A stretch of DNA of 64,000 nucleotides from Knoellia sp. S7-12 (lineage in GTDB: Bacteria; Actinomycetota; Actinomycetes; Actinomycetales; Dermatophilaceae), in contig NZ_CP155449.1 of assembly GCF_040518285.1 (NCBI RefSeq), positions 3,968,001-4,032,000 of the forward strand. Reading direction: 5' to 3'. The position numbers were made by a program, and so were the translations under genes. Shown in pieces: positions 1-64,000 of the stretch; positions within the stretch are counted from its first letter, which is position 1, and the number at the start of each line of letters is the position of its first letter. The notes under the pieces were generated by a model. That model was not told the origin of the DNA, made no database searches, and worked only from the letters and a program-made list of their open reading frames with translations.

Positions 1-625
1 GCAGGTGGACCCGGGCCGCCTCGGCGAGACCGGCGGGGTCGTCGGTGAGGTCGTCGGGTGCGGGGCGCCCGACCTTGCCCATCTCGCGGATGAAGATGTC
101 GCGGATTTCGGTGCGGTTGCGGTGGATCGCGGGGACGAGGATGTGGCTGGGTCGGTCGTGCCCGAGCTGCACGATGAGCTCGGCGAGGTCGGTCTCCCAC
201 GCGTTGATGCCAGCAGCCTCCAGGGCTTCGTTGAGCTCGATCTCCTGGGTCGCCATGGACTTCACCTTGACGACCTCGTCGACCTCCTTGGACCGCGCGA
301 TGTCGATGACGATCCGGTTGGCCTCATCGGCATCTCGCGCCCAGTGCACGACCGCGCCGTTTGCGACCAGTGACGCCTCGAGGTGCTCGAGGTAGTCGCC
401 GAGGTGGTGCAGCGCCTCGTCCTTGGACTGCGCTCCGGCAACGCGCAGGGCCTCCCACTCGGGCACCTCGGCGACGACAGACGCACGCTTGGCCCGGATC
501 GTGTGCGTCGCGTTGCGCAGGTTGGTCCGCTGCTGCGTGTTGGCCAGGGCCTCGCGTGCAGCCTCGGGGAACGCCGGCATACCGACGAAGGTCGCGGACG
601 TCTCCTGGACGGGTCCGATGCTCAT
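1..625 (-). CDS. lutB: Lactate utilization iron-sulfur protein LutB (partial)
   Basis: This is the N-terminal part (about 208 residues) of LutB, an iron-sulfur subunit of the LutABC system that oxidises L-lactate to pyruvate. The gene runs off the left edge, so the C-terminal ferredoxin-type cysteine clusters are not visible. What is visible is the LutB/LUD fold: the segment VKVKSMATQEIELNEAL, then ETDLAELIVQLGHDRPSHI, which are hallmarks of the family. The ATG at 625-623 overlaps the lutA stop codon as ATGA, so the two are translationally coupled. The call rests on recognised family motifs and on the lutA neighbour. Confidence 0.93.
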   Translation of the reverse strand, partial: MSIGPVQETSATFVGMPAFPEAAREALANTQQRTNLRNATHTIRAKRASVVAEVPEWEALRVAGAQSKDEALHHLGDYLEHLEASLVANGAVVHWARDADEANRIVIDIARSKEVDEVVKVKSMATQEIELNEALEAAGINAWETDLAELIVQLGHDRPSHILVPAIHRNRTEIRDIFIREMGKVGRPAPDDLTDDPAGLAEAARVHL

Positions 626-1392
626 GACGGGTTCTCCTGCGTCGAGGCGAGGATCTCGGCGAGATGCATGCGACGTATGCCGGAGCGTTGCCTTCCGAGG
701 ATCCCACCGATGTGTGCCAGGCAGGAGTTGTCGCCGGCAACGAGGACCTCGGCCCCGGTGTCGGTCACGTGCTGCGCCTTGTCGGTGCCCATCGCGACGG
801 AGACGTCGGCGTTCTTCATCGCGAACGTCCCACCGAAGCCGCAGCACTCCTCGGCACCGGGCAGGTCCACCAGGTCGATGCCCCGCACGGCGCGCAGCAG
901 CTGGAGCGGGCGGTCACCGACCCGCAGCATCCTCAGGGAGTGACACGTGGGGTGATAGGTGACGCGGTGGGGGAAGAAGGCGCCCACGTCGGTCACCTGG
1001 AGCACGTCGACGAGGAACTCCGACAGCTCGTAGACCTTGGGGGAGACCCGCTCGACCTCCGAGGCGAGCCCCGGATCGCCGGACAGGCGGGCGATCATCG
1101 GGTGCTGCTCACGCACCGATCCGACACACGAACCCGAAGGCGCCACGACTGCGTCGTAGTCCCCGAACACGTCGACGAAGCGAGCGACGAGCGGAACGGC
1201 CTCACCGGCATACCCCGTGTTCGTCAGCATCTGCCCGCAGCAGGTCTGCTCCATCGGGAACTCGACGCTCACCCCGAGACGCTCGAGCAGGCGCACCGTC
1301 GCCTTGGGCGCCTCCGGCCACATCGTGTCGTTGAAACAGGTGGCGAAGAGGGCGACCCGAAGGTCAGTGTCGCGAGGCGTCATTGCCGTCAT
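622..1392 (-). CDS. lutA: Lactate utilization protein LutA, (Fe-S)-binding oxidoreductase
   Basis: A 256-residue protein of the CCG-domain family. It carries two cysteine-rich CCG motifs, TCCGQMLTNTG near residue 50 and ECCGFGGTFAMKN near residue 185, as in LutA and glycolate oxidase GlcF. It is expected to work with LutB and LutC in cytoplasmic lactate oxidation. The open frame extends upstream to 1455, but that extension does not resemble the family. I chose the ATG at 1392 (MTAMTPRD); the ATG at 1383 is also possible, and no strong ribosome site separates them. It is the first gene of the operon, overlapping lutB by four bases. Confidence 0.93.
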   Translation of the reverse strand: MTAMTPRDTDLRVALFATCFNDTMWPEAPKATVRLLERLGVSVEFPMEQTCCGQMLTNTGYAGEAVPLVARFVDVFGDYDAVVAPSGSCVGSVREQHPMIARLSGDPGLASEVERVSPKVYELSEFLVDVLQVTDVGAFFPHRVTYHPTCHSLRMLRVGDRPLQLLRAVRGIDLVDLPGAEECCGFGGTFAMKNADVSVAMGTDKAQHVTDTGAEVLVAGDNSCLAHIGGILGRQRSGIRRMHLAEILASTQENPS

Positions 1393-1465
1393 GGGGCCAT
1401 CCAAGCAAGAACCGTCAACGGAAGCCCGCAATGTCGATGTATCTGCGGTGCACAACTCGCCCTCT

Positions 1466-1477
1466 TGTCACATGACA
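1466..1477. promoter_or_regulatory. Inverted repeat TGTCA-CA-TGACA upstream of lutA
   Basis: A short inverted repeat lies 74 bases before the lutA start, in the gap between the lut operon and the divergent gene at 1541. GntR/FadR-type lactate regulators (LldR/LutR) bind palindromes with TTGT/ACAA-like arms, so this is a plausible operator. No regulator gene is visible nearby, and the repeat is short enough to occur by chance. Confidence 0.35.
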
Positions 1478-1540
1478 GGCGGCGGAAACCGTTCTCGATC
1501 ACCGGCATCGAGCTCCGCCGACTGGAACTGGAGGGGTCCC

Positions 1541-3649
1541 ATGCCCGACGACAAGAACATCGAGAGATCACTGCGACTGCGCAGCGAGCTGCCCAAGCTC
1601 CTGGCCCAGAACCCGAATCACTTCGGCAACCTCAAGGACACGAAGTTCACGCCACAGCTCGAGATCGTCCAGGACACGGTCTTCGAGGAGATCACCTGTC
1701 TCGGCTTCAATCCCGACACCGACGACCTGGAAGCAACGATCCAGATCAAGCGCCCCAACGGCTACGGCGGCGACCTGTGCAGCCCGGGCAGCACGGAATG
1801 GGTGCGGTTCTACCTGTCCTACGACGACGGAGCGACGTGGGAGGACGTCGGGCTCGGCTCGTTCAACGCCCACGACGTCCCCGACTCCGTCGACTGCCAC
1901 AAGGACAAGACGAAGCCGCTGGTCTACACGGTCGCCTTCCCGCTCAACGACCAGAAGCGCCAGCGGTGCTCGCGGCCGGTGCTGCCGCTCGTCCGCGCGA
2001 TCCTGTCGTGGCAGGTCCAGCCTCCTGCGAGCCAGCCCGGATACAACCCGATCTGGGGCAACGCGATCGACCGGCACATCCAGCTGCGACCCAGTCGCAG
2101 GCTCTTCGTCGACTTCGTCGAGGACTTCGAGATCGATCTCAAGAAGATCCCGGACTGGTACGAGAGCGTCCTGCCGCTGCCGATCCCGGAGCCGGACCCG
2201 GCACCGTTCTCGCTGGTGCACGCCGCCAAGGTGGCGAGGGCCGACAAGATCCCCGCGCACCGGTTCGCCGCTCCGTTGCTGGCGTCGACGCAGCAGTCCG
2301 GGTTCCAGGACCAATCGGTGCTGCTGGCCAACGCGGATGAGCTCAAGCTGCTCAAGATCGATCTCGGTGACCTCGTCGGTGCGTTCAACGACAACAAGGA
2401 GGACACGACCTATGAGCAGATCAGCTGCCTGGGTCTGGACTACAACCGGGACCTGCTCGTGTCGACCCTGCAGATCAAGCTGCCGTCCGGGTTCTCCGGA
2501 CCACCGTGCAGCGCCGGGTCGGTCGAGTACGTCGCGTTCTGGGTCGACTACGACAACACCTGCGACTGGACCTATCTCGACACCGCCAAGGTGGCGGTGC
2601 ACGACTACCCCAAGCTTCCGTCCGACGGCCTGAACTACTGGGTCGGTGTGCCGGCGCAGACCGCCAAGCACGCCGACAGCTGCAAGGAGCCGAAGGTCGG
2701 CCGCATCCGGGCCGTGCTCTCCTGGGGCACCCCGCCCTCGACGACCGACCCCTTCGACCGGCCGCGTTGGGGCAACGCGATCGAGACCCACATCGAGATC
2801 CCGTCGCGCCGTCGACCGCCGACCGACAGCCCCGACATCCGGGCGCTCGGGCGCATCCCGGTCGAGTCCATCGACACGCTGGCGACCGGCCTCACCCAGC
2901 CCGGAGCGCTCTTCATCGAGCACGGCTCGCCGGCCGACTCCCTCGGACGGGCCTGCCCCTTCGGTGGGGTCGTCACCGTCCACGCCTACGCCAACGACGC
3001 GTTCGCTGCCGCAGGACGTCAGTACCGCGCGATGTGGCGCCCCTCCGGGAGCTCGTCGATCGGCACACCCGTCACGGGTTCGTTCGTCACCGGGTTCTTC
3101 CCGGTGGTCACTCGGACACCGGACCCGACCACGGGATTCACGCCCTACCTGTCGACCGCGCTCAACCCGTTCGGGCAGCTCGCGGCCTGGCAGACCAGGG
3201 GCGTGGTTGTCGACGGGCTCTACGAGATACGGCTGGAGATGGTGGACTCAGCCCTGTCCCCGGTCGGGGCCACGGACTGGCACACCATCCGGGTCGACAA
3301 TACGAAGCCGGACGCGAACATCACGTTCACGAGCGGCACCTCGTGCAACCGGGCCAACCCCGGGGACCTCGTGCAGGGCACCTTCACGGCGACGGACCCG
3401 TTCTTCGGTTCCTACAGCCTGAACACCCTGCCGGCCAGCCTCATCCCGCCTGCCACCCACCCGACGCACATCCCGGTGTCGACAACGTCACCGGTGGCCT
3501 CGGGAACCTGGCAGCTGCCGACCACGGTCGACTGGTTGCAGTGCGGCTACGTCGTCCAGCTCCACGTCTACGACCGATCGATCGTGGACAGCGTTCCGTG
3601 GAGCAAGAACTACGGCTACGACGACATCGGGTTCTGCCTGGGTCTGTAG
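1541..3649 (+). CDS. Unrecognised protein with two tandem homologous domains
   Basis: A 702-residue protein that I do not recognise. The ATG at 1541 follows a GGAGGGG ribosome site; the longer open frame upstream is not needed. Two segments of about 150 residues are clearly duplicated. The first begins FEEITCLGFNPDTDDLEATI and ends RAILSW; the second begins YEQISCLGLDYNRDLLVSTL and ends RAVLSW. Cysteines are conserved between copies (CLG, the pair around CS.GS, and a later C), and both copies end in a WGNAI..HI motif. The C-terminal third has beta-sandwich-like composition (IRVDNTKPDANITF). No signal peptide or membrane helix is visible, so a cytoplasmic or non-classically exported beta-rich structural or adhesive protein is a guess only. 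Confidence 0.85.
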   Translation: MPDDKNIERSLRLRSELPKLLAQNPNHFGNLKDTKFTPQLEIVQDTVFEEITCLGFNPDTDDLEATIQIKRPNGYGGDLCSPGSTEWVRFYLSYDDGATWEDVGLGSFNAHDVPDSVDCHKDKTKPLVYTVAFPLNDQKRQRCSRPVLPLVRAILSWQVQPPASQPGYNPIWGNAIDRHIQLRPSRRLFVDFVEDFEIDLKKIPDWYESVLPLPIPEPDPAPFSLVHAAKVARADKIPAHRFAAPLLASTQQSGFQDQSVLLANADELKLLKIDLGDLVGAFNDNKEDTTYEQISCLGLDYNRDLLVSTLQIKLPSGFSGPPCSAGSVEYVAFWVDYDNTCDWTYLDTAKVAVHDYPKLPSDGLNYWVGVPAQTAKHADSCKEPKVGRIRAVLSWGTPPSTTDPFDRPRWGNAIETHIEIPSRRRPPTDSPDIRALGRIPVESIDTLATGLTQPGALFIEHGSPADSLGRACPFGGVVTVHAYANDAFAAAGRQYRAMWRPSGSSSIGTPVTGSFVTGFFPVVTRTPDPTTGFTPYLSTALNPFGQLAAWQTRGVVVDGLYEIRLEMVDSALSPVGATDWHTIRVDNTKPDANITFTSGTSCNRANPGDLVQGTFTATDPFFGSYSLNTLPASLIPPATHPTHIPVSTTSPVASGTWQLPTTVDWLQCGYVVQLHVYDRSIVDSVPWSKNYGYDDIGFCLGL

Positions 3650-3678
3650 TCACCTGCGAGTTCCATGCGTGAGCGACG

Positions 3679-3713
3679 CTGAACGGCATACAACCTCGGT
3701 GTATGCCGTTCAG
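3679..3713. terminator. Bidirectional hairpin between convergent genes
   Basis: A perfect 13-bp inverted repeat (arms 3679-3691 and 3701-3713, nine-base loop) between convergent genes. Each arm contains one copy of the dispersed octamer (CGGCATAC at 3684, GTATGCCG at 3701). There is no T-run, as is common for GC-rich actinobacterial terminators. Confidence 0.7.
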
Positions 3714-3731
3714 TCGCGTCCGCGCGACGCT

Positions 3732-4748
3732 TCAGCTCATCATCGTGAGGACGACACGGCCACGAGCGCGGCCGGAGGCCAGGTGGTCGAGCGCAGCGGC
3801 GGCCTCCTCGAGGGGGAAGGTGCGGTCGATGACCGGACGGAGGTGTCCGGCGTCGGCCAGCTCCGTGAGGGCGTTGAGATACTCCACCTTGGGTCGGCTC
3901 CGGAACGAGCCGCGCGGGATCTGGTCGGTGAAGGGCGATCGGGCCATCAGTGCGAACACACGGGGGATGCTGCCGAGCACGGCGCGCCCCTCGCGGCCGT
4001 ATTGGTCGTGACCCACGAGGACGTAGGTGCCGTCCGGTTCCAGCACGCGGCGGATCTCGGCGAAGGAGTGGTTGCCGGGGATGTCGAGGACGACATCGTA
4101 GCGCGCGCCGCCGAGGGTGAAGTCCTCGCTCGTGTAGTCGATGACGTGGTCGGCGCCCGCATCCCGGAGGAGATCCTGCTTGTCGGGGCCGTCCACCGCG
4201 GTCACGGTGGCGCCGTCCGCCTTCGCGATCTGCACGCACAGCCGACCCACACCGCCTGCTCCCCCGTTGACGAGGACGCGGTCCCCTGCGGCGACCTTGC
4301 CGTTCTCGCGCACGGTCTGCAGGGCGATGATCCCGGCTGTGGGGAGGGTGCAGGCCTGCTCATGGGTGAGGCCGGTCGGCATGGTCAGCAACCGGTCCTG
4401 GCGCACCGCAACGAACTCTGCCCAGGTCGCGCCGTTGACCCACTGAATCATCGGCAAGGTTTCACCAAACACGTTGTCGCCGACCGCGATTGAGTCGACC
4501 TCGGAGCCAACGGCCGTCACGGTGCCTGCAAAGTCGGAGCCGGGCACGCGCTGCTTGGGCGCGCGAATCCCGGAACCCATGAGCCGCAGGACTGCCGGCC
4601 GCCCGGTGACGACGTGCCACACGTCGGGATGCACCGACGCGGCGTGGACGCGCACGAGAACCTCGTCGGCCTCGGGCACCGGCACGGGGACGTCGATGCA
4701 ACGCAGACCCGACGCCGGCCCGTAGTGGTCCTGCACAACTGCTCTCAC
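3732..4748 (-). CDS. Zinc-independent medium-chain reductase (NADPH:quinone reductase-like)
   Basis: A 338-residue medium-chain dehydrogenase/reductase. The N-terminal GroES-like domain contains PGSDFAGTVTAVG, and the Rossmann domain has the NAD(P)-binding stretch VNGGAGGVGRLCVQIAKA near residue 160. The zinc-ligand residues of true alcohol dehydrogenases are missing, which fits the quinone oxidoreductase/zeta-crystallin branch. The likely role is NADPH-dependent reduction of quinones or enones; the substrate is unknown. It starts at GTG and is a single transcription unit convergent with the gene at 1541. Confidence 0.85.
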   Translation of the reverse strand: MRAVVQDHYGPASGLRCIDVPVPVPEADEVLVRVHAASVHPDVWHVVTGRPAVLRLMGSGIRAPKQRVPGSDFAGTVTAVGSEVDSIAVGDNVFGETLPMIQWVNGATWAEFVAVRQDRLLTMPTGLTHEQACTLPTAGIIALQTVRENGKVAAGDRVLVNGGAGGVGRLCVQIAKADGATVTAVDGPDKQDLLRDAGADHVIDYTSEDFTLGGARYDVVLDIPGNHSFAEIRRVLEPDGTYVLVGHDQYGREGRAVLGSIPRVFALMARSPFTDQIPRGSFRSRPKVEYLNALTELADAGHLRPVIDRTFPLEEAAAALDHLASGRARGRVVLTMMS

Positions 4749-4836
4749 GCTCGCGACGCTAGCCCTCGCGGCACACCGGCGTGGGCGATCCGATATTCGG
4801 TGGCCATCCCGCGGCCCAGTGATGTGTGATCGGGAG

Positions 4837-5727
4837 ATGGCGATCGTGTCGGGGAGGCCGGGGGTCGACGAGCTGGGCGATGCCGTCGGGGCGCTGCGGG
4901 AGTGGCAGCGCGAAGGGGCGGCGCTTCAGCTGCATCCAGGGGACCTCGGCTGGTTCTGGCGATTCGGTGCCGAGGCGACGGCGGCAGCAGTCAGGACATG
5001 GAGCCGTGACGGTGACCTTCTTGCGGTCGGGCTGCTCGACGGCTCCGACCTGTTGCGGTTGGGCATCGCACCCGAGGCTCAGCAGGACCAGGAGCTGGCG
5101 CGGCAGCTGGTTGCCGACGCCACGGATCCGGCGCGTGGGGTCCTGCCGGAGGGAGAGGCATCAGTGGAGTCACCCAACGGCGCTCTCATCCACGACCTGC
5201 TCGGGGCGGCCGGTTGGGCCCTCGACGATCCGTGGGCGATTCTTCGTCGTGACCTCTCCGGGCCGGTGGAGGACCCGGAACTGCGCGTCGACGTGATCGC
5301 ACCCGCGCAGGCCGGCGTCTGGGCCGCCGTGCAGCGGTCGGCGTTCGACAACCCCCATGCCACGGACGACCGCTGGCACGCGATGGCGTCCGGAGTGCCC
5401 TATTTGGACGGCCGGTCCCTCGTGGCCCATGACGGCTCCGGCACTGCCGTCGCGGCAGTGACCGTGTGGTCGGCGGGCCCGGGACGGCCCGGGATCATCG
5501 AGCCGATGGGAGTGCACCGCGATCACCGGGGTCAGGGCTACGGCACGTCGATCAACATCGCTGCCGCAGCCGCGCTCCGGCAACTGGGCTCGTCGAGCGC
5601 GATGGTCGCGACACCGAGCGACAACGTCGGGGCCGTCACGACCTATGCCTCAGCCGGGTTCGAGCAGCAACCCGAGAGGCGCGATCGGCGGCGGGGCGCC
5701 CAAGACTTGAACTGGGTCAGCGGATGA
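4837..5727 (+). CDS. GNAT family N-acetyltransferase
   Basis: About 296 residues, two-part architecture. The C-terminal half is a GNAT domain: the acetyl-CoA-binding motif A is VHRDHRGQGYGTSINIAAA (R/Q-x-x-G-x-G type), followed by the typical NVGAVTTYASAGFEQ segment. The N-terminal half resembles a degenerate second GNAT domain, as in mycothiol-synthase-like or Eis-like proteins. The substrate is unknown. The in-frame ATG at 4837 sits after GGGAG; the GTG at 4819 would add six residues. It ends 11 bases inside the convergent small gene at 5717. Confidence 0.8.
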   Translation: MAIVSGRPGVDELGDAVGALREWQREGAALQLHPGDLGWFWRFGAEATAAAVRTWSRDGDLLAVGLLDGSDLLRLGIAPEAQQDQELARQLVADATDPARGVLPEGEASVESPNGALIHDLLGAAGWALDDPWAILRRDLSGPVEDPELRVDVIAPAQAGVWAAVQRSAFDNPHATDDRWHAMASGVPYLDGRSLVAHDGSGTAVAAVTVWSAGPGRPGIIEPMGVHRDHRGQGYGTSINIAAAAALRQLGSSSAMVATPSDNVGAVTTYASAGFEQQPERRDRRRGAQDLNWVSG

Positions 5728-5833
5728 AGAGGTTGAGACTGATCGTGAGGAGGATCGAGAGGATCAGGGAGGCAACGATCATCACCAGGCATCCCTTGCC
5801 TCCGCCGACAGGACGAATCTGCACAGGGCTCAT
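5717..5833 (-). CDS. Small single-pass membrane protein (38 aa)
   Basis: A 38-residue ORF. It starts MSPVQIRPVGGGKGCLVMIV, continues as one hydrophobic helix (about residues 15-35) and ends NLFIR. The longer open frame to 6160 reads across another gene and is not meaningful upstream. A Gly-Gly-Gly-Lys-Gly-Cys turn before a single transmembrane helix resembles short actinobacterial membrane peptides of unknown role. There is no clear ribosome site. It overlaps the 3' end of the convergent GNAT gene. Confidence 0.55.
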   Translation of the reverse strand: MSPVQIRPVGGGKGCLVMIVASLILSILLTISLNLFIR

Positions 5834-5852
5834 CCATCGATCGTGGCACAGA

Positions 5853-6398
5853 TCAGCCGCGTTCCTGCCCACCAAGTCCGTCGAAGACTGACCAGCAGAT
5901 GTCGTTGCGCCGCTTCTGATCCTCGAGAACCAGGTCACGGATCCGGTCAGGCAGCTGGTCGCGCTGCCACTGGCACTCGCGCTGCATCGCCTGCTCCTTC
6001 TCGACTGCCGGCGCCGCTTCACCCACCGCCTTGATCGCGTATGCCGCCGCACCCAGGTCGTGCTCGGGGACGTGAGCGACGCACCCAGCCTGCCCAGCGG
6101 CATACGCCGCGAAGCGCGCCGCTCCACGCAAAGGTCGGGCGGCACCCATGGCATGGCCACCGGCCGCTCGCGCCACCATCATCGGGACTTCGCCGCGCAC
6201 CCAGGCTCGGGCGTGGTCGATGGCCTGACGAGGTCGGCCGTCTGCGGGCTGGACCGCCTGGAAGAGGTCGAGGACGTGTTCGGCGCACGTGGCCGACCAC
6301 AGTGCGAGCAGGTGATGGTCGGCGTCGGTGAGCGTCCCACCGCGACGGATCGTGATGAGTCGAGGGTCTCTGACCTTCGGCAGGATCATGGGACCCAT
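5853..6398 (-). CDS. Imm-5-like (putative immunity protein) domain protein
   Basis: A 181-residue alpha-helical protein. The segments LLALWSATCAEHVLDLFQ, AIDHARAWVRGE, repeated Ala-rich helices, and HVPEHDLGAAAYAIKAV match the family annotated as 'putative immunity protein' (Imm-5-like). Those names come from predicted toxin-immunity loci, but many members, like this one, stand alone with no toxin neighbour. A later ATG at 6389 has a better placed AGGA site. The function is unproven. The eda stop lies 49 bases upstream, so it may be transcribed with the edd-eda operon. Confidence 0.7.
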   Translation of the reverse strand: MGPMILPKVRDPRLITIRRGGTLTDADHHLLALWSATCAEHVLDLFQAVQPADGRPRQAIDHARAWVRGEVPMMVARAAGGHAMGAARPLRGAARFAAYAAGQAGCVAHVPEHDLGAAAYAIKAVGEAAPAVEKEQAMQRECQWQRDQLPDRIRDLVLEDQKRRNDICWSVFDGLGGQERG

Positions 6399-6447
6399 CC
6401 TGTCGTGGACCCGGCCGCGGCACCCGGCGCGACGCGCTGGGGGCGGG

Positions 6448-7116
6448 TCAGGTGTGCTGGCGAAGGGCTGCGGCCTCGGCAGCGAGGACCTCGATGCGAC
6501 CCCAATCCCCCTGCGCCACAGCGTCCTTTGGCGTCAGCCAGGAACCGCCGACGCAGCCGACGTTGGGCAGCGCGAGCCAGGCTGCGGCCGTCTCTGGCGT
6601 GACGCCACCCGTCGGGCAGAACCTCAGCTGTGGACACGGTCCGCTCACGGCCGACAGATAGGGTCGCCCGCCGCTCGCCTCTGCTGGGAAGAACTTCATC
6701 GCCGTGAGCCCGGCCTCGGCCAGCGTGAGCATCTCGGTCAGCGTGCCAGCGCCCGCGAGCAGCGGCAGGCCACTGGCCAGGGCGGCGTCGAGCAGCCGCG
6801 GCGGCGAGCCCGGCGTCACGAGGAACTGCGCCCCGGCGTCCTTGACCTGCTGCACCTGCTCCGGGGTCACCACCGTGCCTGCGCCGACGACGATGCCCTC
6901 GACCTGGGAGGCCACCGCCTCGATCGCGGCGAGTCCGGCGTCGCTGCGCAACGTGATCTCAATGACGGGTATGCCGCCGCGCACGAGGGCGCGGGCCAGC
7001 GGCACCGCCTGTTCGACCGAGTCCACGACGACGACAGGGATGACCGGGGCGAGGTCGAGGACGTCAGCCTCGCTCGTGATCACGGGTTGGGCGGTGGCCG
7101 GTGAAGCGCTGGTCAT
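6448..7116 (-). CDS. eda: KDPG/KHG aldolase
   Basis: A 222-residue class I aldolase that cleaves 2-keto-3-deoxy-6-phosphogluconate to pyruvate and glyceraldehyde 3-phosphate, the last step of the Entner-Doudoroff pathway. Active-site features are present: the catalytic Glu in IEITLRS, GAGTV, and the Schiff-base Lys in AMKFFPAEASGG. The length is normal. The ATG overlaps the edd stop as ATGA, so it is coupled to edd in one operon. Confidence 0.95.
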   Translation of the reverse strand: MTSASPATAQPVITSEADVLDLAPVIPVVVVDSVEQAVPLARALVRGGIPVIEITLRSDAGLAAIEAVASQVEGIVVGAGTVVTPEQVQQVKDAGAQFLVTPGSPPRLLDAALASGLPLLAGAGTLTEMLTLAEAGLTAMKFFPAEASGGRPYLSAVSGPCPQLRFCPTGGVTPETAAAWLALPNVGCVGGSWLTPKDAVAQGDWGRIEVLAAEAAALRQHT

Positions 7117-8999
7117 CGGGTCTCCTCGTGGCTGACGAACGGTGCGGCATCGCTCTGGTCCCAGACGTGGCCCAGATTTCCGAAGATGTGAGCGCCCTCG
7201 TCGGCCCGTCCGACCGCGGCGCGCATCGGTGCAAAGAGCTCGCGCCCCGTGCCCGACCCCACGGCGCTGACGCGTGGCGACGGGACCCGGGCCGAGAACT
7301 CCTCCTCGTCGACGAGCACGTCGAGCCGCCCGGTGAGTGAGTCCACCCGGATGAGGTCGCCGTCGTGGATCTTCGAGATCGGGCCGGCGTGCACGGACTC
7401 GGGGGTCACGTGGATGGCTGCCGGGATGGCGCCCGAAGCGCCACTCATGCGTCCATCGGTCACCAGCGCCACGGCATACCCACGTTTTTGAAGGACACCG
7501 AGCGAGGGGGTGAGGGCATGCAGCTCGGGCATTCCGTTGGCGCTGGGGCCCTGCTCGCGGATCACGACGATGACGTCCCGGTCGAGCTCGCGTCGCGAGA
7601 ACGCCTGGAGGAATCCGACCTGGTCGGTGAAGACGCGCGCTGGCGCTTCGATGACCCGGTGCTCGTCCTTGACCGCGGAGACCTTGATGACGGCGTGGCC
7701 CAGCGTGCCGCCGAGGACCCGCAGTCCACCGTCGACCGTGAACGGGTTGTCGGCCTCGCGCAGGACGCTGGCATCGCCGGATTCCGTGGCGATGTCGACG
7801 AATTCGAGCTGACCGTCGACGATCTGCGGGCGCTGGGTGTAGCGGCGCAGACCGGGACCGGCGACCGTCAGCACGTCCTCATGGAGCAGGCCGTGATCGA
7901 GCAGCGTGCGCACGAGGAACGCAGTGCCGCCGGCCGCGTGGAAGTGGTTCACGTCGGCGGGACCGTTGGGATAGATCCGGGCGATCGACGGGACGGCCGA
8001 CGACAGGTCGTCGAAGTCCTCCCACGTCAGGTCGATCCCGGCCGCGGCGGCCATCGAGATGAGGTGCATCGTGTGGTTCGTCGAGCCACCTGTCGCCAGG
8101 AGCGCGACGACACCGTTGACGACCGCCTTCTCGTCGACGACCTGACCGATGCCGTAGGGCGTGTCGGATGCGGCGATCTCCGCGATGCGGACGGTCGTCG
8201 CGGCGGTGAGTGCGTCACGCAGCGCGTCGTCCGGGTGGACGAACGCCGCTCCGGGCAGGTGCAGCCCCATGACGTCCATGAGCATCTGGTTGGAGTTGGC
8301 CGTGCCATAGAAGGTGCAGGTGCCCGGCGAGTGATAGGACGCGACCTCGCTCTCGAGCAGCTCGTCGCGGCCGACCTCGCCCGCTGCAAACGCCTTGCGG
8401 GTCTCTGCCTTGTCGGCGTTGGAGCGTCCGCTCGCCATCGGGCCGGCTGGGACGAGGGCGGTGGGCAGGTGACCGAAGGACAACGCGCCGGCCACGAGCC
8501 CCGGCACGATCTTGTCGCAGACACCGAGCATGAGAACGCCGTCGAAGACGTCATGCGACAGGGCGATCGCCGTCGACATGGCGATGACGTCGCGGCTGAA
8601 GAGGCTGAGCTCCATGCCCGCCCGACCCTGGGTGATGCCGTCGCACATGGCTGGCACCCCACCGGCGACGCGGGCGACGGCGCCGACCTCACGGGCGGTC
8701 TGCTTCATCGCAGCCGGGTAGTGCTCGAACGGCGCGTGGGCCGACAGCATGTCGTTGTAGGACGTGATGATGCCCAGGCTCACGCCGGTGTCGGCGGCCA
8801 TCGTGGTGCGGTCGGCGCCGCCACATGAGGCGACGGCGTGGGCGAGGTTCGAGCAACCGAGGTCGGTGCGAGCCGGGCGCAGGCTCAGCTCGGACGCGGC
8901 CCGCGAAAGGCGTTGGAGGTATGCCGTGCGGCTGGCTTCGCTGCGATCGGTCACGCGAGCGGTGACCCGGGCAACGACAGGGTGGATGACGGGGGCCAT
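7113..8999 (-). CDS. edd: 6-phosphogluconate dehydratase
   Basis: A 628-residue member of the IlvD/Edd family, which dehydrates 6-phosphogluconate to KDPG using an iron-sulfur cluster. Seen motifs are [16 protein letters not shown], the cluster cysteines in AMCDGITQG and GVCDKIVPG, and [17 protein letters not shown] near the C-terminus. I chose the ATG at 8999 because AGGAG precedes it and the Edd N-terminus begins there; the longer frame to 9236 is spurious. It forms a two-gene operon with eda. A perfect Crp/GlxR-like palindrome lies 60-83 bases upstream of the start. Confidence 0.95.
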
Positions 9000-9058
9000 G
9001 GGGCTCCTGGGTTCGGCGGTCAGGGAAGGGACCGCGCGAACGGCGACATTGGCGTGCG

Positions 9059-9082
9059 CACTTGTGATCCAGGTCACAAGTG
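9059..9082. promoter_or_regulatory. Crp/GlxR-type operator TGTGATCCAGGTCACA
   Basis: Nine-bp arms (CACTTGTGA / TCACAAGTG) surround a six-base spacer, giving an exact TGTGA-N6-TCACA core at 9063-9078. This is the consensus for Crp and its actinobacterial homologue GlxR. It sits in the divergent gap between edd (start 8999) and the SDR gene (start 9208), so it could act on either. Confidence 0.8.
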
Positions 9083-9207
9083 TGCTGGCCTTGGCGTTCT
9101 TGGCAACGGCCGTACCGCGATACGGACAAGTAGTGGACCTCTGGAAGAGTCTGGTGCTCCGCGCGAGTGCCACGCCCACACAGACACGACCACGCAGAGA
9201 GGCCCGC

Positions 9208-10029
9208 ATGGCTGAGCAGCAGACCATCGTCATCACCGGAGCCAGCGACGGGATCGGCGCTGCGGCGGCTGGTCAACTCCAGGCGCTTGGTCACCGGGTG
9301 GTCGTGGTCGGTCGATCCGCGGAGAAGACCGCGGCGGTCGCCCAGCCGTTGAGCGCCCCTTCGCATCTGGCCGACTTCGCCGACCTTGACCAGGTCCGCG
9401 CCCTTGCCGCTGAGCTGCTCGCCAGCTATCCGCGCATCGACGTCCTCGCCAACAACGCCGGTGGGCTCTTCGGTCAGGAGACGACGAAGGACGGGTTCGA
9501 CAAGACCTTCCAGGTCAACCACCTGGCCCCCTTCCTGCTCACCCACCTCCTCATGGACCGACTCGTCGCGTCCGACGCCAGGGTGATCCAGACATCCAGC
9601 GCTGCGCACCGGTTGATGGGGCACATCGACCTCGACGACCTCGACAACGCCAAGAGCTGGAGCGCCAACAAGGCCTACGGCGACGGAAAGTTGGCCAACG
9701 TCCTGTTCACCCGCGAGCTGCATCGCCGCTTCCACGAGCAGGGGATCAACGCCGTCGCGTTCCACCCCGGTGTGATCCGCACGAACTTCGCCAATGACAC
9801 ACCCAGCCTCATGCGGCTCGTCTATCGCACGCCGTTGGCGCGACTTCTGACCAGCGTGGAGTCAGGCGGTGGGCGCCTCACCTGGCTGGCCGCCGGGACG
9901 CCCGGTGAGACGTGGGAGCCCGGTCGCTACTACGAGAACAACAAGGTCGCCAAGATCAACCCTCAGGTCAAGGACGCTGCTCTCGCGCAAGGCTTGTGGG
10001 AGCGCAGCGAAGCCCTCCTTGGCCTGTGA
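9208..10029 (+). CDS. Short-chain dehydrogenase/reductase, retinol-dehydrogenase-like
   Basis: A 273-residue SDR. The cofactor motif is TGASDGIGAAAA (TGxxxGxG) at the N-terminus, then NNAGG, the catalytic Ser in TSSAAH, and YGDGK (YxxxK). An extended C-terminus, with NFANDTP after the active site, places it with RDH/WW-domain oxidoreductase-like SDRs. The substrate is unknown. I chose the ATG at 9208; the open frame upstream runs through the intergenic operator. The next gene follows 13 bases later. Confidence 0.88.
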   Translation: MAEQQTIVITGASDGIGAAAAGQLQALGHRVVVVGRSAEKTAAVAQPLSAPSHLADFADLDQVRALAAELLASYPRIDVLANNAGGLFGQETTKDGFDKTFQVNHLAPFLLTHLLMDRLVASDARVIQTSSAAHRLMGHIDLDDLDNAKSWSANKAYGDGKLANVLFTRELHRRFHEQGINAVAFHPGVIRTNFANDTPSLMRLVYRTPLARLLTSVESGGGRLTWLAAGTPGETWEPGRYYENNKVAKINPQVKDAALAQGLWERSEALLGL

Positions 10030-10042
10030 GGAGAGTGGATCC

Positions 10043-10621
10043 ATGGAGGACGACTACACGACGCGGCTGCTGACACCAGAGACGTGGGACGACTTCGCCG
10101 TCCTCGTCGAGGCGAACAACGGTGTGTGGGGCGGCTGCTGGTGCATGGGCTTCCACCCGGAGGGGTTCGGCTCGAGCCCAAGCGTCGGCGGCAACCGGGC
10201 CGCCAAGGAGGCTCACGTGCGAGCCGGGACAGTGCACCAAGTGCTGGTGTATGCCGGCGACCAGTGCGTGGGTTGGTGCCAGTTCGGCAGTCCGGCAGAG
10301 CTCCCCAACATCAAGAACATCAAGGTCTATGAGAAAGAGGCTGTGGACCTGCCGGCCTGGCGGATCGGCTGCATCTTCACCGGGAGCAAGCACCGTGGGC
10401 GCGGTGTCGCTCGAGCTGCAGTGACGGCGGTTCTTCGCGAGATTCGGGCGGCCGGCGGTGGCGTCGTCGAGGCCTACCCGGAGCAGGTCGAGGAACGCGC
10501 GCCGCAGCGCGGGGCGTATCTCCACACCGGCCCGGAGAGCCTGTTCGAGGAGTTCGGGTTCGAGCGCGACCGCAAGATCGCCAAGTGGCGCTGGGTCATG
10601 CGCCTCGCCGTCACGCCCTGA
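10043..10621 (+). CDS. GNAT-fold N-acetyltransferase
   Basis: A 192-residue protein. The pattern GGCWCMGFHP in the N-terminal third, then VGWCQFGSP, and the CoA-binding segment FTGSKHRGRGVARAAVTAVL match a family of small GNAT acetyltransferases common in actinomycetes. The substrate is unknown. The ATG at 10043 is preceded by GAGGAGAG at 10028-10035, which overlaps the SDR stop, so the two genes are probably cotranscribed. Confidence 0.8.
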   Translation: MEDDYTTRLLTPETWDDFAVLVEANNGVWGGCWCMGFHPEGFGSSPSVGGNRAAKEAHVRAGTVHQVLVYAGDQCVGWCQFGSPAELPNIKNIKVYEKEAVDLPAWRIGCIFTGSKHRGRGVARAAVTAVLREIRAAGGGVVEAYPEQVEERAPQRGAYLHTGPESLFEEFGFERDRKIAKWRWVMRLAVTP

Positions 10622-10633
10622 GCGTGGGGTGAG

Positions 10634-10669
10634 ATTCCGGTATGCCGTGCGGGCACGGCATACCGGAAT
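10634..10669. terminator. 17-bp perfect hairpin between convergent genes
   Basis: Arms 10634-10650 and 10653-10669 pair perfectly with a two-base loop. Each arm contains the octamer GTATGCCG/CGGCATAC (10640 and 10656). It lies between the GNAT gene and the convergent permease, whose stop codon begins four bases further on. Confidence 0.75.
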
Positions 10670-10672
10670 GTC

Positions 10673-12031
10673 TCACTTGTCCTGCAGTTCCTCGGCGTCC
10701 TCGGCCTGCGTGCCCTCGCGCTTGCGAGCGTGGCGCGCAATGAAGAAGAGGATCGATCCCACGACCATGTAGGACAGGGCGATGAGCCAGGTCTGCATGC
10801 TCTGCTGCGTGAGCAGCGCGATGCTGGCTACGAGGGCCACGATCGAGACGATCCTCGGGGCCGTGAAGTGCTTGTGCTCGACCTTGTCCTTCTTGAGGAC
10901 GAGGACCGAGATGTTGGCCGAGATGAACACGAGCACCAGCAGCAGGACCGTCGTGTCGGCCAGCAGGTTCACGTCGCCGACGAAGCTCATCGCCATCGTC
11001 ACGGCGCCGATGACGAGGATCGAGACCCACGGCGTGCGACGGGTGGGAGCCACGCGGCCGAAGATCTCCGGCAGCAGGCCCGCCTCGGCCAGGCCATAGG
11101 TTGCGCGGCTGGCCATGACCATGAAGAGCAGGGCGCCGTTGCCGATGGCGATGAGGGCGATGGCCCCGAACAGCCACGACGGGAACGCCAGCTCGGAGGC
11201 CGTGATGACCGAGAGGAGCGGTGCGTCGGAGCCGGCCAGCTCTGGGGTCGGCACCACTCCGGCAGCGCCCAGGGCGATGAGCAGGTAGATGACGCCAGCG
11301 GTGAGCAGCGCTCCGAAGAGGGCACGTGGGTAGGCGCGGCTGGGGTCCTTGACCTCCTCGGCCATGTTGGCTGCGGCCTCGAAGCCGAGGAACGAGAAGA
11401 ACGCGGTGATGGTCGCCGCGAAGGCGCCCGTTATCGGGTTGATGCCCTCGGCGAAGGTCGTCACCCGGCTGATGTCACCGTCGCCTCTCCCGAGCACGAT
11501 CGCCGCGACGATGATGATGATGATGAGCCCGGTGGCCTCGATGACCGTCGCGCCCACGTTGGCCATGAGGGACTCGCGCACGCCCCGAAGGTTGATCGCG
11601 ACCAGCAGCGCGATAAAGACGAGCGTCACCGGCACCTTCGGCAGGTCGATGAGTGCCCCGAGGTACTCACCGGAGAAGGCGTTCGCGAGCGCGGCCGACG
11701 TCGTGATCCCCGAGGAGAGCATGAGGAAGCCGATGAGGAAGGTGACGTAGGGCTTGTTGAACGCCCGCTCCGCGTAGCGCGCGGCGCCACCCGCGTGGGG
11801 GTACTTGGTGATCAGCTCGGCATAGGTGCCGGCGGTGAGAAGGGCCAGCACCAGCGCGAAGATCAACGGCAGCCAGATGGCGCCCCCGACATCCTTGGCC
11901 ATGCCGCCGACCAACGTGTAGATGCCGGCACCGAGGGTGTCACCGACGATGAAGAAGAAGAGCAGCATCGGTGTGATGCCGCGCTTGAGCTTGGTGTCCG
12001 TCTCGCCTGTGTCCGACAGTGTTTGGGCCAT
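10673..12031 (-). CDS. APC-family amino acid permease
   Basis: A 452-residue polytopic protein with about 12 hydrophobic segments. Helix 1 carries the APC substrate-binding loop GDTLGAGIYTLVGG, and later FFSFLGFEAAANMAEEVKDPSRAYPRAL matches the conserved APC region around TM6-TM7. It is probably an H+-coupled amino-acid uptake system of the inner membrane; the substrate cannot be read from sequence. The frame extends to 12046, but MAQTLSD at 12031 is the more natural start. It is transcribed alone, divergently from the rnj unit. Confidence 0.88.
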   Translation of the reverse strand: MAQTLSDTGETDTKLKRGITPMLLFFFIVGDTLGAGIYTLVGGMAKDVGGAIWLPLIFALVLALLTAGTYAELITKYPHAGGAARYAERAFNKPYVTFLIGFLMLSSGITTSAALANAFSGEYLGALIDLPKVPVTLVFIALLVAINLRGVRESLMANVGATVIEATGLIIIIIVAAIVLGRGDGDISRVTTFAEGINPITGAFAATITAFFSFLGFEAAANMAEEVKDPSRAYPRALFGALLTAGVIYLLIALGAAGVVPTPELAGSDAPLLSVITASELAFPSWLFGAIALIAIGNGALLFMVMASRATYGLAEAGLLPEIFGRVAPTRRTPWVSILVIGAVTMAMSFVGDVNLLADTTVLLLVLVFISANISVLVLKKDKVEHKHFTAPRIVSIVALVASIALLTQQSMQTWLIALSYMVVGSILFFIARHARKREGTQAEDAEELQDK

Positions 12032-12231
12032 AGGGAAGGGTGGCACGACTCGCGCTCTGACGCGACCTCAACGCGCGGGGTTTTTTCACGCGGGATGGTG
12101 GGGCCTTCGAGTTGGAGCCGCGCTGTTGGCTGAGCCCGTGCCAGGTGGTGGGCCCGGCCCATCCAATGCGCTGTCCGGGGTCTGGGAGACTGTTGCCCCG
12201 GCGTACCGGTGAGGCGAAAGGAGCAGGCCCG

Positions 12232-12453
12232 TTGAGCACTCTCGGGCAACTCCTTGTGGTTGATCGCGGACAAGCTCCGCGGGGCCACAAGCCGCACCAC
12301 TACGGCGTCGGTGTCGAGGTCGTCGTCGCCATGGTCATGGCGGCCCGCCTCGTCGCTCACTTCATCCCTTACGGAGCACACATGAACTTCTTGCAGGAAC
12401 CCCGCCCAGTGTCAGCACCCAACACCCAGCGTTCGGCGGGTGTGCGGCGATGA
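12232..12453 (+). CDS. Small ORF translationally coupled to RNase J (73 aa)
   Basis: A TTG at 12232 lies eight bases after AAAGGAG, the strongest ribosome site in this stretch, and opens a 73-codon frame whose TGA overlaps the rnj ATG (ATGA at 12450-12453). The peptide (STLGQLLVVDRGQ at the N-terminus, HMNFLQEPRP later) resembles nothing I recognise. In many actinomycetes dapA sits directly upstream of rnj; here it does not. This may be a leader peptide or a true small protein. The coupling geometry is what supports it. Confidence 0.45.
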   Translation: MSTLGQLLVVDRGQAPRGHKPHHYGVGVEVVVAMVMAARLVAHFIPYGAHMNFLQEPRPVSAPNTQRSAGVRR

Positions 12454-14147
12454 GTCGGAGGTCAACGCGCAGCAAGCGCACCGGCGCATTGCCTGCTCTG
12501 CCGCCACACGGCCTGCGGGTGGTCCCGCTGGGTGGACTCGGCGAGATCGGGCGCAACATGACCGTCTTCGAGCACGCGGGTCGCCTGCTCATCGTCGACT
12601 GCGGGGTGCTCTTCCCCGACGAGCACCAGCCCGGGGTCGACGTCATCATCCCGGACTTCACCTGGATCAGGGACCGCCTCGACAAGATCGACGCGATCGT
12701 GCTCACCCACGGACATGAGGACCACATCGGCGGGGTTCCCTACCTGCTGCGTGAGCGTCCCGACATCCCCCTGGTCGGCTCACGCCTCACCTTGGCCCTG
12801 ATCGAGGCCAAGTTGGTTGAGCACCGGATCAAGCCTCGAACCATCGAGGTTGCCGAGGGTGACCGCCGCACCTTCGGCTCCTTCGACTGCGAGTTCATCG
12901 CCGTCAACCACTCCATCCCCGATGGACTTGCCGTCGCCATCCGCACCAAGGCCGGCATCGTGCTGCACACCGGCGACTTCAAGATGGACCAGTTCCCGCT
13001 CGACGGCCGGGTCACCGACCTGCGCGCCTTCGCGCGGCTGGGCGAGGAAGGCGTCGACCTGTTCCTGGTGGACTCCACCAACGCCGAGGTGCCCGGGTTC
13101 ACCGTGTCCGAGGGTGAGCTAGCCCCCGCGATCGACACCGTGTTCCGCACGACCAAGGGCCGGGTCATCGTCTCGAGCTTCGCCAGTCACGTGCACCGCA
13201 TCCAGCAGATCCTCGACACGGCCCACCGGCACAAGCGCAAGGTCGCCTTCGTCGGACGGTCCATGGTGCGCAACATGGGCATCGCCCGCGAGCTGGGCTA
13301 CCTCACCATCCCCGACGGCCTCGTCGTCAAGGACATGAAGGCCCTCGACCGGCTGCGCCCGGACCAACAGACGATCATCGCGACCGGGTCCCAGGGCGAG
13401 CCCATGGCGGCACTGGCCCGCATGGCCAACCGCGACCACCCCGTGGAGATCACCCCCGGTGACACCGTCCTCATGGCCAGTTCCCTGATCCCCGGCAACG
13501 AGAACGCCATCTATCGGGTCATCAACGAGCTCACCCGTTGGGGCGCCAACGTGGTCCACAAGGGCAACGCCAAGGTGCACGTGTCCGGTCACGCCAGCGC
13601 CGGCGAACTGGCCTACTGCTACAACATCATCGAGCCGACCAACGTGCTCCCCGTCCACGGCGAGTGGCGCCACCTGCGCGCCAACGCCGACATCGCCATC
13701 CGCACGGGAATCGACGCGGACCGGGTGCTCATCGCGCAGGACGGCAGCGTCATCGACCTCATCGACGGTCGCGCAAAGATCACCGGCAACGTCCCCGCCG
13801 GCCTGATCTATGTCGACGCGATGACTGTCGGTGGCGCCACCGAGGAGACGCTCCACGTGCGGCGCACCCTCGCCGAGGAGGGCGTCGTGACCATCGTGTG
13901 CATCGTCGACCCGGACACCGGCGCCCTGACCGACGGCCCCGACTACCTCGCCCACGGCTTCCCGCCGGAGGTCATGGACTTCTCGGGGGCCACACCCCTG
14001 ATCCAGAAGGCCCTCACCAAGGCGGCGACGGACGGCATCGAGGACCTGGAGCAGATCGAGGAGCTGGTCCGTCGGGCCGCTTCCACCTGGGCCCACCGAG
14101 CGCATCGCCGAAGCCCACTGATCATCCCGGTGGTTGTCGACGCCTGA
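12450..14147 (+). CDS. rnj: Ribonuclease J
   Basis: A 565-residue metallo-beta-lactamase/beta-CASP ribonuclease with 5'-3' exo- and endonuclease activity in mRNA turnover and rRNA maturation. Seen: PLGGLGEIGRNM at the start of the fold, the zinc motif LTHGHEDHIGG near residue 90, LHTGDFKMD, the beta-CASP motif FASHVHRIQQ, GSQGEPMAAL and VSGHASAGEL. The length is typical. The start is set by the ATGA overlap with the small upstream ORF. A 25-bp perfect hairpin follows the gene. Confidence 0.97.
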   Translation: MSRRSTRSKRTGALPALPPHGLRVVPLGGLGEIGRNMTVFEHAGRLLIVDCGVLFPDEHQPGVDVIIPDFTWIRDRLDKIDAIVLTHGHEDHIGGVPYLLRERPDIPLVGSRLTLALIEAKLVEHRIKPRTIEVAEGDRRTFGSFDCEFIAVNHSIPDGLAVAIRTKAGIVLHTGDFKMDQFPLDGRVTDLRAFARLGEEGVDLFLVDSTNAEVPGFTVSEGELAPAIDTVFRTTKGRVIVSSFASHVHRIQQILDTAHRHKRKVAFVGRSMVRNMGIARELGYLTIPDGLVVKDMKALDRLRPDQQTIIATGSQGEPMAALARMANRDHPVEITPGDTVLMASSLIPGNENAIYRVINELTRWGANVVHKGNAKVHVSGHASAGELAYCYNIIEPTNVLPVHGEWRHLRANADIAIRTGIDADRVLIAQDGSVIDLIDGRAKITGNVPAGLIYVDAMTVGGATEETLHVRRTLAEEGVVTIVCIVDPDTGALTDGPDYLAHGFPPEVMDFSGATPLIQKALTKAATDGIEDLEQIEELVRRAASTWAHRAHRRSPLIIPVVVDA

Positions 14148-14230
14148 TTCCGAGGCCGCCCACCCGGGACGATTCAGGACGGGTCAGCACGGCTGAGGGC
14201 GGCTCAGGACGAGCGTGGGCGGTGGAACGC

Positions 14231-14285
14231 GAGAACCTCCGGGTGGGGTGTGGACTTCGAGTCCACACCCCACCCGGAGGTTCTC
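14231..14285. terminator. 25-bp perfect terminator hairpin
   Basis: Arms 14231-14255 and 14261-14285 are exactly complementary, with the loop TTCGA. It lies between rnj and the convergent peptidase gene and could end transcription from both sides. It is the most stable hairpin I see in the window. Confidence 0.85.
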
Positions 14286-14351
14286 ACCTGCCAGGGGTCA
14301 GATCACTGTGTCGCACGATCTCGACCAACGTGGCTGGGCATCACAGCTGGG

Positions 14352-14873
14352 TCAGGGCCACAGGTTGGGGTTCTTGTCCGACCCATAACCGCCATAGCGG
14401 GGGCGTCGCTCCAGGTGCAGGTGTGGGCCAGTGGTGTTCCCGGTGTTGCCCGAGTAGCCGATCAGCTGGTTGGTCGCGACCCGCTGACCATCGCTCACCA
14501 CTCTCCTCGACAGGTGGCAGTAGCCCCAGTCCGAGCCGTCCACGTTGTCGTTGATCAGAATCATGGTGCCGTAGGCGGAACCCCAGCTCGCCCGACCGGT
14601 GCGGCAATCGCCACCGATGGTCGCGTAGACCGGAGTGCCGGTGGGGCATCCGATGTCGACTCCGGTGTGGTACCCGGCCGACCAGTTGCCGGGAATCCTC
14701 CACGCGGCCGTGATCGGGTGTGCGGTTGGGTTCCTCACGGGCCGCACGTATGACGCGGCCTGAGCTGCTGGCGCTGCGACGATGCCACCGATGGCAAGTC
14801 CGGCGACCGTTGCGCCCCCGCTGAGGATGATCCGTCGACTGGGCATGCTCGACGATTCCTGATGGTCTGTCAT
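14352..14873 (-). CDS. Secreted M23 family metallopeptidase with Tat-like signal
   Basis: A 173-residue protein. The N-terminus has SRRIILSGGATVAGLAIG then AAPAAQAA, a twin-arginine-type signal with an Ala-x-Ala cleavage site. The mature part is a minimal LytM/peptidase M23 domain: zinc ligands in YHTGVDIGCPTGTPVYA (H..D) and GPHLHLE (HxH), which would hydrolyse peptidoglycan peptide bridges outside the cell. The ATG at 14873 follows GGGAG; the longer frame to 14963 lacks a signal-like start. No wall-binding domain is visible. Confidence 0.85.
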   Translation of the reverse strand: MTDHQESSSMPSRRIILSGGATVAGLAIGGIVAAPAAQAASYVRPVRNPTAHPITAAWRIPGNWSAGYHTGVDIGCPTGTPVYATIGGDCRTGRASWGSAYGTMILINDNVDGSDWGYCHLSRRVVSDGQRVATNQLIGYSGNTGNTTGPHLHLERRPRYGGYGSDKNPNLWP

Positions 14874-15349
14874 GACAGTTCTCCCGAGTCTGTGAGTGAT
14901 CGGGGTTGAGGAACATGAACAACGCCCATGCCCATCAACCCGCGCTCGCTTTGTCTTGGTCACTTCATGCAGCTACCAACCTGCACGTCACAGACCGTCG
15001 CAAACCCCACTGCGAAACCACTGCGAAACCGCTGCGGGAGGATGATGAGCCCCTAGCTCTCGACGAACACCCCCACTCATGTCGTCCGAGACCACCTGCT
15101 CACGCTGGGCGCGATGGTTCTCTTCTGCGCGATCGTCCCACTTCTCAGACACTGACCTAACCAGGTGAGACCGGCGTAATCGGTTCTGGCCAAAGCGGAT
15201 TGACTGCCCTCAGAGTTCCGCCGTGACCGCGTACAGGCCCGGGTCCGACGTTCCGACCGACTCCTGACGCACGCCTTCGGTCGAAACGCTATGGGACATT
15301 ATGGAACGTTTGAGTTCCATATGGAACTGAAACGTGCCACCATGATCAC
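14874..15349. promoter_or_regulatory. Intergenic region with palindromic operator at 15313-15328
   Basis: There is no convincing gene in these 476 bases. Just before the gene at 15350 lies a perfect 16-bp palindrome with the core GTTCCATATGGAAC (15314-15327) and an extra ATGGAAC half-site at 15301, which can pair alternatively with GTTCCAT. This locally AT-richer block is a likely promoter/operator. The downstream gene begins with a winged-helix-like domain, so autorepression is the simplest reading. Confidence 0.6.
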
Positions 15350-15994
15350 ATGGATTTGTCCCACCCGCTGAGCAGCATCGCCCCCTCCTTGGAGGCGGAG
15401 GCGCTGACTGTGCTTGCTCGGACGGCCACTCCACTCACGGGACGACGCGTTGCCGAACTGGCACGTCGCGGTAGTCACGTACGCCTGTCGAATGCTCTCG
15501 ACCGCTTGGCGCAGCAAGGTCTCGTCGAGGTCGAGCCTGCTGGCCGGGCCAAGCTGTATCGCCTCAACCGCGAGCACCTGCTCGTGCCAGCGATCACTGC
15601 TGCTCTGGATGCGACCATCGAACTGCGGGCGCGCCTTGGCGAACACATAAGTGGCTGGAGAGTGCAGGCCGTCCACGCCTCCCTCTACGGGTCGATGGCA
15701 AGGGGCGAAGCTGGTCCCGAATCGGACATCGACGTCCTCGTCGTCCGATCCTCACGCCTAAGCCTCAAGGATGCGGAGACCTGGAGCGGGCAGTTGACGC
15801 ACCTCGAGTCCGACGTCTGGCGTTGGTCCGGCAACACCCTGTCCTGGTTCGAAACCACCATCGCCGATCTCAAACGCAGCGCGGCCGCCAACGAACCCAT
15901 CTTTGCGTCCTGGCGCGAAGACTCCATCCATCTGGCAGGAGAGCCGCTGACCCCCATGCTCCGCCGCCTCAACGTCCAGGCAGGCAGCCGATGA
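15350..15994 (+). CDS. HTH-nucleotidyltransferase (MNT) protein, probable antitoxin
   Basis: A 214-residue fusion. Residues 1-85 look like a winged helix: LTGRRVAELARRGSHVRLSN, then LDRLAQQGLVEVEPAGRAKLY. Residues 105-200 form a minimal nucleotidyltransferase whose signature GS-x10-DxD is exact (Gly114-Ser115, Asp126, Asp128). MNT proteins paired with HEPN proteins act as type VII antitoxins by AMPylating or otherwise inactivating the toxin. The next gene overlaps by ATGA and is HEPN-like. There is no clear ribosome site before the ATG. The palindrome at 15313-15328 is a plausible self-operator. Confidence 0.8.
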   Translation: MDLSHPLSSIAPSLEAEALTVLARTATPLTGRRVAELARRGSHVRLSNALDRLAQQGLVEVEPAGRAKLYRLNREHLLVPAITAALDATIELRARLGEHISGWRVQAVHASLYGSMARGEAGPESDIDVLVVRSSRLSLKDAETWSGQLTHLESDVWRWSGNTLSWFETTIADLKRSAAANEPIFASWREDSIHLAGEPLTPMLRRLNVQAGSR

Positions 15995-16392
15995 CACCGG
16001 TGCGTTCACGACCTGGCGATCGGGGACAAGCTCGCGCGCGCCGGATCATCGCGGCCCGATACTTCGAGGTCGCCGACCTGGCCTCGAGCGAAGAGGGACC
16101 CGGCGCCAACAACGTCGTCGTCGGCATTGCGGTCCTGGCTGGGATCGCAGCATCTGACGCGATCTGCCTGTCCGCCACCGGCTCTCGCTACGCAGGCGAA
16201 GACCACGCCGAGGCGGCACGAGTGCTCGGCCGCGTGGACAAAGGGCTCGGCAACGAGCTCAGCAAGCTCGTGCGACTCAAGCCGAGCGCCCACTACGGCT
16301 CAACCTTCATCTCCGACAGCGACCGGGTGCGTGCCTTGCGAGCAGCGGCCACGCTCGTGGAAGCCGCGACGAATCGCACCCTGTCGAACTAG
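15991..16392 (+). CDS. HEPN-like small helical protein, probable toxin partner
   Basis: A 133-residue mostly helical protein beginning MTPVRSRPGDRGQARARRII. Its start codon overlaps the MNT gene stop (ATGA). It contains R66-YAGED-H72, which fits the RX4-6H catalytic motif of HEPN ribonucleases, in a helix followed by EAARVLGR. A conserved SAHYG lies near residue 98. The Tyr that is AMPylated in classic HepT follows the His (RX4HXY); here the Tyr directly follows the Arg, so the mechanism may differ. The HEPN assignment is inferred from motif and context. Confidence 0.6.
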   Translation: MTPVRSRPGDRGQARARRIIAARYFEVADLASSEEGPGANNVVVGIAVLAGIAASDAICLSATGSRYAGEDHAEAARVLGRVDKGLGNELSKLVRLKPSAHYGSTFISDSDRVRALRAAATLVEAATNRTLSN

Positions 16393-17137
16393 GCTCGCGA
16401 ACGCTATGAGGACCGAACACGAGAAGCCTCGTCCACGCCGACGCCGTACAGGAGACGTGACGCTTGCCCCAGTCGTTTGGCCGCGCTCGATCTGAACGCG
16501 ACCAAACGACCTGTCAGGCTGCCGGGATCAGAACGAAGCCACGGCGCTTGGACTCCTGAAGATCATCTCGTAGCTGTCGCTCAACGCGATCCGCCATATC
16601 GGGCGGTGCGACGCAACGGCATGGAGCGGATCCGCCGCTTCCATAGCCCGTGGGCTGCCCATCAGCGCACCGCAGCTCGGGAGGCACTCCGCGCCCGATT
16701 GCGACGCACAGGACATGTTCGCATTGCGAACCGACCAGCTTCACTCGACATCGATGGGGCATAGGGCCCCCTTCCCGCCACCTAGGTGAAGATCATGAGG
16801 TCGTAGACTCGCTCATGCACAACTGAGGGAGCGGCTAGGGACCTCTGTCGGGGCGGGCGCTACAACGCCCGCCCCGATCCCAGTCCCGACGCGGTTGCGC
16901 CGAGCACATTTGGCAGTGGCATGGGTGCCACCCAAGTCTCTTCGCTGATGCAGTTGTCCTGCGTTGGCACCGGTCCGACTGATTTAGATGTCGAGATGCA
17001 GCGAAGGTTGCATGCCGCTACGCGGGGCACCTTGCACGATCGAGGTCCTGACCAGACATCGTGCAATCCATCGCGCGGATCGCCGGCATGATCGGATGTT
17101 GGTCGCAGCTAGAAACGGACGACTTGGCGTGCGGGTT
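16393..17137. other. Non-coding stretch with two hairpins
   Basis: I see no convincing gene in these 745 bases; short frames on both strands lack ribosome sites and family resemblance. Two inverted repeats stand out: a 12-bp GC-rich stem (16848-16859 with 16866-16877, loop CTACAA) and a 9-bp stem TTGCACGAT/ATCGTGCAA (17032-17040 with 17058-17066). The first is terminator-like. This may be decayed DNA of the accessory region. Confidence 0.5.
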
Positions 17138-17626
17138 CTACTCGCGGGTGTATCCGTAGCCTGCTCGATACGGTCCGGTTCGATTTCGTGAGCGCGAACG
17201 ACTGCCTAGCTTCCAGAGTCGAGCACCCACTCGCGCGAGGCCGACGAGGAGCACGAGGGCGCAGGGTATGAAGACCAGCAGGTTGGTTCTGAAAGGGTCG
17301 TGTCCCGCTGTGTATACCTGCGTCATCCCTGAGTCGCCGGGGGGCAGGTACGTGACTGCGAATACCGCGCCGAGGACGTGGGGTGCGTCTCCGTTGACCT
17401 CCTGTTGCGTCGCGACAACCTGCCCCGCCTCGTCGGACACATCTACAACGATGTGCGTGCCTCCGCGTAGCGGCTCAACGGCAACCACGATTGCGTTCCC
17501 GGGCAGCCCAGAGCCGTTGTGATGCTTCCAGTCTCCGGGCAGTTGGCTGCCCATCAGGACCACGATAGGAAGCAGCAGAAGAACGGCGACTACGTCCCAG
17601 ATCTGGGACAGACCAGGGCGGGGCAA
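17138..17626 (-). CDS. Predicted two-helix membrane protein
   Basis: About 162 residues. One hydrophobic helix near the N-terminus (VVAVLLLLPIVVLMG), a roughly 85-residue extracytoplasmic domain containing GTHIVVDVSDEAGQVVATQQ, a second helix (NLLVFIPCALVLLVGLARVG), and a basic Arg/Ser-rich tail. This resembles DUF3592-like actinobacterial membrane proteins in layout only. A TTG at 17626 has GAGGAG six bases upstream and is my preferred start; the ATG at 17656 would add ten residues but has no spaced ribosome site. Function unknown. Confidence 0.6.
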   Translation of the reverse strand: MPRPGLSQIWDVVAVLLLLPIVVLMGSQLPGDWKHHNGSGLPGNAIVVAVEPLRGGTHIVVDVSDEAGQVVATQQEVNGDAPHVLGAVFAVTYLPPGDSGMTQVYTAGHDPFRTNLLVFIPCALVLLVGLARVGARLWKLGSRSRSRNRTGPYRAGYGYTRE

Positions 17627-17819
17627 TAGGTGCTCCTCAATCGATGACTTGACCATCCTGCTACAAGCCCAGCGCCTGCTACTCCCCAACCGTGTGACCG
17701 CGCGATCATCGGCAGATCCGTCCAGGCGGTCGCACTTGCGCTGCGGACGTTGAGTTAGCGGACGTCCGTGGAGAGGACACTGGTACTGAATCGCCACCCA
17801 CCCACGGACAGGATTCTCC

Positions 17820-18008
17820 ATGCGAAGGGTTTTCGTCGCTTGCATTTCCGAGGAGGAGCACTTCTGGACGGCGCTCTTGCAAGACGACGTAGACGGTCCC
17901 ATCGCACAGATCGATGGGGACAGGGAGGAGGTCATTGCGTGGGGGAAGAAGCAGGAAGCCGAGCAGCACTGGCTCCACGGCCCTGATGGCCTACTGCCGC
18001 TCACCTGA
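17820..18008 (+). CDS. Small hypothetical protein (62 aa)
   Basis: A 62-residue acidic protein starting MRRVFVACISEEEHFWTALL and ending with a Trp/His-containing tail (HWLHGPDGLLPLT). It is preceded by a weak AGGA at suitable spacing and followed within 20 bases by a stable hairpin, which supports a real short transcription unit. Nothing in it identifies a function. Confidence 0.5.
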   Translation: MRRVFVACISEEEHFWTALLQDDVDGPIAQIDGDREEVIAWGKKQEAEQHWLHGPDGLLPLT

Positions 18009-18026
18009 CGCAACGAGGTACGGAGC

Positions 18027-18075
18027 AACCCGCGCAACCCGACCCCTCCGGGTCGTGAGCAAGGTTGCGCGGGTT
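18027..18075 (+). terminator. 13-bp stem hairpin after the small gene
   Basis: Arms AACCCGCGCAACC (18027-18039) and GGTTGCGCGGGTT (18063-18075) pair exactly. The loop contains a nested GACCC/GGGTC stem. It is followed by CACTCTTTGCTC, which is slightly T-rich, as expected for an intrinsic terminator. Confidence 0.75.
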
Positions 18076-18300
18076 CACTCTTTGCTCTCGCCCATGCCAT
18101 TCACCTGAAGACGGCTCGGGGCGGACAGGTTGGCCGGCGAGTCGCAAGGTCGCATCGCCACCCGTGGTGAGAGCCTGACGTCGCACGGAGGAGAGGTCCG
18201 ACCCGGCGACCGGCGCGAGCAGGGAGCAACAGCGGTGTCTGCCCCCAGCGGCAATTCCGGATGACCGCAAGGCACGCCATCTGCGGCAGAAGCACCCTTC

Positions 18301-18696
18301 CTAGCCCCCTGCCAGCCCGCTCTGCCCTTCGTGGCGGCGCCACAGGCTCCATATCTCGTTGGCGACAGCGGTGTACCGCTCGATGGGGCCGGCAGTCTCC
18401 GCGTCGAACCACTGGACGAAGGCCCCATGCGTTAGCGACCTCACGTCATCCGGCCCCGCCGCTCTCGGCAAGGCGATGACGATGGTCTCTGCCTCGGCGT
18501 CGTACTCATCTGTGTTTGTATCGAAATTGATGCCGACCGGGTCGGCTTTGAACAGTACTGCCGAGATGGCGTCGACAAGATCGCGCATTGTGGCGGTCTG
18601 CGTGAGCCTCGACTGCTTGGCGGCGCGCACCTCGTCCTGGATGCGCTCCCACTGGACTTCCTCGGGCGGGCGCTTCTCGCGACGAAACCACTTCAC
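18301..18696 (-). CDS. Hypothetical protein (131 aa) of unknown family
   Basis: A compact soluble protein with an N-terminal basic segment (KWFRREKRPPEE) and a conserved-looking centre, KADPVGINFDTNTDEYDAEA, which I recall from short uncharacterised proteins in several phyla, often in mobile or toxin-immunity neighbourhoods (memory, not checked). It ends before the IS element and shares orientation with the genes beyond it. Function unknown. Confidence 0.65.
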   Translation of the reverse strand: MKWFRREKRPPEEVQWERIQDEVRAAKQSRLTQTATMRDLVDAISAVLFKADPVGINFDTNTDEYDAEAETIVIALPRAAGPDDVRSLTHGAFVQWFDAETAGPIERYTAVANEIWSLWRRHEGQSGLAGG

Positions 18697-18804
18697 CTGA
18701 CAAGCCTCCCATCCCTCCGGAGCAGCGGAGGCAACAACGCGTTCGGCTTGCCATGCTCGCCTTCACCGTCGGCGGCAAAGGCGGACGTTCGAACTCCGGC
18801 TAGA

Positions 18805-19908
18805 TGTACTGACCCGGGACGTTGGTTGAGTGATTGCGATCCACTGACCTGATCAGTGGCGTGGGAAGGGCCTCCCGCGGTGGAGTGGAACTGCCAAGTC
18901 ACCACTGCCACACACAGGAGGCCCTCATGTCCCACGCTAACGCTGCCCTGACGGTTCGTCACCGCCTTAAGGTTGCCCAACTTGTCGTCGATCAGGGCGT
19001 GCCGATCAGTGAGGTCGCGGCACGATTCCAATGTTCGTGGCCGACGGTGAAGCGGTGGGCTGACAGGTATGCCGCCGGTGAGCCGATGAGCGACCGCTCG
19101 AGCCGCCCGCACGTGATGCCGGCCAAGACCTGCGTGTCGACGACGAAGCGGATCGTGTCGTTGCGGCTGCGCAAGCGCCTGGGTCCGGTCCAGCTCGCTG
19201 CACACGTGGGTGTTGCACCCTCGACAGTGCACCGGGTGCTCACCAGGTGTCACCTGAACCGGTTGGCGCACGTCGATCGCGCCACCGGTGAGCCGGTGCG
19301 CCGCTACGAGCATGAGCATCCCGGGGACATGCTGCACGTGGACGTCAAGAAGTTCGGGAACATCCCCGACGGTGGCGGGTGGCGCTTCGTGGGCCGAGCT
19401 CAGGGCATGAAGAACCGGACAGCCACCCCGGGCAAACCGAAGAGCAAGAACCACAACCCGAAGATGGGCCACGCATTCGTGCACACCGTCATCGATGACC
19501 ATTCCCGAGTCGCCTACGCCGAGATCCACGACAACGAGACCGCCGCCACCGCCACCGCCGTCCTGCGCCGAGCCGTCGCCTGGTACGTCGCCCGCGGCAT
19601 CACCATCCGCAGAGTCCTGTCCGACAACGGGTCCCCGTACGTGTCACACCTGTGGCGGGACGTCTGCGCAGAGCTCGGCATCAAACACTCACGCACCCGG
19701 CCCCGCCGCCCACAGACCAACGGCAAGGTCGAACGCTTCCACCGCACCATGGCCGACGGATGGGGATACGCCCGCTGCTACACCTCAGAGACCGAACGAC
19801 GCCAAGCTCTGCCAGCATGGCTCCACGAGTACAACCACCACCGACCCCACACCGCCTGCGGGAACAAGCCACCCAACACCCGCTTGATCAACCTGTCAGG
19901 TCAGTACA
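18805..19908 (+). mobile_element. IS481-family insertion sequence (1104 bp)
   Basis: The ends are TGTACTGACC at 18805-18814 and GGTCAGTACA at 19899-19908, exact inverted terminal repeats starting TGT and ending ACA. The element is flanked by GCTAGA on the left (18799-18804) and TCTAGA on the right (19909-19914), a near-perfect 6-bp duplication around the CTAG target typical of IS481. It contains one intact transposase gene, so it looks complete and recent. Confidence 0.9.
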
Positions 19909-19913
19909 TCTAG
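18927..19913 (+). CDS. IS481-family transposase
   Basis: A 328-residue DDE transposase. The N-terminal helix-turn-helix (VPISEVAARFQCSWPTVKRW) and the rve integrase core are seen: the first Asp in MLHVDVKKFG, the second in RVLSDNGSPY, and the Glu in TNGKVERFHRTM. The ATG at 18927 follows ACAGGAG. The stop codon TAG (19911-19913) lies outside the terminal repeat and is supplied by the CTAG of the target-site duplication, a known feature of this family. No frameshift or truncation is visible. Confidence 0.93.
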   Translation: MSHANAALTVRHRLKVAQLVVDQGVPISEVAARFQCSWPTVKRWADRYAAGEPMSDRSSRPHVMPAKTCVSTTKRIVSLRLRKRLGPVQLAAHVGVAPSTVHRVLTRCHLNRLAHVDRATGEPVRRYEHEHPGDMLHVDVKKFGNIPDGGGWRFVGRAQGMKNRTATPGKPKSKNHNPKMGHAFVHTVIDDHSRVAYAEIHDNETAATATAVLRRAVAWYVARGITIRRVLSDNGSPYVSHLWRDVCAELGIKHSRTRPRRPQTNGKVERFHRTMADGWGYARCYTSETERRQALPAWLHEYNHHRPHTACGNKPPNTRLINLSGQYI

Positions 19914-20584
19914 ATGGGCAGGTACGGCCGGGAACCTCCGCCGCGCCATAGCCTCGTGCCATCCGATAGATGCAGTTCCCTGCGTCGGCGCCCGAACGAG
20001 CGACGCGCGAGAACCTCTTGCGTGGAGGTAGCGGCGTAAGCGTTCAGAAGCCGGAGCTGGTGCGCCAGGGCGACAGCGGAGTCGTCGGCGTTGTATCCGA
20101 ACTCGGCCCAGGCGTAACCGCCGGGGAAGGACAGCTCCACGACTTCGCCATTTGTCGCCAGCCGTGCGGGTTTCGTGCCGTCGGGCGCGCAGTCGATCGG
20201 CCACCGCACCCACCCGAACTCGTCCGGGCCCTCCTGATGCACGCGGTAGTTGTTCGCCAAGCAATGGTCGATGACCACAGCGGCTTGCCCATTCGGCCAG
20301 TCGTCGTCCGCACCTCGCACCGGCAGGATTACAGTCACGACGGCGTCGACCATCCTGCTGGCCGTCGACCTCGGGGTGGTCTCAACCTGCTGCTCCAAGA
20401 GGTACCGAACGGATCTCGCGGCGACCTGGCCCTGGCTACTAAGCACCCCGGCGATCCACGCGTCCAGGAGTGCCAACGTCACTTCGTCGTCGGTAGCCGG
20501 TGGGGTCGCGGGCGTGATTTCCCTTTGCAGCTGCGCCAACGCTTCCTGCTGCCGTGGGCTCAAGCGCAGTGTCCACGGCGTCAT
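19910..20584 (-). CDS. Hypothetical protein (224 aa) ending at the IS junction
   Basis: A soluble protein I do not recognise. Its N-terminus (MTPWTLRLSPRQQEALAQLQ) looks like a short helical, ribbon-helix-helix-like segment; the middle has VILPVRGADDDWPNGQAAVV, and the C-terminal part is rich in aromatic and Arg residues. Its TAG stop (19912-19910) is formed by the CTAG target of the IS. Joining the two flanks without the IS gives the same stop, so the insertion did not truncate it. It is in line with the two genes upstream. Confidence 0.6.
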   Translation of the reverse strand: MTPWTLRLSPRQQEALAQLQREITPATPPATDDEVTLALLDAWIAGVLSSQGQVAARSVRYLLEQQVETTPRSTASRMVDAVVTVILPVRGADDDWPNGQAAVVIDHCLANNYRVHQEGPDEFGWVRWPIDCAPDGTKPARLATNGEVVELSFPGGYAWAEFGYNADDSAVALAHQLRLLNAYAATSTQEVLARRSFGRRRRELHLSDGTRLWRGGGSRPYLPI

Positions 20585-20646
20585 TCCCACAGTCTCGCAC
20601 CCGGACTGACGACGCACCTGATGCGGCAGATGAGTGCGTATTCAGG

Positions 20647-20874
20647 TCACCGATCCCGTACCGGCGTGGGTGTGGTCTCCCGTGCTGCCATGATCACCAC
20701 TTCGGGGTCGTCAATCAACTGCATAACGCTGGCAAGGTGGTCGCACCACTCGGCTGGGTCGGCGGTGTCGTCGACATTGACCGCGGCGCGCACCTGGCCT
20801 CTAATATTCGCCGGCAGGTGCGCCGTCACTTCATGCAGAATGCGGGTTTGCTCCTGCTCGCGTATCGAGGTCAT
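20647..20874 (-). CDS. Small hypothetical protein (75 aa)
   Basis: Starts MTSIREQEQTRILHEVTAHL and is helical and acidic. The ATG overlaps the stop of the upstream gene (ATGA at 20874-20871), which fixes the start and indicates coupling. The longer frame to 20988 is inside the neighbour. It may be a partner or accessory subunit of the protein at 20871-21686. Function unknown. Confidence 0.6.
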   Translation of the reverse strand: MTSIREQEQTRILHEVTAHLPANIRGQVRAAVNVDDTADPAEWCDHLASVMQLIDDPEVVIMAARETTPTPVRDR

Positions 20875-21686
20875 CGTCGGGCCACCGTTGAATTTTCGCG
20901 CAGCCGGGTCAATTCGTTGTCGGGCTCGACCACGGCAACCGGCTGGGAAGCGGCCGCAGTGAGTCGTTCCAGCGCCGACTCCCGCCAAGAGGCCCGGGTC
21001 GAGTTGTCGAGTGGAATCCGCAAACGCTGAACGGCATGGACCGCATCCCGCCCTAGTGCAAGCGAGATCCCCCCTGGATCTTCGTGGCTGTTCACGTACC
21101 GGGCGGCGTCGATCCCGGCAGGGCAGACGTCACGCAGTGCAACGTCGCCGACGAAGTCGACGACCTCGCCACTGCAACCGGCGCGCACGGCAAGGTCCGG
21201 CCGCAGGCGCACCCGGTATAGGTAAAACGTCTGACCCCAGTCGCCCTGACTCTCGATCCTGCGCAGCATGTTCTGCACTGCAGCCTCGTAGGTGCCGACG
21301 TGAAGAGCCTTTTCGTTCTGTCGCCCGACCCAGCGGGCCACAGCTTCGTCACCGCCCATCCGCTGACGAGTAGGTTCGTCAAGGCGCGCCGCCGGGTCGA
21401 CGTCCGCAGACGGCCAGTCGGCATAAGTCGACGTGTGCCACCAGGACAGGCTCAGGACCAGGCTGTCGTTCAAGGCTGGGTCGGCAGGGTCCGCCTCGAC
21501 CCGGGCCGCGTCCTCTGAAGTGCAGTCCACTCCGCAGCCAGGACACAACTCTTCCCGATGGCTCCACCGTTCAAACCAGTCATCGTCAAAGCCCTGCTCG
21601 TGGCCACAAGCAGCGCACCGCGTCAGACGCCAGCGGTAGAAATCAGGTAGCCGGTCCACCAGATCCATGAAGCATTGTTCACACAC
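20871..21686 (-). CDS. Zinc-ribbon-containing hypothetical protein (271 aa)
   Basis: Begins at a GTG (21686); an ATG at 21668 is an alternative. The N-terminal 60 residues contain CAACGHEQG and CPGCGVDC, a four-cysteine pattern suggesting a zinc ribbon. The remainder is a long acidic domain with NEKALHVGTYEAAVQNMLRR and YLYRVRLRPDLAVR. I recognise no family, but the second part looks like an RES-type or ADP-ribosyl-type fold only in the vaguest sense, so I do not claim it. It is the first gene of a short operon with 20647-20874 and probably 19910-20584. Confidence 0.65.
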   Translation of the reverse strand: MCEQCFMDLVDRLPDFYRWRLTRCAACGHEQGFDDDWFERWSHREELCPGCGVDCTSEDAARVEADPADPALNDSLVLSLSWWHTSTYADWPSADVDPAARLDEPTRQRMGGDEAVARWVGRQNEKALHVGTYEAAVQNMLRRIESQGDWGQTFYLYRVRLRPDLAVRAGCSGEVVDFVGDVALRDVCPAGIDAARYVNSHEDPGGISLALGRDAVHAVQRLRIPLDNSTRASWRESALERLTAAASQPVAVVEPDNELTRLRENSTVARR

Positions 21687-21784
21687 CTGTCCATGAGCGG
21701 GGGGCGACGCATCTCACGAGGGCGCAAGACCGCGCCCGTCGAGCGAGGTGCGGCATGACCGGACGGGCGAGGCATGCTGTCGTT

Positions 21785-22003
21785 GTGAAGAATCCGGTCC
21801 TTCGCCTCCTGCAGCGGCGAGAGATGGCTCGCCGAGTTCGAGCGCTCGGCGACTGCCCCGACTGCCGTCATCTCTGGTCCGAGCACGTCGGATACGGAAA
21901 CGACAGGGGCGGCATGTGTGGCGAGTGCGCATACGAGTTCGAACACAACCAAAGGGAGACATCTGAGCCCGGGTGCATCCGAACTCCTCCATCACTCACC
22001 TGA
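21785..22003 (+). CDS. Small double-CxxC protein (72 aa)
   Basis: Starting from the GTG at 21785 (VKNPVLRLLQRREMARR), the peptide contains CPDCRHLWSEH and CGECAYEFEH, two CxxC pairs each followed by His, which suggests a small zinc-binding knuckle. A further Cys lies near the C-terminus. Similar short proteins with a C..C...CGEC..E.EH pattern occur in actinomycetes with unknown role (from memory). The ribosome site is weak; the ATG at 21755 is an alternative start. Confidence 0.55.
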   Translation: MKNPVLRLLQRREMARRVRALGDCPDCRHLWSEHVGYGNDRGGMCGECAYEFEHNQRETSEPGCIRTPPSLT

Positions 22004-22244
22004 TGCGGTTCGGCCAAGGACGCCTAGAAGTGCGGAAGTTCTGCTCCGCCGCGGCGCTCAGCTCGGCGATAGCGCCGACGGAAGAGCCAGAGCACGACCA
22101 CCGGCCACGCAACCATCGCCGGCAGCCAAAGCCACCACCGGGCTCCACAGCGACCCTGCGCCTCCCCGGCCGCAATCGCCGGCGACAACGCGGCCCAGCT
22201 TCGTGCAATCCCTCGTGCATGCGGACGCTGAATAGGATCCGACG

Positions 22245-23408
22245 GTGAAGGACTCAGGGCTCCATTGGCTACCCGACCACCAACTTGGGGTCGCCGCGAC
22301 ACTTTCGCATGCGGATCAGCTCGTCGGCCAGGTCGCCGACGTGCTCTTCGCGTATCAAACGCGGGACGGTGGCGCCTTTGAGCTCGAGGAGCAGCTCGCT
22401 TTCCCCAACACGCGGACTGTCGTGACGCATGTGACTCCGATGCCACGGAAGGTCCCGCTTCTCGTCGCCGACGCGTTGGTCGCGCTCCGTGCGGCGCTTG
22501 AGCACGCACTCTTTGCGGAGGTGGAATTCCGCGATGGAGGTTTGAGCGAGAAGGCCGCCCGCGCGGTCGAGATCCCGGCGGCGCGCACGGCCACGGATTT
22601 CGAGTCCTGGGCGAAGGGTCGCGTGAAAAACGGGCCGGCCTCGCTTCAGACCGGCAGCGAACTTCTGCAGCGGATCGAAGGGCTGCAGCCGTTCAACAGG
22701 AAGGACTCTGAGAACCACCCGCTGGCTCGCCTCGTCCTCCACACGAACCATGCGAAGCACCGGACTCCAGCAGTCACGGCGGTCCGCATCGCCGCCATGT
22801 ACAACGAGGATCAGATCCCCCGCTCGGTCCGTAGCCTCCAACCACGGCCAGAAGTGCCGCTCAAGGTGGGGGACGTGATCGCGGAGACCCCGTTCGGCAC
22901 CCAGGTGCCCGTCAAACTCTTTCCGACAATCGGCATCCAGCGGCCCGGCACGGATCGGTGGCCAGTGCTCATGCAGGAACTCGACGAGATCTCGGATTGG
23001 GTCCGCACTCAGGCGGTGCCCCGCCTCGTCACCGGCTCGGAGCCTCCCGCGCCCGAGCTGCCAACGCGCTACGACATTGCCTCCGGGCACACGGACGAGC
23101 GCCGCGCGATCATGGCGGGGTCGACAATCTCGGCAGCCGACCGGCACAAGCAACGGGTCGGCGCTGCGTCGGTCCGAATCGACATGGCCGACACGCTCGG
23201 TCAGATGGACGGCTCCCCGGGTGCGGAGCCAGTAGCGGCGTGGCTGAACCACCTGAGCGACGAGGAGGTGCTCGAGCGGGTGTCTCGACTGACGCCGACC
23301 CACACCCATAGTCCCGAGATCATGCGGCGCAACTTCGAGGTTCTCAAGCGCCTGTGCGACGAGGCCGTAGCTTTCGGAGCAAACGAGCCAGCAGGCTCCG
23401 GAGACTGA
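22245..23408 (+). CDS. Hypothetical protein (387 aa), LRSALDH/DKHR-like N-terminal domain
   Basis: Starts at a GTG. The N-terminal half contains VADALVALRAALEHAL, then after a variable stretch VLHTNHAKHRTPAV. That arrangement resembles a widespread uncharacterised family with a helical LRSALDHL motif followed by a (D)KHR motif, often found in accessory regions. The C-terminal half (residues 230-387) is unrelated to anything I recognise. No signal peptide or membrane segment is seen. The family placement is tentative. Confidence 0.65.
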   Translation: MKDSGLHWLPDHQLGVAATLSHADQLVGQVADVLFAYQTRDGGAFELEEQLAFPNTRTVVTHVTPMPRKVPLLVADALVALRAALEHALFAEVEFRDGGLSEKAARAVEIPAARTATDFESWAKGRVKNGPASLQTGSELLQRIEGLQPFNRKDSENHPLARLVLHTNHAKHRTPAVTAVRIAAMYNEDQIPRSVRSLQPRPEVPLKVGDVIAETPFGTQVPVKLFPTIGIQRPGTDRWPVLMQELDEISDWVRTQAVPRLVTGSEPPAPELPTRYDIASGHTDERRAIMAGSTISAADRHKQRVGAASVRIDMADTLGQMDGSPGAEPVAAWLNHLSDEEVLERVSRLTPTHTHSPEIMRRNFEVLKRLCDEAVAFGANEPAGSGD

Positions 23409-23541
23409 CACCTGACGTGCGCGAGATGCGCCCACAGCGCGCAGGAACCATAACGCCATGTGTGGATGCTCCGCCCACACCAAACAATCGGTTTAGGTTA
23501 CCTAGGTTGGTGCGTTTTGCAATGTTCGCTGCATCTCGACA

Positions 23542-24912
23542 TTAGAAGCCGCCGTCGCGGGCCATGTTGCTGAACCGGCTGTAGTGACCCTGGAAGGCCA
23601 GGACGATGTCGGCGGTCGGGCCGTTTCGGTGCTTGGCCACGATCACGTCGGCCTCACCGTCACGCTCAGGGTCGGAGCGGTCGCGGTGCAACAGGATGAC
23701 CATGTCGGCGTCCTGCTCGATCGAGCCTGATTCACGAAGGTCGGACATCTGGGGGCGCTTGTCCGTGCGCTGCTCGGGACCACGGTTGAGCTGTGAGATC
23801 GCGATCACGGGGACCTCGAGCTCCTTGGCCAAGAGCTTGAGCGCACGGGAAAACTCGGCGACCTCCTGCTGTCGGGACTCGACCTTCTTGCCCGAGCTCA
23901 TCAGCTGCAGGTAGTCGATGATCACCATGCGGAGGTTGTGCTGCTGCTTGAGTCGGCGGCACTTGGACCGGATCTCCATGAGAGACATGTTGGGCGAATC
24001 ATCAATGAAGAGAGGGGCGTCCGAGATCTTGCCCATGACGCGTGCCAGCTTGTTCCACTGCTCCTGACCCTTGAGGCCCTTGCGGAGGTCCTGGAGCTGG
24101 ATGGTGGCCTCGGCGGAGAGGATGCGCATCGTGATCTCGGTGCGGCTCATCTCGAGCGAGAACACCGCGGTCGCCATGTTGTGCTTGATCGCGGCCGCGC
24201 GAGCGATGTCAATGCCCAGGGTCGACTTGCCGACGGCAGGTCGAGCCGCGATCACGATCATCTGGCCCGGGTGGAGACCGTTGGTCAGGGTGTCGAGCTC
24301 GAGGAAGCCGGTCGGCACACCGGTCAGGTCGTCGGTGCGCCCGGCCGCGGCCTCGATCTCCTCCATCGTCGCGTTGAGGAGTTCGCCGAGCTGGTGGTAG
24401 TCCTCGCCGCCGCGCTTCTCGGCGACGGAGTAGACCTCGGCCTGGGCCCGGTTGACGATCTCGTCGACGTCACCCTCGCCCTGGCCGTATCCCATCTGCA
24501 CGATGCGCGTGCCGGCCTCGACGAGGCGTCGCAGCACGGCCCGCTCGTGGACGATCTCGGCGTAGTAGCCGGCGTTCGCCGCAGTCGGCACCGACTGGAT
24601 GAGCTGGTGGAGGTAGGCCTGCCCACCGACTCTGGTCAGGTCGCCGCGCTTGTTGAGTTCATCCGCGACGGTGATCGCGTCAGCCGGCTCACCACGGCCA
24701 TAGAGATCGAGGACCGCGTCATAGATCAGCTCGTGTGCCGGGCGATAGAAGTCCGTGGACTTGGTCACCTCGAGGCAGTCGGCGATCGCATCCTTGTTGA
24801 GGAGCATCGAGCCGAGGACGGACTGCTCGGCGCCAAGGTCCTGAGGAGGGAGCCTGTCGTCGGGTGGACCGTCGCTTGAGCCGGTGTAGCTGCTGAGCTC
24901 TGCGATCGACAC
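23542..24912 (-). CDS. dnaB: Replicative DNA helicase DnaB
   Basis: A 456-residue hexameric replication-fork helicase. The N-terminal domain (PPQDLGAEQSVLGSMLL) interacts with primase. The RecA-like domain contains Walker A ARPAVGKST near residue 225, SLEMSR, Walker B VIIDYLQLM and the sensor region AISQLNRGPEQR. The length is that of an intein-free DnaB. It starts at a GTG preceded by GAGGGG. The upstream region carries DnaA-box-like sites. Confidence 0.97.
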   Translation of the reverse strand: MSIAELSSYTGSSDGPPDDRLPPQDLGAEQSVLGSMLLNKDAIADCLEVTKSTDFYRPAHELIYDAVLDLYGRGEPADAITVADELNKRGDLTRVGGQAYLHQLIQSVPTAANAGYYAEIVHERAVLRRLVEAGTRIVQMGYGQGEGDVDEIVNRAQAEVYSVAEKRGGEDYHQLGELLNATMEEIEAAAGRTDDLTGVPTGFLELDTLTNGLHPGQMIVIAARPAVGKSTLGIDIARAAAIKHNMATAVFSLEMSRTEITMRILSAEATIQLQDLRKGLKGQEQWNKLARVMGKISDAPLFIDDSPNMSLMEIRSKCRRLKQQHNLRMVIIDYLQLMSSGKKVESRQQEVAEFSRALKLLAKELEVPVIAISQLNRGPEQRTDKRPQMSDLRESGSIEQDADMVILLHRDRSDPERDGEADVIVAKHRNGPTADIVLAFQGHYSRFSNMARDGGF

Positions 24913-25095
24913 CCGCCGCCCCTCTCATTTCACGCATTCGTTTGCCGTGGAACCAGCGTGTCAGCGGCCACTGACAACTGACGTTCCGTGCTCCTGTTGA
25001 ACCCGGTTCGGACAGGCGCCGCGACCCCGGATCGACCCAACCTAGGACCTCTGCGGCCCCGTGACCAATCTCCAGAAACCCCCCTGAGGACAACC

Positions 25096-25160
25096 TGTGG
25101 ATGAGCGGTGGAAAACGCCCGGGGGCGTTGTGCACAGCCGGTGGACAGCCCTGTGGACAA
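25096..25160. promoter_or_regulatory. Cluster of DnaA-box-like sequences upstream of dnaB
   Basis: TGTGGACAA at 25152-25160 is an exact complement of the actinobacterial DnaA box TTGTCCACA. TGTGGATGA at 25096 and TTGTGCACA at 25128 each differ by one or two bases from it. They lie 180-250 bases upstream of dnaB within a 470-base gene-free stretch (24913-25391) where I see nothing else clear. Confidence 0.55.
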
Positions 25161-25391
25161 ACCTTCAACCACCCCAACCACAGGCCTCTGACCTGCGCCT
25201 TTGCCGTCCACCGGGTGTGCGCAAAAGAAACTTTCGGGCGTGTCTCATCCACATGAGCCGGGTCACGTGATCAGCCCACCACCCAGCCGAACCCCGCTTC
25301 TGACCCTTCCTACCCTCCGGTATCACTGACCCGCAACGCTGAGGACCCGGCACAGGGCTACGCCCCCGGCTGAGGTGACGATCCGGGGCTC

Positions 25392-25667
25392 TCAGCCCGT
25401 GCGGCCATACCTCAGCGCCGAACGCTCCTTCGCCTTCGCCGCCTCGACCTCACGGTCCTTGGGCGGCGCCACCGTCACCAGGTGGTTCAACAGGTGCTGG
25501 GTCGCGTCGGCGACCTCACGCACCGCGGCATCGAAGGCCTCCTGGTTTGCCTGGGAAGGCTTGGTCGACCCACTCACCTTGCGCACGTACTGGAGCGCCG
25601 CGGCATACACCTCGGAGTCCGTGGCAGGCGGTTCGAAATTGTGCAGCTGACGGATGTTTCGGCACAT
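25392..25667 (-). CDS. DUF2277 family protein
   Basis: A 91-residue protein starting MCRNIRQLHNFEPPATDSEV, then AALQYVRKVSG and a C-terminal Lys/Glu-rich helix. The opening CRNI..L.NFEP and the YVRK(V/I)SG motif are diagnostic of DUF2277, a small actinobacterial and proteobacterial family of unknown function. It diverges from the DUF202 pair. Confidence 0.93.
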   Translation of the reverse strand: MCRNIRQLHNFEPPATDSEVYAAALQYVRKVSGSTKPSQANQEAFDAAVREVADATQHLLNHLVTVAPPKDREVEAAKAKERSALRYGRTG

Positions 25668-25735
25668 ACCTTCAGCGTATGCCGCCCGCTCGCCGACGAA
25701 AAGGGCTCACCGCTCGCGGTGGATAGGGTCAAGGC

Positions 25736-26089
25736 ATGGCAGAAACCCCCCGGCGCGTTCTCGGACCCGGCACCGAGCCCGACCCCCGCTTCACCCTCGC
25801 CAACGAGCGGACGTTCCTGGCGTGGATCCGCACGGGACTCGCCCTCATTGCCGGCGCCGTCGCCATCGAGGGCTTCAACATCGACCTTGACGAGACCATC
25901 CGCGGCATCCTCGCCATCGTGCTCATCATCCTGGGAGCCACGGTCTCCGTCGGCGCAGGAGTGCGCTGGTTGCGCGTCGAGCAGGCGATGCGTCAGAGTC
26001 GCCCGCTGCCCTTCCCCACGCTCATCCCGTTCCTCGTCCTCGCCACAGTGGTGGCCTCCATCGTCCTGCTCCTGCTCGTCCTGAAGTGA
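25736..26089 (+). CDS. DUF202 (YidH-like) membrane protein
   Basis: A 117-residue protein with the DUF202 signature DPRFTLANERTFLAWIRTGLALIAGAVAI split between a soluble N-terminus and the first of three membrane helices; the last is VLATVVASIVLLLLV. The role of this inner-membrane family is unknown. Its stop overlaps the start of a second DUF202 gene, a common tandem arrangement suggesting a heteromeric complex. Confidence 0.9.
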   Translation: MAETPRRVLGPGTEPDPRFTLANERTFLAWIRTGLALIAGAVAIEGFNIDLDETIRGILAIVLIILGATVSVGAGVRWLRVEQAMRQSRPLPFPTLIPFLVLATVVASIVLLLLVLK

Positions 26090-26421
26090 CGATGTTCGAC
26101 GCAACGACACCGCGCACGGACCCCGGGCTGCAACCCGAGCGCACGTCGCTCGCGTGGCAACGCACGGCGATCTCCTTCGTAGCGGTCTCCCTGCTGTTCC
26201 TGCGCTGGACGACGCAGCACGGACCAGTCGTCGCTGTCGTCGTCGCCCTCGCGGCACTCGCCGCCACCTGGATCTTCTTCCACACCCGCACCCGCCTGCG
26301 ACGGATCGGCCGCCTCTTCCCCGCACCGGGACTCGAGCCCGCCACGAGCGAAGTTCTGGCCGTCTGCTCCGCGATGGTCGCTCTGGCCGCCGCCGCGCTC
26401 TGGGTCACCCTCGCCAACTGA
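26086..26421 (+). CDS. DUF202 membrane protein, second of a pair
   Basis: A 111-residue partner of the preceding gene. The short N-terminus contains DPGLQPERTSLAWQRTAISF, the DUF202 core, followed by three membrane segments. The GTG start overlaps the upstream TGA (GTGA at 26086-26089), so translation is coupled. Function unknown; probably forms a complex with its neighbour. Confidence 0.9.
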   Translation: MTMFDATTPRTDPGLQPERTSLAWQRTAISFVAVSLLFLRWTTQHGPVVAVVVALAALAATWIFFHTRTRLRRIGRLFPAPGLEPATSEVLAVCSAMVALAAAALWVTLAN

Positions 26422-26500
26422 AGCCTCGACTTCTTGCCGTTCGCGCGCCGTCGCGGCGATGGTTGCGAGCACCAGCCACTTGTGCGGCTAGCGTCACCGT

Positions 26501-27856
26501 GTGAGCGACGAGACCCCCAACCAGCATCGCGAGGTGTTGCGGCTCGCCCTCCCCGCATTCCTCGCCCTCGTCGCCGAACCGCTCTTCCTGCTCACCGACT
26601 CCGCCATCGTCGGCCACCTCGGGACACCGCACCTCGCCGGACTCGGTGTCGCGAGCGCGATGCTGCTCACGGCGGCCAACATTTTCGTCTTCCTCGCCTA
26701 CGGCACGACGTCAGTCGTGGCCCGCCAGCTCGGCGCCGGCAACCGCAACGGCGCGATCGCCGCGGGCATCGACGGCACCTGGCTCGCCGTCGGGCTCGGT
26801 GCCGTCACCGCGGTCCTTGTCGCCGTCTTCGCCGGCCCGATCTGTCAGCTCTTCGGCGCGTCGCCGGAGGCACTTGGTCACGCCGTCACCTATCTGCGGA
26901 TCAGCGCCATCTCGATCCCCGCGATGCTCGTCGTCCTCGCGACGACCGGTGTCCTGCGCGGCCTCCAGGACACGAAGACTCCCCTCGTGGCGAGCGCGCT
27001 CGGGTTCACGAGCAACATCGCCCTCAACCTGCTCTTCGTCTACGGATTCGGTTGGGGCATCGCCGGATCCGCCATCGGCACCGTCATGGCGCAGACCGGC
27101 ATGGCAGCCGCCCTGATCGCCGTTCTCATGCGCGAGGCCGGACGCAACCAGGTCACCCTGCGTGCCCACCCGGGGCGGATTCTCGGTGCCGCGCGCACCG
27201 GCGTCCCCCTCCTCATCCGCACGATGGCCCTGCGCGCCGTCCTGCTCACGACGACGTGGGTCGCGGCCGGGCTCGGTGACGTGCCGCTCGCGGCCTACCA
27301 GGTCTCGGCGACGATCTGGTCCTTCCTCGTCTTCGCCCTCGACGCCATCGCCATCGCCGCCCAGGCCATCACCGGACGCACCCTCGGCGCCGGTGACCTG
27401 GCCCGAACCCGTGCTGCCACAAGGCTGATGATCCGATGGGGCGTCATCAGCGGTGTCGCCCTGGGCATCGTCGTGCTCCTGCTCCACACGACGCTGCCGC
27501 GCCTCTTCACGAGCGACCCGGCGGTGCAGTCGGCCATCGCCGCCGCGCTGATCATCGTGGCGCTGTCCCAACCGCTCAGTGGCTACGCGTTCGTCATCGA
27601 CGGCGTCCTCATCGGTGCCGGCGACGGGCGATGGCTGGCCCGAGCGATGCTCGCCAACTTCCTCGCCTACCTGCCGCTCATCCTCGGTGTCCACCTCATG
27701 GGCGACTGGCTCCTCGAGGGCGGCAGCGAGCGCGGATCCGACAACGCGGTGACCTGGCTGTGGTTGGCGTTCACGGCGTTCATGGCGATCCGCGGCGTGC
27801 TCATGTGGGCTCGCGTCCGCACCGACCACTGGATGGTCACCGGCGCCACCCGCTGA
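26501..27856 (+). CDS. MATE family efflux transporter (DinF-like)
   Basis: A 451-residue protein with 12 predicted helices. The opening REVLRLALPAFLALVAEPLF and DSAIVGHLGTPHLAGLG, plus GVLRGLQDTKTPL in the loop after TM4-5, are typical of the DinF branch of MATE antiporters, which export drugs or metabolites using Na+ or H+. It starts at a GTG 79 bases after the DUF202 pair; a separate promoter is possible. The gene ends 20 bases from the convergent gamma-glutamyltransferase-like gene. Confidence 0.92.
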   Translation: MSDETPNQHREVLRLALPAFLALVAEPLFLLTDSAIVGHLGTPHLAGLGVASAMLLTAANIFVFLAYGTTSVVARQLGAGNRNGAIAAGIDGTWLAVGLGAVTAVLVAVFAGPICQLFGASPEALGHAVTYLRISAISIPAMLVVLATTGVLRGLQDTKTPLVASALGFTSNIALNLLFVYGFGWGIAGSAIGTVMAQTGMAAALIAVLMREAGRNQVTLRAHPGRILGAARTGVPLLIRTMALRAVLLTTTWVAAGLGDVPLAAYQVSATIWSFLVFALDAIAIAAQAITGRTLGAGDLARTRAATRLMIRWGVISGVALGIVVLLLHTTLPRLFTSDPAVQSAIAAALIIVALSQPLSGYAFVIDGVLIGAGDGRWLARAMLANFLAYLPLILGVHLMGDWLLEGGSERGSDNAVTWLWLAFTAFMAIRGVLMWARVRTDHWMVTGATR

Positions 27857-27875
27857 CGGCCCGGCGGCCCCCTCC

Positions 27876-29453
27876 TCAGGAGACGCCAACGGCGGCTTCG
27901 CGCCTGGGGTCACCGGCCGCGCGCAGTTCACCGTCACTACTTCGGTATGCCGCTCCCACCCCTCCGAAGTACATCGACAGCTCGCCGTGGTCCAGTCCCC
28001 TCAACCCCGCGTCCGCCACGGCGGTGTCGATGTCCGGGCTGGCCTCGTGCTCGACGACCGGCTCACCCGACGACTCGAACCGCACGTGCATCCGCGGGGC
28101 CTGGATCGCCACGTCGAGATCCGCACCGCCGAGGCACAGCTGTGCCAGCACCTGCATGAGCGCCGTCGTGATCCGGTCGGCGCCGGGTGACCCCACGGCC
28201 AGCACCCGGCCATCGGCGGCCCGAGCCACCGTCGGCGCCATGTTGGACGCAAGCCGCGTCCCCGGCTCCAACGCGTGCAGCCCCAACCGGTTGAGCTCCG
28301 GCTCGCCGAGGGCGTTGTTGAGCAGCAGACCGGTCCCGGGGATCGTCACGCCCGACCCGTAGCCACTCGACATCGTCACCGCGCACGCCAACCCGTCGCT
28401 GTCGACCGCGGACACGTGCGCCGTGGACGCCGACGTCGGCAGCCCCGCCAACCCGTGCCGGTCCACCGCCGTGAGCAGCGCATGGCCGCCGGTGTCGAGG
28501 TCGCGCGAGCGGTCGTGCACCTTGAGCCGATAGGCCAGGACAGCCCGCTGGATCCGCAGGATGTCATCCCATGTCACTCCATCGGCGTGTCGCGGACCGG
28601 AGGGGAGGAATTGGCGAGTTCGGGACGCGCGCGCGAGCTCGGCGAGCATCACTGCGAGCAGCGGTCCACCGACCGACGGAGGCGGGTTCACTGCGACGTC
28701 CCAGTCACCGACGGTGCGCCGCACCGGTTCACGCACAACCACGTCGTATGCCGTGAGGTCGGCTTGCGTGATCAGCCCACCGTGGGCGGCCATCTCGGTC
28801 ACGAGCTCCCGGCCGAGATCGCCCGTCGTCAGGAGGGAGGCGCCCTCCCGCGCCATCGACTCGAGCACTGATGCCAGATCCGGGTTGCGCGCCAGATCGC
28901 CTGCAACAAAGGGCGATCCGTCTTCGCGACGCGTCAGCAGCCGCGCCCCGGGGTCATGGCCAAAAAGTGGATCGGCGACGAACCCGAGGTAGCGCGCAGC
29001 GGCCCCACCGATGGGGTAGCCCTCACGACAGACATCGACCGCCGGAGCCACGACGGAGGACCAGGGCCGGGAGCCGAAGCGCTCCACGGCGACCTCGCAC
29101 GCCAAGAGGGAGCCGGGCACCGCGACCGAACCGTGTCCGGCATACATCGTCACGCCGCCGCCATAGTCGGTGACGACTTCGCGCACTCCCCCGCCGAAGG
29201 CCGAGCGCGACAACCCGAGTCCCGGCATCGCGACGTTGCCGTCGATGACGACCGGTGAACCCGACGCAGGCCACACCGTCACATAGGCAGCACCGGCCAG
29301 GCTGACGATCCCCGGCTCACTGCTCATGGCCGTGATGGCCGCGGCGATGGCGGCGTCGACCGCGTTGCCACCGTCGGCGACGACGAGCTGACCAGCGCCA
29401 AGGGACGCGGGTCCGGTCGCCGCGATCGCCACCTGCCGGCTCGGACTCGTCAT
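27876..29453 (-). CDS. Gamma-glutamyltransferase family Ntn-hydrolase
   Basis: A 525-residue protein of the Ggt family, which matures by self-cleavage before a Thr. Seen: DGGNAVDAAIAAAI near the N-terminus, GSVAVPGSLLACE, the probable catalytic Thr near residue 344 in ASTAHVSAVDSDG, the oxyanion region TMSSGYGSG, and ASNMAPTVA. Ggt enzymes hydrolyse or transfer gamma-glutamyl groups; no signal peptide is seen, so a cytoplasmic acylase-like role is possible. I chose the ATG at 29453 over 29474. Residues around RASRTRQFLPSGP are encoded by an inserted dispersed repeat (see the repeat at 28604-28627), which is unusual in the middle of a conserved enzyme. Confidence 0.88.
   Translation of the reverse strand: MTSPSRQVAIAATGPASLGAGQLVVADGGNAVDAAIAAAITAMSSEPGIVSLAGAAYVTVWPASGSPVVIDGNVAMPGLGLSRSAFGGGVREVVTDYGGGVTMYAGHGSVAVPGSLLACEVAVERFGSRPWSSVVAPAVDVCREGYPIGGAAARYLGFVADPLFGHDPGARLLTRREDGSPFVAGDLARNPDLASVLESMAREGASLLTTGDLGRELVTEMAAHGGLITQADLTAYDVVVREPVRRTVGDWDVAVNPPPSVGGPLLAVMLAELARASRTRQFLPSGPRHADGVTWDDILRIQRAVLAYRLKVHDRSRDLDTGGHALLTAVDRHGLAGLPTSASTAHVSAVDSDGLACAVTMSSGYGSGVTIPGTGLLLNNALGEPELNRLGLHALEPGTRLASNMAPTVARAADGRVLAVGSPGADRITTALMQVLAQLCLGGADLDVAIQAPRMHVRFESSGEPVVEHEASPDIDTAVADAGLRGLDHGELSMYFGGVGAAYRSSDGELRAAGDPRREAAVGVS
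28604..28627. repeat. Dispersed 24-bp repeat inside the ggt-like gene
   Basis: This 24-base stretch, with core AATTGGCGAGTTCGGGACG, is identical to the complement of 39129-39152 and near-identical to 39191-39215. Here it lies in frame within the gamma-glutamyltransferase-like gene; the other copies are intergenic. Confidence 0.85.
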
Positions 29454-29528
29454 GCCCGGCATCCTCGCACCCACCCTCGCTTCCCGCCTTGCACATCCGG
29501 CGGGGGGAGGGCTGTCAGGCCGCCCGGA

Positions 29529-30374
29529 TCAGCAACCGTAGAGATCGGACCACCGGTGGGTGATCCTGCCGCCGCCAAAGTCGGTCACCTGCGCGTCCTC
29601 GTTGGTGAGCCACAGGATCGAGTAGGACGACCCCGACGGGCACGGGCTGTACCAGAGGAGCTTGCCCTGGGGGGATTTGACGTACACGCGCGCCGTCGCT
29701 GACAGCCCTGCGAAAGAGCCCGGGACATGCGTGTTGCTCTGCCACTTGATCGTGGACCCCGATCGGTGCACGAGGTTTCCGTCCGGCTGCATCGTCAGCG
29801 TCTGGACCGGCCTCCCCTGCTGGTCGCCGTAGCGGTTGATGAGCTTGCTTCCACTGGCCAGGGTCTTGCCAGCGGGCAGTGCGGCGCTCACTGTTGCCGA
29901 CTGCCAGACGAGCCCGCCCGACGAGTTGAGCAGGAGCAGGTTGCCGAACGGGCTGATGGTGGCCTTGACGACGCCGCGGTTGGCCGTGTTCGAGCGCCAC
30001 AGGACGAGCCCGTTGGCCCTGCGCAGCACAAGGTCCCCGTTGCAGAACAGCGCCAGGTAGGACTTGTCCGTGTTCGACTGAAACCTGCCCGTCGTGTCGT
30101 CGCGGAACCACGTGCTGGTCGACCAGGTGTCGGGACCGTTGGGTCCGTTCATGGGCTCGGCTTCGTAGATCGCCACCATGCCGGGCGACACGACGACGCT
30201 GAACTTGCCGTTGACCAAGCGGTCGTTGGTCGTCTCGGCCGTGATCTTCGTGCACTTGGCGAGGGTGGAAGTCGCGGCAGCCGCTGCAGATGTCGGGGCG
30301 AGCGTCAGGCCCGCGGCCGAGGACGTCAGGGCGACAAGGGCCGCGGCCGCAGTCCACCGACGAATGCGCTGCAT
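29529..30374 (-). CDS. Secreted bulb-type (B-) lectin-like protein
   Basis: A 281-residue protein with a Sec signal peptide (RRWTAAAALVALTSSAAGL to an AAAA cleavage region). The mature part contains B-lectin-like units: NGDLVLRRANGLVLWRSNT, FGNLLLLNSSGGLVWQSAT and DGNLVHRSGSTIKWQSNT. Each ends in W(R/Q)S(N/A)T as in mannose-binding bulb lectins. Cysteines near both ends could form disulfides. It probably binds glycans outside the cell or acts as a bacteriocin-like lectin; neither is shown. The ATG follows GGAG. Confidence 0.85.
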   Translation of the reverse strand: MQRIRRWTAAAALVALTSSAAGLTLAPTSAAAAATSTLAKCTKITAETTNDRLVNGKFSVVVSPGMVAIYEAEPMNGPNGPDTWSTSTWFRDDTTGRFQSNTDKSYLALFCNGDLVLRRANGLVLWRSNTANRGVVKATISPFGNLLLLNSSGGLVWQSATVSAALPAGKTLASGSKLINRYGDQQGRPVQTLTMQPDGNLVHRSGSTIKWQSNTHVPGSFAGLSATARVYVKSPQGKLLWYSPCPSGSSYSILWLTNEDAQVTDFGGGRITHRWSDLYGC

Positions 30375-30603
30375 GGGGTCTCCAGGTGGTGAGCAAGAGT
30401 GAGGTCACCGAGATTGGACCACAGCGAGCGACGCGCGGACGGGGATTCGAGGGGCGATGTCACCGACGTTCTCGTGGATGGCAGGATCGTCATCAGCGAG
30501 CGCCGCAGTAAGCAGGTGGGACGCGCGTGACCTCCTCGAGAGGAGTCGCGCCAGGGCTCGCGACGCAGCAGCCGCCGCTCACGCAGCCCAGAAAGCCTGA
30601 TTC

Positions 30604-31053
30604 ATGCGCACCGCAGAGCAGATCATCGCCGAGCTCAAGATGCAGCCGATCCCCGGTGAGGGAGCGTGGTTCGTCGAGGGTCCACGCACCCAGGAGCTCT
30701 CCTCGATCCTCGTCCTGCTGACGTCGGACACTGATGGCTTCTCGGCGATGCACCAGCTCGAGGTCGAGGAGGGCTGGCAGTGGCTCGAGGGCTCACCCGC
30801 CGCACTGCTCCGACTCAAGGAGAGCCCGCGCCGCAACCACGGCACCCTCACGCTGCTCAATGCCCAGCGCCGGCAGCTGCTCGTGCGCCGCGGTGTCTGG
30901 CAGGGCGCCGCGACGATGGGCGACTGGACCCTGCTCTCGTGCTGGTGCAGCCCGGCATACCGCCCCCAGCACTTCACCCTCGGCGACCGAGACGACCTCA
31001 CCGAGAAGTTCCCTGGGTATGCCGCCGAGATCGGTGCGCTGACCCGCACCTGA
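30604..31053 (+). CDS. Cupin family protein (DUF985/cupin_5)
   Basis: A 149-residue protein. IIAELKMQPIPGEGAWFVE at the start, SSILVLLTSDTDGFSAMHQL, then GVWQGAATMGDWTLLSCWCSPAY match the DUF985 cupin family, small beta-barrel proteins that may bind sugars or nucleotide sugars. One histidine of the usual cupin motif (MHQLEVEE) is present. It is transcribed alone. The dispersed octamer occurs twice at its 3' end (30953 and 31017). Confidence 0.88.
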   Translation: MRTAEQIIAELKMQPIPGEGAWFVEGPRTQELSSILVLLTSDTDGFSAMHQLEVEEGWQWLEGSPAALLRLKESPRRNHGTLTLLNAQRRQLLVRRGVWQGAATMGDWTLLSCWCSPAYRPQHFTLGDRDDLTEKFPGYAAEIGALTRT

Positions 31054-31233
31054 GCTCGTCGTCAGGTTTTGCCGTTGCGTCCAGAGCGTCGTGCGTCCGC
31101 CAAGCGTGCGGACTCACGAGTGTGACGGACTTGCCAGTAACGACCGTGCAACGGCCTTCGCAACCGGGGCTCGGGCGGCGATCTGTGCCGCTACCATTCG
31201 GGAGCATCCTGCACACCCCCAAGGAGTATCCCT

Positions 31234-32295
31234 ATGAAGGCCAAGCCTTTCCTCATCGCGGCTCCCGCCGCCCTAGCCCTTGCCCTTGCTGGCTGTGGCG
31301 GTAGCTCCGATGGCACCGGCGACACCAGCACGAGCAGCGGCACCGGCACCACCGCGACGGGCAGCAAGGTCGTCGTCGGCATCGCCTACGGCGTCGGCGG
31401 CCGTGGCGACCAGTCGTTCAACGCCTCGGCTGCGGTCGGCCTCGACAAGGCCAAGGCCGACCTCGGGATCCAGTTCAAGGAGGCCACGCAGGTCAACGGT
31501 GAGGCCGAGGCCGCCACGATCGAGCGTCTCCAGCAGTTCGTCGACGCAGGCTCCACCCACGTCATCGGTGTCGGCTTCGCCTACGCCAAGGCCATCGGCA
31601 AGGTGGCCAAGGACAACCCCGACGTCCACTTCGCGATCATCGACGACACGTCGCCCGATTCAGCCGGCGCCAACGTCGCCCAGCTGGCCTTCGCCGAGGA
31701 GCAGGGTTCCTTCCTCGTCGGTGCTGCAGCTGCCCTCAAGTCGAAGTCCAGCAAGGTCGGGTTCGTCGGCGGTGTCGGTGTCGACCTCATCAAGAAGTTC
31801 GAGGCCGGCTACGTCGCGGGCGCCAAGGCCGCCAACCCGGCCGTGACCGTGCAGAGCCAGTACCTCTCGCAGCCGCCGGACTTCTCCGGCTTCAACGACC
31901 CGGCCAAGGGCAAGACGGCCGCCGAGGGACTCCTCCAGGGTGGCGCTGACGTGGTCTACCACGCTGCTGGTGGTTCCGGCTCCGGCGTCTTCACCGCCGC
32001 CAAGGCCGCCAACGGCCTCGCCATCGGTGTCGACTCCGACCAGGCTCTGACTGCGGCCCCCGAGGTGCGCGACATCATCCTGACCTCCATGGTCAAGAAG
32101 GTCGACGTGGCGGTCCTCGACTTCCTCAAGCAGGGCAGCGAGGGCTCTGACCTCACCGGTGTCAAGGTCTATGACCTCAAGGCCGGCGGTGTCGACTACG
32201 CCACGACCGGCGGCAAGGTTGACGACATCAAGACCAAGCTCGATGAGTTCAAGGCCCAGATCATCGCAGGCACCATCACCGTTCCCACGAAGTGA
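31234..32295 (+). CDS. BMP-family substrate-binding lipoprotein, nucleoside-type ABC importer
   Basis: A 353-residue lipoprotein. The lipobox is LALALAGC, followed by a Gly/Ser/Thr linker. The mature domain shows BMP (PnrA-like) features: GVGGRGDQSFNASAAVGL, VIGVGFAYAKAI, GSFLVGAAAALKSKS, VGFVGGVGVDLIKKFEAGY and GVDSDQ. Homologues bind purine nucleosides. An ideal AAGGAG lies seven bases before the ATG. It heads the operon with the ATPase and two permeases; a stable hairpin after the gene probably sets a higher expression of the binding protein. Confidence 0.93.
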   Translation: MKAKPFLIAAPAALALALAGCGGSSDGTGDTSTSSGTGTTATGSKVVVGIAYGVGGRGDQSFNASAAVGLDKAKADLGIQFKEATQVNGEAEAATIERLQQFVDAGSTHVIGVGFAYAKAIGKVAKDNPDVHFAIIDDTSPDSAGANVAQLAFAEEQGSFLVGAAAALKSKSSKVGFVGGVGVDLIKKFEAGYVAGAKAANPAVTVQSQYLSQPPDFSGFNDPAKGKTAAEGLLQGGADVVYHAAGGSGSGVFTAAKAANGLAIGVDSDQALTAAPEVRDIILTSMVKKVDVAVLDFLKQGSEGSDLTGVKVYDLKAGGVDYATTGGKVDDIKTKLDEFKAQIIAGTITVPTK

Positions 32296-32333
32296 GCACT
32301 GCCCCACTCGTGTGAATCATGGCGAGTTGGGCG

Positions 32334-32374
32334 ACACGGCCCGCGTGGCGCGATAGCGTCATCGCGGGCCGTGT
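32334..32374 (+). promoter_or_regulatory. Intercistronic hairpin between binding protein and ATPase genes
   Basis: Twelve-bp arms (32334-32345 and 32363-32374, core CACGGCCCGCG) form a hairpin 39 bases after the BMP gene stop. Such structures in binding-protein operons stabilise the upstream mRNA or partially terminate transcription. A weak version of the dispersed GGCGAGTT repeat is adjacent at 32321. Confidence 0.65.
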
Positions 32375-32481
32375 TCGTCCCCGGCCTCGTCGCCGAAACG
32401 GTCGTGTCTCTCGGGTTCTCGCTGTCGGCCCCGGGTGCCATCGACCAGCATCGCCTGGGGAGTTCTCCGGGCCGGACAGGA

Positions 32482-34131
32482 GTGTCAGCCATCTCTGCAT
32501 CCGCACCAGCCACGTTGTCGGCACCCGCGAGCGGAGCCCCGTTCGCGGTGGAGCTCGAGGGCATCACCAAACGCTTCCCGGGCGTGGTGGCCAACAAGGA
32601 CATCGGCTTCAAGGTCAAGCGCGGGACCGTCCACGCCCTCGTCGGCGAGAACGGTGCTGGCAAGTCGACGCTGATGAAGATCCTCTATGGCGTCCAGCGC
32701 CCTGACGAGGGAACGATCCGCATCGACGGGCACGAGGTCAACCTGCAGTCGCCCTCGGACGCGATCGCCGCCGGCATCGGCATGGTCTTCCAGCACTTCC
32801 AGCTCGCCGACAACTTCACCGTCCTCGAGAACGTCGTCCTGGGCGCTGAGAAGTTGCACGGCATCGGGGAGTCCGCGCGGGCCAAGATCCGCGAGATCTC
32901 CGACGCCTACAACCTCGATGTCAATCCGGACGCGCTCGTCGCTGACCTCGGCGTCGGTGCCCGCCAGCGGATCGAGATCCTCAAGGTGCTCTACCGCAAT
33001 GCGCGCATCATCATCCTCGACGAGCCGACCGCCGTCCTCGTGCCCCAAGAGGTCGAGGAGCTCTTCGACAACCTCCGCGGACTCAAGGCCGAGGGGCTGA
33101 CGGTCCTGTTCATCTCGCACAAGCTCGACGAGGTCCTCTCGGTCGCCGATTCGATCACGGTGATCCGCCGGGGCACGACCATTGACACGGTCGAGCCGAA
33201 GTCGGTCAACGCCCGACAGCTCGCCGAACTCATGGTCGGCTCGGAGTTGCCCACACCTCAGACCGAGGAGTCGACGGTCACCGACCGGGTCGTCCTGCGC
33301 ACCGAGGACATCGTCCTCGCCGGTGGCGCCGACACCCGCAACGTCCTGGACGGGATCAGCCTGACGATCCACGCCGGAGAGGTGCTCGGCATCGCCGGCG
33401 TCGAGGGCAATGGCCAGGCCGAGCTCGTCGAGGTCATCATGGGCATGCGCGAGCCGACCTCCGGACTCGTCTTCCTCGGTGACACGGACATCAGCGACTG
33501 GCAAGTGCGCGAGATCCGCGAGGCCGGTGTGGCCTATATCCCGGAAGACCGCCACCGGCACGCACTCCTGCTCGACGCCTCTCTCTGGGAAAACCGCATC
33601 CTCGGGCACCAGACCGAGGAACCCAACGCCAAGGGCGCGCTCATCAACGCCGCTGGAGCCAAGGCAGACACCGAGCGGATCGTCAAGGAGTACGACGTCC
33701 GGACGCCCTCGATCCACGTCAAGGCATCGTCGCTCTCGGGCGGCAACCAGCAGAAGCTCATCATCGGCCGCGAGATGAGTCATCAGCCCAAGGTCCTGGT
33801 CGCAGCGCACCCGACCCGCGGCGTCGACGTCGGTGCCCAGTCGGGCATTTGGGACATCATCCGCCAGGCGCGGCGCGACGGTCTGGCGGTCCTCCTCATC
33901 TCGGCCGACCTCGAGGAGCTCATCGGCCTGTCGGACACGATCCACGTCATCCTGCGCGGACGGCTCACCGGGACCTTCGACCCCGACACCGTGTCGGCCA
34001 AGGACCTCGGTGCCGCCATGACGGGCGCAGCGTCGGCCGAGTCGCCTGCGTCGGATCCGAGTCGTGACGCGCAGTTCGGCCAGCGCCCAACGGATTCAAC
34101 GGACTCCACGGACTCGAAGGAGGGCCGATGA
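32482..34131 (+). CDS. Double-domain ABC transporter ATPase (nucleoside-type)
   Basis: About 549 residues with two nucleotide-binding domains. The first has Walker A LVGENGAGKSTLMKI, the Q-loop near VFQHFQLA and Walker B IIILDEPTAVL. In its signature region (GVGARQRIEIL) the usual LSxGQ is altered. The second domain has a degenerate Walker A (GVEGNGQAEL) but a good signature LSGGNQQK. This asymmetric layout is normal for BMP-linked importers. The start is uncertain: I prefer the GTG at 32482; the frame is open to 32371. It overlaps the next gene by ATGA. Confidence 0.92.
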   Translation: MSAISASAPATLSAPASGAPFAVELEGITKRFPGVVANKDIGFKVKRGTVHALVGENGAGKSTLMKILYGVQRPDEGTIRIDGHEVNLQSPSDAIAAGIGMVFQHFQLADNFTVLENVVLGAEKLHGIGESARAKIREISDAYNLDVNPDALVADLGVGARQRIEILKVLYRNARIIILDEPTAVLVPQEVEELFDNLRGLKAEGLTVLFISHKLDEVLSVADSITVIRRGTTIDTVEPKSVNARQLAELMVGSELPTPQTEESTVTDRVVLRTEDIVLAGGADTRNVLDGISLTIHAGEVLGIAGVEGNGQAELVEVIMGMREPTSGLVFLGDTDISDWQVREIREAGVAYIPEDRHRHALLLDASLWENRILGHQTEEPNAKGALINAAGAKADTERIVKEYDVRTPSIHVKASSLSGGNQQKLIIGREMSHQPKVLVAAHPTRGVDVGAQSGIWDIIRQARRDGLAVLLISADLEELIGLSDTIHVILRGRLTGTFDPDTVSAKDLGAAMTGAASAESPASDPSRDAQFGQRPTDSTDSTDSKEGR

Positions 34132-35246
34132 ACCGGTTCAACCCGCGCAAGGCGCTCCTCGGTGTCGCGGCGCCGGTGCTGGCCCTCGTCGTCGCATTCC
34201 TCATCACCTCGCTGCTCCTGCTCCTCTTCGGCGACCCGGTCGGCGAGGTGTGGAAGACGATCCTCTCGGCGCCGAAGCCTCGTCAGCTCGTTCAGATCAT
34301 CAACGAGGCGACGATTCTCTATCTGTCGGCCATCGCGGTCGCGGTCGGCTTCCGGATGAACATCTTCAACATCGGGGTCGACGGTCAATACCGCATCGCA
34401 GCGTTCGCCGGGGCGGCTTTTGCTGGCCAGGCCTGGCTGCCCGGCCCGCTCAACATCTTGCTCACCCTCGTCGTCGCGATGCTCGCTGGCGGGTTCTGGG
34501 CGTGGATCGCGGCCTACCTCAAGGTCAAGCGCGGCGTCTCCGAGGTGATCAGCACGATCATGCTCAACGCGATCGCGACGGGCCTGGTCCAGTGGCTCCT
34601 GCTGAAGGTTGCGGTCAAGCAGCCCGGTAGCAACACGATCTCGACCCAGCCGATCCCGGAGAGCTCCCAGCTGGCGGGCCTGTCACTCATCCCCGGTGCG
34701 ACCAACAAGGTCTACACGTTGATCTTCTTGGCATTCATCGTCGGTTTCGCATACTGGTTCATCCTCGGCAAGACCCGGTTCGGGTTCGACCTCAGGGCCA
34801 CCGGCCGGTCCGAGTCGGCCGCGATCGCAAGTGGCGTGAAGGTCCCAAGGATGGTCGTGAAGACGATCGTGGCCTCGGGCGCGTTGGCCGGCCTCATCGG
34901 CATGCCGCTGCTCTTCGGGCAGGACTACAGCTACGGCACGACCTTCCAGGCCGGGCTGGGATTCGCAGGGATTGGGATCGCCCTGCTCGGTCGCAACCAC
35001 CCGATCGGGATCGCCCTCGCCGCGCTGCTCTGGGCCTTCCTCAACGTCCAGGCCAACGCCCTGCAGATCCAGGCGGGCGTCGCGACCGAAGTCGTCAACA
35101 TCATCCAGGGCACGATCATCTTCGCCGTCGTCGTCGCCTATGAGCTGATCCGCCGTGCGGACGTCCGACTCGAGCAACAGCGCGTCGCCCGTGAACTGGC
35201 CACCGCCAACCCCACCGCCCCCGCACCGGAAGGAGCCCCGGCATGA
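34128..35246 (+). CDS. ABC transporter permease 1 (BMP/nucleoside-type)
   Basis: A 372-residue BPD_transp_2-type permease with about ten membrane helices. ATILYLSAIAVAVGFRMNIFNIGVDGQYRIAA is split over the conserved GxNIGxxGQ motif. KRGVSEVISTIMLNAIA in the cytoplasmic loop contacts the ATPase. Start and stop overlap with its neighbours (ATGA on both sides), so the three cytoplasmic/membrane components are translationally coupled. Confidence 0.93.
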   Translation: MNRFNPRKALLGVAAPVLALVVAFLITSLLLLLFGDPVGEVWKTILSAPKPRQLVQIINEATILYLSAIAVAVGFRMNIFNIGVDGQYRIAAFAGAAFAGQAWLPGPLNILLTLVVAMLAGGFWAWIAAYLKVKRGVSEVISTIMLNAIATGLVQWLLLKVAVKQPGSNTISTQPIPESSQLAGLSLIPGATNKVYTLIFLAFIVGFAYWFILGKTRFGFDLRATGRSESAAIASGVKVPRMVVKTIVASGALAGLIGMPLLFGQDYSYGTTFQAGLGFAGIGIALLGRNHPIGIALAALLWAFLNVQANALQIQAGVATEVVNIIQGTIIFAVVVAYELIRRADVRLEQQRVARELATANPTAPAPEGAPA

Positions 35247-36511
35247 GTGCCGCAGGCCTCGAGGTCGGCACCGTCAAGACGGCCGCCAAGGCCCCCCGAC
35301 GTCGCCTGACCCCCGCCCACTGGGCGATCATCGTGTTCGGAGCGATCCTGCTGCTGTCGGTCCTGCGGGTGGTCACCGGTGCCAACGACATCGCCTCCTC
35401 AGGTCTGCTCATCGCGGCCTTCGGACTCGCGGTCCCCATCGCGATGGCCGGCCTCGGTGGCCTCTGGTCGGAGCGGGCCGGCGTCGTCAACATCGGCCTC
35501 GAGGGCATGATGATCCTCGGCACGTTCGGGGCTGCCTTCCTCGGCTATCACATGGGTCCGTGGATGGGTCTCGTCGGCGCGATCGTCGGTGGAGTCATCG
35601 GCGGCATCATCCACGCGATCGCCACGGTGATCTTCGGGGTCGACCACATCGTGTCCGGTGTCGCGCTCAACATCATCGCGCTCGGCTTCGCCAAGTACCT
35701 CGCCGTGCGCTTCTTCTCGACGCTGCCCGGCGGCGGCCCGACGCAGTCCCCACAGTTGCCACAGCTTCCATCTCTGACGCTCCCCGGCGTCTCGAGTGGG
35801 CTCGGAACGATCGAGCAGAAGCACATCTTCTTTGTCTCCGACCTCGCTGGTGTGCTGCGCGCGCTCTGCACCAACGTGTCGGTCGTGACGATTCTTGCGG
35901 TGCTGCTCTTCGTCGCCACGTGGTGGATCCTCTGGCGCACGGCCTTCGGCCTGCGGCTGCGTTCCGTCGGTGAGTCGCCCGTCGCGGCCGAGTCCCTCGG
36001 CGTCAACGTCATCCGCTACAAGTTCATCGCCGTCGCCGTTTCGGGTGGCCTGGCGGGTCTCGGTGGCGGCTTCCTCGCGCTCGTCGCGGCCAACCTCTTT
36101 CGCGACGGCCAGACGGGTGGTCGTGGCTACATCGGGCTCGCGGCCATGATCTTCGGCAACTGGCGCCCCGGCGGGCTCCTCGCCGGGTCGGCGCTCTTCG
36201 GCTACACGGACGCGGCCCAGCTGCGTGGAGGCGGGACCACCGTCCACGCCTTCCTCCTCGCCTTCGCCGTCATCCTCGTTGCCATCGGCGTCTGGCAGGT
36301 CGTCCGGCGTGGCCGCAAGGTGCAAGGTGTCCTCGCGGTCGTGGTGGGCCTCGCTGTGGGCATCTGGTACTTCGCCACCGACGCCATCCCCGCCGAGCTG
36401 TCCGGCACCACCCCCTACGTCGTCACCCTGCTCGTGCTGGCCTTTGCCTCACAACGTCTGCGCATGCCAGCGGCCGACGGGCAGATCTATCGCAAGGGCG
36501 AGGGCCACTAG
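35243..36511 (+). CDS. ABC transporter permease 2 (BMP/nucleoside-type)
   Basis: A 422-residue second permease of the same family. PIAMAGLGGLWSERAGVVNIG contains the conserved NIGLEGMM motif, and GVALNIIALGFAKYLAVR is the coupling region. It has extra C-terminal membrane segments beyond the core. In many actinomycetes a cytidine deaminase or thymidine phosphorylase gene follows this operon; here only an ATPase relic follows. Confidence 0.93.
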   Translation: MSAAGLEVGTVKTAAKAPRRRLTPAHWAIIVFGAILLLSVLRVVTGANDIASSGLLIAAFGLAVPIAMAGLGGLWSERAGVVNIGLEGMMILGTFGAAFLGYHMGPWMGLVGAIVGGVIGGIIHAIATVIFGVDHIVSGVALNIIALGFAKYLAVRFFSTLPGGGPTQSPQLPQLPSLTLPGVSSGLGTIEQKHIFFVSDLAGVLRALCTNVSVVTILAVLLFVATWWILWRTAFGLRLRSVGESPVAAESLGVNVIRYKFIAVAVSGGLAGLGGGFLALVAANLFRDGQTGGRGYIGLAAMIFGNWRPGGLLAGSALFGYTDAAQLRGGGTTVHAFLLAFAVILVAIGVWQVVRRGRKVQGVLAVVVGLAVGIWYFATDAIPAELSGTTPYVVTLLVLAFASQRLRMPAADGQIYRKGEGH

Positions 36512-36512
36512 T

Positions 36513-36614
36513 GTGCCGCTCTCGGACCGGATCGCCATGATCAACGGTGGCAAGATTGTCGCCGAGATCGCCGGCGGTCCGGCGACAGGTCCGGACGGTC
36601 AGCGGCACTCCTGA
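36513..36614 (+). pseudogene. C-terminal relic of an ABC-type ATPase (33 codons)
   Basis: Two bases after the permease stop, a frame encodes VPLSDRIAMINGGKIVAEIA then a short Gly/Pro tail and TGA. This matches the C-terminal end of sugar/nucleoside ABC ATPases (typically LSDRIAVM..G+IVGE) and nothing upstream of it belongs to an ATPase. It looks like the scar of a deletion that removed the rest of a second ATPase gene. Its last bases overlap the convergent lipoprotein gene. Confidence 0.6.
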
Positions 36615-36928
36615 GCGAGCTCGGCGACCGCGGACTCCGGTGGGGTGCCGTCGGACGCGGCGATGTCCTCGGCTGCGGTGAGCAGCTCGGAATCCACGCC
36701 CAGGCCCTGGGCGAGGTCGATGGCGGAGCCGAGGGTGGCCCGGTCGGCGTCGTTCAGGTTGTTGTCGGCGACGAGCGGACACACGGTGCCACGGAGCTCG
36801 GCCAGGGCCGACTCCTTGGCCTGGGACGTGGCCGCGGACGCCGCGTCGGAGGCGACGTCCTCTGCCGCCTGGCAACCGCCGAGCAGGGCGGCGCTGGCAA
36901 GGATGGTGACGGCGAGGTGACGGGTCAT
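36599..36928 (-). CDS. Small lipoprotein (109 aa)
   Basis: A signal peptide with lipobox LLGGC (HLAVTILASAALLGGCQAAE) is followed by a short Ala-rich helical domain with one later Cys pair (TVCPLV and a C-terminal QECR). It is probably anchored to the outer face of the cytoplasmic membrane. Function unknown. Its 3' end overlaps the ATPase relic. Confidence 0.75.
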   Translation of the reverse strand: MTRHLAVTILASAALLGGCQAAEDVASDAASAATSQAKESALAELRGTVCPLVADNNLNDADRATLGSAIDLAQGLGVDSELLTAAEDIAASDGTPPESAVAELAQECR

Positions 36929-37024
36929 GCGCGTCAGTGTTCCAGCGTTTCCTGAGCCGGGGCTGACAGCCGCGATGCGCCAAAACTACTTCTCGCGTGA
37001 GGCCGACACTGACAGGGTGGCACC

Positions 37025-37924
37025 ATGACGACCTCGCCACCGGAAGTGCGGACCTTCACCCTCGAGCTCCCCGACGTGGACCTCGTCCACGACGTGCGCG
37101 GCTCACTCCCGACGAATGACGCACGCCCACCGCTGCTGATGATCGGGCAGCCGATGTGCGCTGACGGGTTCGAAGCGCTGGCCGCCGAGTTCCCCGATCG
37201 CACGGTCGTCACCTATGACCCCCGCGGGCTCGGGCGCAGCACCACTCGTCGCGACGGCCGGACCAACCAGACACCCGAGGACCAGGTCGCAGATCTGCAT
37301 GCCCTCGTCGAGCACCTGGGCGCGGGCCCGGTCGACGTGTTCGCGAGCAGTGGCGGCGCGGTCACGGCCCTGGTCTGGGCGGCCACCCATCCCAATGACC
37401 TCATCACGGTCGTTGCCCACGAGCCTCCGGCACTGTGGGCACTGCCTGACGCCGAGCCAGCCGCCCGCGGCTTCGAGCAGGTGCGACGGGTTTACTCCGA
37501 CAGCGGTTCCGGTGCCGGGATGGCAGCGTTCATCGCGCTGACCAGCCAGCAAGGGGAGATCACGGACGCGTTCCTCGCACGTCCCGCGCCCGACCCTGCC
37601 CAGTTCGGACTCCCCACCGAGGACGACGGTTCACGTGATGATCCGCTGCTCTCCGATCGCTCGGCCACCGTGCCGACGACCCGGCCCGACCTCGTTGCCC
37701 TGCACAGCGGTACTCCGCCGATCGTGCTCGGCGTCGGTGAGGAGACCGGCGACGCGATCACGGGCCGCACCACGCGCGGTGTTGCTGCGGAGCTCGGGAT
37801 CCCGGTGACGACCTTCCCCGGTGGCCACGGCGGTTTCGCGAGCGCGCAGGGTGCGTGGCCGGGCAAGTCGCTGGAGTTCGGTGCCCGGTTGCGTGAGGTG
37901 CTGGCAGGCGACGTCGACGTCTGA
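37025..37924 (+). CDS. Alpha/beta hydrolase
   Basis: A 299-residue alpha/beta-hydrolase fold enzyme. VVTYDPRGLGRS follows strand 4, the nucleophile elbow is VFASSGGAVTAL (Ser in the S-G-G context), an acid is likely in the PPIVLGVGEETGD region, and the catalytic His lies in GGHGGFAS. Substrate unknown; the family includes esterases and epoxide hydrolases. The ATG has an AGGGTGG site. It stands alone before the desaturase group. Confidence 0.85.
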   Translation: MTTSPPEVRTFTLELPDVDLVHDVRGSLPTNDARPPLLMIGQPMCADGFEALAAEFPDRTVVTYDPRGLGRSTTRRDGRTNQTPEDQVADLHALVEHLGAGPVDVFASSGGAVTALVWAATHPNDLITVVAHEPPALWALPDAEPAARGFEQVRRVYSDSGSGAGMAAFIALTSQQGEITDAFLARPAPDPAQFGLPTEDDGSRDDPLLSDRSATVPTTRPDLVALHSGTPPIVLGVGEETGDAITGRTTRGVAAELGIPVTTFPGGHGGFASAQGAWPGKSLEFGARLREVLAGDVDV

Positions 37925-37962
37925 GTCACGGGGTGTCGGACCGCCCCGTGCCAGAAGTCACT

Positions 37963-37995
37963 ACCTACGGACTAGTAAGTTACGGAAGCGTAGGT
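37963..37995. promoter_or_regulatory. Palindromic operator region before the ferredoxin reductase gene
   Basis: Arms ACCTACG (37963-37969) and CGTAGGT (37989-37995) enclose a second repeat TACG-GAAG-CGTA (37981-37992) and GTAA-G-TTAC (37975-37983). Nested arrays like this are typical of TetR-family operators at fatty-acid desaturase genes. A TAGGTT or TAGGCT at about 37991-38001 may be the -10 element of a short-leader or leaderless transcript. Confidence 0.55.
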
Positions 37996-38008
37996 TAGGC
38001 TTTTGGAT

Positions 38009-39118
38009 GTGACCACAACCTTGAACCGCACCGCTCCGAGCCGCAGCACCCCGCGCCTCGCCGGTCTCTTCGACGGCGCACGCAAGGTCGCTCACGCACT
38101 CGCCAGCCCTCTCGTGCCGGCTGACTACCTCGACCTCATCGACCCGATGCGCTCCGGCGCCGACCTGCGCGGCCGCATCGTGTCCATCACACCCGAGACC
38201 GCTGATGCCGCGACGATCACCATCCGTCCCGGTCGCGGCTGGGCGGGCCACCGCCCCGGGCAATACATCCGCGTCGGCATCGACGTGGACGGCGTCCGCC
38301 ACTGGCGCGCCTACTCCCTCACCCACCGTGCCGACACCGGCGACGGCCTGATCAGCGTCACGACCAAGGCCATCCCCGACGGCAAGGTCAGCAACCAGCT
38401 CGTCCGCGCCACCGCTCCGGGCACTCTCGTCATGCTCGACCAGGCGACCGGCGACTTCACCCTCCCCGAGACGTTGCCCGCCAAGGCCCTCTTCCTCACC
38501 GCCGGCTCCGGCATCACGCCCGTCATGGGCATGCTGCGCAACCACCTCGGCGACCTCACCGACGTGGCCCACATCCACTGCGCGCCCACCGAGGCCGACG
38601 TCATCTTCCGTGACGAACTGCGCGAGTATGCCGCCGCGAGCCGTCTCACGCTCCACGAGAACCACGACGACGTGGCCGGGATCTTTGACCTCGCCTCGCT
38701 GGACTCCCTCGTGCCGGACTGGCGCGAGCGCGAGGTCTGGGTCTGCGGCCCCACCGGACTGCTCGATGCTGCTGAATCCCATTGGGAGACAGCCGGGCTT
38801 GCGGACCAGCTCCACGTCGAGCGCTTCCGGCCCAGTGTGGTCGAACCCGGCGAGGGCGGCACCGTCACCTTCGCCAAGACCCAGATCACCCTCGAAGCCG
38901 ATGGTGGCACCCCAATCCTGGACGCCGGCGAAGCTGCCGGGGTCCTCATGCCGAGTGGTTGCCGCATGGGCATCTGCTTCGGCTGCGTCGTCACCATGCG
39001 TGAAGGAGCCGTCCGCGATCTGCGCAGCGGCGACATCACGTCCGGTGAGGACGGCGAGAACGTGAAGATCCAGACCTGCGTCAGTGCTGTCGCCGGTCGC
39101 TGCGACATCGAACTCTGA
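38009..39118 (+). CDS. Ferredoxin reductase with 2Fe-2S domain (desaturase electron donor)
   Basis: About 369 residues. FAD-binding domain with WRAYSLTH (RxYS), NAD(P)-binding domain with TAGSGITPVMGML and VCGPTGLL, and a C-terminal plant-type [2Fe-2S] ferredoxin domain with CRMGICFGC and a final QTC. This is the architecture of the mycobacterial Rv3230c reductase that feeds electrons to the acyl-CoA desaturase DesA3, and the next gene is such a desaturase. I favour the GTG at 38009, possibly leaderless; the TTG at 38003 is in frame too. Confidence 0.92.
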   Translation: MTTTLNRTAPSRSTPRLAGLFDGARKVAHALASPLVPADYLDLIDPMRSGADLRGRIVSITPETADAATITIRPGRGWAGHRPGQYIRVGIDVDGVRHWRAYSLTHRADTGDGLISVTTKAIPDGKVSNQLVRATAPGTLVMLDQATGDFTLPETLPAKALFLTAGSGITPVMGMLRNHLGDLTDVAHIHCAPTEADVIFRDELREYAAASRLTLHENHDDVAGIFDLASLDSLVPDWREREVWVCGPTGLLDAAESHWETAGLADQLHVERFRPSVVEPGEGGTVTFAKTQITLEADGGTPILDAGEAAGVLMPSGCRMGICFGCVVTMREGAVRDLRSGDITSGEDGENVKIQTCVSAVAGRCDIEL

Positions 39119-39128
39119 CCCCATGACC

Positions 39129-39215
39129 CGTCCCGAACTCGCCAATTCCTCCTCTCCGGGACCGGACACGCCCCGCGCGTCTGTCCCGCAGGAGGGGAAT
39201 TGGCGAGTTGGGGAC
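39129..39215. repeat. Two inverted copies of the dispersed repeat forming a hairpin
   Basis: One copy (39129-39152) is the exact complement of the 24-bp repeat in the ggt-like gene. A second, in the opposite orientation (39191-39215, core GAATTGGCGAGTT), differs at a few bases. Together they can fold into a long intercistronic hairpin between the reductase and desaturase genes. Confidence 0.8.
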
Positions 39216-39238
39216 GCACACGAACCAAGGAGCTGAAC

Positions 39239-40555
39239 ATGACCCTCGCCCCCGAACGCACCCAGACCAGCACCGAGAACCCGCGCATGCCCGGCGGCAG
39301 CGTCAACTCCCGCCTGACGCTCACCAGCGCCGAGCCGCGCCCGCAGCGCCCCGAGTTCAAGAAGTCCGGCAAGCCCAACCCGGCCGCACACCTCTCCCCT
39401 GAGCAGATCGAGGAGATCGGCCGCGAGCTCGATGCCCTGCGCGCCGAGATCATGGACTCGCGCGGAGCCAAGGACGCGGCATACATCCGCAAGGTCATCG
39501 CCGTGCAGCGCTACCTCGAGATGGGCAGCCGCGCCGCGCTCCTCTTCTCCGGCGTCAAGTACAAGGGCATTCGCCCGATGTGGTGGCTCGGGACCGCCGG
39601 CCTCTCGGTCTCCAAGATCCTGGAGAACATGGAGATCGGCCACAACGTCATGCACGGCCAGTGGGACTGGATGCGTGACCCCAAGATCCACTCGACCGCC
39701 TGGGAGTGGGACAACGCTTCCCCCGCGAGCCAGTGGAAGCACAGCCACAACGAGATCCACCACACCTTCACCAACGTGCTGGGCCGCGACAACGACCTCG
39801 GCTACGGCATCCTGCGCGTCGACGAGGACCAGAAGTGGGCGCTGTTCTACCTCTTCCAGCCGGTCTGGCACGTCCTCAACGCCCTCATCTTCGAGTACTC
39901 CATCGCGGCCTATGACCTCGAGGTCGGTGGCTACCTCGCCAAGAAGAAGCGCATGAGCGAGGACGAGAAGGCGGAGTTCCGCAAGAACGCCCAGGAGACC
40001 CTCGCCAAGATCAAGCGTCAGGCGACCAAGGACTACGTCGTCCACCCCGCGATGGCGGCGGCGACGTTCACCGGGTCCACCCGGCATACCCTCACGGCGA
40101 ACATCGTGGCCAACCTGGTCCGCAACGTCTGGACCAACACGATCATCATCTGCGGCCACTTCCCGCCCGGGATCGAGACGTTCGAGAAGACCTCGATCGA
40201 GGGCGAGACCCGCGGTGAGTGGTACCTCCGCCAGATGCTCGGGTCGGGCAACATCCGCGGCTCCAAGGCGATGCACGTGATGTCGGGCAACCTCAGCCAC
40301 CAGATCGAGCACCACCTCTTCCCGGACATGCCGAGCAACCGCTACGCCGAGATCGCACCGCGCATCCGCGACCTCATGGAGCGCAACGACCTCAAGTACG
40401 TCACCGGCTCGCTCGCCAAGCAGGTCGGCGGCGTCTACTGGAAGGTCGTGGAGCTCTCGCTGCCGCCGAAGCGCGAGGGCACGACGCGTCGCGCAACGAT
40501 CCTGCGCGCGGCCAAGAAGGCCCTCAAGACGAAGTCGTCCGGCCGCCGCTACTGA
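39239..40555 (+). CDS. Membrane fatty-acid (acyl-CoA) desaturase
   Basis: A 438-residue membrane di-iron desaturase. The three histidine boxes are GHNVMHGQWDW, WKHSHNEIHHTF and GNLSHQIEHHLFPDMP, as in DesA3/stearoyl-CoA-type delta-9 desaturases. It introduces a double bond into fatty acyl chains to adjust membrane fluidity, using electrons from the reductase encoded just upstream. The ATG at 39239 is six bases after CAAGGAG; the frame upstream crosses the repeat and is not coding. The gene ends with a basic tail. Confidence 0.95.
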   Translation: MTLAPERTQTSTENPRMPGGSVNSRLTLTSAEPRPQRPEFKKSGKPNPAAHLSPEQIEEIGRELDALRAEIMDSRGAKDAAYIRKVIAVQRYLEMGSRAALLFSGVKYKGIRPMWWLGTAGLSVSKILENMEIGHNVMHGQWDWMRDPKIHSTAWEWDNASPASQWKHSHNEIHHTFTNVLGRDNDLGYGILRVDEDQKWALFYLFQPVWHVLNALIFEYSIAAYDLEVGGYLAKKKRMSEDEKAEFRKNAQETLAKIKRQATKDYVVHPAMAAATFTGSTRHTLTANIVANLVRNVWTNTIIICGHFPPGIETFEKTSIEGETRGEWYLRQMLGSGNIRGSKAMHVMSGNLSHQIEHHLFPDMPSNRYAEIAPRIRDLMERNDLKYVTGSLAKQVGGVYWKVVELSLPPKREGTTRRATILRAAKKALKTKSSGRRY

Positions 40556-40558
40556 CCG

Positions 40559-40978
40559 ATGGAAGTCATCTCGGGTAGCGACGACGGACGCGTCGACCCC
40601 GGCGCCCGCGTCGTCGCGGTCGTCGGGATCTACGACGCCGATGGCGGGATCCGGGGCGAGCTCACCTATGTCGTGGGCCACCTCCTGCGCCGCACTGAGT
40701 GCGCCCTGTGCGACGTCACCCACTCACCGGTGGGCCGCAAGCCGGAGTGGGACGCGATGGTGGGCCGGCTCCCGATGCCAATGAGGGTGGTGCACCGCAA
40801 TGAGGCCTCCGCGCCCGAGCTGGCGGTCGCGGCCAAAGTCGGACTGCCCGTGGTCCTTGCCACCCACTCCGACGGACGACATTCGGTGCTTCTCGACCGG
40901 GACTCCCTCACCGTGCTTGACGGTTCGGTCAGCCGCTTCGAGAGCGTGCTGCTCGCCGCACTCCAGGGCAGTTCATGA
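40559..40978 (+). CDS. Hypothetical protein (139 aa) coupled to the desaturase
   Basis: Starts three bases after the desaturase stop. It contains VVGIYDADGGIRGELTYVVG, then TECALCDVTHSPVGRKPEWD with a CxxC, and VVHRNEASAPEL. I recall an uncharacterised actinobacterial family with this GIYDADGG..GEL and CALCD(V/I)TH pattern; its role is not known to me. The tight spacing to the desaturase and the ATGA overlap with the DUF427 gene suggest one operon. The CxxC suggests metal binding or redox. Confidence 0.75.
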   Translation: MEVISGSDDGRVDPGARVVAVVGIYDADGGIRGELTYVVGHLLRRTECALCDVTHSPVGRKPEWDAMVGRLPMPMRVVHRNEASAPELAVAAKVGLPVVLATHSDGRHSVLLDRDSLTVLDGSVSRFESVLLAALQGSS

Positions 40979-41478
40979 GTCGGTCACGGCCGAAACCGGA
41001 CGTCCCGGGCCCCGGCCAGGAGTCGGTGTGGGACTACCCACGTCCACCTCGACTCGAGCCGAGCGGGGAGCTGGTGGAGATTCGGCTGGGTGGTGTGCTG
41101 GTCGCAAGCTCCCAGAGGGCGCTGCGCGTCCTGGAGACCAGCCACCCGCCGACCTACTACGTGCCCACCGACGACTTCGTCACCGGCGCGCTGCGGCTTG
41201 CGCCCGGCTCGAGCTGGTGCGAGTTCAAGGGCACCGCAGCCTATTTCGATGTCGTCGGGGGTGGGGCCACCGCTCGCAGGGCCGCGTGGACCTACCCGGA
41301 TCCGACTCCGGGCTTCGAGGCCATCGTCGGCCATGTCGCCGTCATGCCGGCGGCGATGGACGAGTGCCGTGTCGAGGGCGAAGTGGTCCGTCCCCAGGAG
41401 GGCGGCTTCTATGGCGGTTGGATCACCGACCGCGTGGTCGGACCGTTCAAGGGCGGGCCGGGCAGCCACGGCTGGTGA
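40975..41478 (+). CDS. DUF427 family protein
   Basis: A 167-residue protein. SVWDYPRPPRLEPSGELVEI, then RALRVLETSHPPTYYVPTDD, SWCEFKGTAAYFDV and a C-terminal EGGFYGGWITDRVVGPFKG match DUF427, a small beta-barrel family of unknown function common in actinomycetes. The ATG overlaps the previous stop (ATGA at 40975-40978). Confidence 0.93.
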   Translation: MSRSRPKPDVPGPGQESVWDYPRPPRLEPSGELVEIRLGGVLVASSQRALRVLETSHPPTYYVPTDDFVTGALRLAPGSSWCEFKGTAAYFDVVGGGATARRAAWTYPDPTPGFEAIVGHVAVMPAAMDECRVEGEVVRPQEGGFYGGWITDRVVGPFKGGPGSHGW

Positions 41479-41503
41479 GCGCAGCCCGACCCTCCTCGAC
41501 CAC

Positions 41504-41580
41504 TCAGGTGTTCTGGGGGGAAACCCAGGTCCAGGCCACCGTGCGAGGGGTCGAGCCAGCGGGAGGTGCCGACCTTGCCG
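41504..41580 (-). pseudogene. 3'-end relic of a methylmalonate-semialdehyde dehydrogenase gene
   Basis: Read on the minus strand this stretch gives GKVGTSRWLDPSHGGLDLGF then, after removing one C from a C-run, PQNT and a stop. It matches the last ~25 codons of the intact iolA/mmsA gene at 52335-53840 (GKVVTSRWLDPSHGGLNLGF), with the DNA similarity stopping sharply near 41580. An extra base in a C-run breaks the frame. It is the remnant of a second copy. Confidence 0.85.
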
Positions 41581-41732
41581 CCGCCCCGCTCAAGGCGGCG
41601 CTCCTGTCCACCACGAGCGAGGAGTAGCTCACCTCCTGTCTGGAGCCCGTCCGTGTCGACACGCTGCCCGTCTTTGAAGTGGTCGGTTCCGCATCAGCGC
41701 CTGCCCGGCACTCGATGCACAAATGTCGCGGA

Positions 41733-42836
41733 TCAACTGGTGGTCTCCAAGCCCTTCTCACTCTCGCTTCTCACGATAGGGCGACCATCCGGCACTGCAG
41801 TTGTGGGGGCGGCGGCTGCAGTGAAGTCGAATCCCACGGACTGACGGATCCGGTCCATGACCTCAAGGGTCTCGATCGTGCGCGCCATGGGACTCAGTGG
41901 CGACCCGGTCTCCCCCGCCGCTATCCGCCGGGCAACCTCTGCGGCCTCGAAATGCAGCCCTTCATGTCCGACCGCGGCTTCCTGCCAGCGCAGGGCCGCA
42001 GTGCCCGTGGCGTCCCGGAGGGTGAACCCGCCGGGGCGGTAGAAATGTCGGTCGATCTCGATCACCGCGTCCGAACCGCTGATGCTCGCCACGGTGGGCG
42101 TCTCGCCGAGGATCGAGAAGTGCAGTGCCGCAGTGGTTTTGGGTGAGCCGAGGACTGCCGCGATCTGCCCATTGACGCCGCTCGGAGCCGGGCTGCCAAC
42201 CGCCCACACTGCGTCCGGTGCGCCGAGGACCCACGTCGCGAGGGTGACGGGATAGGTGCCAAGGTCCAACAGCGGTCCGCCCGCCAGGCGCGGGTCAAAG
42301 ATCCGGTGCTGCGGCGCGAACGTTTCACCCATGTCGGCGAGGATCGTGTGGACCGACCCCAGCACGCCGTCGTCGAGCAACTGCCGGATCACGTCGAACT
42401 TGGGCAGGAAGAGCGTCCACATCGCCTCCATGCAGAAGACCCCTGCCCGCGTCGCGGCTGCCTCGATCTCCCGCGCCTCTTCCGCATCGAGGCCGACCGG
42501 CTTCTCGATGAGGACGTGCTTGCCCGCACCGATGGCGAGCAGGCTGTGGGGGAGGTGGAAGTTGTGAGGCGTCGCGACGTAGACGACGTCGACGTCAGGA
42601 TCGGCGACGAGGGCCTCATAGCTCGCATGGGCGGTCCGGGCGCCGTAACGCGCAGCCGAGGTGGCGGCCGTAGCCGCTGAGCGGGATCCCACCGCTTGGA
42701 CGACTTGGCGGGTATGGGCACGAAGGGCGGAGACGAACTGGTCGGCGATCCAGCCCGAGCCGAGGATGCCCCAGCGCAGCGGTGGTGCGTCCATCGACGA
42801 CGGTGTGCGTGGGTTTGGGAGCGTCGAAGGCAGCAT
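41733..42836 (-). CDS. Gfo/Idh/MocA family oxidoreductase
   Basis: A 367-residue NAD(P)-dependent sugar or cyclitol dehydrogenase. The N-terminal Rossmann motif is WGILGSGWIADQFVSAL, the catalytic Lys is in VLIEKPVGLDAEEA, and the C-terminal half carries GPLLDLGTYPV. A strong match to the dimeric-dihydrodiol/trans-1,2-dihydrobenzene-diol dehydrogenase branch is suggested by FCMEAMWTLFLP. The ATG at 42836 follows AAGGA; the frame upstream crosses the divergent exporter gene. Substrate unknown. Confidence 0.88.
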   Translation of the reverse strand: MLPSTLPNPRTPSSMDAPPLRWGILGSGWIADQFVSALRAHTRQVVQAVGSRSAATAATSAARYGARTAHASYEALVADPDVDVVYVATPHNFHLPHSLLAIGAGKHVLIEKPVGLDAEEAREIEAAATRAGVFCMEAMWTLFLPKFDVIRQLLDDGVLGSVHTILADMGETFAPQHRIFDPRLAGGPLLDLGTYPVTLATWVLGAPDAVWAVGSPAPSGVNGQIAAVLGSPKTTAALHFSILGETPTVASISGSDAVIEIDRHFYRPGGFTLRDATGTAALRWQEAAVGHEGLHFEAAEVARRIAAGETGSPLSPMARTIETLEVMDRIRQSVGFDFTAAAAPTTAVPDGRPIVRSESEKGLETTS

Positions 42837-42884
42837 GATGTGATCCTTGCCGATGAATGTCAGAACAAACAAGGGGTATGCCGC

Positions 42885-43613
42885 GTGGTCGTCGTTGCGC
42901 TCATGGTGCTGGCCGCATTTGTCATCGGCTACAGCAAGACGGCACTGGGTGGTCTTGCCGTCATCTCGGTGGCGATCTTCGCGAGCGTCATGCCCGCCAA
43001 GGAGTCGACGGCGGCGATCCTCACCCTGCTCATCGTCGGTGACGTCGTCGCCTGTTGGCACTACCGGCGCGACGCCGACTGGTCGCTCATCAGACGCCTC
43101 CTCCCCGCCGTCCTGCCCGGGCTCGTCCTCGGCACGCTGTTCCTGCGCGCGGTCGACGACACCGGGCTGCGTCGCTCGATCGGCGCCGTTCTCCTCGTCC
43201 TCGTCCTCCTGCAGATCTGGGTCAAGTCCCGCTCGACCGGCGCCACGACGACGCACCACCATCCGGTCGCGGCCGTGACCGCCGGGACGGCCGCCGGGTT
43301 CGCCACGATGACGGCCAACGCTGCCGGCTCGGTGATGGCGCTCTACCTCTCGGCGTCGGGCATCGACAAGCGGCGGTTCATCGGCACGAACGCGTGGTTC
43401 TTCCTCATCGTCAACCTCTCCAAGCTGCCCTTCTCGATCGGCTTGGGGCTCATGCACTGGGGAAACGTCGGGCGCGCCGCACTCCTCGCTCCCGCGATCG
43501 TCCTCGGCGGGATCCTCGGCCACGCGACCATCTCGCGGATCAGCCAGGCGCGATTCGACGTGGCCGTGCTCGTCGCGAGTGCGGGCGCTGCCCTCGCGCT
43601 CATCGTCCGCTGA
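42885..43613 (+). CDS. TauE/SafE-type sulfite/anion exporter
   Basis: About 242 residues and seven or eight membrane helices. The motif AAFVIGYSKTALGG at the start and NLSKLPFSIGLGLM near residue 180 are typical of TauE/SafE proteins, which export sulfoacetate, sulfite or other organic anions. The GTG at 42885 has AAGGGG eight to ten bases upstream. It diverges from the dehydrogenase at 41733-42836 and may export a pathway by-product; the substrate is not known. Confidence 0.85.
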   Translation: MVVVALMVLAAFVIGYSKTALGGLAVISVAIFASVMPAKESTAAILTLLIVGDVVACWHYRRDADWSLIRRLLPAVLPGLVLGTLFLRAVDDTGLRRSIGAVLLVLVLLQIWVKSRSTGATTTHHHPVAAVTAGTAAGFATMTANAAGSVMALYLSASGIDKRRFIGTNAWFFLIVNLSKLPFSIGLGLMHWGNVGRAALLAPAIVLGGILGHATISRISQARFDVAVLVASAGAALALIVR

Positions 43614-43617
43614 GGAG

Positions 43618-44664
43618 TCAGGTCGAGGGACCCAGGCGCGGCGGCAGATTGTGCGGTGTGACGACCTGCACCGGCGCCGCGAACGAAGTCGGGGCACCTG
43701 GCAGCAGGTTGTGTGCACGCAACAGCTGACGCGAGGCCCGACCGAGGTCGGCCCGGAGATCGTGATGGAGCACGGCGTGCAGCGTGCCGTCCCTCAGCAG
43801 TCCCACGTTGTCGGCGTCGAGGTCGTGTCCGAGGTGCAGCCGTGGCAACACCCCTGCCGCCGCGAGCTCGGCTGCGATGGCACGGTTGCCGCCACCGGCG
43901 GAGTAGACCGCAGCAATGTCGCGCCGGCCGGCGAGCAGCTCCCTGACGAGTCCGGACATGCCGAGGTCCAGCCCGTCCGCGTCGGCGAGGACGACGACGT
44001 CACGGTCAGGATCGGTGCGGGCCAGCGCCTCGCAAAACCCGTCCAGTCGCTCCCGCTCGCCATAGAACGCAGAGCGACTGAGCGTGACGAGGCACGCCCC
44101 GGGCTCGGCACCGAGCCATTGCCGCACGAGATACGCGGCCGTCGCCCCCGCGCCCGCGTTGTCGGGTCCGAGGTAGGCGACGCGTGCGCTTTCGCGCACG
44201 TCCGTGACAAAGGTGACGACGGGTATGCCGCGTGCCGCCAGTCGGTCGACCGCCGCACCGATCGCGGGGTCGTCGGGTGCCTTGAGGAGGACTCCGTCGC
44301 TGACCTGCCCTCGCGTGCCGATCCGGTCGAGCACACGGAGGAGGTCCTCGACGGAGCCGCTCTCACGCAGGTGGAACCGAGCTCGCACCGTCGCCGGATG
44401 CAGCCCTGGGAGCTCCGCCTCGAGCGCTTCGCTGACGGCCTCGGAGAACCGTTTGGGTGCCTGCATCACGAGGTCGAGCACGAGGCTGCGGACTCCGAGC
44501 CGGACCTGCGTCAGCTGCCGGTCGAGCTCGAGGACGGCCCGCTCGACTGCTCGCACGGCTCGGGCACTGGCACCCGGTCGGCCGTGCACGACGCGGTCGA
44601 CGGTGGCCACGCTGACGCCTGCCTGGGAGGCGATGTCCTCGTGGCGATGGGGACCGTGCGGCAT
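43618..44664 (-). CDS. LacI-family transcriptional regulator (divergent type)
   Basis: A 348-residue regulator. The N-terminal helix-turn-helix is HEDIASQAGVSVATVDRVVHGRPGAS, the VATVxRVxxGRxGxS pattern of LacI proteins, though the hinge differs from the classical one and resembles the 'substrate-binding domain-containing' CytR-like group. The periplasmic-binding-like domain includes GIPVVTFVTDV and YLGPDNAGAGATAAYLV. It is next to the oxygenase gene at 44794, which it may control. I chose the ATG at 44664 because the HTH starts there. Confidence 0.88.
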   Translation of the reverse strand: MPHGPHRHEDIASQAGVSVATVDRVVHGRPGASARAVRAVERAVLELDRQLTQVRLGVRSLVLDLVMQAPKRFSEAVSEALEAELPGLHPATVRARFHLRESGSVEDLLRVLDRIGTRGQVSDGVLLKAPDDPAIGAAVDRLAARGIPVVTFVTDVRESARVAYLGPDNAGAGATAAYLVRQWLGAEPGACLVTLSRSAFYGERERLDGFCEALARTDPDRDVVVLADADGLDLGMSGLVRELLAGRRDIAAVYSAGGGNRAIAAELAAAGVLPRLHLGHDLDADNVGLLRDGTLHAVLHHDLRADLGRASRQLLRAHNLLPGAPTSFAAPVQVVTPHNLPPRLGPST

Positions 44665-44793
44665 ACGCCCCACAGTAGGTTCGGGAAGCGCACGGTGAGG
44701 GATTTCTGAGGGGTTAGGGCACTGGCGGCACGTCCGAAGGACGAGCACGCTGGAAGTCGACGGAGCACCACCACCACGAACGGACGACACGCC

Positions 44794-45969
44794 ATGGCCG
44801 CCACGAACACCCAGCCACGCCACTGGCTACGCCCGGAGGACTGCCACCTCGAAGACCTGCTCGGGATCCTCGCCGAGGGCACGCACCTCGCCGACTACCC
44901 CCACGCCGACCGGGACGAACAGGGCGTCGTCGCCTTCACGGCAGAGCGGCTGCGTGCCGCGGTCGCCGCCGGGGAGGGGGCGGAGGTCAGCGAGGAGCTG
45001 TGCCGCGCCTGGACGGTGGGCCCGGGAATCGTCGTCATCACCGGGGCATTCGAAGCGGCCGCACTCGACCCGGTGACCACGGCCTTCCAGCAGATCGTGG
45101 CCGACGAGAAGGCTGCCGGGGGCGCCCGCGGGGACCACTTCGGCAAGCCCGGCGCGAACGACCGCATCTGGAACGCCCTTGAGAAGCTGGCTGTCGCCGC
45201 ACCTGAGGCCTTCGTCGACTACTACGCCAATGACATGGTCGCCCTCGGGGCCGGAGCGTGGCTCGGGCCCGGCTACCAGGTGACCGCGCAGCCCAACATC
45301 GTCCTCCCGGGCGGCGTGGGCCAGACAGTGCACCGCGACTACCACCTCGGCTTCATGAACGCGGAACAGGCGGCGCGCTACCCGGCGCACGTGCACGCCT
45401 TCTCACCGGAGCTCACGCTGCAGGGCGCCGTCGCCCACCTCGACATGCCGGTGGAGTCCGGGCCGACGCTCTACCTCCCGCACTCGCAGAAGTACGCACT
45501 CGGCTATCTCGCCTACTGGCTGCCGGAGTTCCAGGACTACTTCGTCGCCAACCACGTGCAGCTGCCGCTCACCAAGGGCGACCTGGTGTGGTTCAACCCG
45601 GCGCTCTTCCATGCAGCCGGGTCCAACGTCAGCACCGACATCCAGCGCATGGCCAACCTCCTCCAGGTGTCGTCGGCCTTCGGCCGCGCGATGGACAGCG
45701 TCGACCGGGCCCGCGTCGTCGAGGCGATCTATCCGATCCTGCGCCAGCGCGTGACCGACGGTTGGGACGGGGACGCGGTGGAGAACGTCATCGCGGCGAG
45801 CGCCGAGGGCTACTCGTTCCCGGTCAACCTCGACCGCGCCCAGCCGGTCGACGGCATGGCGCCGCCGACCCAGGCCGACCTCGTGCGCGCCGCCCTCGCC
45901 GAGGGCGCATCGGAGGAGGAGCTCACGACGCGGTTGCGCGCCCACGTGGAGACGACGCTGAGCCACTGA
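44794..45969 (+). CDS. Phytanoyl-CoA dioxygenase-like Fe(II)/2-oxoglutarate oxygenase
   Basis: A 391-residue PhyH-family oxygenase. The iron ligands are visible as the HxD pair H180-R-D182 (TVHRDYHLGF) and the distal His273 in ALFHAAGSNVS. The 2-oxoglutarate-binding Arg is probably in TDIQRMANL. Such enzymes hydroxylate or oxidatively demethylate small molecules. The setting, between a LacI regulator and several sugar/cyclitol dehydrogenases, suggests it prepares an unusual polyol (for example an O-methyl-inositol) for the inositol pathway; that is a hypothesis. Confidence 0.85.
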   Translation: MAATNTQPRHWLRPEDCHLEDLLGILAEGTHLADYPHADRDEQGVVAFTAERLRAAVAAGEGAEVSEELCRAWTVGPGIVVITGAFEAAALDPVTTAFQQIVADEKAAGGARGDHFGKPGANDRIWNALEKLAVAAPEAFVDYYANDMVALGAGAWLGPGYQVTAQPNIVLPGGVGQTVHRDYHLGFMNAEQAARYPAHVHAFSPELTLQGAVAHLDMPVESGPTLYLPHSQKYALGYLAYWLPEFQDYFVANHVQLPLTKGDLVWFNPALFHAAGSNVSTDIQRMANLLQVSSAFGRAMDSVDRARVVEAIYPILRQRVTDGWDGDAVENVIAASAEGYSFPVNLDRAQPVDGMAPPTQADLVRAALAEGASEEELTTRLRAHVETTLSH

Positions 45970-46047
45970 TGCCGACAGAGGTGCACCGTCTCAGCAGTGT
46001 GCTTGGATCGCTCGCACCCCTTCCGAAGTGGCCCCTTCATGCGCTAA

Positions 46048-46057
46048 TGTCCTGACA
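46048..46057. promoter_or_regulatory. Palindrome TGTCCTGACA upstream of the SDR gene
   Basis: Site 1 of five related sites in the sugar region (consensus TGTCYTRACA, often AATGTC..GACAAA). It lies 45 bases before the SDR start and overlaps a possible -10 element GCTAAT at 46043-46048. Confidence 0.65.
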
Positions 46058-46102
46058 AAACCGTCTGGTGGCGACGCCGCCCCGAACCATGCAGGAGCGC
46101 TC

Positions 46103-46891
46103 GTGGCCTTCACTGATCTGCTCGCCGACAAGATCGTCCTCGTGGTCGGGGGCACCGTCGGCCTCGGGGCCGGCATCGCCCGAGCCACCGCACGTGAGAA
46201 GGCCGAGGCGGTTGTCGTCACCGGGCGCCGCAAGGACCGTGGTGACCAGATCGTCGAGGAGCTGACCGCGCTCGGGGGGCAGGCGGCATACGTTCACGGA
46301 GACGTGAGCGACCCTGCGAGCGCCACGGGCGTGGTGCGCGAGACGATCGAGCGGTTCGGTCGGATCGACTGCCTCGTCAATGCCGCCGGACTCACCACGC
46401 GCGGAACGCTGCTCGACACGACACCCGAACTGTTCGACGAGCACGTCGCCGTCAACCTGCGCGGTCCGTTCTTCACGATGCAGGCTGCGGTCGCCGACAT
46501 GGTGGAGCGCAAGGCACCTGGCACCGTCGTCAACATCATCAGCACGTCGGAGCTGGGTGGCCAGCCGTTCCTCGCGCCGTATGTCGCGACCAAGGGAGGC
46601 CTCGCCGCCCTGACCCGCAACGTCGCCCACGCCCACCGGTGGGACCGGGTCCGGGTCAACGGGCTCGACATCGGCTGGTCGCAGACCGAGGGCGAGGACG
46701 CCATCCAGCGCGAGTTCCACGGTGCCGGCGACGACTGGGTCGAGAAGGCCAACGCGACGCTGCCGATGGGCAAGCTCGGCCAGGTCGACGAGATCGCCGA
46801 CATGGTCGTGTTCCTCCTGTCCGACCGCAGCGGGGTCGTCACCGGATCCGTCATCGACTGGGACCAGATCGTCCAAGGCGCCCACGGCTGA
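46103..46891 (+). CDS. Short-chain dehydrogenase, sugar/polyol type
   Basis: A 262-residue classical SDR. The cofactor motif is VVGGTVGLGAGIARA, then CLVNAAG, the catalytic Ser in ISTSELGG and YVATKGG (YxxxK). The C-terminal EIADMVVFLLSDRSGVVTG is typical of tetrameric polyol dehydrogenases. The GTG at 46103 follows GCAGGAG; the frame upstream includes the operator. It leads a unit with the dehydrogenase at 46919 and the universal-stress-like gene. Confidence 0.88.
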   Translation: MAFTDLLADKIVLVVGGTVGLGAGIARATAREKAEAVVVTGRRKDRGDQIVEELTALGGQAAYVHGDVSDPASATGVVRETIERFGRIDCLVNAAGLTTRGTLLDTTPELFDEHVAVNLRGPFFTMQAAVADMVERKAPGTVVNIISTSELGGQPFLAPYVATKGGLAALTRNVAHAHRWDRVRVNGLDIGWSQTEGEDAIQREFHGAGDDWVEKANATLPMGKLGQVDEIADMVVFLLSDRSGVVTGSVIDWDQIVQGAHG

Positions 46892-46918
46892 CGCCGGGGC
46901 CAGACACAGAGAGACATC

Positions 46919-47932
46919 ATGCGCATCGGACTCATCGGCCTCGGCCGCATCGGCGCCTTCCACGCCGACACCCTCGCTGCCCTCGACCGCGTCGAGGAGC
47001 TCGTCGTCACCGACCCCGTCACCGCCGTCGTCGACGGCGTGACGAGTCGCGTGGCCAAGGCTCGCGCCGTCGCCTCACCTGCGGACCTCTTCGGGGCCGA
47101 CATCGACGGGGTCGTCATCGCCGCGGCGACCAACGCCCACGCCGAACTGTTGCTGGCTGCGACCGAGCGAGGCATCCCGACGTTCTGCGAGAAGCCGATT
47201 GCGGGGACCGCCGACGAGGCCGTGCTGGTGCGCGACAAGCTCAAGGGCTCGACGGTGCCGGTGCAGATCGGCTACCCGCGTCGCTTCGACCCGGCGTTCG
47301 TCGCCGCCCGGGACGCCGTGCGCGACGGCACCCTCGGCCGGGTGCACACGGTGCGCTCGACCACGTTGGACCCGGCACCGCCACCTGCCGCGTATCTTGC
47401 GGTGTCCGGTGGGATCTTCCGAGACTGCGCGATCCACGACTTCGACGCCGTCCGCTGGGTCACCGGACAGGAGGTCGTCTCAGTCCATGCGGTCGGCTCG
47501 GTCGATCCCGATGCTGCACACGAGATGTATGCCGCCCACGGCGACTTCTCGACCGCGTCCACCCTGTTGACATTGGCCGACGGAACGATCGGGGTCGTGT
47601 CCAACACGAGGACCAATGCTCGCGGCTATGACGTGCGACTCGAGGTCCACGGGGTGCTCGACTCCGTGGCCGCGGGCTACGACGAAGGGCTACCGGTGCG
47701 GGCGACCCAGCCGGGCATCACGTGGCCGGCGGGACCGCCCCACACGTTCTTCATGGACCGGTTGGCGGAGGCTTTCCGGCGTGAGCTCTCGACGTTCTGC
47801 GAGGTCGCGGCGGGTGAGCTGCCGTCACCGTGCACCGTCGAGGACGCGATGGGGACGACGTGGGCGGCCGAGGCCGCGAGCCTGTCAGCCCGCGAAGGGC
47901 GCCCCGTCCGGATTGATGAGGTCGCCCGCTGA
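46919..47932 (+). CDS. Inositol 2-dehydrogenase-like Gfo/Idh/MocA oxidoreductase
   Basis: A 337-residue dehydrogenase very similar in layout to the IolG at 53935-54954. IGLIGLGRIGAFHADTLA is the Rossmann motif, TFCEKPIA carries the catalytic Lys, and GGIFRDCAIHDFDAVRWV contains the active-site Asp/His. It probably oxidises myo-inositol or a stereoisomer such as scyllo- or chiro-inositol with NAD+. It lies 27 bases after the SDR gene. Confidence 0.9.
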   Translation: MRIGLIGLGRIGAFHADTLAALDRVEELVVTDPVTAVVDGVTSRVAKARAVASPADLFGADIDGVVIAAATNAHAELLLAATERGIPTFCEKPIAGTADEAVLVRDKLKGSTVPVQIGYPRRFDPAFVAARDAVRDGTLGRVHTVRSTTLDPAPPPAAYLAVSGGIFRDCAIHDFDAVRWVTGQEVVSVHAVGSVDPDAAHEMYAAHGDFSTASTLLTLADGTIGVVSNTRTNARGYDVRLEVHGVLDSVAAGYDEGLPVRATQPGITWPAGPPHTFFMDRLAEAFRRELSTFCEVAAGELPSPCTVEDAMGTTWAAEAASLSAREGRPVRIDEVAR

Positions 47933-47990
47933 CACTTCCCAACAACCCCCGAGGCACCCGACCCCGGGACCTTCCCCACCGAAAGGACCG

Positions 47991-48389
47991 ATGACCATGA
48001 CCGTAGCCGTGGCCCACCACGCCTCTGAGCTCAGCGAGCGGGTGCTCGCCGAAGCCGTCCGCGAGGCCGAACGACGCCATACGGAACTCGTCCTTGTCAA
48101 CGTCACCGACTCGCTCGACCTCGACAAGCGCGATGCCCTTGAGGCCGGGATCGGCGACGTCGTCAGCAAGGCCAGCCGGGCCACTGACGTCGCTTGGCGG
48201 ATCGAACTCGTCGCCGGCTCCACCGACATCGCGGAGGCGATCCTCGACGCCGTCGAGCGGCTCGGTGCCGAAGTCCTCATCATCGGGTCGCGGCGGCGCT
48301 CACCCATGGCCAAGGCCTTCCTCGGCAGCGTCACCCAGCAACTCATCCTTGAGGCGACCGTGCCTGTCCTCGTCGTCAAGAACTACTGA
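47991..48389 (+). CDS. Universal stress protein family protein (132 aa)
   Basis: A single UspA domain. Seen: TVAVAHHASELSERVLAEAV, then the nucleotide-binding signature IIGSRRRSPMAKAFLGSVTQ near the C-terminus (G-x2-G-x9-G(S/T)-like). Such proteins bind ATP or AMP and respond to stress; small ones also occur within carbohydrate operons. The ATG at 47991 has GAAAGGA; an ATG at 47997 is also possible. It overlaps the convergent lacI-type gene by 14 bases. Confidence 0.85.
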   Translation: MTMTVAVAHHASELSERVLAEAVREAERRHTELVLVNVTDSLDLDKRDALEAGIGDVVSKASRATDVAWRIELVAGSTDIAEAILDAVERLGAEVLIIGSRRRSPMAKAFLGSVTQQLILEATVPVLVVKNY

Positions 48390-49386
48390 CCGGCGCCGTC
48401 GACGACCTCACCACGAGGCGCGGTGAGACGACGACGTCGCCGCCCTTCCGCCCGGCCATAGAGCCGGCCTCAACGAGGTCGGAGAGCAGCGAGATCGTTG
48501 CGGCGGCGAGCCCAACCGGGTCCTGGCTGACACTCGTGAGGTCGATGGTCCCCAAGGCAGCCGGAGGGCTGTCGTCGTAGCCGACGACAGAAATCTCGCC
48601 CGGCACCCCCACACCACGGCGCAGGAGCCGGTCGCGCAGGCCGACCGCGCACCGGTCGTTGAAACAGACCAAGGCAGTGGGTCGCGTGCCAGCTGAGCGG
48701 GCCAGCACCCTTTCGGCCGCACCCGACCCCGCAGCCTCGGTCGAGCCACCGGCGAGCACGTCGATATGGCTTCGCAAGTGGTGGGCGGCCATCGCCTCGC
48801 GGTAACCACGACGGCGCGCGGTGGAAATGCTTCCACGCGGACCGTCGACGAAGGCGATGCGCTCGTGACCGAGGTCGACGAGGTGGTCTACGGCCAGCCG
48901 CAGCCCTTGGTCGTCCGGAGCCCGCGCACCCGCAACCGAGGGCGTCCCTGCGCGTCCCACCACCACTGTCGGGCATCGTGCGGCAACCGCGGCGAGTCGC
49001 GTCTGTGAGAAGCCGGACCCGAGCAGCACGAGCCCCTCGCAGCGGTGGTCCAGCAGGGTCTCGATCACGTGGCCCTCGTCGTGGCGAGGCGTCACTGCCC
49101 CCAGGACGAGGTCGAAACCGCGGTCTGCCGCCGCCTCGTCGAGCGCCCCCACGAGCTGTCCGTGGAAGGGGCTCGTCACGTCGAGGAGCACCCCGAGCTG
49201 CTGCGTGCGGTGGCGGGCCAGCAGGCTGGCGCTACGGTCCGGGCGGTAGCTGACAGCGTTCGCAGCCTCTCGGACCCGCTCGCGAGTGGCCTGGCTCGGG
49301 CCCGGACGGTCACGGAGGACGAGGGAGGCCGTGGCGGTCGACACGCCTGCACGGGCGGCGACGTCCTCAAGGCGAGCGCGGGGCAT
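48376..49386 (-). CDS. LacI-family transcriptional regulator
   Basis: A 336-residue classical LacI repressor. The HTH is LEDVAARAGVSTATASLVLRDRPGPSQATRERV; the hinge helix SYRPDRSASLLA follows and the ligand domain includes LVCFNDRCAVGLRDRLL and SVVGYDDSPPAALG. A perfect palindrome TAAAGCGCTTTA (49452-49463), the usual LacI operator type with a central CG, lies in the divergent promoter region of the gene at 49495, its most likely target. Confidence 0.92.
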   Translation of the reverse strand: MPRARLEDVAARAGVSTATASLVLRDRPGPSQATRERVREAANAVSYRPDRSASLLARHRTQQLGVLLDVTSPFHGQLVGALDEAAADRGFDLVLGAVTPRHDEGHVIETLLDHRCEGLVLLGSGFSQTRLAAVAARCPTVVVGRAGTPSVAGARAPDDQGLRLAVDHLVDLGHERIAFVDGPRGSISTARRRGYREAMAAHHLRSHIDVLAGGSTEAAGSGAAERVLARSAGTRPTALVCFNDRCAVGLRDRLLRRGVGVPGEISVVGYDDSPPAALGTIDLTSVSQDPVGLAAATISLLSDLVEAGSMAGRKGGDVVVSPRLVVRSSTAPVSSS

Positions 49387-49402
49387 ACATCATTCCTCAG
49401 TT

Positions 49403-49463
49403 TGTCCTGACAAAGCCTTGACACCAGATACGGCCGTCCGGCATCGTTCTTTAAAGCGCTTTA
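49403..49463. promoter_or_regulatory. Divergent promoter region with two operator types
   Basis: Three elements occur in order: TTTGTC-CT-GACAAA (49401-49414; core TGTCCTGACA at 49403-49412, site 2 of the five), then TTGACA (49418-49423), a consensus -35 element on the plus strand, then TAAAGCGCTTTA (49452-49463), a LacI-type palindrome downstream of the expected -10 position. The gene at 49495 could thus answer to two regulators. Confidence 0.7.
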
Positions 49464-49494
49464 TATCACGTCCCAGTGTTGTGACAGGAGATTC

Positions 49495-50709
49495 ATGATG
49501 ACCGCACCGATCGGTGTCGCCGTGATTGGAGCCGGCATGGCCGGACGAGCACACTGCGCCGGATACCGCACCGCGCCAACGCTCTTCGATCCCCCGCTGC
49601 CGCCGATCCACTACGCCGCGGTCATTGACGCCAACCCGAGCGTTGCTGCTGATGCAGCGACGCGTTACGGCTACGAGCGGTCCGGCTCGGACTGGCGCAC
49701 CCTGCTCGACGCCCCGGACGTCCAGGTCGTCAGCGTCGTCGTGGCCAACACCCTGCATCGCGAGATCGTCGAGGCCCTCCTCGACGCCGGCAGGCACGTC
49801 CTGTGCGAGAAGCCGCTCGCCGACACGCTCACCAACGCCAGGGCTATGTCCGATGCCGCGGCCGCCCACCCCGAGCTTGTGACCGGGACCGCCTTCGTCT
49901 ATCGCCGCCAGCCCGCCGTCGCCGCCCTCCGCGAGCTCGTCCGCGACGAGTTCGGCGAGGTCTCCCACTTCAACGGGAGCTACTGGTGCGACTACGCCCT
50001 GAGCCCGGCGACGCCCATGGCCTGGCGCTACAAGGGCGCCCCCGGCACCGGCGCGCTCGCCGATATCGGCAGCCACCTCATCGATCTTGCGGAGTTCGTC
50101 TGCGGACCCATGACCGCCGTCGGTGGCGCGGCGTTCACGACGAAGATCACCAAGCGTTTTGTCCCCCTCGGGACGACCTACGGACACGCCGCTGCCGAGC
50201 TCTCGGATGTCGCGGAACCAGTGGAGAACGACGACGTCGCCACTTTCACGGCGCACTTCGCGTCGGGTGCGGTCGGCACGTTCTCCGTCTCCCGGGTTGC
50301 CCCGGGGCACGCGAACTCGCTCGCCTTCGACGTCATGGCCCAGCACGGCGGCGCCAAGTGGAACATGGATCGGCCCGCCGAGTTCTCCGTGGCACGGAAG
50401 TCGCGCGGCGACGGGTTCGACGGCTACAACCAGGTCCTCGTCGGCCCGGCCCATCCCTACCTCAAGGGCGGTGTGCCGATGGACTTCCCCGGCGTCTCCT
50501 ACGGCGTGGGTGACCTCTTCGGGTTCCAGGCACGCGCCTTCCTCGAGCAGGTCGCCGGCATCGAGGGTGGGCTGCCGCCCGTCGCGACCTTCGCCGACGG
50601 GGTGCGCGACTTGACAATCATCGACGCCGTCACCCGATCGGCCGGCGCCGGAGGTGCAGTCGTCGAGCTCGCTGCCCAGCCCGACGCGGCCATCCCGATC
50701 ACCAACTGA
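49495..50709 (+). CDS. Gfo/Idh/MocA family oxidoreductase
   Basis: A 404-residue dehydrogenase. GVAVIGAGMAGRAHCAGY binds NAD(P), HVLCEKPLADTL has the catalytic Lys, and TGALADIGSHLIDLAEFV is the C-terminal active-site helix (D..GSHxxD). The longer C-terminal domain (ending near residue 404) fits the branch that oxidises sugars such as myo-inositol derivatives or glucosides. AGGAG precedes the ATG. It is followed by a probable isomerase gene after a hairpin. Confidence 0.9.
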   Translation: MMTAPIGVAVIGAGMAGRAHCAGYRTAPTLFDPPLPPIHYAAVIDANPSVAADAATRYGYERSGSDWRTLLDAPDVQVVSVVVANTLHREIVEALLDAGRHVLCEKPLADTLTNARAMSDAAAAHPELVTGTAFVYRRQPAVAALRELVRDEFGEVSHFNGSYWCDYALSPATPMAWRYKGAPGTGALADIGSHLIDLAEFVCGPMTAVGGAAFTTKITKRFVPLGTTYGHAAAELSDVAEPVENDDVATFTAHFASGAVGTFSVSRVAPGHANSLAFDVMAQHGGAKWNMDRPAEFSVARKSRGDGFDGYNQVLVGPAHPYLKGGVPMDFPGVSYGVGDLFGFQARAFLEQVAGIEGGLPPVATFADGVRDLTIIDAVTRSAGAGGAVVELAAQPDAAIPITN

Positions 50710-50710
50710 T

Positions 50711-50743
50711 GCGTATGCCGTGTGGTGACCACACGGGATACGC
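50711..50743. promoter_or_regulatory. Intercistronic hairpin with dispersed octamer
   Basis: Arms 50711-50725 and 50729-50743 pair with one G-G mismatch and a TGA loop. The left arm contains GTATGCCG; the right arm contains the same octamer with one change. It separates the dehydrogenase and isomerase genes and may act as a weak terminator or mRNA-stability element. Confidence 0.6.
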
Positions 50744-50779
50744 CACCCCTGTCCTTCCCCTCACCTCCAAGGAGTCCCC

Positions 50780-51766
50780 ATGTACCTCGGTGTCTACAAC
50801 GCGTGCCTCGCCGACAAGTCGCTCGCTGAAGCGCTCGACATCATCTCCGGCCTCGGCCTTAACAGCGTCGAGATCAACTCCGGTGGCTTCCTGCCGCCGA
50901 TCCACCTGCCGGTCGACGAGCTACGGGCGAGCGAGGACGCCCGTGAGGAGTACCTCGGCGAATTCAGTTCTCGTGGGCTGACGCTCACCGCCCTTAACTG
51001 CAACGGCAACCCGCTCTTCCCGCGCGAGGGATTCCCCCACTCGCAAGACCTCATCGACTCAATCGAGCTCGCCGCGCTCCTTGGGGTGCCTCGTGTCGTG
51101 ACGATGTCCGGCATGCCGGCAGGCAGTGCCGGCGGCACCAACCCGGTCTGGAACCCGCTGCCCTGGTGGAGCCCGCTGCTCGACGTCCGGGACCACCAGT
51201 GGGAGGTTGCCATCCCGTACTGGAAGGACCTCCAGGCGCGTGCAGCGGACGCCGACGTCAAGGTCGCGATCGAGATGCACCCGGGCAACATCGTGTTCAA
51301 CCCCTCCACGATGCACCGCCTCGCCGAACAGATCGGCGCGACCCACGTCGGTGCCGAGATGGACCCGAGCCACCTGTTCTGGCAGGGCATCGACCCCGTC
51401 CTCGCCCTCAAGGACCTCGGCTCGCTCGTCTACTGCTCGGCCGCCAAGGACACCCGCATCAACGAGGCTGCCAAGGTGAACGGTGTGCTCGACGACCGCT
51501 TCACCCGGATCGCCGAGGGCGAGCCTGGCCACCTCTCGATGGGTGGTGGCACCACGCTCTCGGGGTGGCCGAGCAACCCCTCGTGGGACTTCGTCGCGGT
51601 CGGCAAGGGTCACGACGTGGCCTTCTGGACCGAGTTCCTGCGCGCCCTCGCGCAGATCGACCCGGACCTCCCGTGCAACATCGAGCACGAGGACCAGGAG
51701 CTCGACCAACTCGAGGGCCTGAACTTCGCAGCTGAGAGCCTGCTCGCGGCCGAGAGGGCTTTGTGA
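50780..51766 (+). CDS. Xylose-isomerase-like TIM-barrel (sugar phosphate isomerase/epimerase)
   Basis: A 328-residue AP-endonuclease-2/xylose-isomerase-like TIM barrel. YLGVYNACLADKSLAEALD, GLNSVEINSGGF, VKVAIEMHPGNIVFNP (metal-binding Glu/His) and HVGAEMDPSHLFWQGID are typical of the IolE/IolI-related group that dehydrates or isomerises keto-inositols. It follows AAGGAG. It could supply the inosose isomerase or dehydratase activity for this region, but its motifs do not identify which. Confidence 0.85.
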   Translation: MYLGVYNACLADKSLAEALDIISGLGLNSVEINSGGFLPPIHLPVDELRASEDAREEYLGEFSSRGLTLTALNCNGNPLFPREGFPHSQDLIDSIELAALLGVPRVVTMSGMPAGSAGGTNPVWNPLPWWSPLLDVRDHQWEVAIPYWKDLQARAADADVKVAIEMHPGNIVFNPSTMHRLAEQIGATHVGAEMDPSHLFWQGIDPVLALKDLGSLVYCSAAKDTRINEAAKVNGVLDDRFTRIAEGEPGHLSMGGGTTLSGWPSNPSWDFVAVGKGHDVAFWTEFLRALAQIDPDLPCNIEHEDQELDQLEGLNFAAESLLAAERAL

Positions 51767-51804
51767 CCTCTGGGGCCGTGGGAACCCTGGGGAGGGCACC
51801 AGCG

Positions 51805-51832
51805 CCCTGACCGCTGGTCGAACGGGTCAGGG
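51805..51832. terminator. Hairpin between convergent transcripts
   Basis: CCCTGACC (51805-51812) pairs with GGTCAGGG (51825-51832), with further GC pairing outside. It lies between the isomerase gene and the convergent end of the iol operon. No T-run is present. Confidence 0.5.
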
Positions 51833-51907
51833 TGCGCGTTCGATCACGTCAAGGTGCATCTTGGCACTCAACGGCTCCACTCAGGCCCTCCTCCGAGCGG
51901 GCAGTTC

Positions 51908-52324
51908 CTAGTCGTGGAGCGCCGGGCCTCCGGACTGAAGGTCCCCTTCCAGGAACTGGGCTCGGCCCAGACCAAATGACCAGTCTTGCGGGCCGTTGGC
52001 GACGACCGAGATGATCAAGTCCGTCGGAGCGAGCCCGCAGCGGCTCTGGAGCCTGCTGGCCAACTCACGGTATGCGGCTCTCTTCTGTTCGTCCGACCGC
52101 CCCTGCTGGAAAATCTGGATCACTGTCACGTCGGCGGAGCGCTCGAAACCCAGCCCAGTGTCTTCGGCGATGATGTGGCCGACGGGGTGCTCGGTGATGA
52201 TCTGGTATCTGTCCCCCGCCGGTGCGGCGAACACGTCGAGCATCACCTCCTGAACGGTGTCGGCCATGAGGCGCAACGCAGCCGGGGTTCGACCTGCTTG
52301 TACGTCAATCCTGACGAGCGGCAC
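51908..52324 (-). CDS. Tautomerase superfamily protein, last gene of the iol operon
   Basis: A 138-residue protein of the Tautomerase_2 type. The catalytic Pro is residue 2 (M-P-L-V-R), exposed after Met removal, and IQIFQQGRSDEQKRAAYREL is the typical helix. It begins at a GTG with GAGGAGG five bases upstream and ten bases after the iolA stop, so it belongs to the inositol operon. 4-oxalocrotonate-type tautomerases interconvert keto and enol forms; keto-enol isomers occur among the diketo intermediates of inositol breakdown, so a role there is plausible but undocumented to my knowledge. Confidence 0.85.
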   Translation of the reverse strand: MPLVRIDVQAGRTPAALRLMADTVQEVMLDVFAAPAGDRYQIITEHPVGHIIAEDTGLGFERSADVTVIQIFQQGRSDEQKRAAYRELASRLQSRCGLAPTDLIISVVANGPQDWSFGLGRAQFLEGDLQSGGPALHD

Positions 52325-52334
52325 GGAGGCCTCC

Positions 52335-53840
52335 TCACTGGTTCTGGGGGAACCCGAGGTTGAGGCCACCGTGTGACGGGTCGAGCCAGCGTGAGGTGAC
52401 GACCTTGCCGCGGGTGAAGAAGTGAACACCCTCCATGCCGTGGGCGTGGGAGTCACCGAAGAGCGAGTTCTTCCAGCCGCCGAAGGAGAAGTAGGCCATC
52501 GGCACGGGGATGGGGACGTTGATGCCGACCATGCCGACCTCGACCTCGTTCTGGAAGCGACGAGCCGCTCCGCCATCGTTCGTGAAGATCGCGGTGCCAT
52601 TGCCGTAAGGGCTCTCGTTGATTAGCTTGAGGCCTTCGTCGTAGGTGCCCACCCGCACCACGGACAGGACCGGGCCGAAGATCTCGTCGTCGTAGACCGG
52701 CATACCGGGCTCGACCTTGTCGAACAGTGTCGGTCGGAGGAAGAACCCGTCACCGTCGGAGTCGACGTCACCTTCACGACCGTCGACGACGAGCGTGGCG
52801 CCGGCGTCGACCCCCTTGTCGAGGTAGGACGCGACCTTGTCGCGGTGCTCACGGGTCACGAGCGGGCCCATGTCGCTGCCGCGGGTCCCGTCGCCAGTGA
52901 CGAGCTTGCCCATGCGGTCGGTGATCTTGGAGATGAGGTCGTCCGCGATCGAGTCAACCGCCACCAGGGCGGAGATCGCCATGCAGCGCTCACCGGCCGA
53001 TCCGAAGCCCGCGTTGACAGCTGCATCCGCCGCCAGGTCGAGATCCGCATCGGGAAGGACGAGCATGTGGTTCTTGGCGCCTCCGAGTGCCTGGACGCGC
53101 TTGCCGTGGGCGGTGCCCTTCTCGTAAACGTACTTCGCGATCGGGGTGGAGCCGACGAAGGACACGGCCTTCACGTCCTCGTGCTCGAGGAGCGCATCGA
53201 CCGCCTCCTTGTCGCCGTGGACGACGTTCATGATTCCGTCCGGAAGCCCGGCCTCCTTCCACAGTGCCGCAATGGCGTTCACCGCCGACGGGTCCTTCTC
53301 GGACGGCTTGATGATGACCGCGTTGCCGCAGGCGATCGCGATCGGCACGAACCAGAGGGGCACCATTGCGGGGAAGTTGAACGGGCTGATCACCGCGACG
53401 ACACCAAGTGACTGGCGCATCGAGTAGACGTCGACCTTGGTCGAGACGTTCTCGGAGAAGCCGCCCTTGAGCAGGTGCGGGATGCCACACGCGAACTCAG
53501 CGACCTCGAGACCCCGGGTCACTTCGCCCACGGCGTCGGAGACGACCTTGCCGTGCTCGGCGGTGATGAGGGCGCCGATCTCGTCCTTCTTGGCATTGAG
53601 CAGCTCACGGAAGGCGAACAGCACCTGGGTCCGCTTCGTGAGGCTTACGTGCTGCCATTCATTCTCCCAAGCCGTCCGAGCACCACGCACGATCTCGTCG
53701 ACGAGCTGGGCTGAAGCGAGATCGAGCTCACCGCTCTGCACCCCGGTGGCGGGGTTGAAGACGGGACTCGTGCGCTCGGCGGCGCCCTCCCACGGGGCGC
53801 CGCTGATGAGGTGGGTGATGCGGCTCGGAGTCGTGCTCAC
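52335..53840 (-). CDS. iolA: CoA-acylating methylmalonate/malonate-semialdehyde dehydrogenase
   Basis: A 501-residue aldehyde dehydrogenase that converts malonate semialdehyde and CoA to acetyl-CoA and CO2, the last inositol-pathway step. Seen: SPFNFPAMVPLWFVP, the nucleophile Cys286 in GSAGERCMAIS, GPVLSVVRV, and the MmsA-specific C-terminus FFTRGKVVTSRWLDP. It starts at a GTG with AAGGA upstream. A decayed copy of its last ~25 codons lies at 41504-41580. Confidence 0.95.
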   Translation of the reverse strand: MSTTPSRITHLISGAPWEGAAERTSPVFNPATGVQSGELDLASAQLVDEIVRGARTAWENEWQHVSLTKRTQVLFAFRELLNAKKDEIGALITAEHGKVVSDAVGEVTRGLEVAEFACGIPHLLKGGFSENVSTKVDVYSMRQSLGVVAVISPFNFPAMVPLWFVPIAIACGNAVIIKPSEKDPSAVNAIAALWKEAGLPDGIMNVVHGDKEAVDALLEHEDVKAVSFVGSTPIAKYVYEKGTAHGKRVQALGGAKNHMLVLPDADLDLAADAAVNAGFGSAGERCMAISALVAVDSIADDLISKITDRMGKLVTGDGTRGSDMGPLVTREHRDKVASYLDKGVDAGATLVVDGREGDVDSDGDGFFLRPTLFDKVEPGMPVYDDEIFGPVLSVVRVGTYDEGLKLINESPYGNGTAIFTNDGGAARRFQNEVEVGMVGINVPIPVPMAYFSFGGWKNSLFGDSHAHGMEGVHFFTRGKVVTSRWLDPSHGGLNLGFPQNQ

Positions 53841-53934
53841 GGGTATCGGTCCTTGTCCAGAGAGTGGGTGGATTCAGTGTGTTCGTTGGGGGGTGACAAG
53901 ACAGGGGGTCGCGTCCACAGGTCCCCGACTGTCA

Positions 53935-54954
53935 TCAGGTTGCGACGAGCCTGAGGCCGGGAATGTCGGCGAGGTGGACCGGAGCGCCGGAGACCATCGA
54001 CCGGGCGCACGCCTCGGCCGTACGGAAGGCCTCGAGCGCGTCGGCGACGGTGCACGGGCTGGGGGAAGAGCCTCGAGCGACGTCGACAAACGCCTCAAGT
54101 TCCGCGACGTAGGCGGGCAGGAACCGCTCCATGAACGACCAGTGCCGCGGTCCGGGCGGCCAATCGATTCCCTCCTCGGCCGAGGTGATGGCCAAGCTCG
54201 TGTCGTGGCCGACCCCGAGGGTGCCCTTGGAGCCGTGAACCTCCATCCGCACGTCGTGGCCGGCGCCGTTGTAGCGGGTCGCCGTGACGGCGACGAGAGT
54301 GTCATCGTCCAGGACGAGGGTGGCCGCCGCGCTGTCGACGTCACCCGCCTCCGTGAAGAACTTCTCGCCCTTGTTGGCTCCGACGGCAAAGACGGTGCGG
54401 ACCTCGTGGCCGGTCACGAAGCGAATGATGTCGAAGTCGTGGACGCTGCAGTCGCGGAAGAGGCCTCCGGAGGTCGGGAGGTAGGCAGCGTGGGGCGGTG
54501 CCTGGTCCATCGTGGCCGCACGCACGGTGTGGACGAAACCGATCTCCCCGTCCGTGACGGCGTCCTTCACACGGCGGTAGCCCGCGTCGAAGCGTCGCTG
54601 GAAACCAATGTGCACGGGGACGCCGCTGCGCGCCTCGAGCTGCGCGAGCTCAAGGGTGCGTCCGAGGTCGAGTGCCACCGGCTTCTCACAGAAGGTGGGG
54701 ATGCCCCGCTCGACGGCCGCCTCGATGAGGTCTGCGTGTGCCGCGGTCCCGGCTGTGATGACGAAGCCGTCCAGGTCCGACCCAAGCAGCTCGTCGAGCG
54801 TCGCCGCCGAACGGACGCCGAGGCCGTGCGCGACCTCGGCCGCGTGGTCGGCGTTCAGGTCGGCGAGCACGAGGTCATCGACTCCGTCCAGGGAGCTGAG
54901 CGTCTTCGCGTGGAAGGCGCCAATCCGGCCGGTGCCGGCGAGTCCGATTCGCAT
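53935..54954 (-). CDS. iolG: Inositol 2-dehydrogenase
   Basis: A 339-residue Gfo/Idh/MocA dehydrogenase that oxidises myo-inositol to 2-keto-myo-inositol with NAD+. GLAGTGRIGAFHAKTLS is the NAD-binding motif, TFCEKPVALDL holds the catalytic Lys, and GGLFRDCSVHDFDIIRFV the active-site residues. IolG identity is supported by its place between iolB and iolA in the operon. The ATG lies 33 bases after the iolB stop. Confidence 0.93.
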   Translation of the reverse strand: MRIGLAGTGRIGAFHAKTLSSLDGVDDLVLADLNADHAAEVAHGLGVRSAATLDELLGSDLDGFVITAGTAAHADLIEAAVERGIPTFCEKPVALDLGRTLELAQLEARSGVPVHIGFQRRFDAGYRRVKDAVTDGEIGFVHTVRAATMDQAPPHAAYLPTSGGLFRDCSVHDFDIIRFVTGHEVRTVFAVGANKGEKFFTEAGDVDSAAATLVLDDDTLVAVTATRYNGAGHDVRMEVHGSKGTLGVGHDTSLAITSAEEGIDWPPGPRHWSFMERFLPAYVAELEAFVDVARGSSPSPCTVADALEAFRTAEACARSMVSGAPVHLADIPGLRLVAT

Positions 54955-54987
54955 CGTGGAACAACCTTTCGAGGGTGGGTCTGGTGG

Positions 54988-55923
54988 TCAGGCGACCGGC
55001 GGTGTGGCGGCCAGCCGAGGGTCGGGCTCCAGGTCGGCCCAGGAGTCGCGCACCCAGGCGTGAGCCGGGTCATCGCAGATGAGCCACGCCCGCTCGGTGC
55101 CGGGCCCTGCCATGACGTTGAGGTAGTAGAGGTCGGCGTCGGGGGCCGCGACGGCCGGGCCGTGCCAGCCGTGCGGCACGAGGACGACGTCACCGGTCCG
55201 CACCTCGGCCAGTACGTCGATAGGACGCTCGTCGGTGCCGTACACCCTCTGGTATCCCACGGCATCCGTGCCGCGCGGGTCCGTGGACCGGGTCGCGAAC
55301 CAGTAGATCTCCTCGAGCTCGGCCTCGACACCGGGACGGTGGGTGTCGTGCTTGTGCGGGGGCCATGAACTCCAGTTGCCAGCCGGGGTGACGACCTCAC
55401 AAGCGATGATCCGCTGGGCATCGAGCACGCCCGGAACACCGAAGTTGCGCACCTGCCGCGAGGCGATGCCGGCACCTCGAAGCTCGACGGGCACGTCGGT
55501 GGCGGACAGGCGGGCGGGCTCGATCCTGGTCTCTCCGGTTGTGCGGGCGAGGCACACGGCGACGCGCACGCTGGTCCCGGGAGCCAAGTCGGCGGGGGCC
55601 TGGACGCGCAGGGTGGTGCCGGGTGGGGCGTACGCCACGTCGGTGGCTCCCGCGAATACCCCGGCGCGCCCGCTGAGGGAGAACGAGACATGCTTGTCCG
55701 GGGCGACGACCACATCAACCTGAACGCCCCCCGAGAGCGGGACGACGATGGCCTCGCGGTCGGCAAGGTCGAGCTCGACGGAGTCGCCTGCCCCGAGGGT
55801 GGCCGTCCGCAGCCCGGTGTGCGTCCAGCCCGGCAACGTGTCGTCGACGACGCAGTCCCAGCCGTCGGCGGCGAGCGAACCGTGGGGATGGCACCACGTG
55901 GGGTTGTCCATTCCCAGGCTCAT
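54988..55923 (-). CDS. iolB: 5-deoxy-glucuronate isomerase
   Basis: A 311-residue bicupin of the KduI/IolB family, converting 5-deoxy-D-glucuronate to 5-dehydro-2-deoxy-D-gluconate. The metal-binding motif is in WSSWPPHKHDTHRPGVEAEL with EEIYWF, and LVPHGWHGP in the second cupin. The ATG overlaps the stop of the upstream gene (ATGA at 55923-55920). Confidence 0.95.
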   Translation of the reverse strand: MSLGMDNPTWCHPHGSLAADGWDCVVDDTLPGWTHTGLRTATLGAGDSVELDLADREAIVVPLSGGVQVDVVVAPDKHVSFSLSGRAGVFAGATDVAYAPPGTTLRVQAPADLAPGTSVRVAVCLARTTGETRIEPARLSATDVPVELRGAGIASRQVRNFGVPGVLDAQRIIACEVVTPAGNWSSWPPHKHDTHRPGVEAELEEIYWFATRSTDPRGTDAVGYQRVYGTDERPIDVLAEVRTGDVVLVPHGWHGPAVAAPDADLYYLNVMAGPGTERAWLICDDPAHAWVRDSWADLEPDPRLAATPPVA

Positions 55924-56813
55924 TGCGCACCTCCATGGACGAGGTCGGCCGCGGTGTCGACCGCAGTGGCGACGTCACCGTCCGGCGGGAAGAGCAGGGC
56001 ACGGCCGACGACGAGACCGGCCGCCGACGGACAAGCCAGGGCTGAACCCCACGTGCGGTAGGTCGCCTCTCGGTCACCGGTGGGATCACCCCCGAGGAGC
56101 AGACAGGGGAGAGTCGTGGTCTCGAGCACTCGCTCCATCTCGGCGACGACGGGCAGCTTGAGCCACGTGTGCGCACTGGACGCGCCCAGACCGGACGCGA
56201 TGGCCATGGAGGCGATGACCGAGTCGGGGTCCAGGAGGTTCTCCACGCGCGTCCGGGAGCGTCGCACGCTGAGGAAGGGCTCGACCATGGCCATGAGACC
56301 ACGTGCAGCCAGAGCGCTCACAGCCGCGCCGCTTGCCTCGAGCGTGGCGGCAGAGCCATCGTCTTCGAGACAGATGCGGGTCAGCATCTTGCCGCCGGAG
56401 AGCCCGTGCTCAGCGATGGTCGGCGCGTCGTAGGCGGTGAACCGGTCGTCAAGCTCGAAGGTCGAGCCCTGGAGGCCGCCCCGGTTCATCGACCCGATCA
56501 CGAGACGGTTCTCGAGCAGGCCTGCGAGCAGGAGGTCCTCGAGGACGTCAGGTGTGCCGAGCACCCCGTCGACGCCGGGTCGCTGCAGTGCGATGGCGAG
56601 CCGCTCGAGCAGGTCGGGGCGGCTGGCCATCGCTCGCGGCTGGTCGCGCACGGCGAGGGCCCCGCGCGCAGGGTGGTCTGCGGCGAGGAGGAGGAGGCGC
56701 CCGTCGGCCGGAATTCCCGCAGATGGGCGACGGTCAGCCCACGCCCGGGCAATCGCCCCTGGGTCGCGCAGACGGCTGGCCGTGATGGCGGCGGTGTCGA
56801 TGACTGAACTCAC
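55920..56813 (-). CDS. Cgl0159-family TIM-barrel, probable DKGP aldolase (IolJ-like)
   Basis: About 297 residues. The family, named after a Corynebacterium glutamicum inositol-cluster gene, has a (beta/alpha)8 fold. Seen: LLLLAADHPARGA near the N-terminus, VIGSMNRGGLQGS, and SAHTWLKLPVV with a Lys suited to a Schiff base. In this position it would cleave 5-dehydro-2-deoxy-gluconate 6-phosphate into DHAP and malonate semialdehyde. It starts at a GTG that overlaps the iolC stop (GTGA at 56813-56810). Confidence 0.85.
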   Translation of the reverse strand: MSSVIDTAAITASRLRDPGAIARAWADRRPSAGIPADGRLLLLAADHPARGALAVRDQPRAMASRPDLLERLAIALQRPGVDGVLGTPDVLEDLLLAGLLENRLVIGSMNRGGLQGSTFELDDRFTAYDAPTIAEHGLSGGKMLTRICLEDDGSAATLEASGAAVSALAARGLMAMVEPFLSVRRSRTRVENLLDPDSVIASMAIASGLGASSAHTWLKLPVVAEMERVLETTTLPCLLLGGDPTGDREATYRTWGSALACPSAAGLVVGRALLFPPDGDVATAVDTAADLVHGGAQ

Positions 56814-57769
56814 CTCTGTGCCTCCTCGAGGAGAGCGAGCACCTCGTGCTCGCGTGGCATGGCGGTGGAGCACTCGAGCCGGGAGGCGACGATGGCCCCC
56901 GCCGTGCTCGCGAACCGGATGGTGCGCTCGAGGTCCCATCCCTCGAGCAGGCCGTGGCAGACGGCGCCGCCGAAGGCGTCACCGGCTCCGAGGCCGTTCG
57001 CGACCTCGACCGGTGTCGGTGGCACCTCGACGCGCTGGCCGTCGGCGGTCATGGCGAGTACTCCCTTGGGCCCTTGCTTCACAATGGCTAGCTGGACACC
57101 ACGGTCGAGCAGGGCACGGACGGCGGCCTCGGGATCGCCAGTACCCACGGCGACCCGGCACTCCTCGAGGTTGCCGATCGCCACCGTGCTCGACGCGAGA
57201 GCTTCTTCGGCGGCGCGGGTTGCCTCGGCCTCGGCACGCCAGAACTGAGGCCGGTAGTCGAGGTCGATCACCGTGTGCGACAAACGCGCACGCAGTTCCC
57301 ACGCGGTTGAGTGGGCGGTGCGGCTGGGCTCGGCCGAAAGGCCTGTGAGGGTGGCCCAGAAGAGTAGGCAATCGCGCACGACGACGGGCGGGATCTCCTC
57401 AGGGCTGACGCGGAGGTCGGGCGCTTGGGGGGAGCGGTAGAAGTACAGCGGGAAGTCGTCGGGCGGGAAGATCTCACAGAACGTCACAGGAGTGGGAAGC
57501 TCGCGGTCGATCGAGACATATGTCGGATCAACGCCGAGTTCCTCGAGGGAACGCCGTACGAACCGGCCGAAGGGGTCGTTGCCGGTGCGGCTCACGAGAG
57601 CGACCGAGTGACCCATACGGGCGGCGGCCACCGCCACGTTCCCGGCACTGCCGCCCAGGAACTTGCCGAACGTCGTGACATCCTCGAGACCCACGCCGGT
57701 CTGCATGGGATAGAGGTCGACGCCCACCCGCCCGATGGCCAGCACCTCGATCGACTGTGTCGTGGGCAC
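56810..57769 (-). CDS. iolC: 5-dehydro-2-deoxygluconokinase
   Basis: A 319-residue PfkB-type kinase. GRVGVDLYPMQTGVGLED and FLGGSAGNVAVAAARMG at the N-terminus and the catalytic signature NGLGAGDAFGGAVCHG near the C-terminus identify it; VDLYP..TG.(G/P)LE is specific for IolC. It phosphorylates 5-dehydro-2-deoxy-D-gluconate. I chose the GTG at 57769, preceded by GAGGAG, over the longer frame to 57841. It is the first gene of the minus-strand iol operon. Confidence 0.95.
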   Translation of the reverse strand: MPTTQSIEVLAIGRVGVDLYPMQTGVGLEDVTTFGKFLGGSAGNVAVAAARMGHSVALVSRTGNDPFGRFVRRSLEELGVDPTYVSIDRELPTPVTFCEIFPPDDFPLYFYRSPQAPDLRVSPEEIPPVVVRDCLLFWATLTGLSAEPSRTAHSTAWELRARLSHTVIDLDYRPQFWRAEAEATRAAEEALASSTVAIGNLEECRVAVGTGDPEAAVRALLDRGVQLAIVKQGPKGVLAMTADGQRVEVPPTPVEVANGLGAGDAFGGAVCHGLLEGWDLERTIRFASTAGAIVASRLECSTAMPREHEVLALLEEAQR

Positions 57770-57832
57770 GGGTTCTCCTCCTGGGGTTCGTGGCGGGGTG
57801 GTGCACTCAGGCTGCACCACCAAGCCAACCAC

Positions 57833-57852
57833 TGTCAACATTTGTTAGGACA
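57833..57852. promoter_or_regulatory. iolC/gntR divergent promoter with operator and -35
   Basis: On the minus strand the sequence reads TGTCCTAACAAATGTTGACA: operator site 3 (57852-57843), four bases, then a consensus -35 TTGACA (57839-57834) for iolC. On the plus strand a -10-like TACACT (57885-57890) sits 7 bases before the gntR GTG, implying a leaderless gntR mRNA. Confidence 0.75.
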
Positions 57853-57897
57853 TTTGGTTCTCTTCACTCGTCAGAGGGGTGACATACACTCGCCTTT

Positions 57898-58635
57898 GTG
57901 CACACGATCCCTGTCAGCATCGATCGCGCCAGCCCCGTGCCGCTCTACCACCAGCTCGCGGAACAGCTGAACGCAGCGATCGATGACGGTCGCCTCAAGC
58001 CCGGCGACCCCTTCGAGAATGAACTGGCCCTCGCGGCGCGGCTCGACCTCTCTCGCCCCACGGTGCGGCGCGCCATCGCCGAACTCGTGGGTCGCGGGCT
58101 CCTCGTGCGCCGGCGCGGGGTTGGCACGACCGTTGCGAGTCAGGTCATCCACCGGCGCGACGAGCTCACCAGCCTTTACGACGACATGGTCCGCCGAGGA
58201 CAGAAGCCGCGCACCGAGGTCCTCTCCTTCAGTGCCGACGAGGTCAACTCCGCTGCCGCGGCTGCCCTCGACCTGCCCGCCGACACCCCTTTGCTGAGCG
58301 TCGAACGCCTTCGCTACGTCGGAGACATCCCTGCGGCACTCATGCACAACTGGCTCCCTCCTCAGTACGCCGACCTCCTTGAGGAGGATCTGGCCCGCGA
58401 GAGTCTCTACAGCCTCCTGCGCCAGCGCGGGGTGCGTCCCGTCATCGCCCACCAGACGATCGGCGCGCGCCGACCCGTGCCTCGCGAACGCAAGCTGCTC
58501 GGACTGGCCACGGGCGACCCTCTCCTCACGATGACTCGGCGGGCGTATGCCGCGAACGGCACCGCCGTGGAGTACGGCGACCACTGCTACCGCTTCGACC
58601 AGTACGCGTTCGACGTCACGGTTCACGACCGCTGA
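57898..58635 (+). CDS. GntR-family (HutC/UTRA) regulator of the inositol genes
   Basis: A 245-residue regulator. The winged helix includes VPLYHQLAEQLNAAIDDGRL and ENELALAARLDLSRPTVRRAI; the UTRA effector domain covers about residues 95-240 (ERLRYVGDIPAALMHNWLP). It is divergent from iolC and flanked by two of the five TGTCYTRACA sites, so it probably is the IolR-type regulator that binds them, with an inositol intermediate as effector. The GTG at 57898 lacks a ribosome site and has a -10-like box just upstream, consistent with leaderless translation. Confidence 0.92.
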   Translation: MHTIPVSIDRASPVPLYHQLAEQLNAAIDDGRLKPGDPFENELALAARLDLSRPTVRRAIAELVGRGLLVRRRGVGTTVASQVIHRRDELTSLYDDMVRRGQKPRTEVLSFSADEVNSAAAAALDLPADTPLLSVERLRYVGDIPAALMHNWLPPQYADLLEEDLARESLYSLLRQRGVRPVIAHQTIGARRPVPRERKLLGLATGDPLLTMTRRAYAANGTAVEYGDHCYRFDQYAFDVTVHDR

Positions 58636-58685
58636 AGGACAGGGACTCCTCTTCCGTTCAGGGCCGCGAGGCGTTAGGGTCATAA

Positions 58686-58695
58686 TGTCTTAACA
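58686..58695. promoter_or_regulatory. Palindrome TGTCTTAACA before the IolH-like gene
   Basis: Site 4 of five: AATGTCTTAACATTT, 49 bases before the GTG at 58744. A possible -10 CATAAT (58681-58686) touches its left edge, so a bound protein would block the start site. Confidence 0.7.
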
Positions 58696-58743
58696 TTTGC
58701 CCATGAGCCTTGCGGCGCCCTGCCGTGGTCGAGGAGGACCGAC

Positions 58744-59631
58744 GTGAAGATTGCGCAGGACCCGACGCCGTTCCACCACGAGCACGAGCTGCTCGACTTC
58801 CCACATGTCGTTGCCGAACTCGGCTACGAGCACATCCAGCTGACACCGCACAAGGACCTCGTCCCGTTCTTCCGGCACCCGAGGGCCGATGACCAACTGG
58901 TGCGCTCACTCAAGAAGGCCTGTGCCGATGCGGGGGTGGGGATCGCCTCCCTGCTCCCGGTCCAGCGCTGGTCGAGCCCCGACGAGTGGGCCCGACAAGG
59001 GGCGGTGCGGAACTGGAAGAGACTCATCCAGATCGCGGTCGACCTCGACGTACGCGTCATCGGTACGGAGTTCTCCGGCCGCCCCGACCGTCAGGAGGAG
59101 TCGGAAGCCGCGTTCTACCGGTCAATGGAGGAACTCCTCCCGATCATCGAGCGCGAGGGCATCGACCTCCTCATCGACCCCCACCCCGATGACTTCGTCG
59201 AGGACGGCCTCGAGGCCATCCGCGTCATCCGAGGACTCAACAGCACGAGCGTCGGAATGGTCTACGTCGCCTGCCACACCTTCCACATGGGCCAGCCGAT
59301 GCGCGAGATCATGCGCGCCGGGAAGGACCTCATCCGGCTCGTACACGTCGCCGACACGATGGACCACCACGCGTCGCACGGCCTTCGCTACATCTCCAAC
59401 CCTCCCGGGAACGCAGCCCGAGTGCATCAGCACCTGCGCATCGGCGCCGGCGACGTGGACTGGGACGACTTCTTCGGTGGCCTGGCCGAGATCGGGTTCC
59501 TCGACAACCCGGACGCCGTCATGTGCAACTCGGTCTTCGCCGAAGACGAGAACGCCGACGAGATGGCGCGCTACCAGCTGACCACCATGAACCAATACAT
59601 CGCCACCCACACCCCAAAGGGACACCAGTGA
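58744..59631 (+). CDS. iolH: IolH-like TIM-barrel sugar phosphate isomerase/epimerase
   Basis: A 295-residue xylose-isomerase-like TIM barrel. KIAQDPTPFHHEHELLDFPH, ELGYEHIQLTPHKDLVPFF, IDPHPDDFVEDGLEA, and VHVADTMDHHASHGLRYI (metal-binding His/Asp cluster) match the IolH-type protein of actinobacterial inositol clusters. The exact reaction is not established. The GTG start has GAGGAGGA upstream and the stop overlaps the next start (GTGA). It heads the plus-strand iol operon. Confidence 0.85.
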   Translation: MKIAQDPTPFHHEHELLDFPHVVAELGYEHIQLTPHKDLVPFFRHPRADDQLVRSLKKACADAGVGIASLLPVQRWSSPDEWARQGAVRNWKRLIQIAVDLDVRVIGTEFSGRPDRQEESEAAFYRSMEELLPIIEREGIDLLIDPHPDDFVEDGLEAIRVIRGLNSTSVGMVYVACHTFHMGQPMREIMRAGKDLIRLVHVADTMDHHASHGLRYISNPPGNAARVHQHLRIGAGDVDWDDFFGGLAEIGFLDNPDAVMCNSVFAEDENADEMARYQLTTMNQYIATHTPKGHQ

Positions 59632-60692
59632 CACACTCACCGATGCGCATCATGACGGAGACGACCCCGACCGCGCTCTGGAACGACTCCTCGACGCTCT
59701 CCGAACTGACGACCGCGATCGGCTGGGGTGCCGTCGGCGCGACCTGCAACCCCGTCATCGCGTTGGCAGCGATCCACTCGGACCTGCCCCGCTGGCAGGC
59801 CCGCATCGCCGAGATCGCGCAGGAGCGACCCACTGCCACGGAGTCGCAGATCGGGTGGCAGGTCGTCGAGGAGGTCTCCATCGACGCGGCCACGTATCTC
59901 GAGCCCGCCTTCGCCGAGCACAACGGCCGCAACGGGCGGCTGTCGATGCAGACCGACCCCCGCCTGCACCGTGATGCCGAAGCCCTCGTCGACCAAGCGG
60001 AACACTTCGCCTCCCTCGCGCCCAACATCATCGTCAAGATCCCGGCGACAAAGGTGGGCATCGAGGCGATCGAGGAGGCGACCTACCGGGGCATCAGCAT
60101 GAACGTCACCGTGTCCTTCACCGTCCCCCAGGCCGTTGCGGCCGGCGAGGCCATCGAGCGGGGCCTGACCCGACGAGAGGCCGACGGCAAGGACGTGTCG
60201 ACGATGGGTCCGGTCGTGACGATCATGGTCGGCCGTCTCGACGACTGGCTCAAGGAGGTCGTGGCTCGCGACGACCTCGGGGTCGACCCCGAGCACCTCG
60301 AATGGGGCGGCGTTGCAGCCGTCAAGAAGGCCTACGGCATCTTCACCGAGCGCGGCCTGCGGGCCCGCTTGCTTGCCGCTGCCTACCGCAACACGCTCCA
60401 GTGGACCGAGCTCGTCGGTGGCGACATCGTCCTCTCACCGCCCTTCGCCTGGCTGGAGAAGTTCGAAGCCAGCGGTCACGACCCTCGGCCACGCATGGAC
60501 GTGCCCGTCGCTCCCGAAGTCCTCGCATCCCTGAGCACGATCCCTGACTTCGTGCGGGCCTATGCAGTCGACGGCATGACGCCGGAGGAGTTCGACGACT
60601 TCGGTGCCACACGCAAGACCCTGCGCCAGTTCCTCGAGGCCGACGCCGACCTCGACCGCATCGTCCGCGACGTGCTGATCCCCGCTCCCTGA
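59628..60692 (+). CDS. Transaldolase-family protein in the inositol operon
   Basis: A 354-residue class I aldolase of the transaldolase family. ALWNDSSTLSELTTAI, VGATCNPVIAL (the TNP-like motif), NIIVKIPATKVGIEAI with the Schiff-base Lys, and GISMNVTVSFTVPQA are seen. It is longer than TalA-type or small FSA-type enzymes and lacks a pentose-phosphate neighbour. Coupling to the IolH-like gene by GTGA suggests a pathway role, perhaps an alternative aldol cleavage. The GTG at 59628 follows AAAGGGA. Confidence 0.88.
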   Translation: MTHSPMRIMTETTPTALWNDSSTLSELTTAIGWGAVGATCNPVIALAAIHSDLPRWQARIAEIAQERPTATESQIGWQVVEEVSIDAATYLEPAFAEHNGRNGRLSMQTDPRLHRDAEALVDQAEHFASLAPNIIVKIPATKVGIEAIEEATYRGISMNVTVSFTVPQAVAAGEAIERGLTRREADGKDVSTMGPVVTIMVGRLDDWLKEVVARDDLGVDPEHLEWGGVAAVKKAYGIFTERGLRARLLAAAYRNTLQWTELVGGDIVLSPPFAWLEKFEASGHDPRPRMDVPVAPEVLASLSTIPDFVRAYAVDGMTPEEFDDFGATRKTLRQFLEADADLDRIVRDVLIPAP

Positions 60693-60749
60693 CCCACCCC
60701 GTGCACCACCCGCCAGCCCCATCGACCACTCACGACGAAGGACCCTGAC

Positions 60750-62657
60750 ATGACTCGGACCGTGCGCCTCACGACCGCGCAAGCGCTCGTGAAGTTCTTG
60801 GCCAGCCAGTATTCCGAGCGGGATGGAGTTGAACAGCGACTCGTCACAGGGATGTTCGGGATCTTCGGCCACGGGAACGTGGCTGGGGTGGGGCAGGCGC
60901 TGCTCCAGGCGCAGGTGGAGTCCGAGGACGGTGCGACCGGCGACGGGGTGCTGGGCTCGCTCCCCTACTACCTGGCCCGCAACGAGCAGGGTGCCGTGCA
61001 CGCGGCCACGGCCTTCAGCCGGGCCCGCAACCGCCGCCAGGTCATGGCCGTGACGACGTCGATCGGCCCTGGGGCGACGAACATGGTGACCGGCGCGGCC
61101 CTGGCGACGACCAACCGCATCCCGGTGCTGCTCCTGCCGTCCGACCAGTTCGCCACCCGGGTGCCCGACCCCGTGCTTCAGCAGCTCGAGGACCCGGGCA
61201 CCCTCGACGTCACCGTCAACGACGTGTTCCGACCGGTGTCCCGCTTCTTCGACCGGATCAGCCGACCTGAGCAGCTCATCCCCTCGCTCATGAACGCCAT
61301 GCGGGTTCTCACCGACCCAGCCGACACCGGAGCCGTCACGGTGGCGCTGCCGCAGGACGTTCAGGCCGAGGCCCACGACTGGCCGCTCGCATTCTTCGCC
61401 AAGCGCGTCTGGCACATCGGGCGACCGGTGCCAGAGCCGGCCGCACTGGCGCGAGCGGTGGAGCTCATTCGATCTGCCAAGCGGCCGCTGATCGTCGCAG
61501 GTGGCGGGGTCATCTACTCGGAGGCCTCCGAGGAACTGCGCGCCTTCGCCACCGCGACCGGTATCCCCGTGTCCGACACCCACGCGGGCAAGGGCGCCAT
61601 CAACTGGGACCACCCGTCCGCGGTCGGGGGCGTGGGCTCGACCGGATCGGCCGCCGCCAACGAGCTGGCCCGCGGCGCCGACGTGGTCATCGGCTTCGGC
61701 ACGCGCTACTCCGACTTCACGACCGCGAGCCACACGATCTTCGCGTCCGAGGACGTCCGGTTCGTCAACATCAACCTCCTGGGGTTCGACGCGGCCAAGC
61801 ACGGCGCGGCGATGCTCGTCGCCGACGCCCGCGAGGCCCTGCGGGCCCTGACGACCGAGCTCGACGGTTGGGAGGTGGAACCGGCATACCGTGAGGAGGC
61901 CATTGATCTCGATGCCGCGTGGCAGCGGGTCGTCGACGAGTGCTACCACCGCGAGCAGACTCCGCTGCCCGCACAGACGGAGGTCTTCGGCGCGCTCAAC
62001 GAGCTCATGGGACCCGAGGACGTCATCATCAACGCCGCCGGCTCGATGCCTGGTGACCTGCAGTGCCTGTGGCGGGCGTCGTCGCCCGTGCAGTACCACG
62101 TGGAGTACGCCTTCTCCTGCATGGGCTATGAGATCCCGGCGTCCCTCGGGGTGAAGATGGCGCTCGGCGACGACCACGAGGTCGTCGCGATCGTCGGCGA
62201 CGGCACCTATCAGATGCTCCCGATGGAGATCGCGACGATCGTCTCCGAGGGTGTCAAGGTGATCATCGTGCTGCTCCAGAACCACGGGTTCGCCTCGATC
62301 GGCGCCCTCTCGGAGTCGCGGGGGTCGCAGCGCTTCGGAACGAAATACCGCATGCGGTCCTCAAGTGGCCGCCTGGACGGCTCCACCGTGCCCCTGGACC
62401 TTGCAGCGAACGCGGCCTCCTGGGGGGCCGACGTGCTGCGCTGCGGCTCGATGGCGGAGTTCCGCGAGAACTATGGCCGTGCGGCTGCCTCCGACCGCGC
62501 CACCGTGCTCTACATCGAGACTGACCTCCTCGGTCCGAACCCACCGGGCTCGGCCTGGTGGGACGTTCCCGTGTCGCAGGTGTCGACCCTTGAGTCGACC
62601 CAGAAGGCGTATGCAGAGCACCTCGACAATCAGCGCGGGCAGCGCACCTACCTCTGA
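60750..62657 (+). CDS. iolD: 3D-(3,5/4)-trihydroxycyclohexane-1,2-dione hydrolase
   Basis: A 635-residue thiamine-diphosphate enzyme that opens the cyclitol ring to 5-deoxy-glucuronate. Seen: TGMFGIFGHGNVAGVGQAL, QGAVHAATAFSRARNRRQ, the central domain LIVAGGGVIYSEAS, and the ThDP/Mg motif VAIVGDGTYQMLPMEI near residue 485. The length and the GIFGHGNVAG motif are specific to IolD. It starts 57 bases after the transaldolase-like gene and is followed by a long promoter region. Confidence 0.96.
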   Translation: MTRTVRLTTAQALVKFLASQYSERDGVEQRLVTGMFGIFGHGNVAGVGQALLQAQVESEDGATGDGVLGSLPYYLARNEQGAVHAATAFSRARNRRQVMAVTTSIGPGATNMVTGAALATTNRIPVLLLPSDQFATRVPDPVLQQLEDPGTLDVTVNDVFRPVSRFFDRISRPEQLIPSLMNAMRVLTDPADTGAVTVALPQDVQAEAHDWPLAFFAKRVWHIGRPVPEPAALARAVELIRSAKRPLIVAGGGVIYSEASEELRAFATATGIPVSDTHAGKGAINWDHPSAVGGVGSTGSAAANELARGADVVIGFGTRYSDFTTASHTIFASEDVRFVNINLLGFDAAKHGAAMLVADAREALRALTTELDGWEVEPAYREEAIDLDAAWQRVVDECYHREQTPLPAQTEVFGALNELMGPEDVIINAAGSMPGDLQCLWRASSPVQYHVEYAFSCMGYEIPASLGVKMALGDDHEVVAIVGDGTYQMLPMEIATIVSEGVKVIIVLLQNHGFASIGALSESRGSQRFGTKYRMRSSSGRLDGSTVPLDLAANAASWGADVLRCGSMAEFRENYGRAAASDRATVLYIETDLLGPNPPGSAWWDVPVSQVSTLESTQKAYAEHLDNQRGQRTYL

Positions 62658-62713
62658 GGCGACAGAGCCAATCCTTGCGCGCTGTGGTCACACACTAACA
62701 ACTGCTGACAGAA

Positions 62714-62734
62714 TGTTAGGACAAACTATTGACA
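62714..62734 (+). promoter_or_regulatory. Operator plus -35 element before the binding-protein gene
   Basis: Site 5, TGTTAGGACA (62714-62723, the complement of TGTCCTAACA), is followed after five bases by TTGACA (62729-62734). A -10-like TGGAAT lies 18 bases downstream. The rest of the 325-base gap (62658-62982) holds no gene that I can support. Confidence 0.7.
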
Positions 62735-62982
62735 GGCCGCATGGTAACGCGCTGGAATAGGCACCTGGCCCACCGGCCCCCCAACTGAACAGCTTGGCCC
62801 GGTCTCACGCCGACACCCACGGGGCGCAAACCCCCTCCCCGTCGGCCGACGATGCCGACGACCGGCAGCCGCACGACGCGATTGGCGTCCAGCTCGACGA
62901 GTCCCCCACGGACCGGCGAAGCGGCACCCCGAACTCCCCGCAACGAGGCGGGCGTTCATGCCACGAAAGGACTCCGTCCACC

Positions 62983-63981
62983 ATGAATCAGAGCCGATTC
63001 CGCAAGGTGGTGACCGCCGTGGCGGTCGCGACCTCAGCCACGATGGTCCTCGCCGCCTGCAGCGGCGGCGGTGCCGAAAAGACCGACGACACGACGGGCG
63101 ATTCGGGAGGTGGCGGCGGCGATTCGGGCTACACCATCGCCATGATCACGCACGAGACGCCCGGTGACACGTTCTGGGACAAGATCAAGGCGGGTGCGCA
63201 GCAGGCCGCCAAGGACACCGGAGCCACGTTGAAATACTCCAACGACCCGGACCCGGCCAAGCAGGCCACGCTCATCCAGAACGCGATCGACTCCAAGGTG
63301 GACGGGATTGCCACCACGCTCGCCACGCCGGACGCGCTCGCCGGCTCGGTCAAGGCAGCCGGCACAGCCGGGATCCCGACCGTCGCCTTCAACTCCGGGA
63401 TCGACCAGTACCTCGAGACCGGTGCCCTGATGTACTTCGGCTCCGACGAGAACCTCGCCGGAGCGACCGCCGGCGAGCGGATCACGGCCGACGGTGGCAA
63501 GCACCCCCTCTGCGTCATCCAGGCCGCCGGTTCGGTGGCTCTCGAGGCTCGCTGTGCAGGGGTGAAGAGCAAGGTCGCCGGCACCGAGAACATCCAGGTC
63601 AACGGTGCTGACGACGCCGCCGTGGTGTCTGCGATCCAGGCCAAGCTCGCCGCCGACAGCTCGATCGACTACATCGTCACCCTCGGCGCCCCGATCGCCC
63701 TGAACGCGCTGAAGTCGATGGAGCAGGCCGGCAGCAAGGCGAAGCTCGTGACGTTCGACCTCAACGCCGAGGCCGCCCAGCAGATCAAGGACGGCAAGAT
63801 CCAGTTCTCGATCGACCAGCAGCCCTACGTCCAGGGCTACCTGGCCGTGACGGCCCTCTACCTCAACGTCAAGAACGGCAACGACATGGGTGGTGGCAAG
63901 CCGGTCCTCACCGGCCCCTCGTTCGTGGACCCCAAGAACATCGACGTCATCCTCCCGTTCACCAAGAACAACACCCGCTGA
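62983..63981 (+). CDS. Sugar/inositol ABC transporter substrate-binding lipoprotein
   Basis: A 332-residue periplasmic-binding-protein type 1 lipoprotein. The signal ends in the lipobox TMVLAACSGGG; a Gly/Asp linker follows. The mature domain shows TIAMITHETPGDTFWDKIKAGAQ, SKVDGIATTLATPDAL and TFDLNAEAAQQIKDGKIQFSIDQQPY, as in ribose/inositol-type binding proteins. It is probably the inositol or related polyol receptor; ATPase and permease genes would lie beyond the right edge. I chose the ATG at 62983, preceded by GAAAGGA at a rather long distance. Confidence 0.9.
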   Translation: MNQSRFRKVVTAVAVATSATMVLAACSGGGAEKTDDTTGDSGGGGGDSGYTIAMITHETPGDTFWDKIKAGAQQAAKDTGATLKYSNDPDPAKQATLIQNAIDSKVDGIATTLATPDALAGSVKAAGTAGIPTVAFNSGIDQYLETGALMYFGSDENLAGATAGERITADGGKHPLCVIQAAGSVALEARCAGVKSKVAGTENIQVNGADDAAVVSAIQAKLAADSSIDYIVTLGAPIALNALKSMEQAGSKAKLVTFDLNAEAAQQIKDGKIQFSIDQQPYVQGYLAVTALYLNVKNGNDMGGGKPVLTGPSFVDPKNIDVILPFTKNNTR

Positions 63982-64000
63982 TCCATCCGAGCAGCTCTGG

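Follow-up and report, generated by a model that had tools for sequence, protein, structure and literature searches.

An abundant octamer as the probable core of a DNA uptake sequence in an actinobacterial family

The octamer GTATGCCG, together with spaced A/T flanks, is probably the core of an independently evolved DNA uptake sequence in this actinobacterial family. Such sequences have so far been described only in two unrelated Gram-negative families, and the actinobacterial word looks like a self-recognition tag. A sequence-only reading of a 64-kb stretch of the genome G000 (the window, that is, the whole stretch of DNA analysed) had proposed this interpretation, and it is supported by the present analysis: the word is maintained at the DNA level, has no polarity, is depleted in a mobile element, exists in dialects and has been patchily lost.

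Within the window, GTATGCCG occurs in 33 exact copies, 18 on the plus and 15 on the minus strand (Table 1), in agreement with the count made by the sequence-only reading. Dinucleotide shuffles of the same stretch returned a mean of 0.82 copies and a maximum of 3, and with 1.31 copies expected under an order-2 Markov model, the word was the most over-represented octamer. Facing copies had been proposed to form hairpins, which holds for two exact pairs (3684/3701 and 10640/10656) and for a near pair at 50713, whose second arm, CGGGATAC, has one mismatch to CGGCATAC; all three sites fold, with z-scores of -5.5, -8.0 and -4.8, respectively. The single copy reported between positions 10664 and 25600, said to lie within an insertion sequence, was indeed located in an ORF (18834-19913) with an rve transposase/integrase domain. 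This copy-poor gap also carries genes for RNase J, an amino-acid permease and DnaB, and is thus not purely foreign.

Table 1 Exact copies of GTATGCCG and hairpins formed by facing copies in the 64-kb window.
Feature	Position	Strand or arms	Basis
GTATGCCG copy	575..582	-	exact match
GTATGCCG copy	675..682	+	exact match
GTATGCCG copy	1206..1213	-	exact match
hairpin, two facing GTATGCCG arms	3670..3722	arms 3684-3691 -, 3701-3708 +	exact matches and folding
GTATGCCG copy	6039..6046	+	exact match
GTATGCCG copy	6098..6105	-	exact match
GTATGCCG copy	6969..6976	+	exact match
GTATGCCG copy	7472..7479	-	exact match
GTATGCCG copy	8919..8926	+	exact match
GTATGCCG copy	10249..10256	+	exact match
hairpin, two facing GTATGCCG arms	10628..10676	arms 10640-10647 +, 10656-10663 -	exact matches and folding
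GTATGCCG copy within transposase ORF	19067..19074	+	exact match and domain
GTATGCCG copy	25601..25608	-	exact match
GTATGCCG copy	25677..25684	+	exact match
GTATGCCG copy	27945..27952	+	exact match
GTATGCCG copy	28746..28753	+	exact match
GTATGCCG copy	29138..29145	-	exact match
GTATGCCG copy	30953..30960	-	exact match
GTATGCCG copy	31017..31024	+	exact match
GTATGCCG copy	38626..38633	+	exact match
GTATGCCG copy	39477..39484	-	exact match
GTATGCCG copy	40082..40089	-	exact match
GTATGCCG copy	42876..42883	+	exact match
GTATGCCG copy	44223..44230	+	exact match
GTATGCCG copy	44659..44666	-	exact match
GTATGCCG copy	46284..46291	-	exact match
GTATGCCG copy	47527..47534	+	exact match
hairpin, exact arm and one-mismatch facing arm	50704..50752	exact GTATGCCG arm 50713-50720 +	match and folding
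GTATGCCG copy	52698..52705	-	exact match
GTATGCCG copy	58545..58552	+	exact match
GTATGCCG copy	61882..61889	-	exact match

The whole 4.16-Mb genome holds 2,805 copies (1,406 on the plus and 1,399 on the minus strand), corresponding to 0.67 per kb, as compared to 79 (33 and 46 by strand) for a control with the letters of GTATGCCG reversed. Markov, codon-null, pair and polarity tests were performed on a 1.264-Mb sample (30%) of this genome. Here, 855 copies were counted against 38.7 expected under an order-3 Markov model, so that the roughly tenfold over-representation estimated from the window was right in kind but too low: the enrichment is 22-fold. None of the 24 single-base variants of the word was more than 2.2-fold up in the sample.

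To a large extent, copies are retained between species. Congeners at 84.5% identity share 54 of 62 copies, as opposed to 2,807 of 7,378 (38%) control octamers composed of the same letters, and the difference had the same direction in nine of ten locus pairs. Between the genomes G017 and G092, 18 of 22 copies (counted from both sides) were conserved, with a control value of 0.34. A conjugative element common to G000 and G065 is poor in GTATGCCG: the 56 kb of G065 over which homology to the element extends contain three copies, versus 226 in the remaining 364 kb that were read, and G000 contributes 17.8 kb of the element without any copy. An alternative measure for G065 (12 copies in 140-240 kb versus 217 in the other 320 kb) was set aside in favour of this homology-bounded figure because its limits had been chosen from the counts. 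The proposed depletion in foreign DNA holds for the conjugative element.

Across 119 genomes of the family, 61 were rich in the word, 45 were near background and 13 intermediate, confirming its presence in related genera; Ornithinimicrobium sp. CNJ-824, a motif-rich member, carries 841 copies. With LeuS as the query, the best matches among the records listed were Janibacter indicus (74%), Intrasporangiaceae bacterium URHB0013, Ornithinicoccus and Ornithinimicrobium; the family corresponds to Dermatophilaceae in GTDB. Outside it, none of 184 genomes drawn from the rest of the order and tested for GTATGCCG alone was rich. Relatives carry one-base dialects, namely GGATGCCG, which is high in seven of the 119 genomes, and GTATGACG, which is high alongside GTATGCCG in other genomes of the family. 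The distribution of these closely similar words is in keeping with lineage. One-base dialects are an additional hallmark of uptake sequences that the sequence-only reading had not foreseen.

Copies of the sample lying within 60 bp of each other form 37 inverted and two direct pairs (26 and two, respectively, when both copies are intergenic). Close pairs as such are not in excess (39 versus 34.7 expected); only their orientation is unusual. Inverted pairs account for 74 of the 855 copies and for 54 of the 217 intergenic ones, meaning that the intergenic hairpins described from the window do exist, yet involve a minority of copies. Inspection of the neighbouring bases revealed spaced preferences reaching ~10 bp to either side of the core, with A at -11 to -7 upstream and T at +9, +14 and +19 downstream; these positions were picked after the profile had been viewed, and among the 28 intergenic sites of a further control, GTAVGCCG, T at +9 likewise amounted to 0.43.

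That ordinary composition or codon bias, or the spreading of a small mobile repeat, underlies these observations has next to no probability. The 638 sampled copies within genes occur in both orientations, and synonymous-codon permutation within genes predicted 62 (sd 7) where 626 were found—a ten-fold excess; by this null, no octamer present in 20 or more copies ranked above GTATGCCG. Amino-acid and codon usage, whose sufficiency the sequence-only reading had named as an outcome that would speak against it (as would a count near the Markov expectation), hence accounts for about one-tenth of the in-gene copies, and the enrichment of the single-base variants, at most 2.2-fold, likewise argues against compositional bias. 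The word does employ disfavoured codons, as had been noted: TAT is the minor Tyr codon in high-scoring sampled genes (1,215 versus 3,387 TAC), and in all sampled genes 275 of 1,769 TAT and 216 of 4,559 GCA codons fall within GTATGCCG. As to a mobile repeat, the sampled copies had no sequence in common beyond the word, except for the weak flank preferences. GTATGCCG is maintained at the DNA level, in genes and between genes. A terminator, a processing signal or another element acting at the RNA level would be in line with the inverted intergenic pairs and the three well-folding sites of the window, but is disfavoured by the predominance of genic copies in both orientations and by the small share of copies in inverted pairs, making it extremely improbable.

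Abundance, conservation between species and DNA-level action inside and outside of genes would also be expected of a recombination or segregation signal operating within the cell (Chi-like, KOPS or the site of a chromosome-organising protein). Chi and KOPS, however, show an orientation bias with the direction of replication, and the density of ter- or ori-specific sites is uneven from origin to terminus. With the origin assumed at the contig start, the sampled 1.264 Mb of the 4.16 Mb yielded 197 forward and 181 reverse copies on one chromosome half and 243 and 234 on the other; the strand-skew check suggested from the window thus returned balance on each replichore, density varied little between origin and terminus (0.61-0.79 per kb) and spacing was random. 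In addition, the word is absent or replaced by a one-base variant in close relatives, which would be odd for an essential chromosome function, and we consider such a signal unlikely. A DNA methylase site, or another self-marking system in defence or repair—a self-marking role has been proposed for the cyanobacterial HIP1 octamer—could explain the genome-wide abundance and the depletion in the mobile element, and could give rise to dialects, too. Yet, GTATGCCG is not palindromic, and its flank preferences, at ~10 bp to either side, extend further than the usual reach of methylases; we regard this explanation as very unlikely.

With respect to the uptake machinery, comEA adjoins comEC in G000, which also harbors a Tad locus with TadE-like proteins. 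We found comEC in 115 of the 119 genomes, motif-rich and motif-poor alike, and dismissed it as a discriminating gene; the four genomes without a match (G029, G033, G034 and G085; 330-760 contigs, completeness 58-95) carry 341-1,407 copies of GTATGCCG. PilM (PF11104), which belongs to the type IVa pilus apparatus, matched in five of the 119 genomes, had no match in G000, and was discarded as a marker of this pilus type. Neither T2SSF (116 of 119 genomes, no clean split) nor heli_sec TadA (106 of 119 above the cut-off, motif-poor genomes included) served as a discriminator. The best candidate was the TadC of the L037 Tad locus: a strong match to it, with the cut-off of E 1e-20 set by hand, was missing in 14 of 44 motif-low versus three of 61 motif-rich genomes (Fisher p 3e-4, kinship ignored). 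As a sole explanation, this gene is contradicted by G017, G092 and G047; the former two are motif-rich and without a strong match, yet the word is conserved between them. The small pilin-like ORFs following heli_sec TadC were too variable to single one out as the receptor. Accordingly, none of comEC, T2SSF, heli_sec TadA and L037 TadC tracked GTATGCCG cleanly across the 119 genomes, and no receptor was identified among the pilus genes examined. One Flp-like pilin gene of G000 is split by an island, and this strain may therefore not be fully competent now.

Under the uptake-sequence reading, we infer competence of the cells, selective uptake and a receptor among the pilus proteins. On competent cells, a surface-exposed protein of a pilus of the Flp/Tad type would capture double-stranded DNA carrying GTATGCCG and pass it to ComEA and ComEC, followed by recombination into the chromosome. 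More frequent uptake and recombination of word-carrying DNA would let copies spread and persist. Lineages might shift the specificity of the receptor and thereby the word, giving rise to the dialects, or else lose the preference, upon which copies would decay. Somewhat more cautiously, we favour a third independent origin of uptake-sequence-guided exchange, the first in Gram-positives, with the receptor carried by the Flp/Tad rather than a type IVa pilus, and with one family in which the tag was gained, switched dialect (among GTATGCCG, GGATGCCG, reached at least twice, and GTATGACG) and decayed. If true, the addition of a third such family, from a different phylum, would imply that selective sex evolves repeatedly; the receptor could be sought in a monoderm system that has no outer-membrane secretin, and comparative tests could draw on the many rich, poor and dialect-switched genera of a single family. 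Natural competence would be predicted across the family, and the word could serve as a tag of practical use in transforming its members.

Among known repeats, HIP1 is a very abundant cyanobacterial octamer, found in genes and between them, and a palindrome. GTATGCCG is similarly abundant, genic and intergenic, but non-palindromic, and has dialects and spaced flank preferences. Among the papers listed from the literature searched, without most subscription journals and all preprints, no prior description of this repeat or of an actinobacterial uptake sequence was seen. The available text of a 2025 paper names Neisseriaceae and Pasteurellaceae as the only families known to use uptake sequences. 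In the actinobacterium Micrococcus luteus, Flp/Tad pili are reported to be required for transformation; in common with the present genome, it has comEA, comEC and Flp/Tad loci that encode TadE-type minor pilins, whereas the accessible portion of that report mentions no uptake sequence (PMC6370729). Uptake signal sequences (USS) of Haemophilus and other Pasteurellaceae have AT-tracts beside the core (PMC7811141), and GTATGCCG resembles them in combining a short core with A/T-preferring flank positions; it differs in phylum, in its core, which is unrelated to the described AAGTGCGGT and ACAAGCGGT, and in having A upstream and T downstream. Neisserial DUS, whose receptor is ComP, have CTG as a constant core, which GTATGCCG lacks on either strand, such that the words are unrelated, and the present host is a high-GC actinobacterium in whose genome PilM has no match. 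Nevertheless, with ~1,900 DUS reported in 2.2-2.3 Mb of Neisseria, the density of GTATGCCG is within the neisserial range, and the two systems have in common copy numbers in the thousands, dialects that differ by one base between lineages, the coexistence of two dialects in a genome and intergenic inverted pairs (PMC3630211). Finally, just as the distribution of DUS has been used to find conjugative elements (PMC7371117), that of GTATGCCG marks one here.

GTATGCCG, which the sequence-only reading had likened to a DNA uptake sequence, is more frequent than chance or codon use account for. A recount located the claimed 33 copies at the same places, and the word ranks first among octamers of the window. 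Across the single contig of the window's own genome (G000; 4,163,720 bases), we found 1,406 forward and 1,399 reverse copies, as compared to 79 of the reversed word, our control. Within a 1.264-Mb sample (the window plus 60 stretches of 20 kb; 855 copies), the count was 22 times the order-3 Markov expectation. The commonest of the 24 single-base variants there was GGATGCCG (173 vs 138 expected) and the most over-represented CTATGCCG (81 vs 36.6; 2.2-fold), while several fell below expectation, e.g. GTATGACG (13 vs 44.7). A home-made gene finder (1,135 genes, 83% coding, start positions rough) assigned 638 copies to coding (0.61 per kb) and 217 to intergenic sequence (1.03 per kb). Permuting synonymous codons inside each gene left 62 copies (sd 7, 50 permutations) as opposed to 626 observed, the most extreme result for any octamer present 20 times or more; in the sampled genes, the word contains 275 of 1,769 TAT and 216 of 4,559 GCA codons.

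Other words also stood above the codon expectation in genes of the window and of stretches L017-L076, namely the palindrome CACCGGTG (270 vs 118) and GAGCAG-type octamers, such as CGAGCAGG (510 vs 292).

Outside the core, positions −11 to −7 prefer A, and positions +9, +11, +14 and +19 to +20 prefer T, with A almost missing at +9. Flank positions, picked after this profile was seen, were compared with NNATGCCG sites of equal frame class, separately between genes and in each of the four coding classes that reach 40 copies. In four classes, T+9 had a z of at least 3.5, as did either A-8 or A-7 and either T+14 or T+19; the fifth (43 copies) gave 2.3 for T+9, 3.0 for A-7 and 4.2 for T+14, and single positions did not all stand out in all classes. 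T+9 was also 0.43 in a small second control of 28 intergenic GTAVGCCG sites. Neighbours at most 60 bp apart comprised 37 inverted and 2 direct pairs (26 vs 2 with both copies between genes), the inverted ones taking 54 of the 217 intergenic copies; over all copies, close pairs were not above chance (39 vs 34.7).

The word is maintained between species. Alignment of G000 to its congener G065 yielded 30 blocks (94.8 kb, 84.5% identity), 12.5 kb of which belongs to a mobile element common to both genomes and contains a single copy. Of the 62 G000 copies, 54 were exact in G065, and of the 63 G065 copies, 54 were exact in G000, vs 2,807 of 7,378 control octamers of the same letters, some overlapping the word. 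Core columns had an identity of 0.94-0.98 and the +9 column 0.95, with surroundings at 0.69-0.95 (about 0.83 on average by eye). Ten pairs of comEC loci were also compared, taking the copies of either partner into the count and removing octamers close to the word from the control. Conservation exceeded control in nine, ranging from 8/17 vs 0.23 to 12/13 vs 0.25; in the tenth, G105-G048, where the word is weak in both genomes, it was 0/2.

GTATGCCG is unlikely to be a replication signal. With the origin assumed at the contig start and a weak GC skew, we detected no strand polarity in the 1.264-Mb sample (forward/reverse 197/181 and 243/234 on the two chromosome halves); density stayed nearly flat, at 0.61-0.79 per kb, between origin and terminus, and spacing was random-like (coefficient of variation 1.00 vs 1.02). 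The word is, moreover, depleted in mobile DNA. Of the gaps, those in L027, L047 and the window had their contents read; further ones of 8.1-9.9 kb lie in L035, L038 and L075. The sample's longest word-free gap (17.8 kb), running to the end of L027, encodes a coupling protein of the TraG/TraD type and gives a weak match to TrbL, and an 11.9-kb gap in L047 contains a serine recombinase. The gap in the window is of mixed content, with genes for RNase J, a permease and DnaB plus an IS. The L027 element has a counterpart in G065, whose 56-kb span carries 3 copies vs 226 in the other 364 kb (read part of the first 420 kb). Six of ten proteins scanned here matched no family.

A Flp-like pilin gene of G000 is split: alignment to the unbroken G065 ends within it and restarts about 161 kb later, and the sequence past the break has few copies and is related to the G065 element. 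From partial reading of this interval (L237, L027, L238, L239, L028, L029; 760-770 and 790-840 kb left out), insertion into a possible competence pilin gene would be the simplest reading, a rearrangement being a possible alternative.

Coordinates of features discussed in the text
Sequence	Position	Strand	Feature
Window	6205-6300	+	tRNA-Gln call (ARAGORN), probably false
Window	5853-6398	-	ORF with Imm5-like immunity domain (E 4.8e-37)
G000:C1	680962-842358		Split Flp-like pilin gene, heli_sec Tad locus
L029	2358		Restart of alignment to G065
G065 contig 1	148.8-205.2 kb		Patchy homology to L027 element (83-90%, 32 kb summed)
L217 (G000)	8325-9760		Two small membrane-protein ORFs between TadC and Flp-like gene, presumably resembling an SMR efflux pair
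G025:C2	210707-219418		PilM_2 match, followed after 7 kb by a pair of T2SSF matches sharing a frame; may be a type IVa-like pilus locus

The tRNA-Gln call in the window is probably false because it lies inside the opposite-strand Imm5-like ORF.

Across 119 Dermatophilaceae genomes from 53 genera, 61 carried at least 200 copies per Mb (rich), 45 at most 45 per Mb (poor), and 13 were intermediate (weak); all five sampled members of the window's genus were rich (2,535-3,277 copies). Of 198 genomes from the whole order, 14 are family members; the other 184 all had at most 167 copies, the 167-copy genome having 184 control copies. Named genomes ranged from Intrasporangiaceae bacterium URHB0013 (1,988) and Ornithinimicrobium sp. 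CNJ-824 (841; control 12) to Austwickia sp. (149), Ornithinicoccus halotolerans (50), Janibacter indicus (18) and six more, which we take to be assigned to other families (14-61).

An unsupervised screen of the top words listed in 40 comEC loci (14-20 kb each) returned one-base dialects: GGATGCCG in G103 and G026, and GTATGACG alongside GTATGCCG in G003 and G114. Genome-wide, GGATGCCG numbers 2,099-4,480 in seven of the 119 (G016, G026, G044, G064, G079, G103, G118) and 241-1,336 in the others, coexisting with 288-1,217 GTATGCCG copies in the genus that includes G044 and G103; based on few copies, T+9 was 0.41 and 0.35 in G103 and 0.24 and 0.09 in G026. In genus g27, GTATGACG reaches 1,662-1,966 in all four members sampled; G003 has 1,557, and a smaller excess is present in some other genomes (834 in G004, 729 in G116) vs 44 in G000 and down to 6 elsewhere. 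In a quick-method ComEC tree (44 rows, nine weak forks), G026 and G103 fell into distinct well-supported groups amid GTATGCCG genomes. Nested among rich genomes were poor ones (G069, G083, and G037 with G101 and Janibacter); gain, change and loss of the word therefore recurred. Poor and not-poor states changed at least eight times, weak genomes being scored not-poor.

Three genomes of genus g2 (G001, G083, G106), poor in GTATGCCG, have 1,336, 949 and 851 copies of GGATGCCG, G001 being the highest beyond the seven dialect genomes, and may hold remnants of a lost dialect. CGGCGTAC (GTACGCCG), at 17 vs 3.2 in the 20-kb locus L116 of G048, is a possible further one-base dialect from that locus alone.

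At unchanged amino acids, codon choice in the Flp-like pilin tracks the word. Its peptide EYAV was located by pattern matching in 18 of 20 heli_sec Tad loci (absent in those of G060 and G069), written GAG-TAT-GCC-GT in 11 of the 12 genomes with more than 300 copies (the exception being G003) and with TAC in the other six (two GGATGCCG-dialect, four poor).

In G000, comEA (SLBB and HhH domains) adjoins comEC. Besides the heli_sec locus, the genome has a Tad locus encoding a TadA-like ATPase, two T2SSF proteins, two TadE-like proteins (one slightly below the Pfam cut-off) and a TadE/G-like protein; PilM_2 is rare among family genomes. M. luteus transformation requires Flp/Tad pili, according to PMC6370729. 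No gene tested cleanly separated rich from poor genomes, which leaves the receptor as a predicted component. In the proposed mechanism, a protein of the pilus or of its tip would bind the core and read or bend the A/T-preferring flanks; retraction, judging from homologues, would deliver DNA to ComEA and ComEC; recombination would replace resident alleles, with biased uptake spreading and keeping copies, a step that predicts the conservation observed between G000 and G065 and in comEC-locus pairs. The dialects suggest that shifted receptor specificity may change the word.

Among the literature matches listed, we found no earlier report of such a word. PMC12616744 names Neisseriaceae and Pasteurellaceae as the only families known to behave in this way. 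The kind of system is already known; the host phylum and the word are new, and the receptor probably is.
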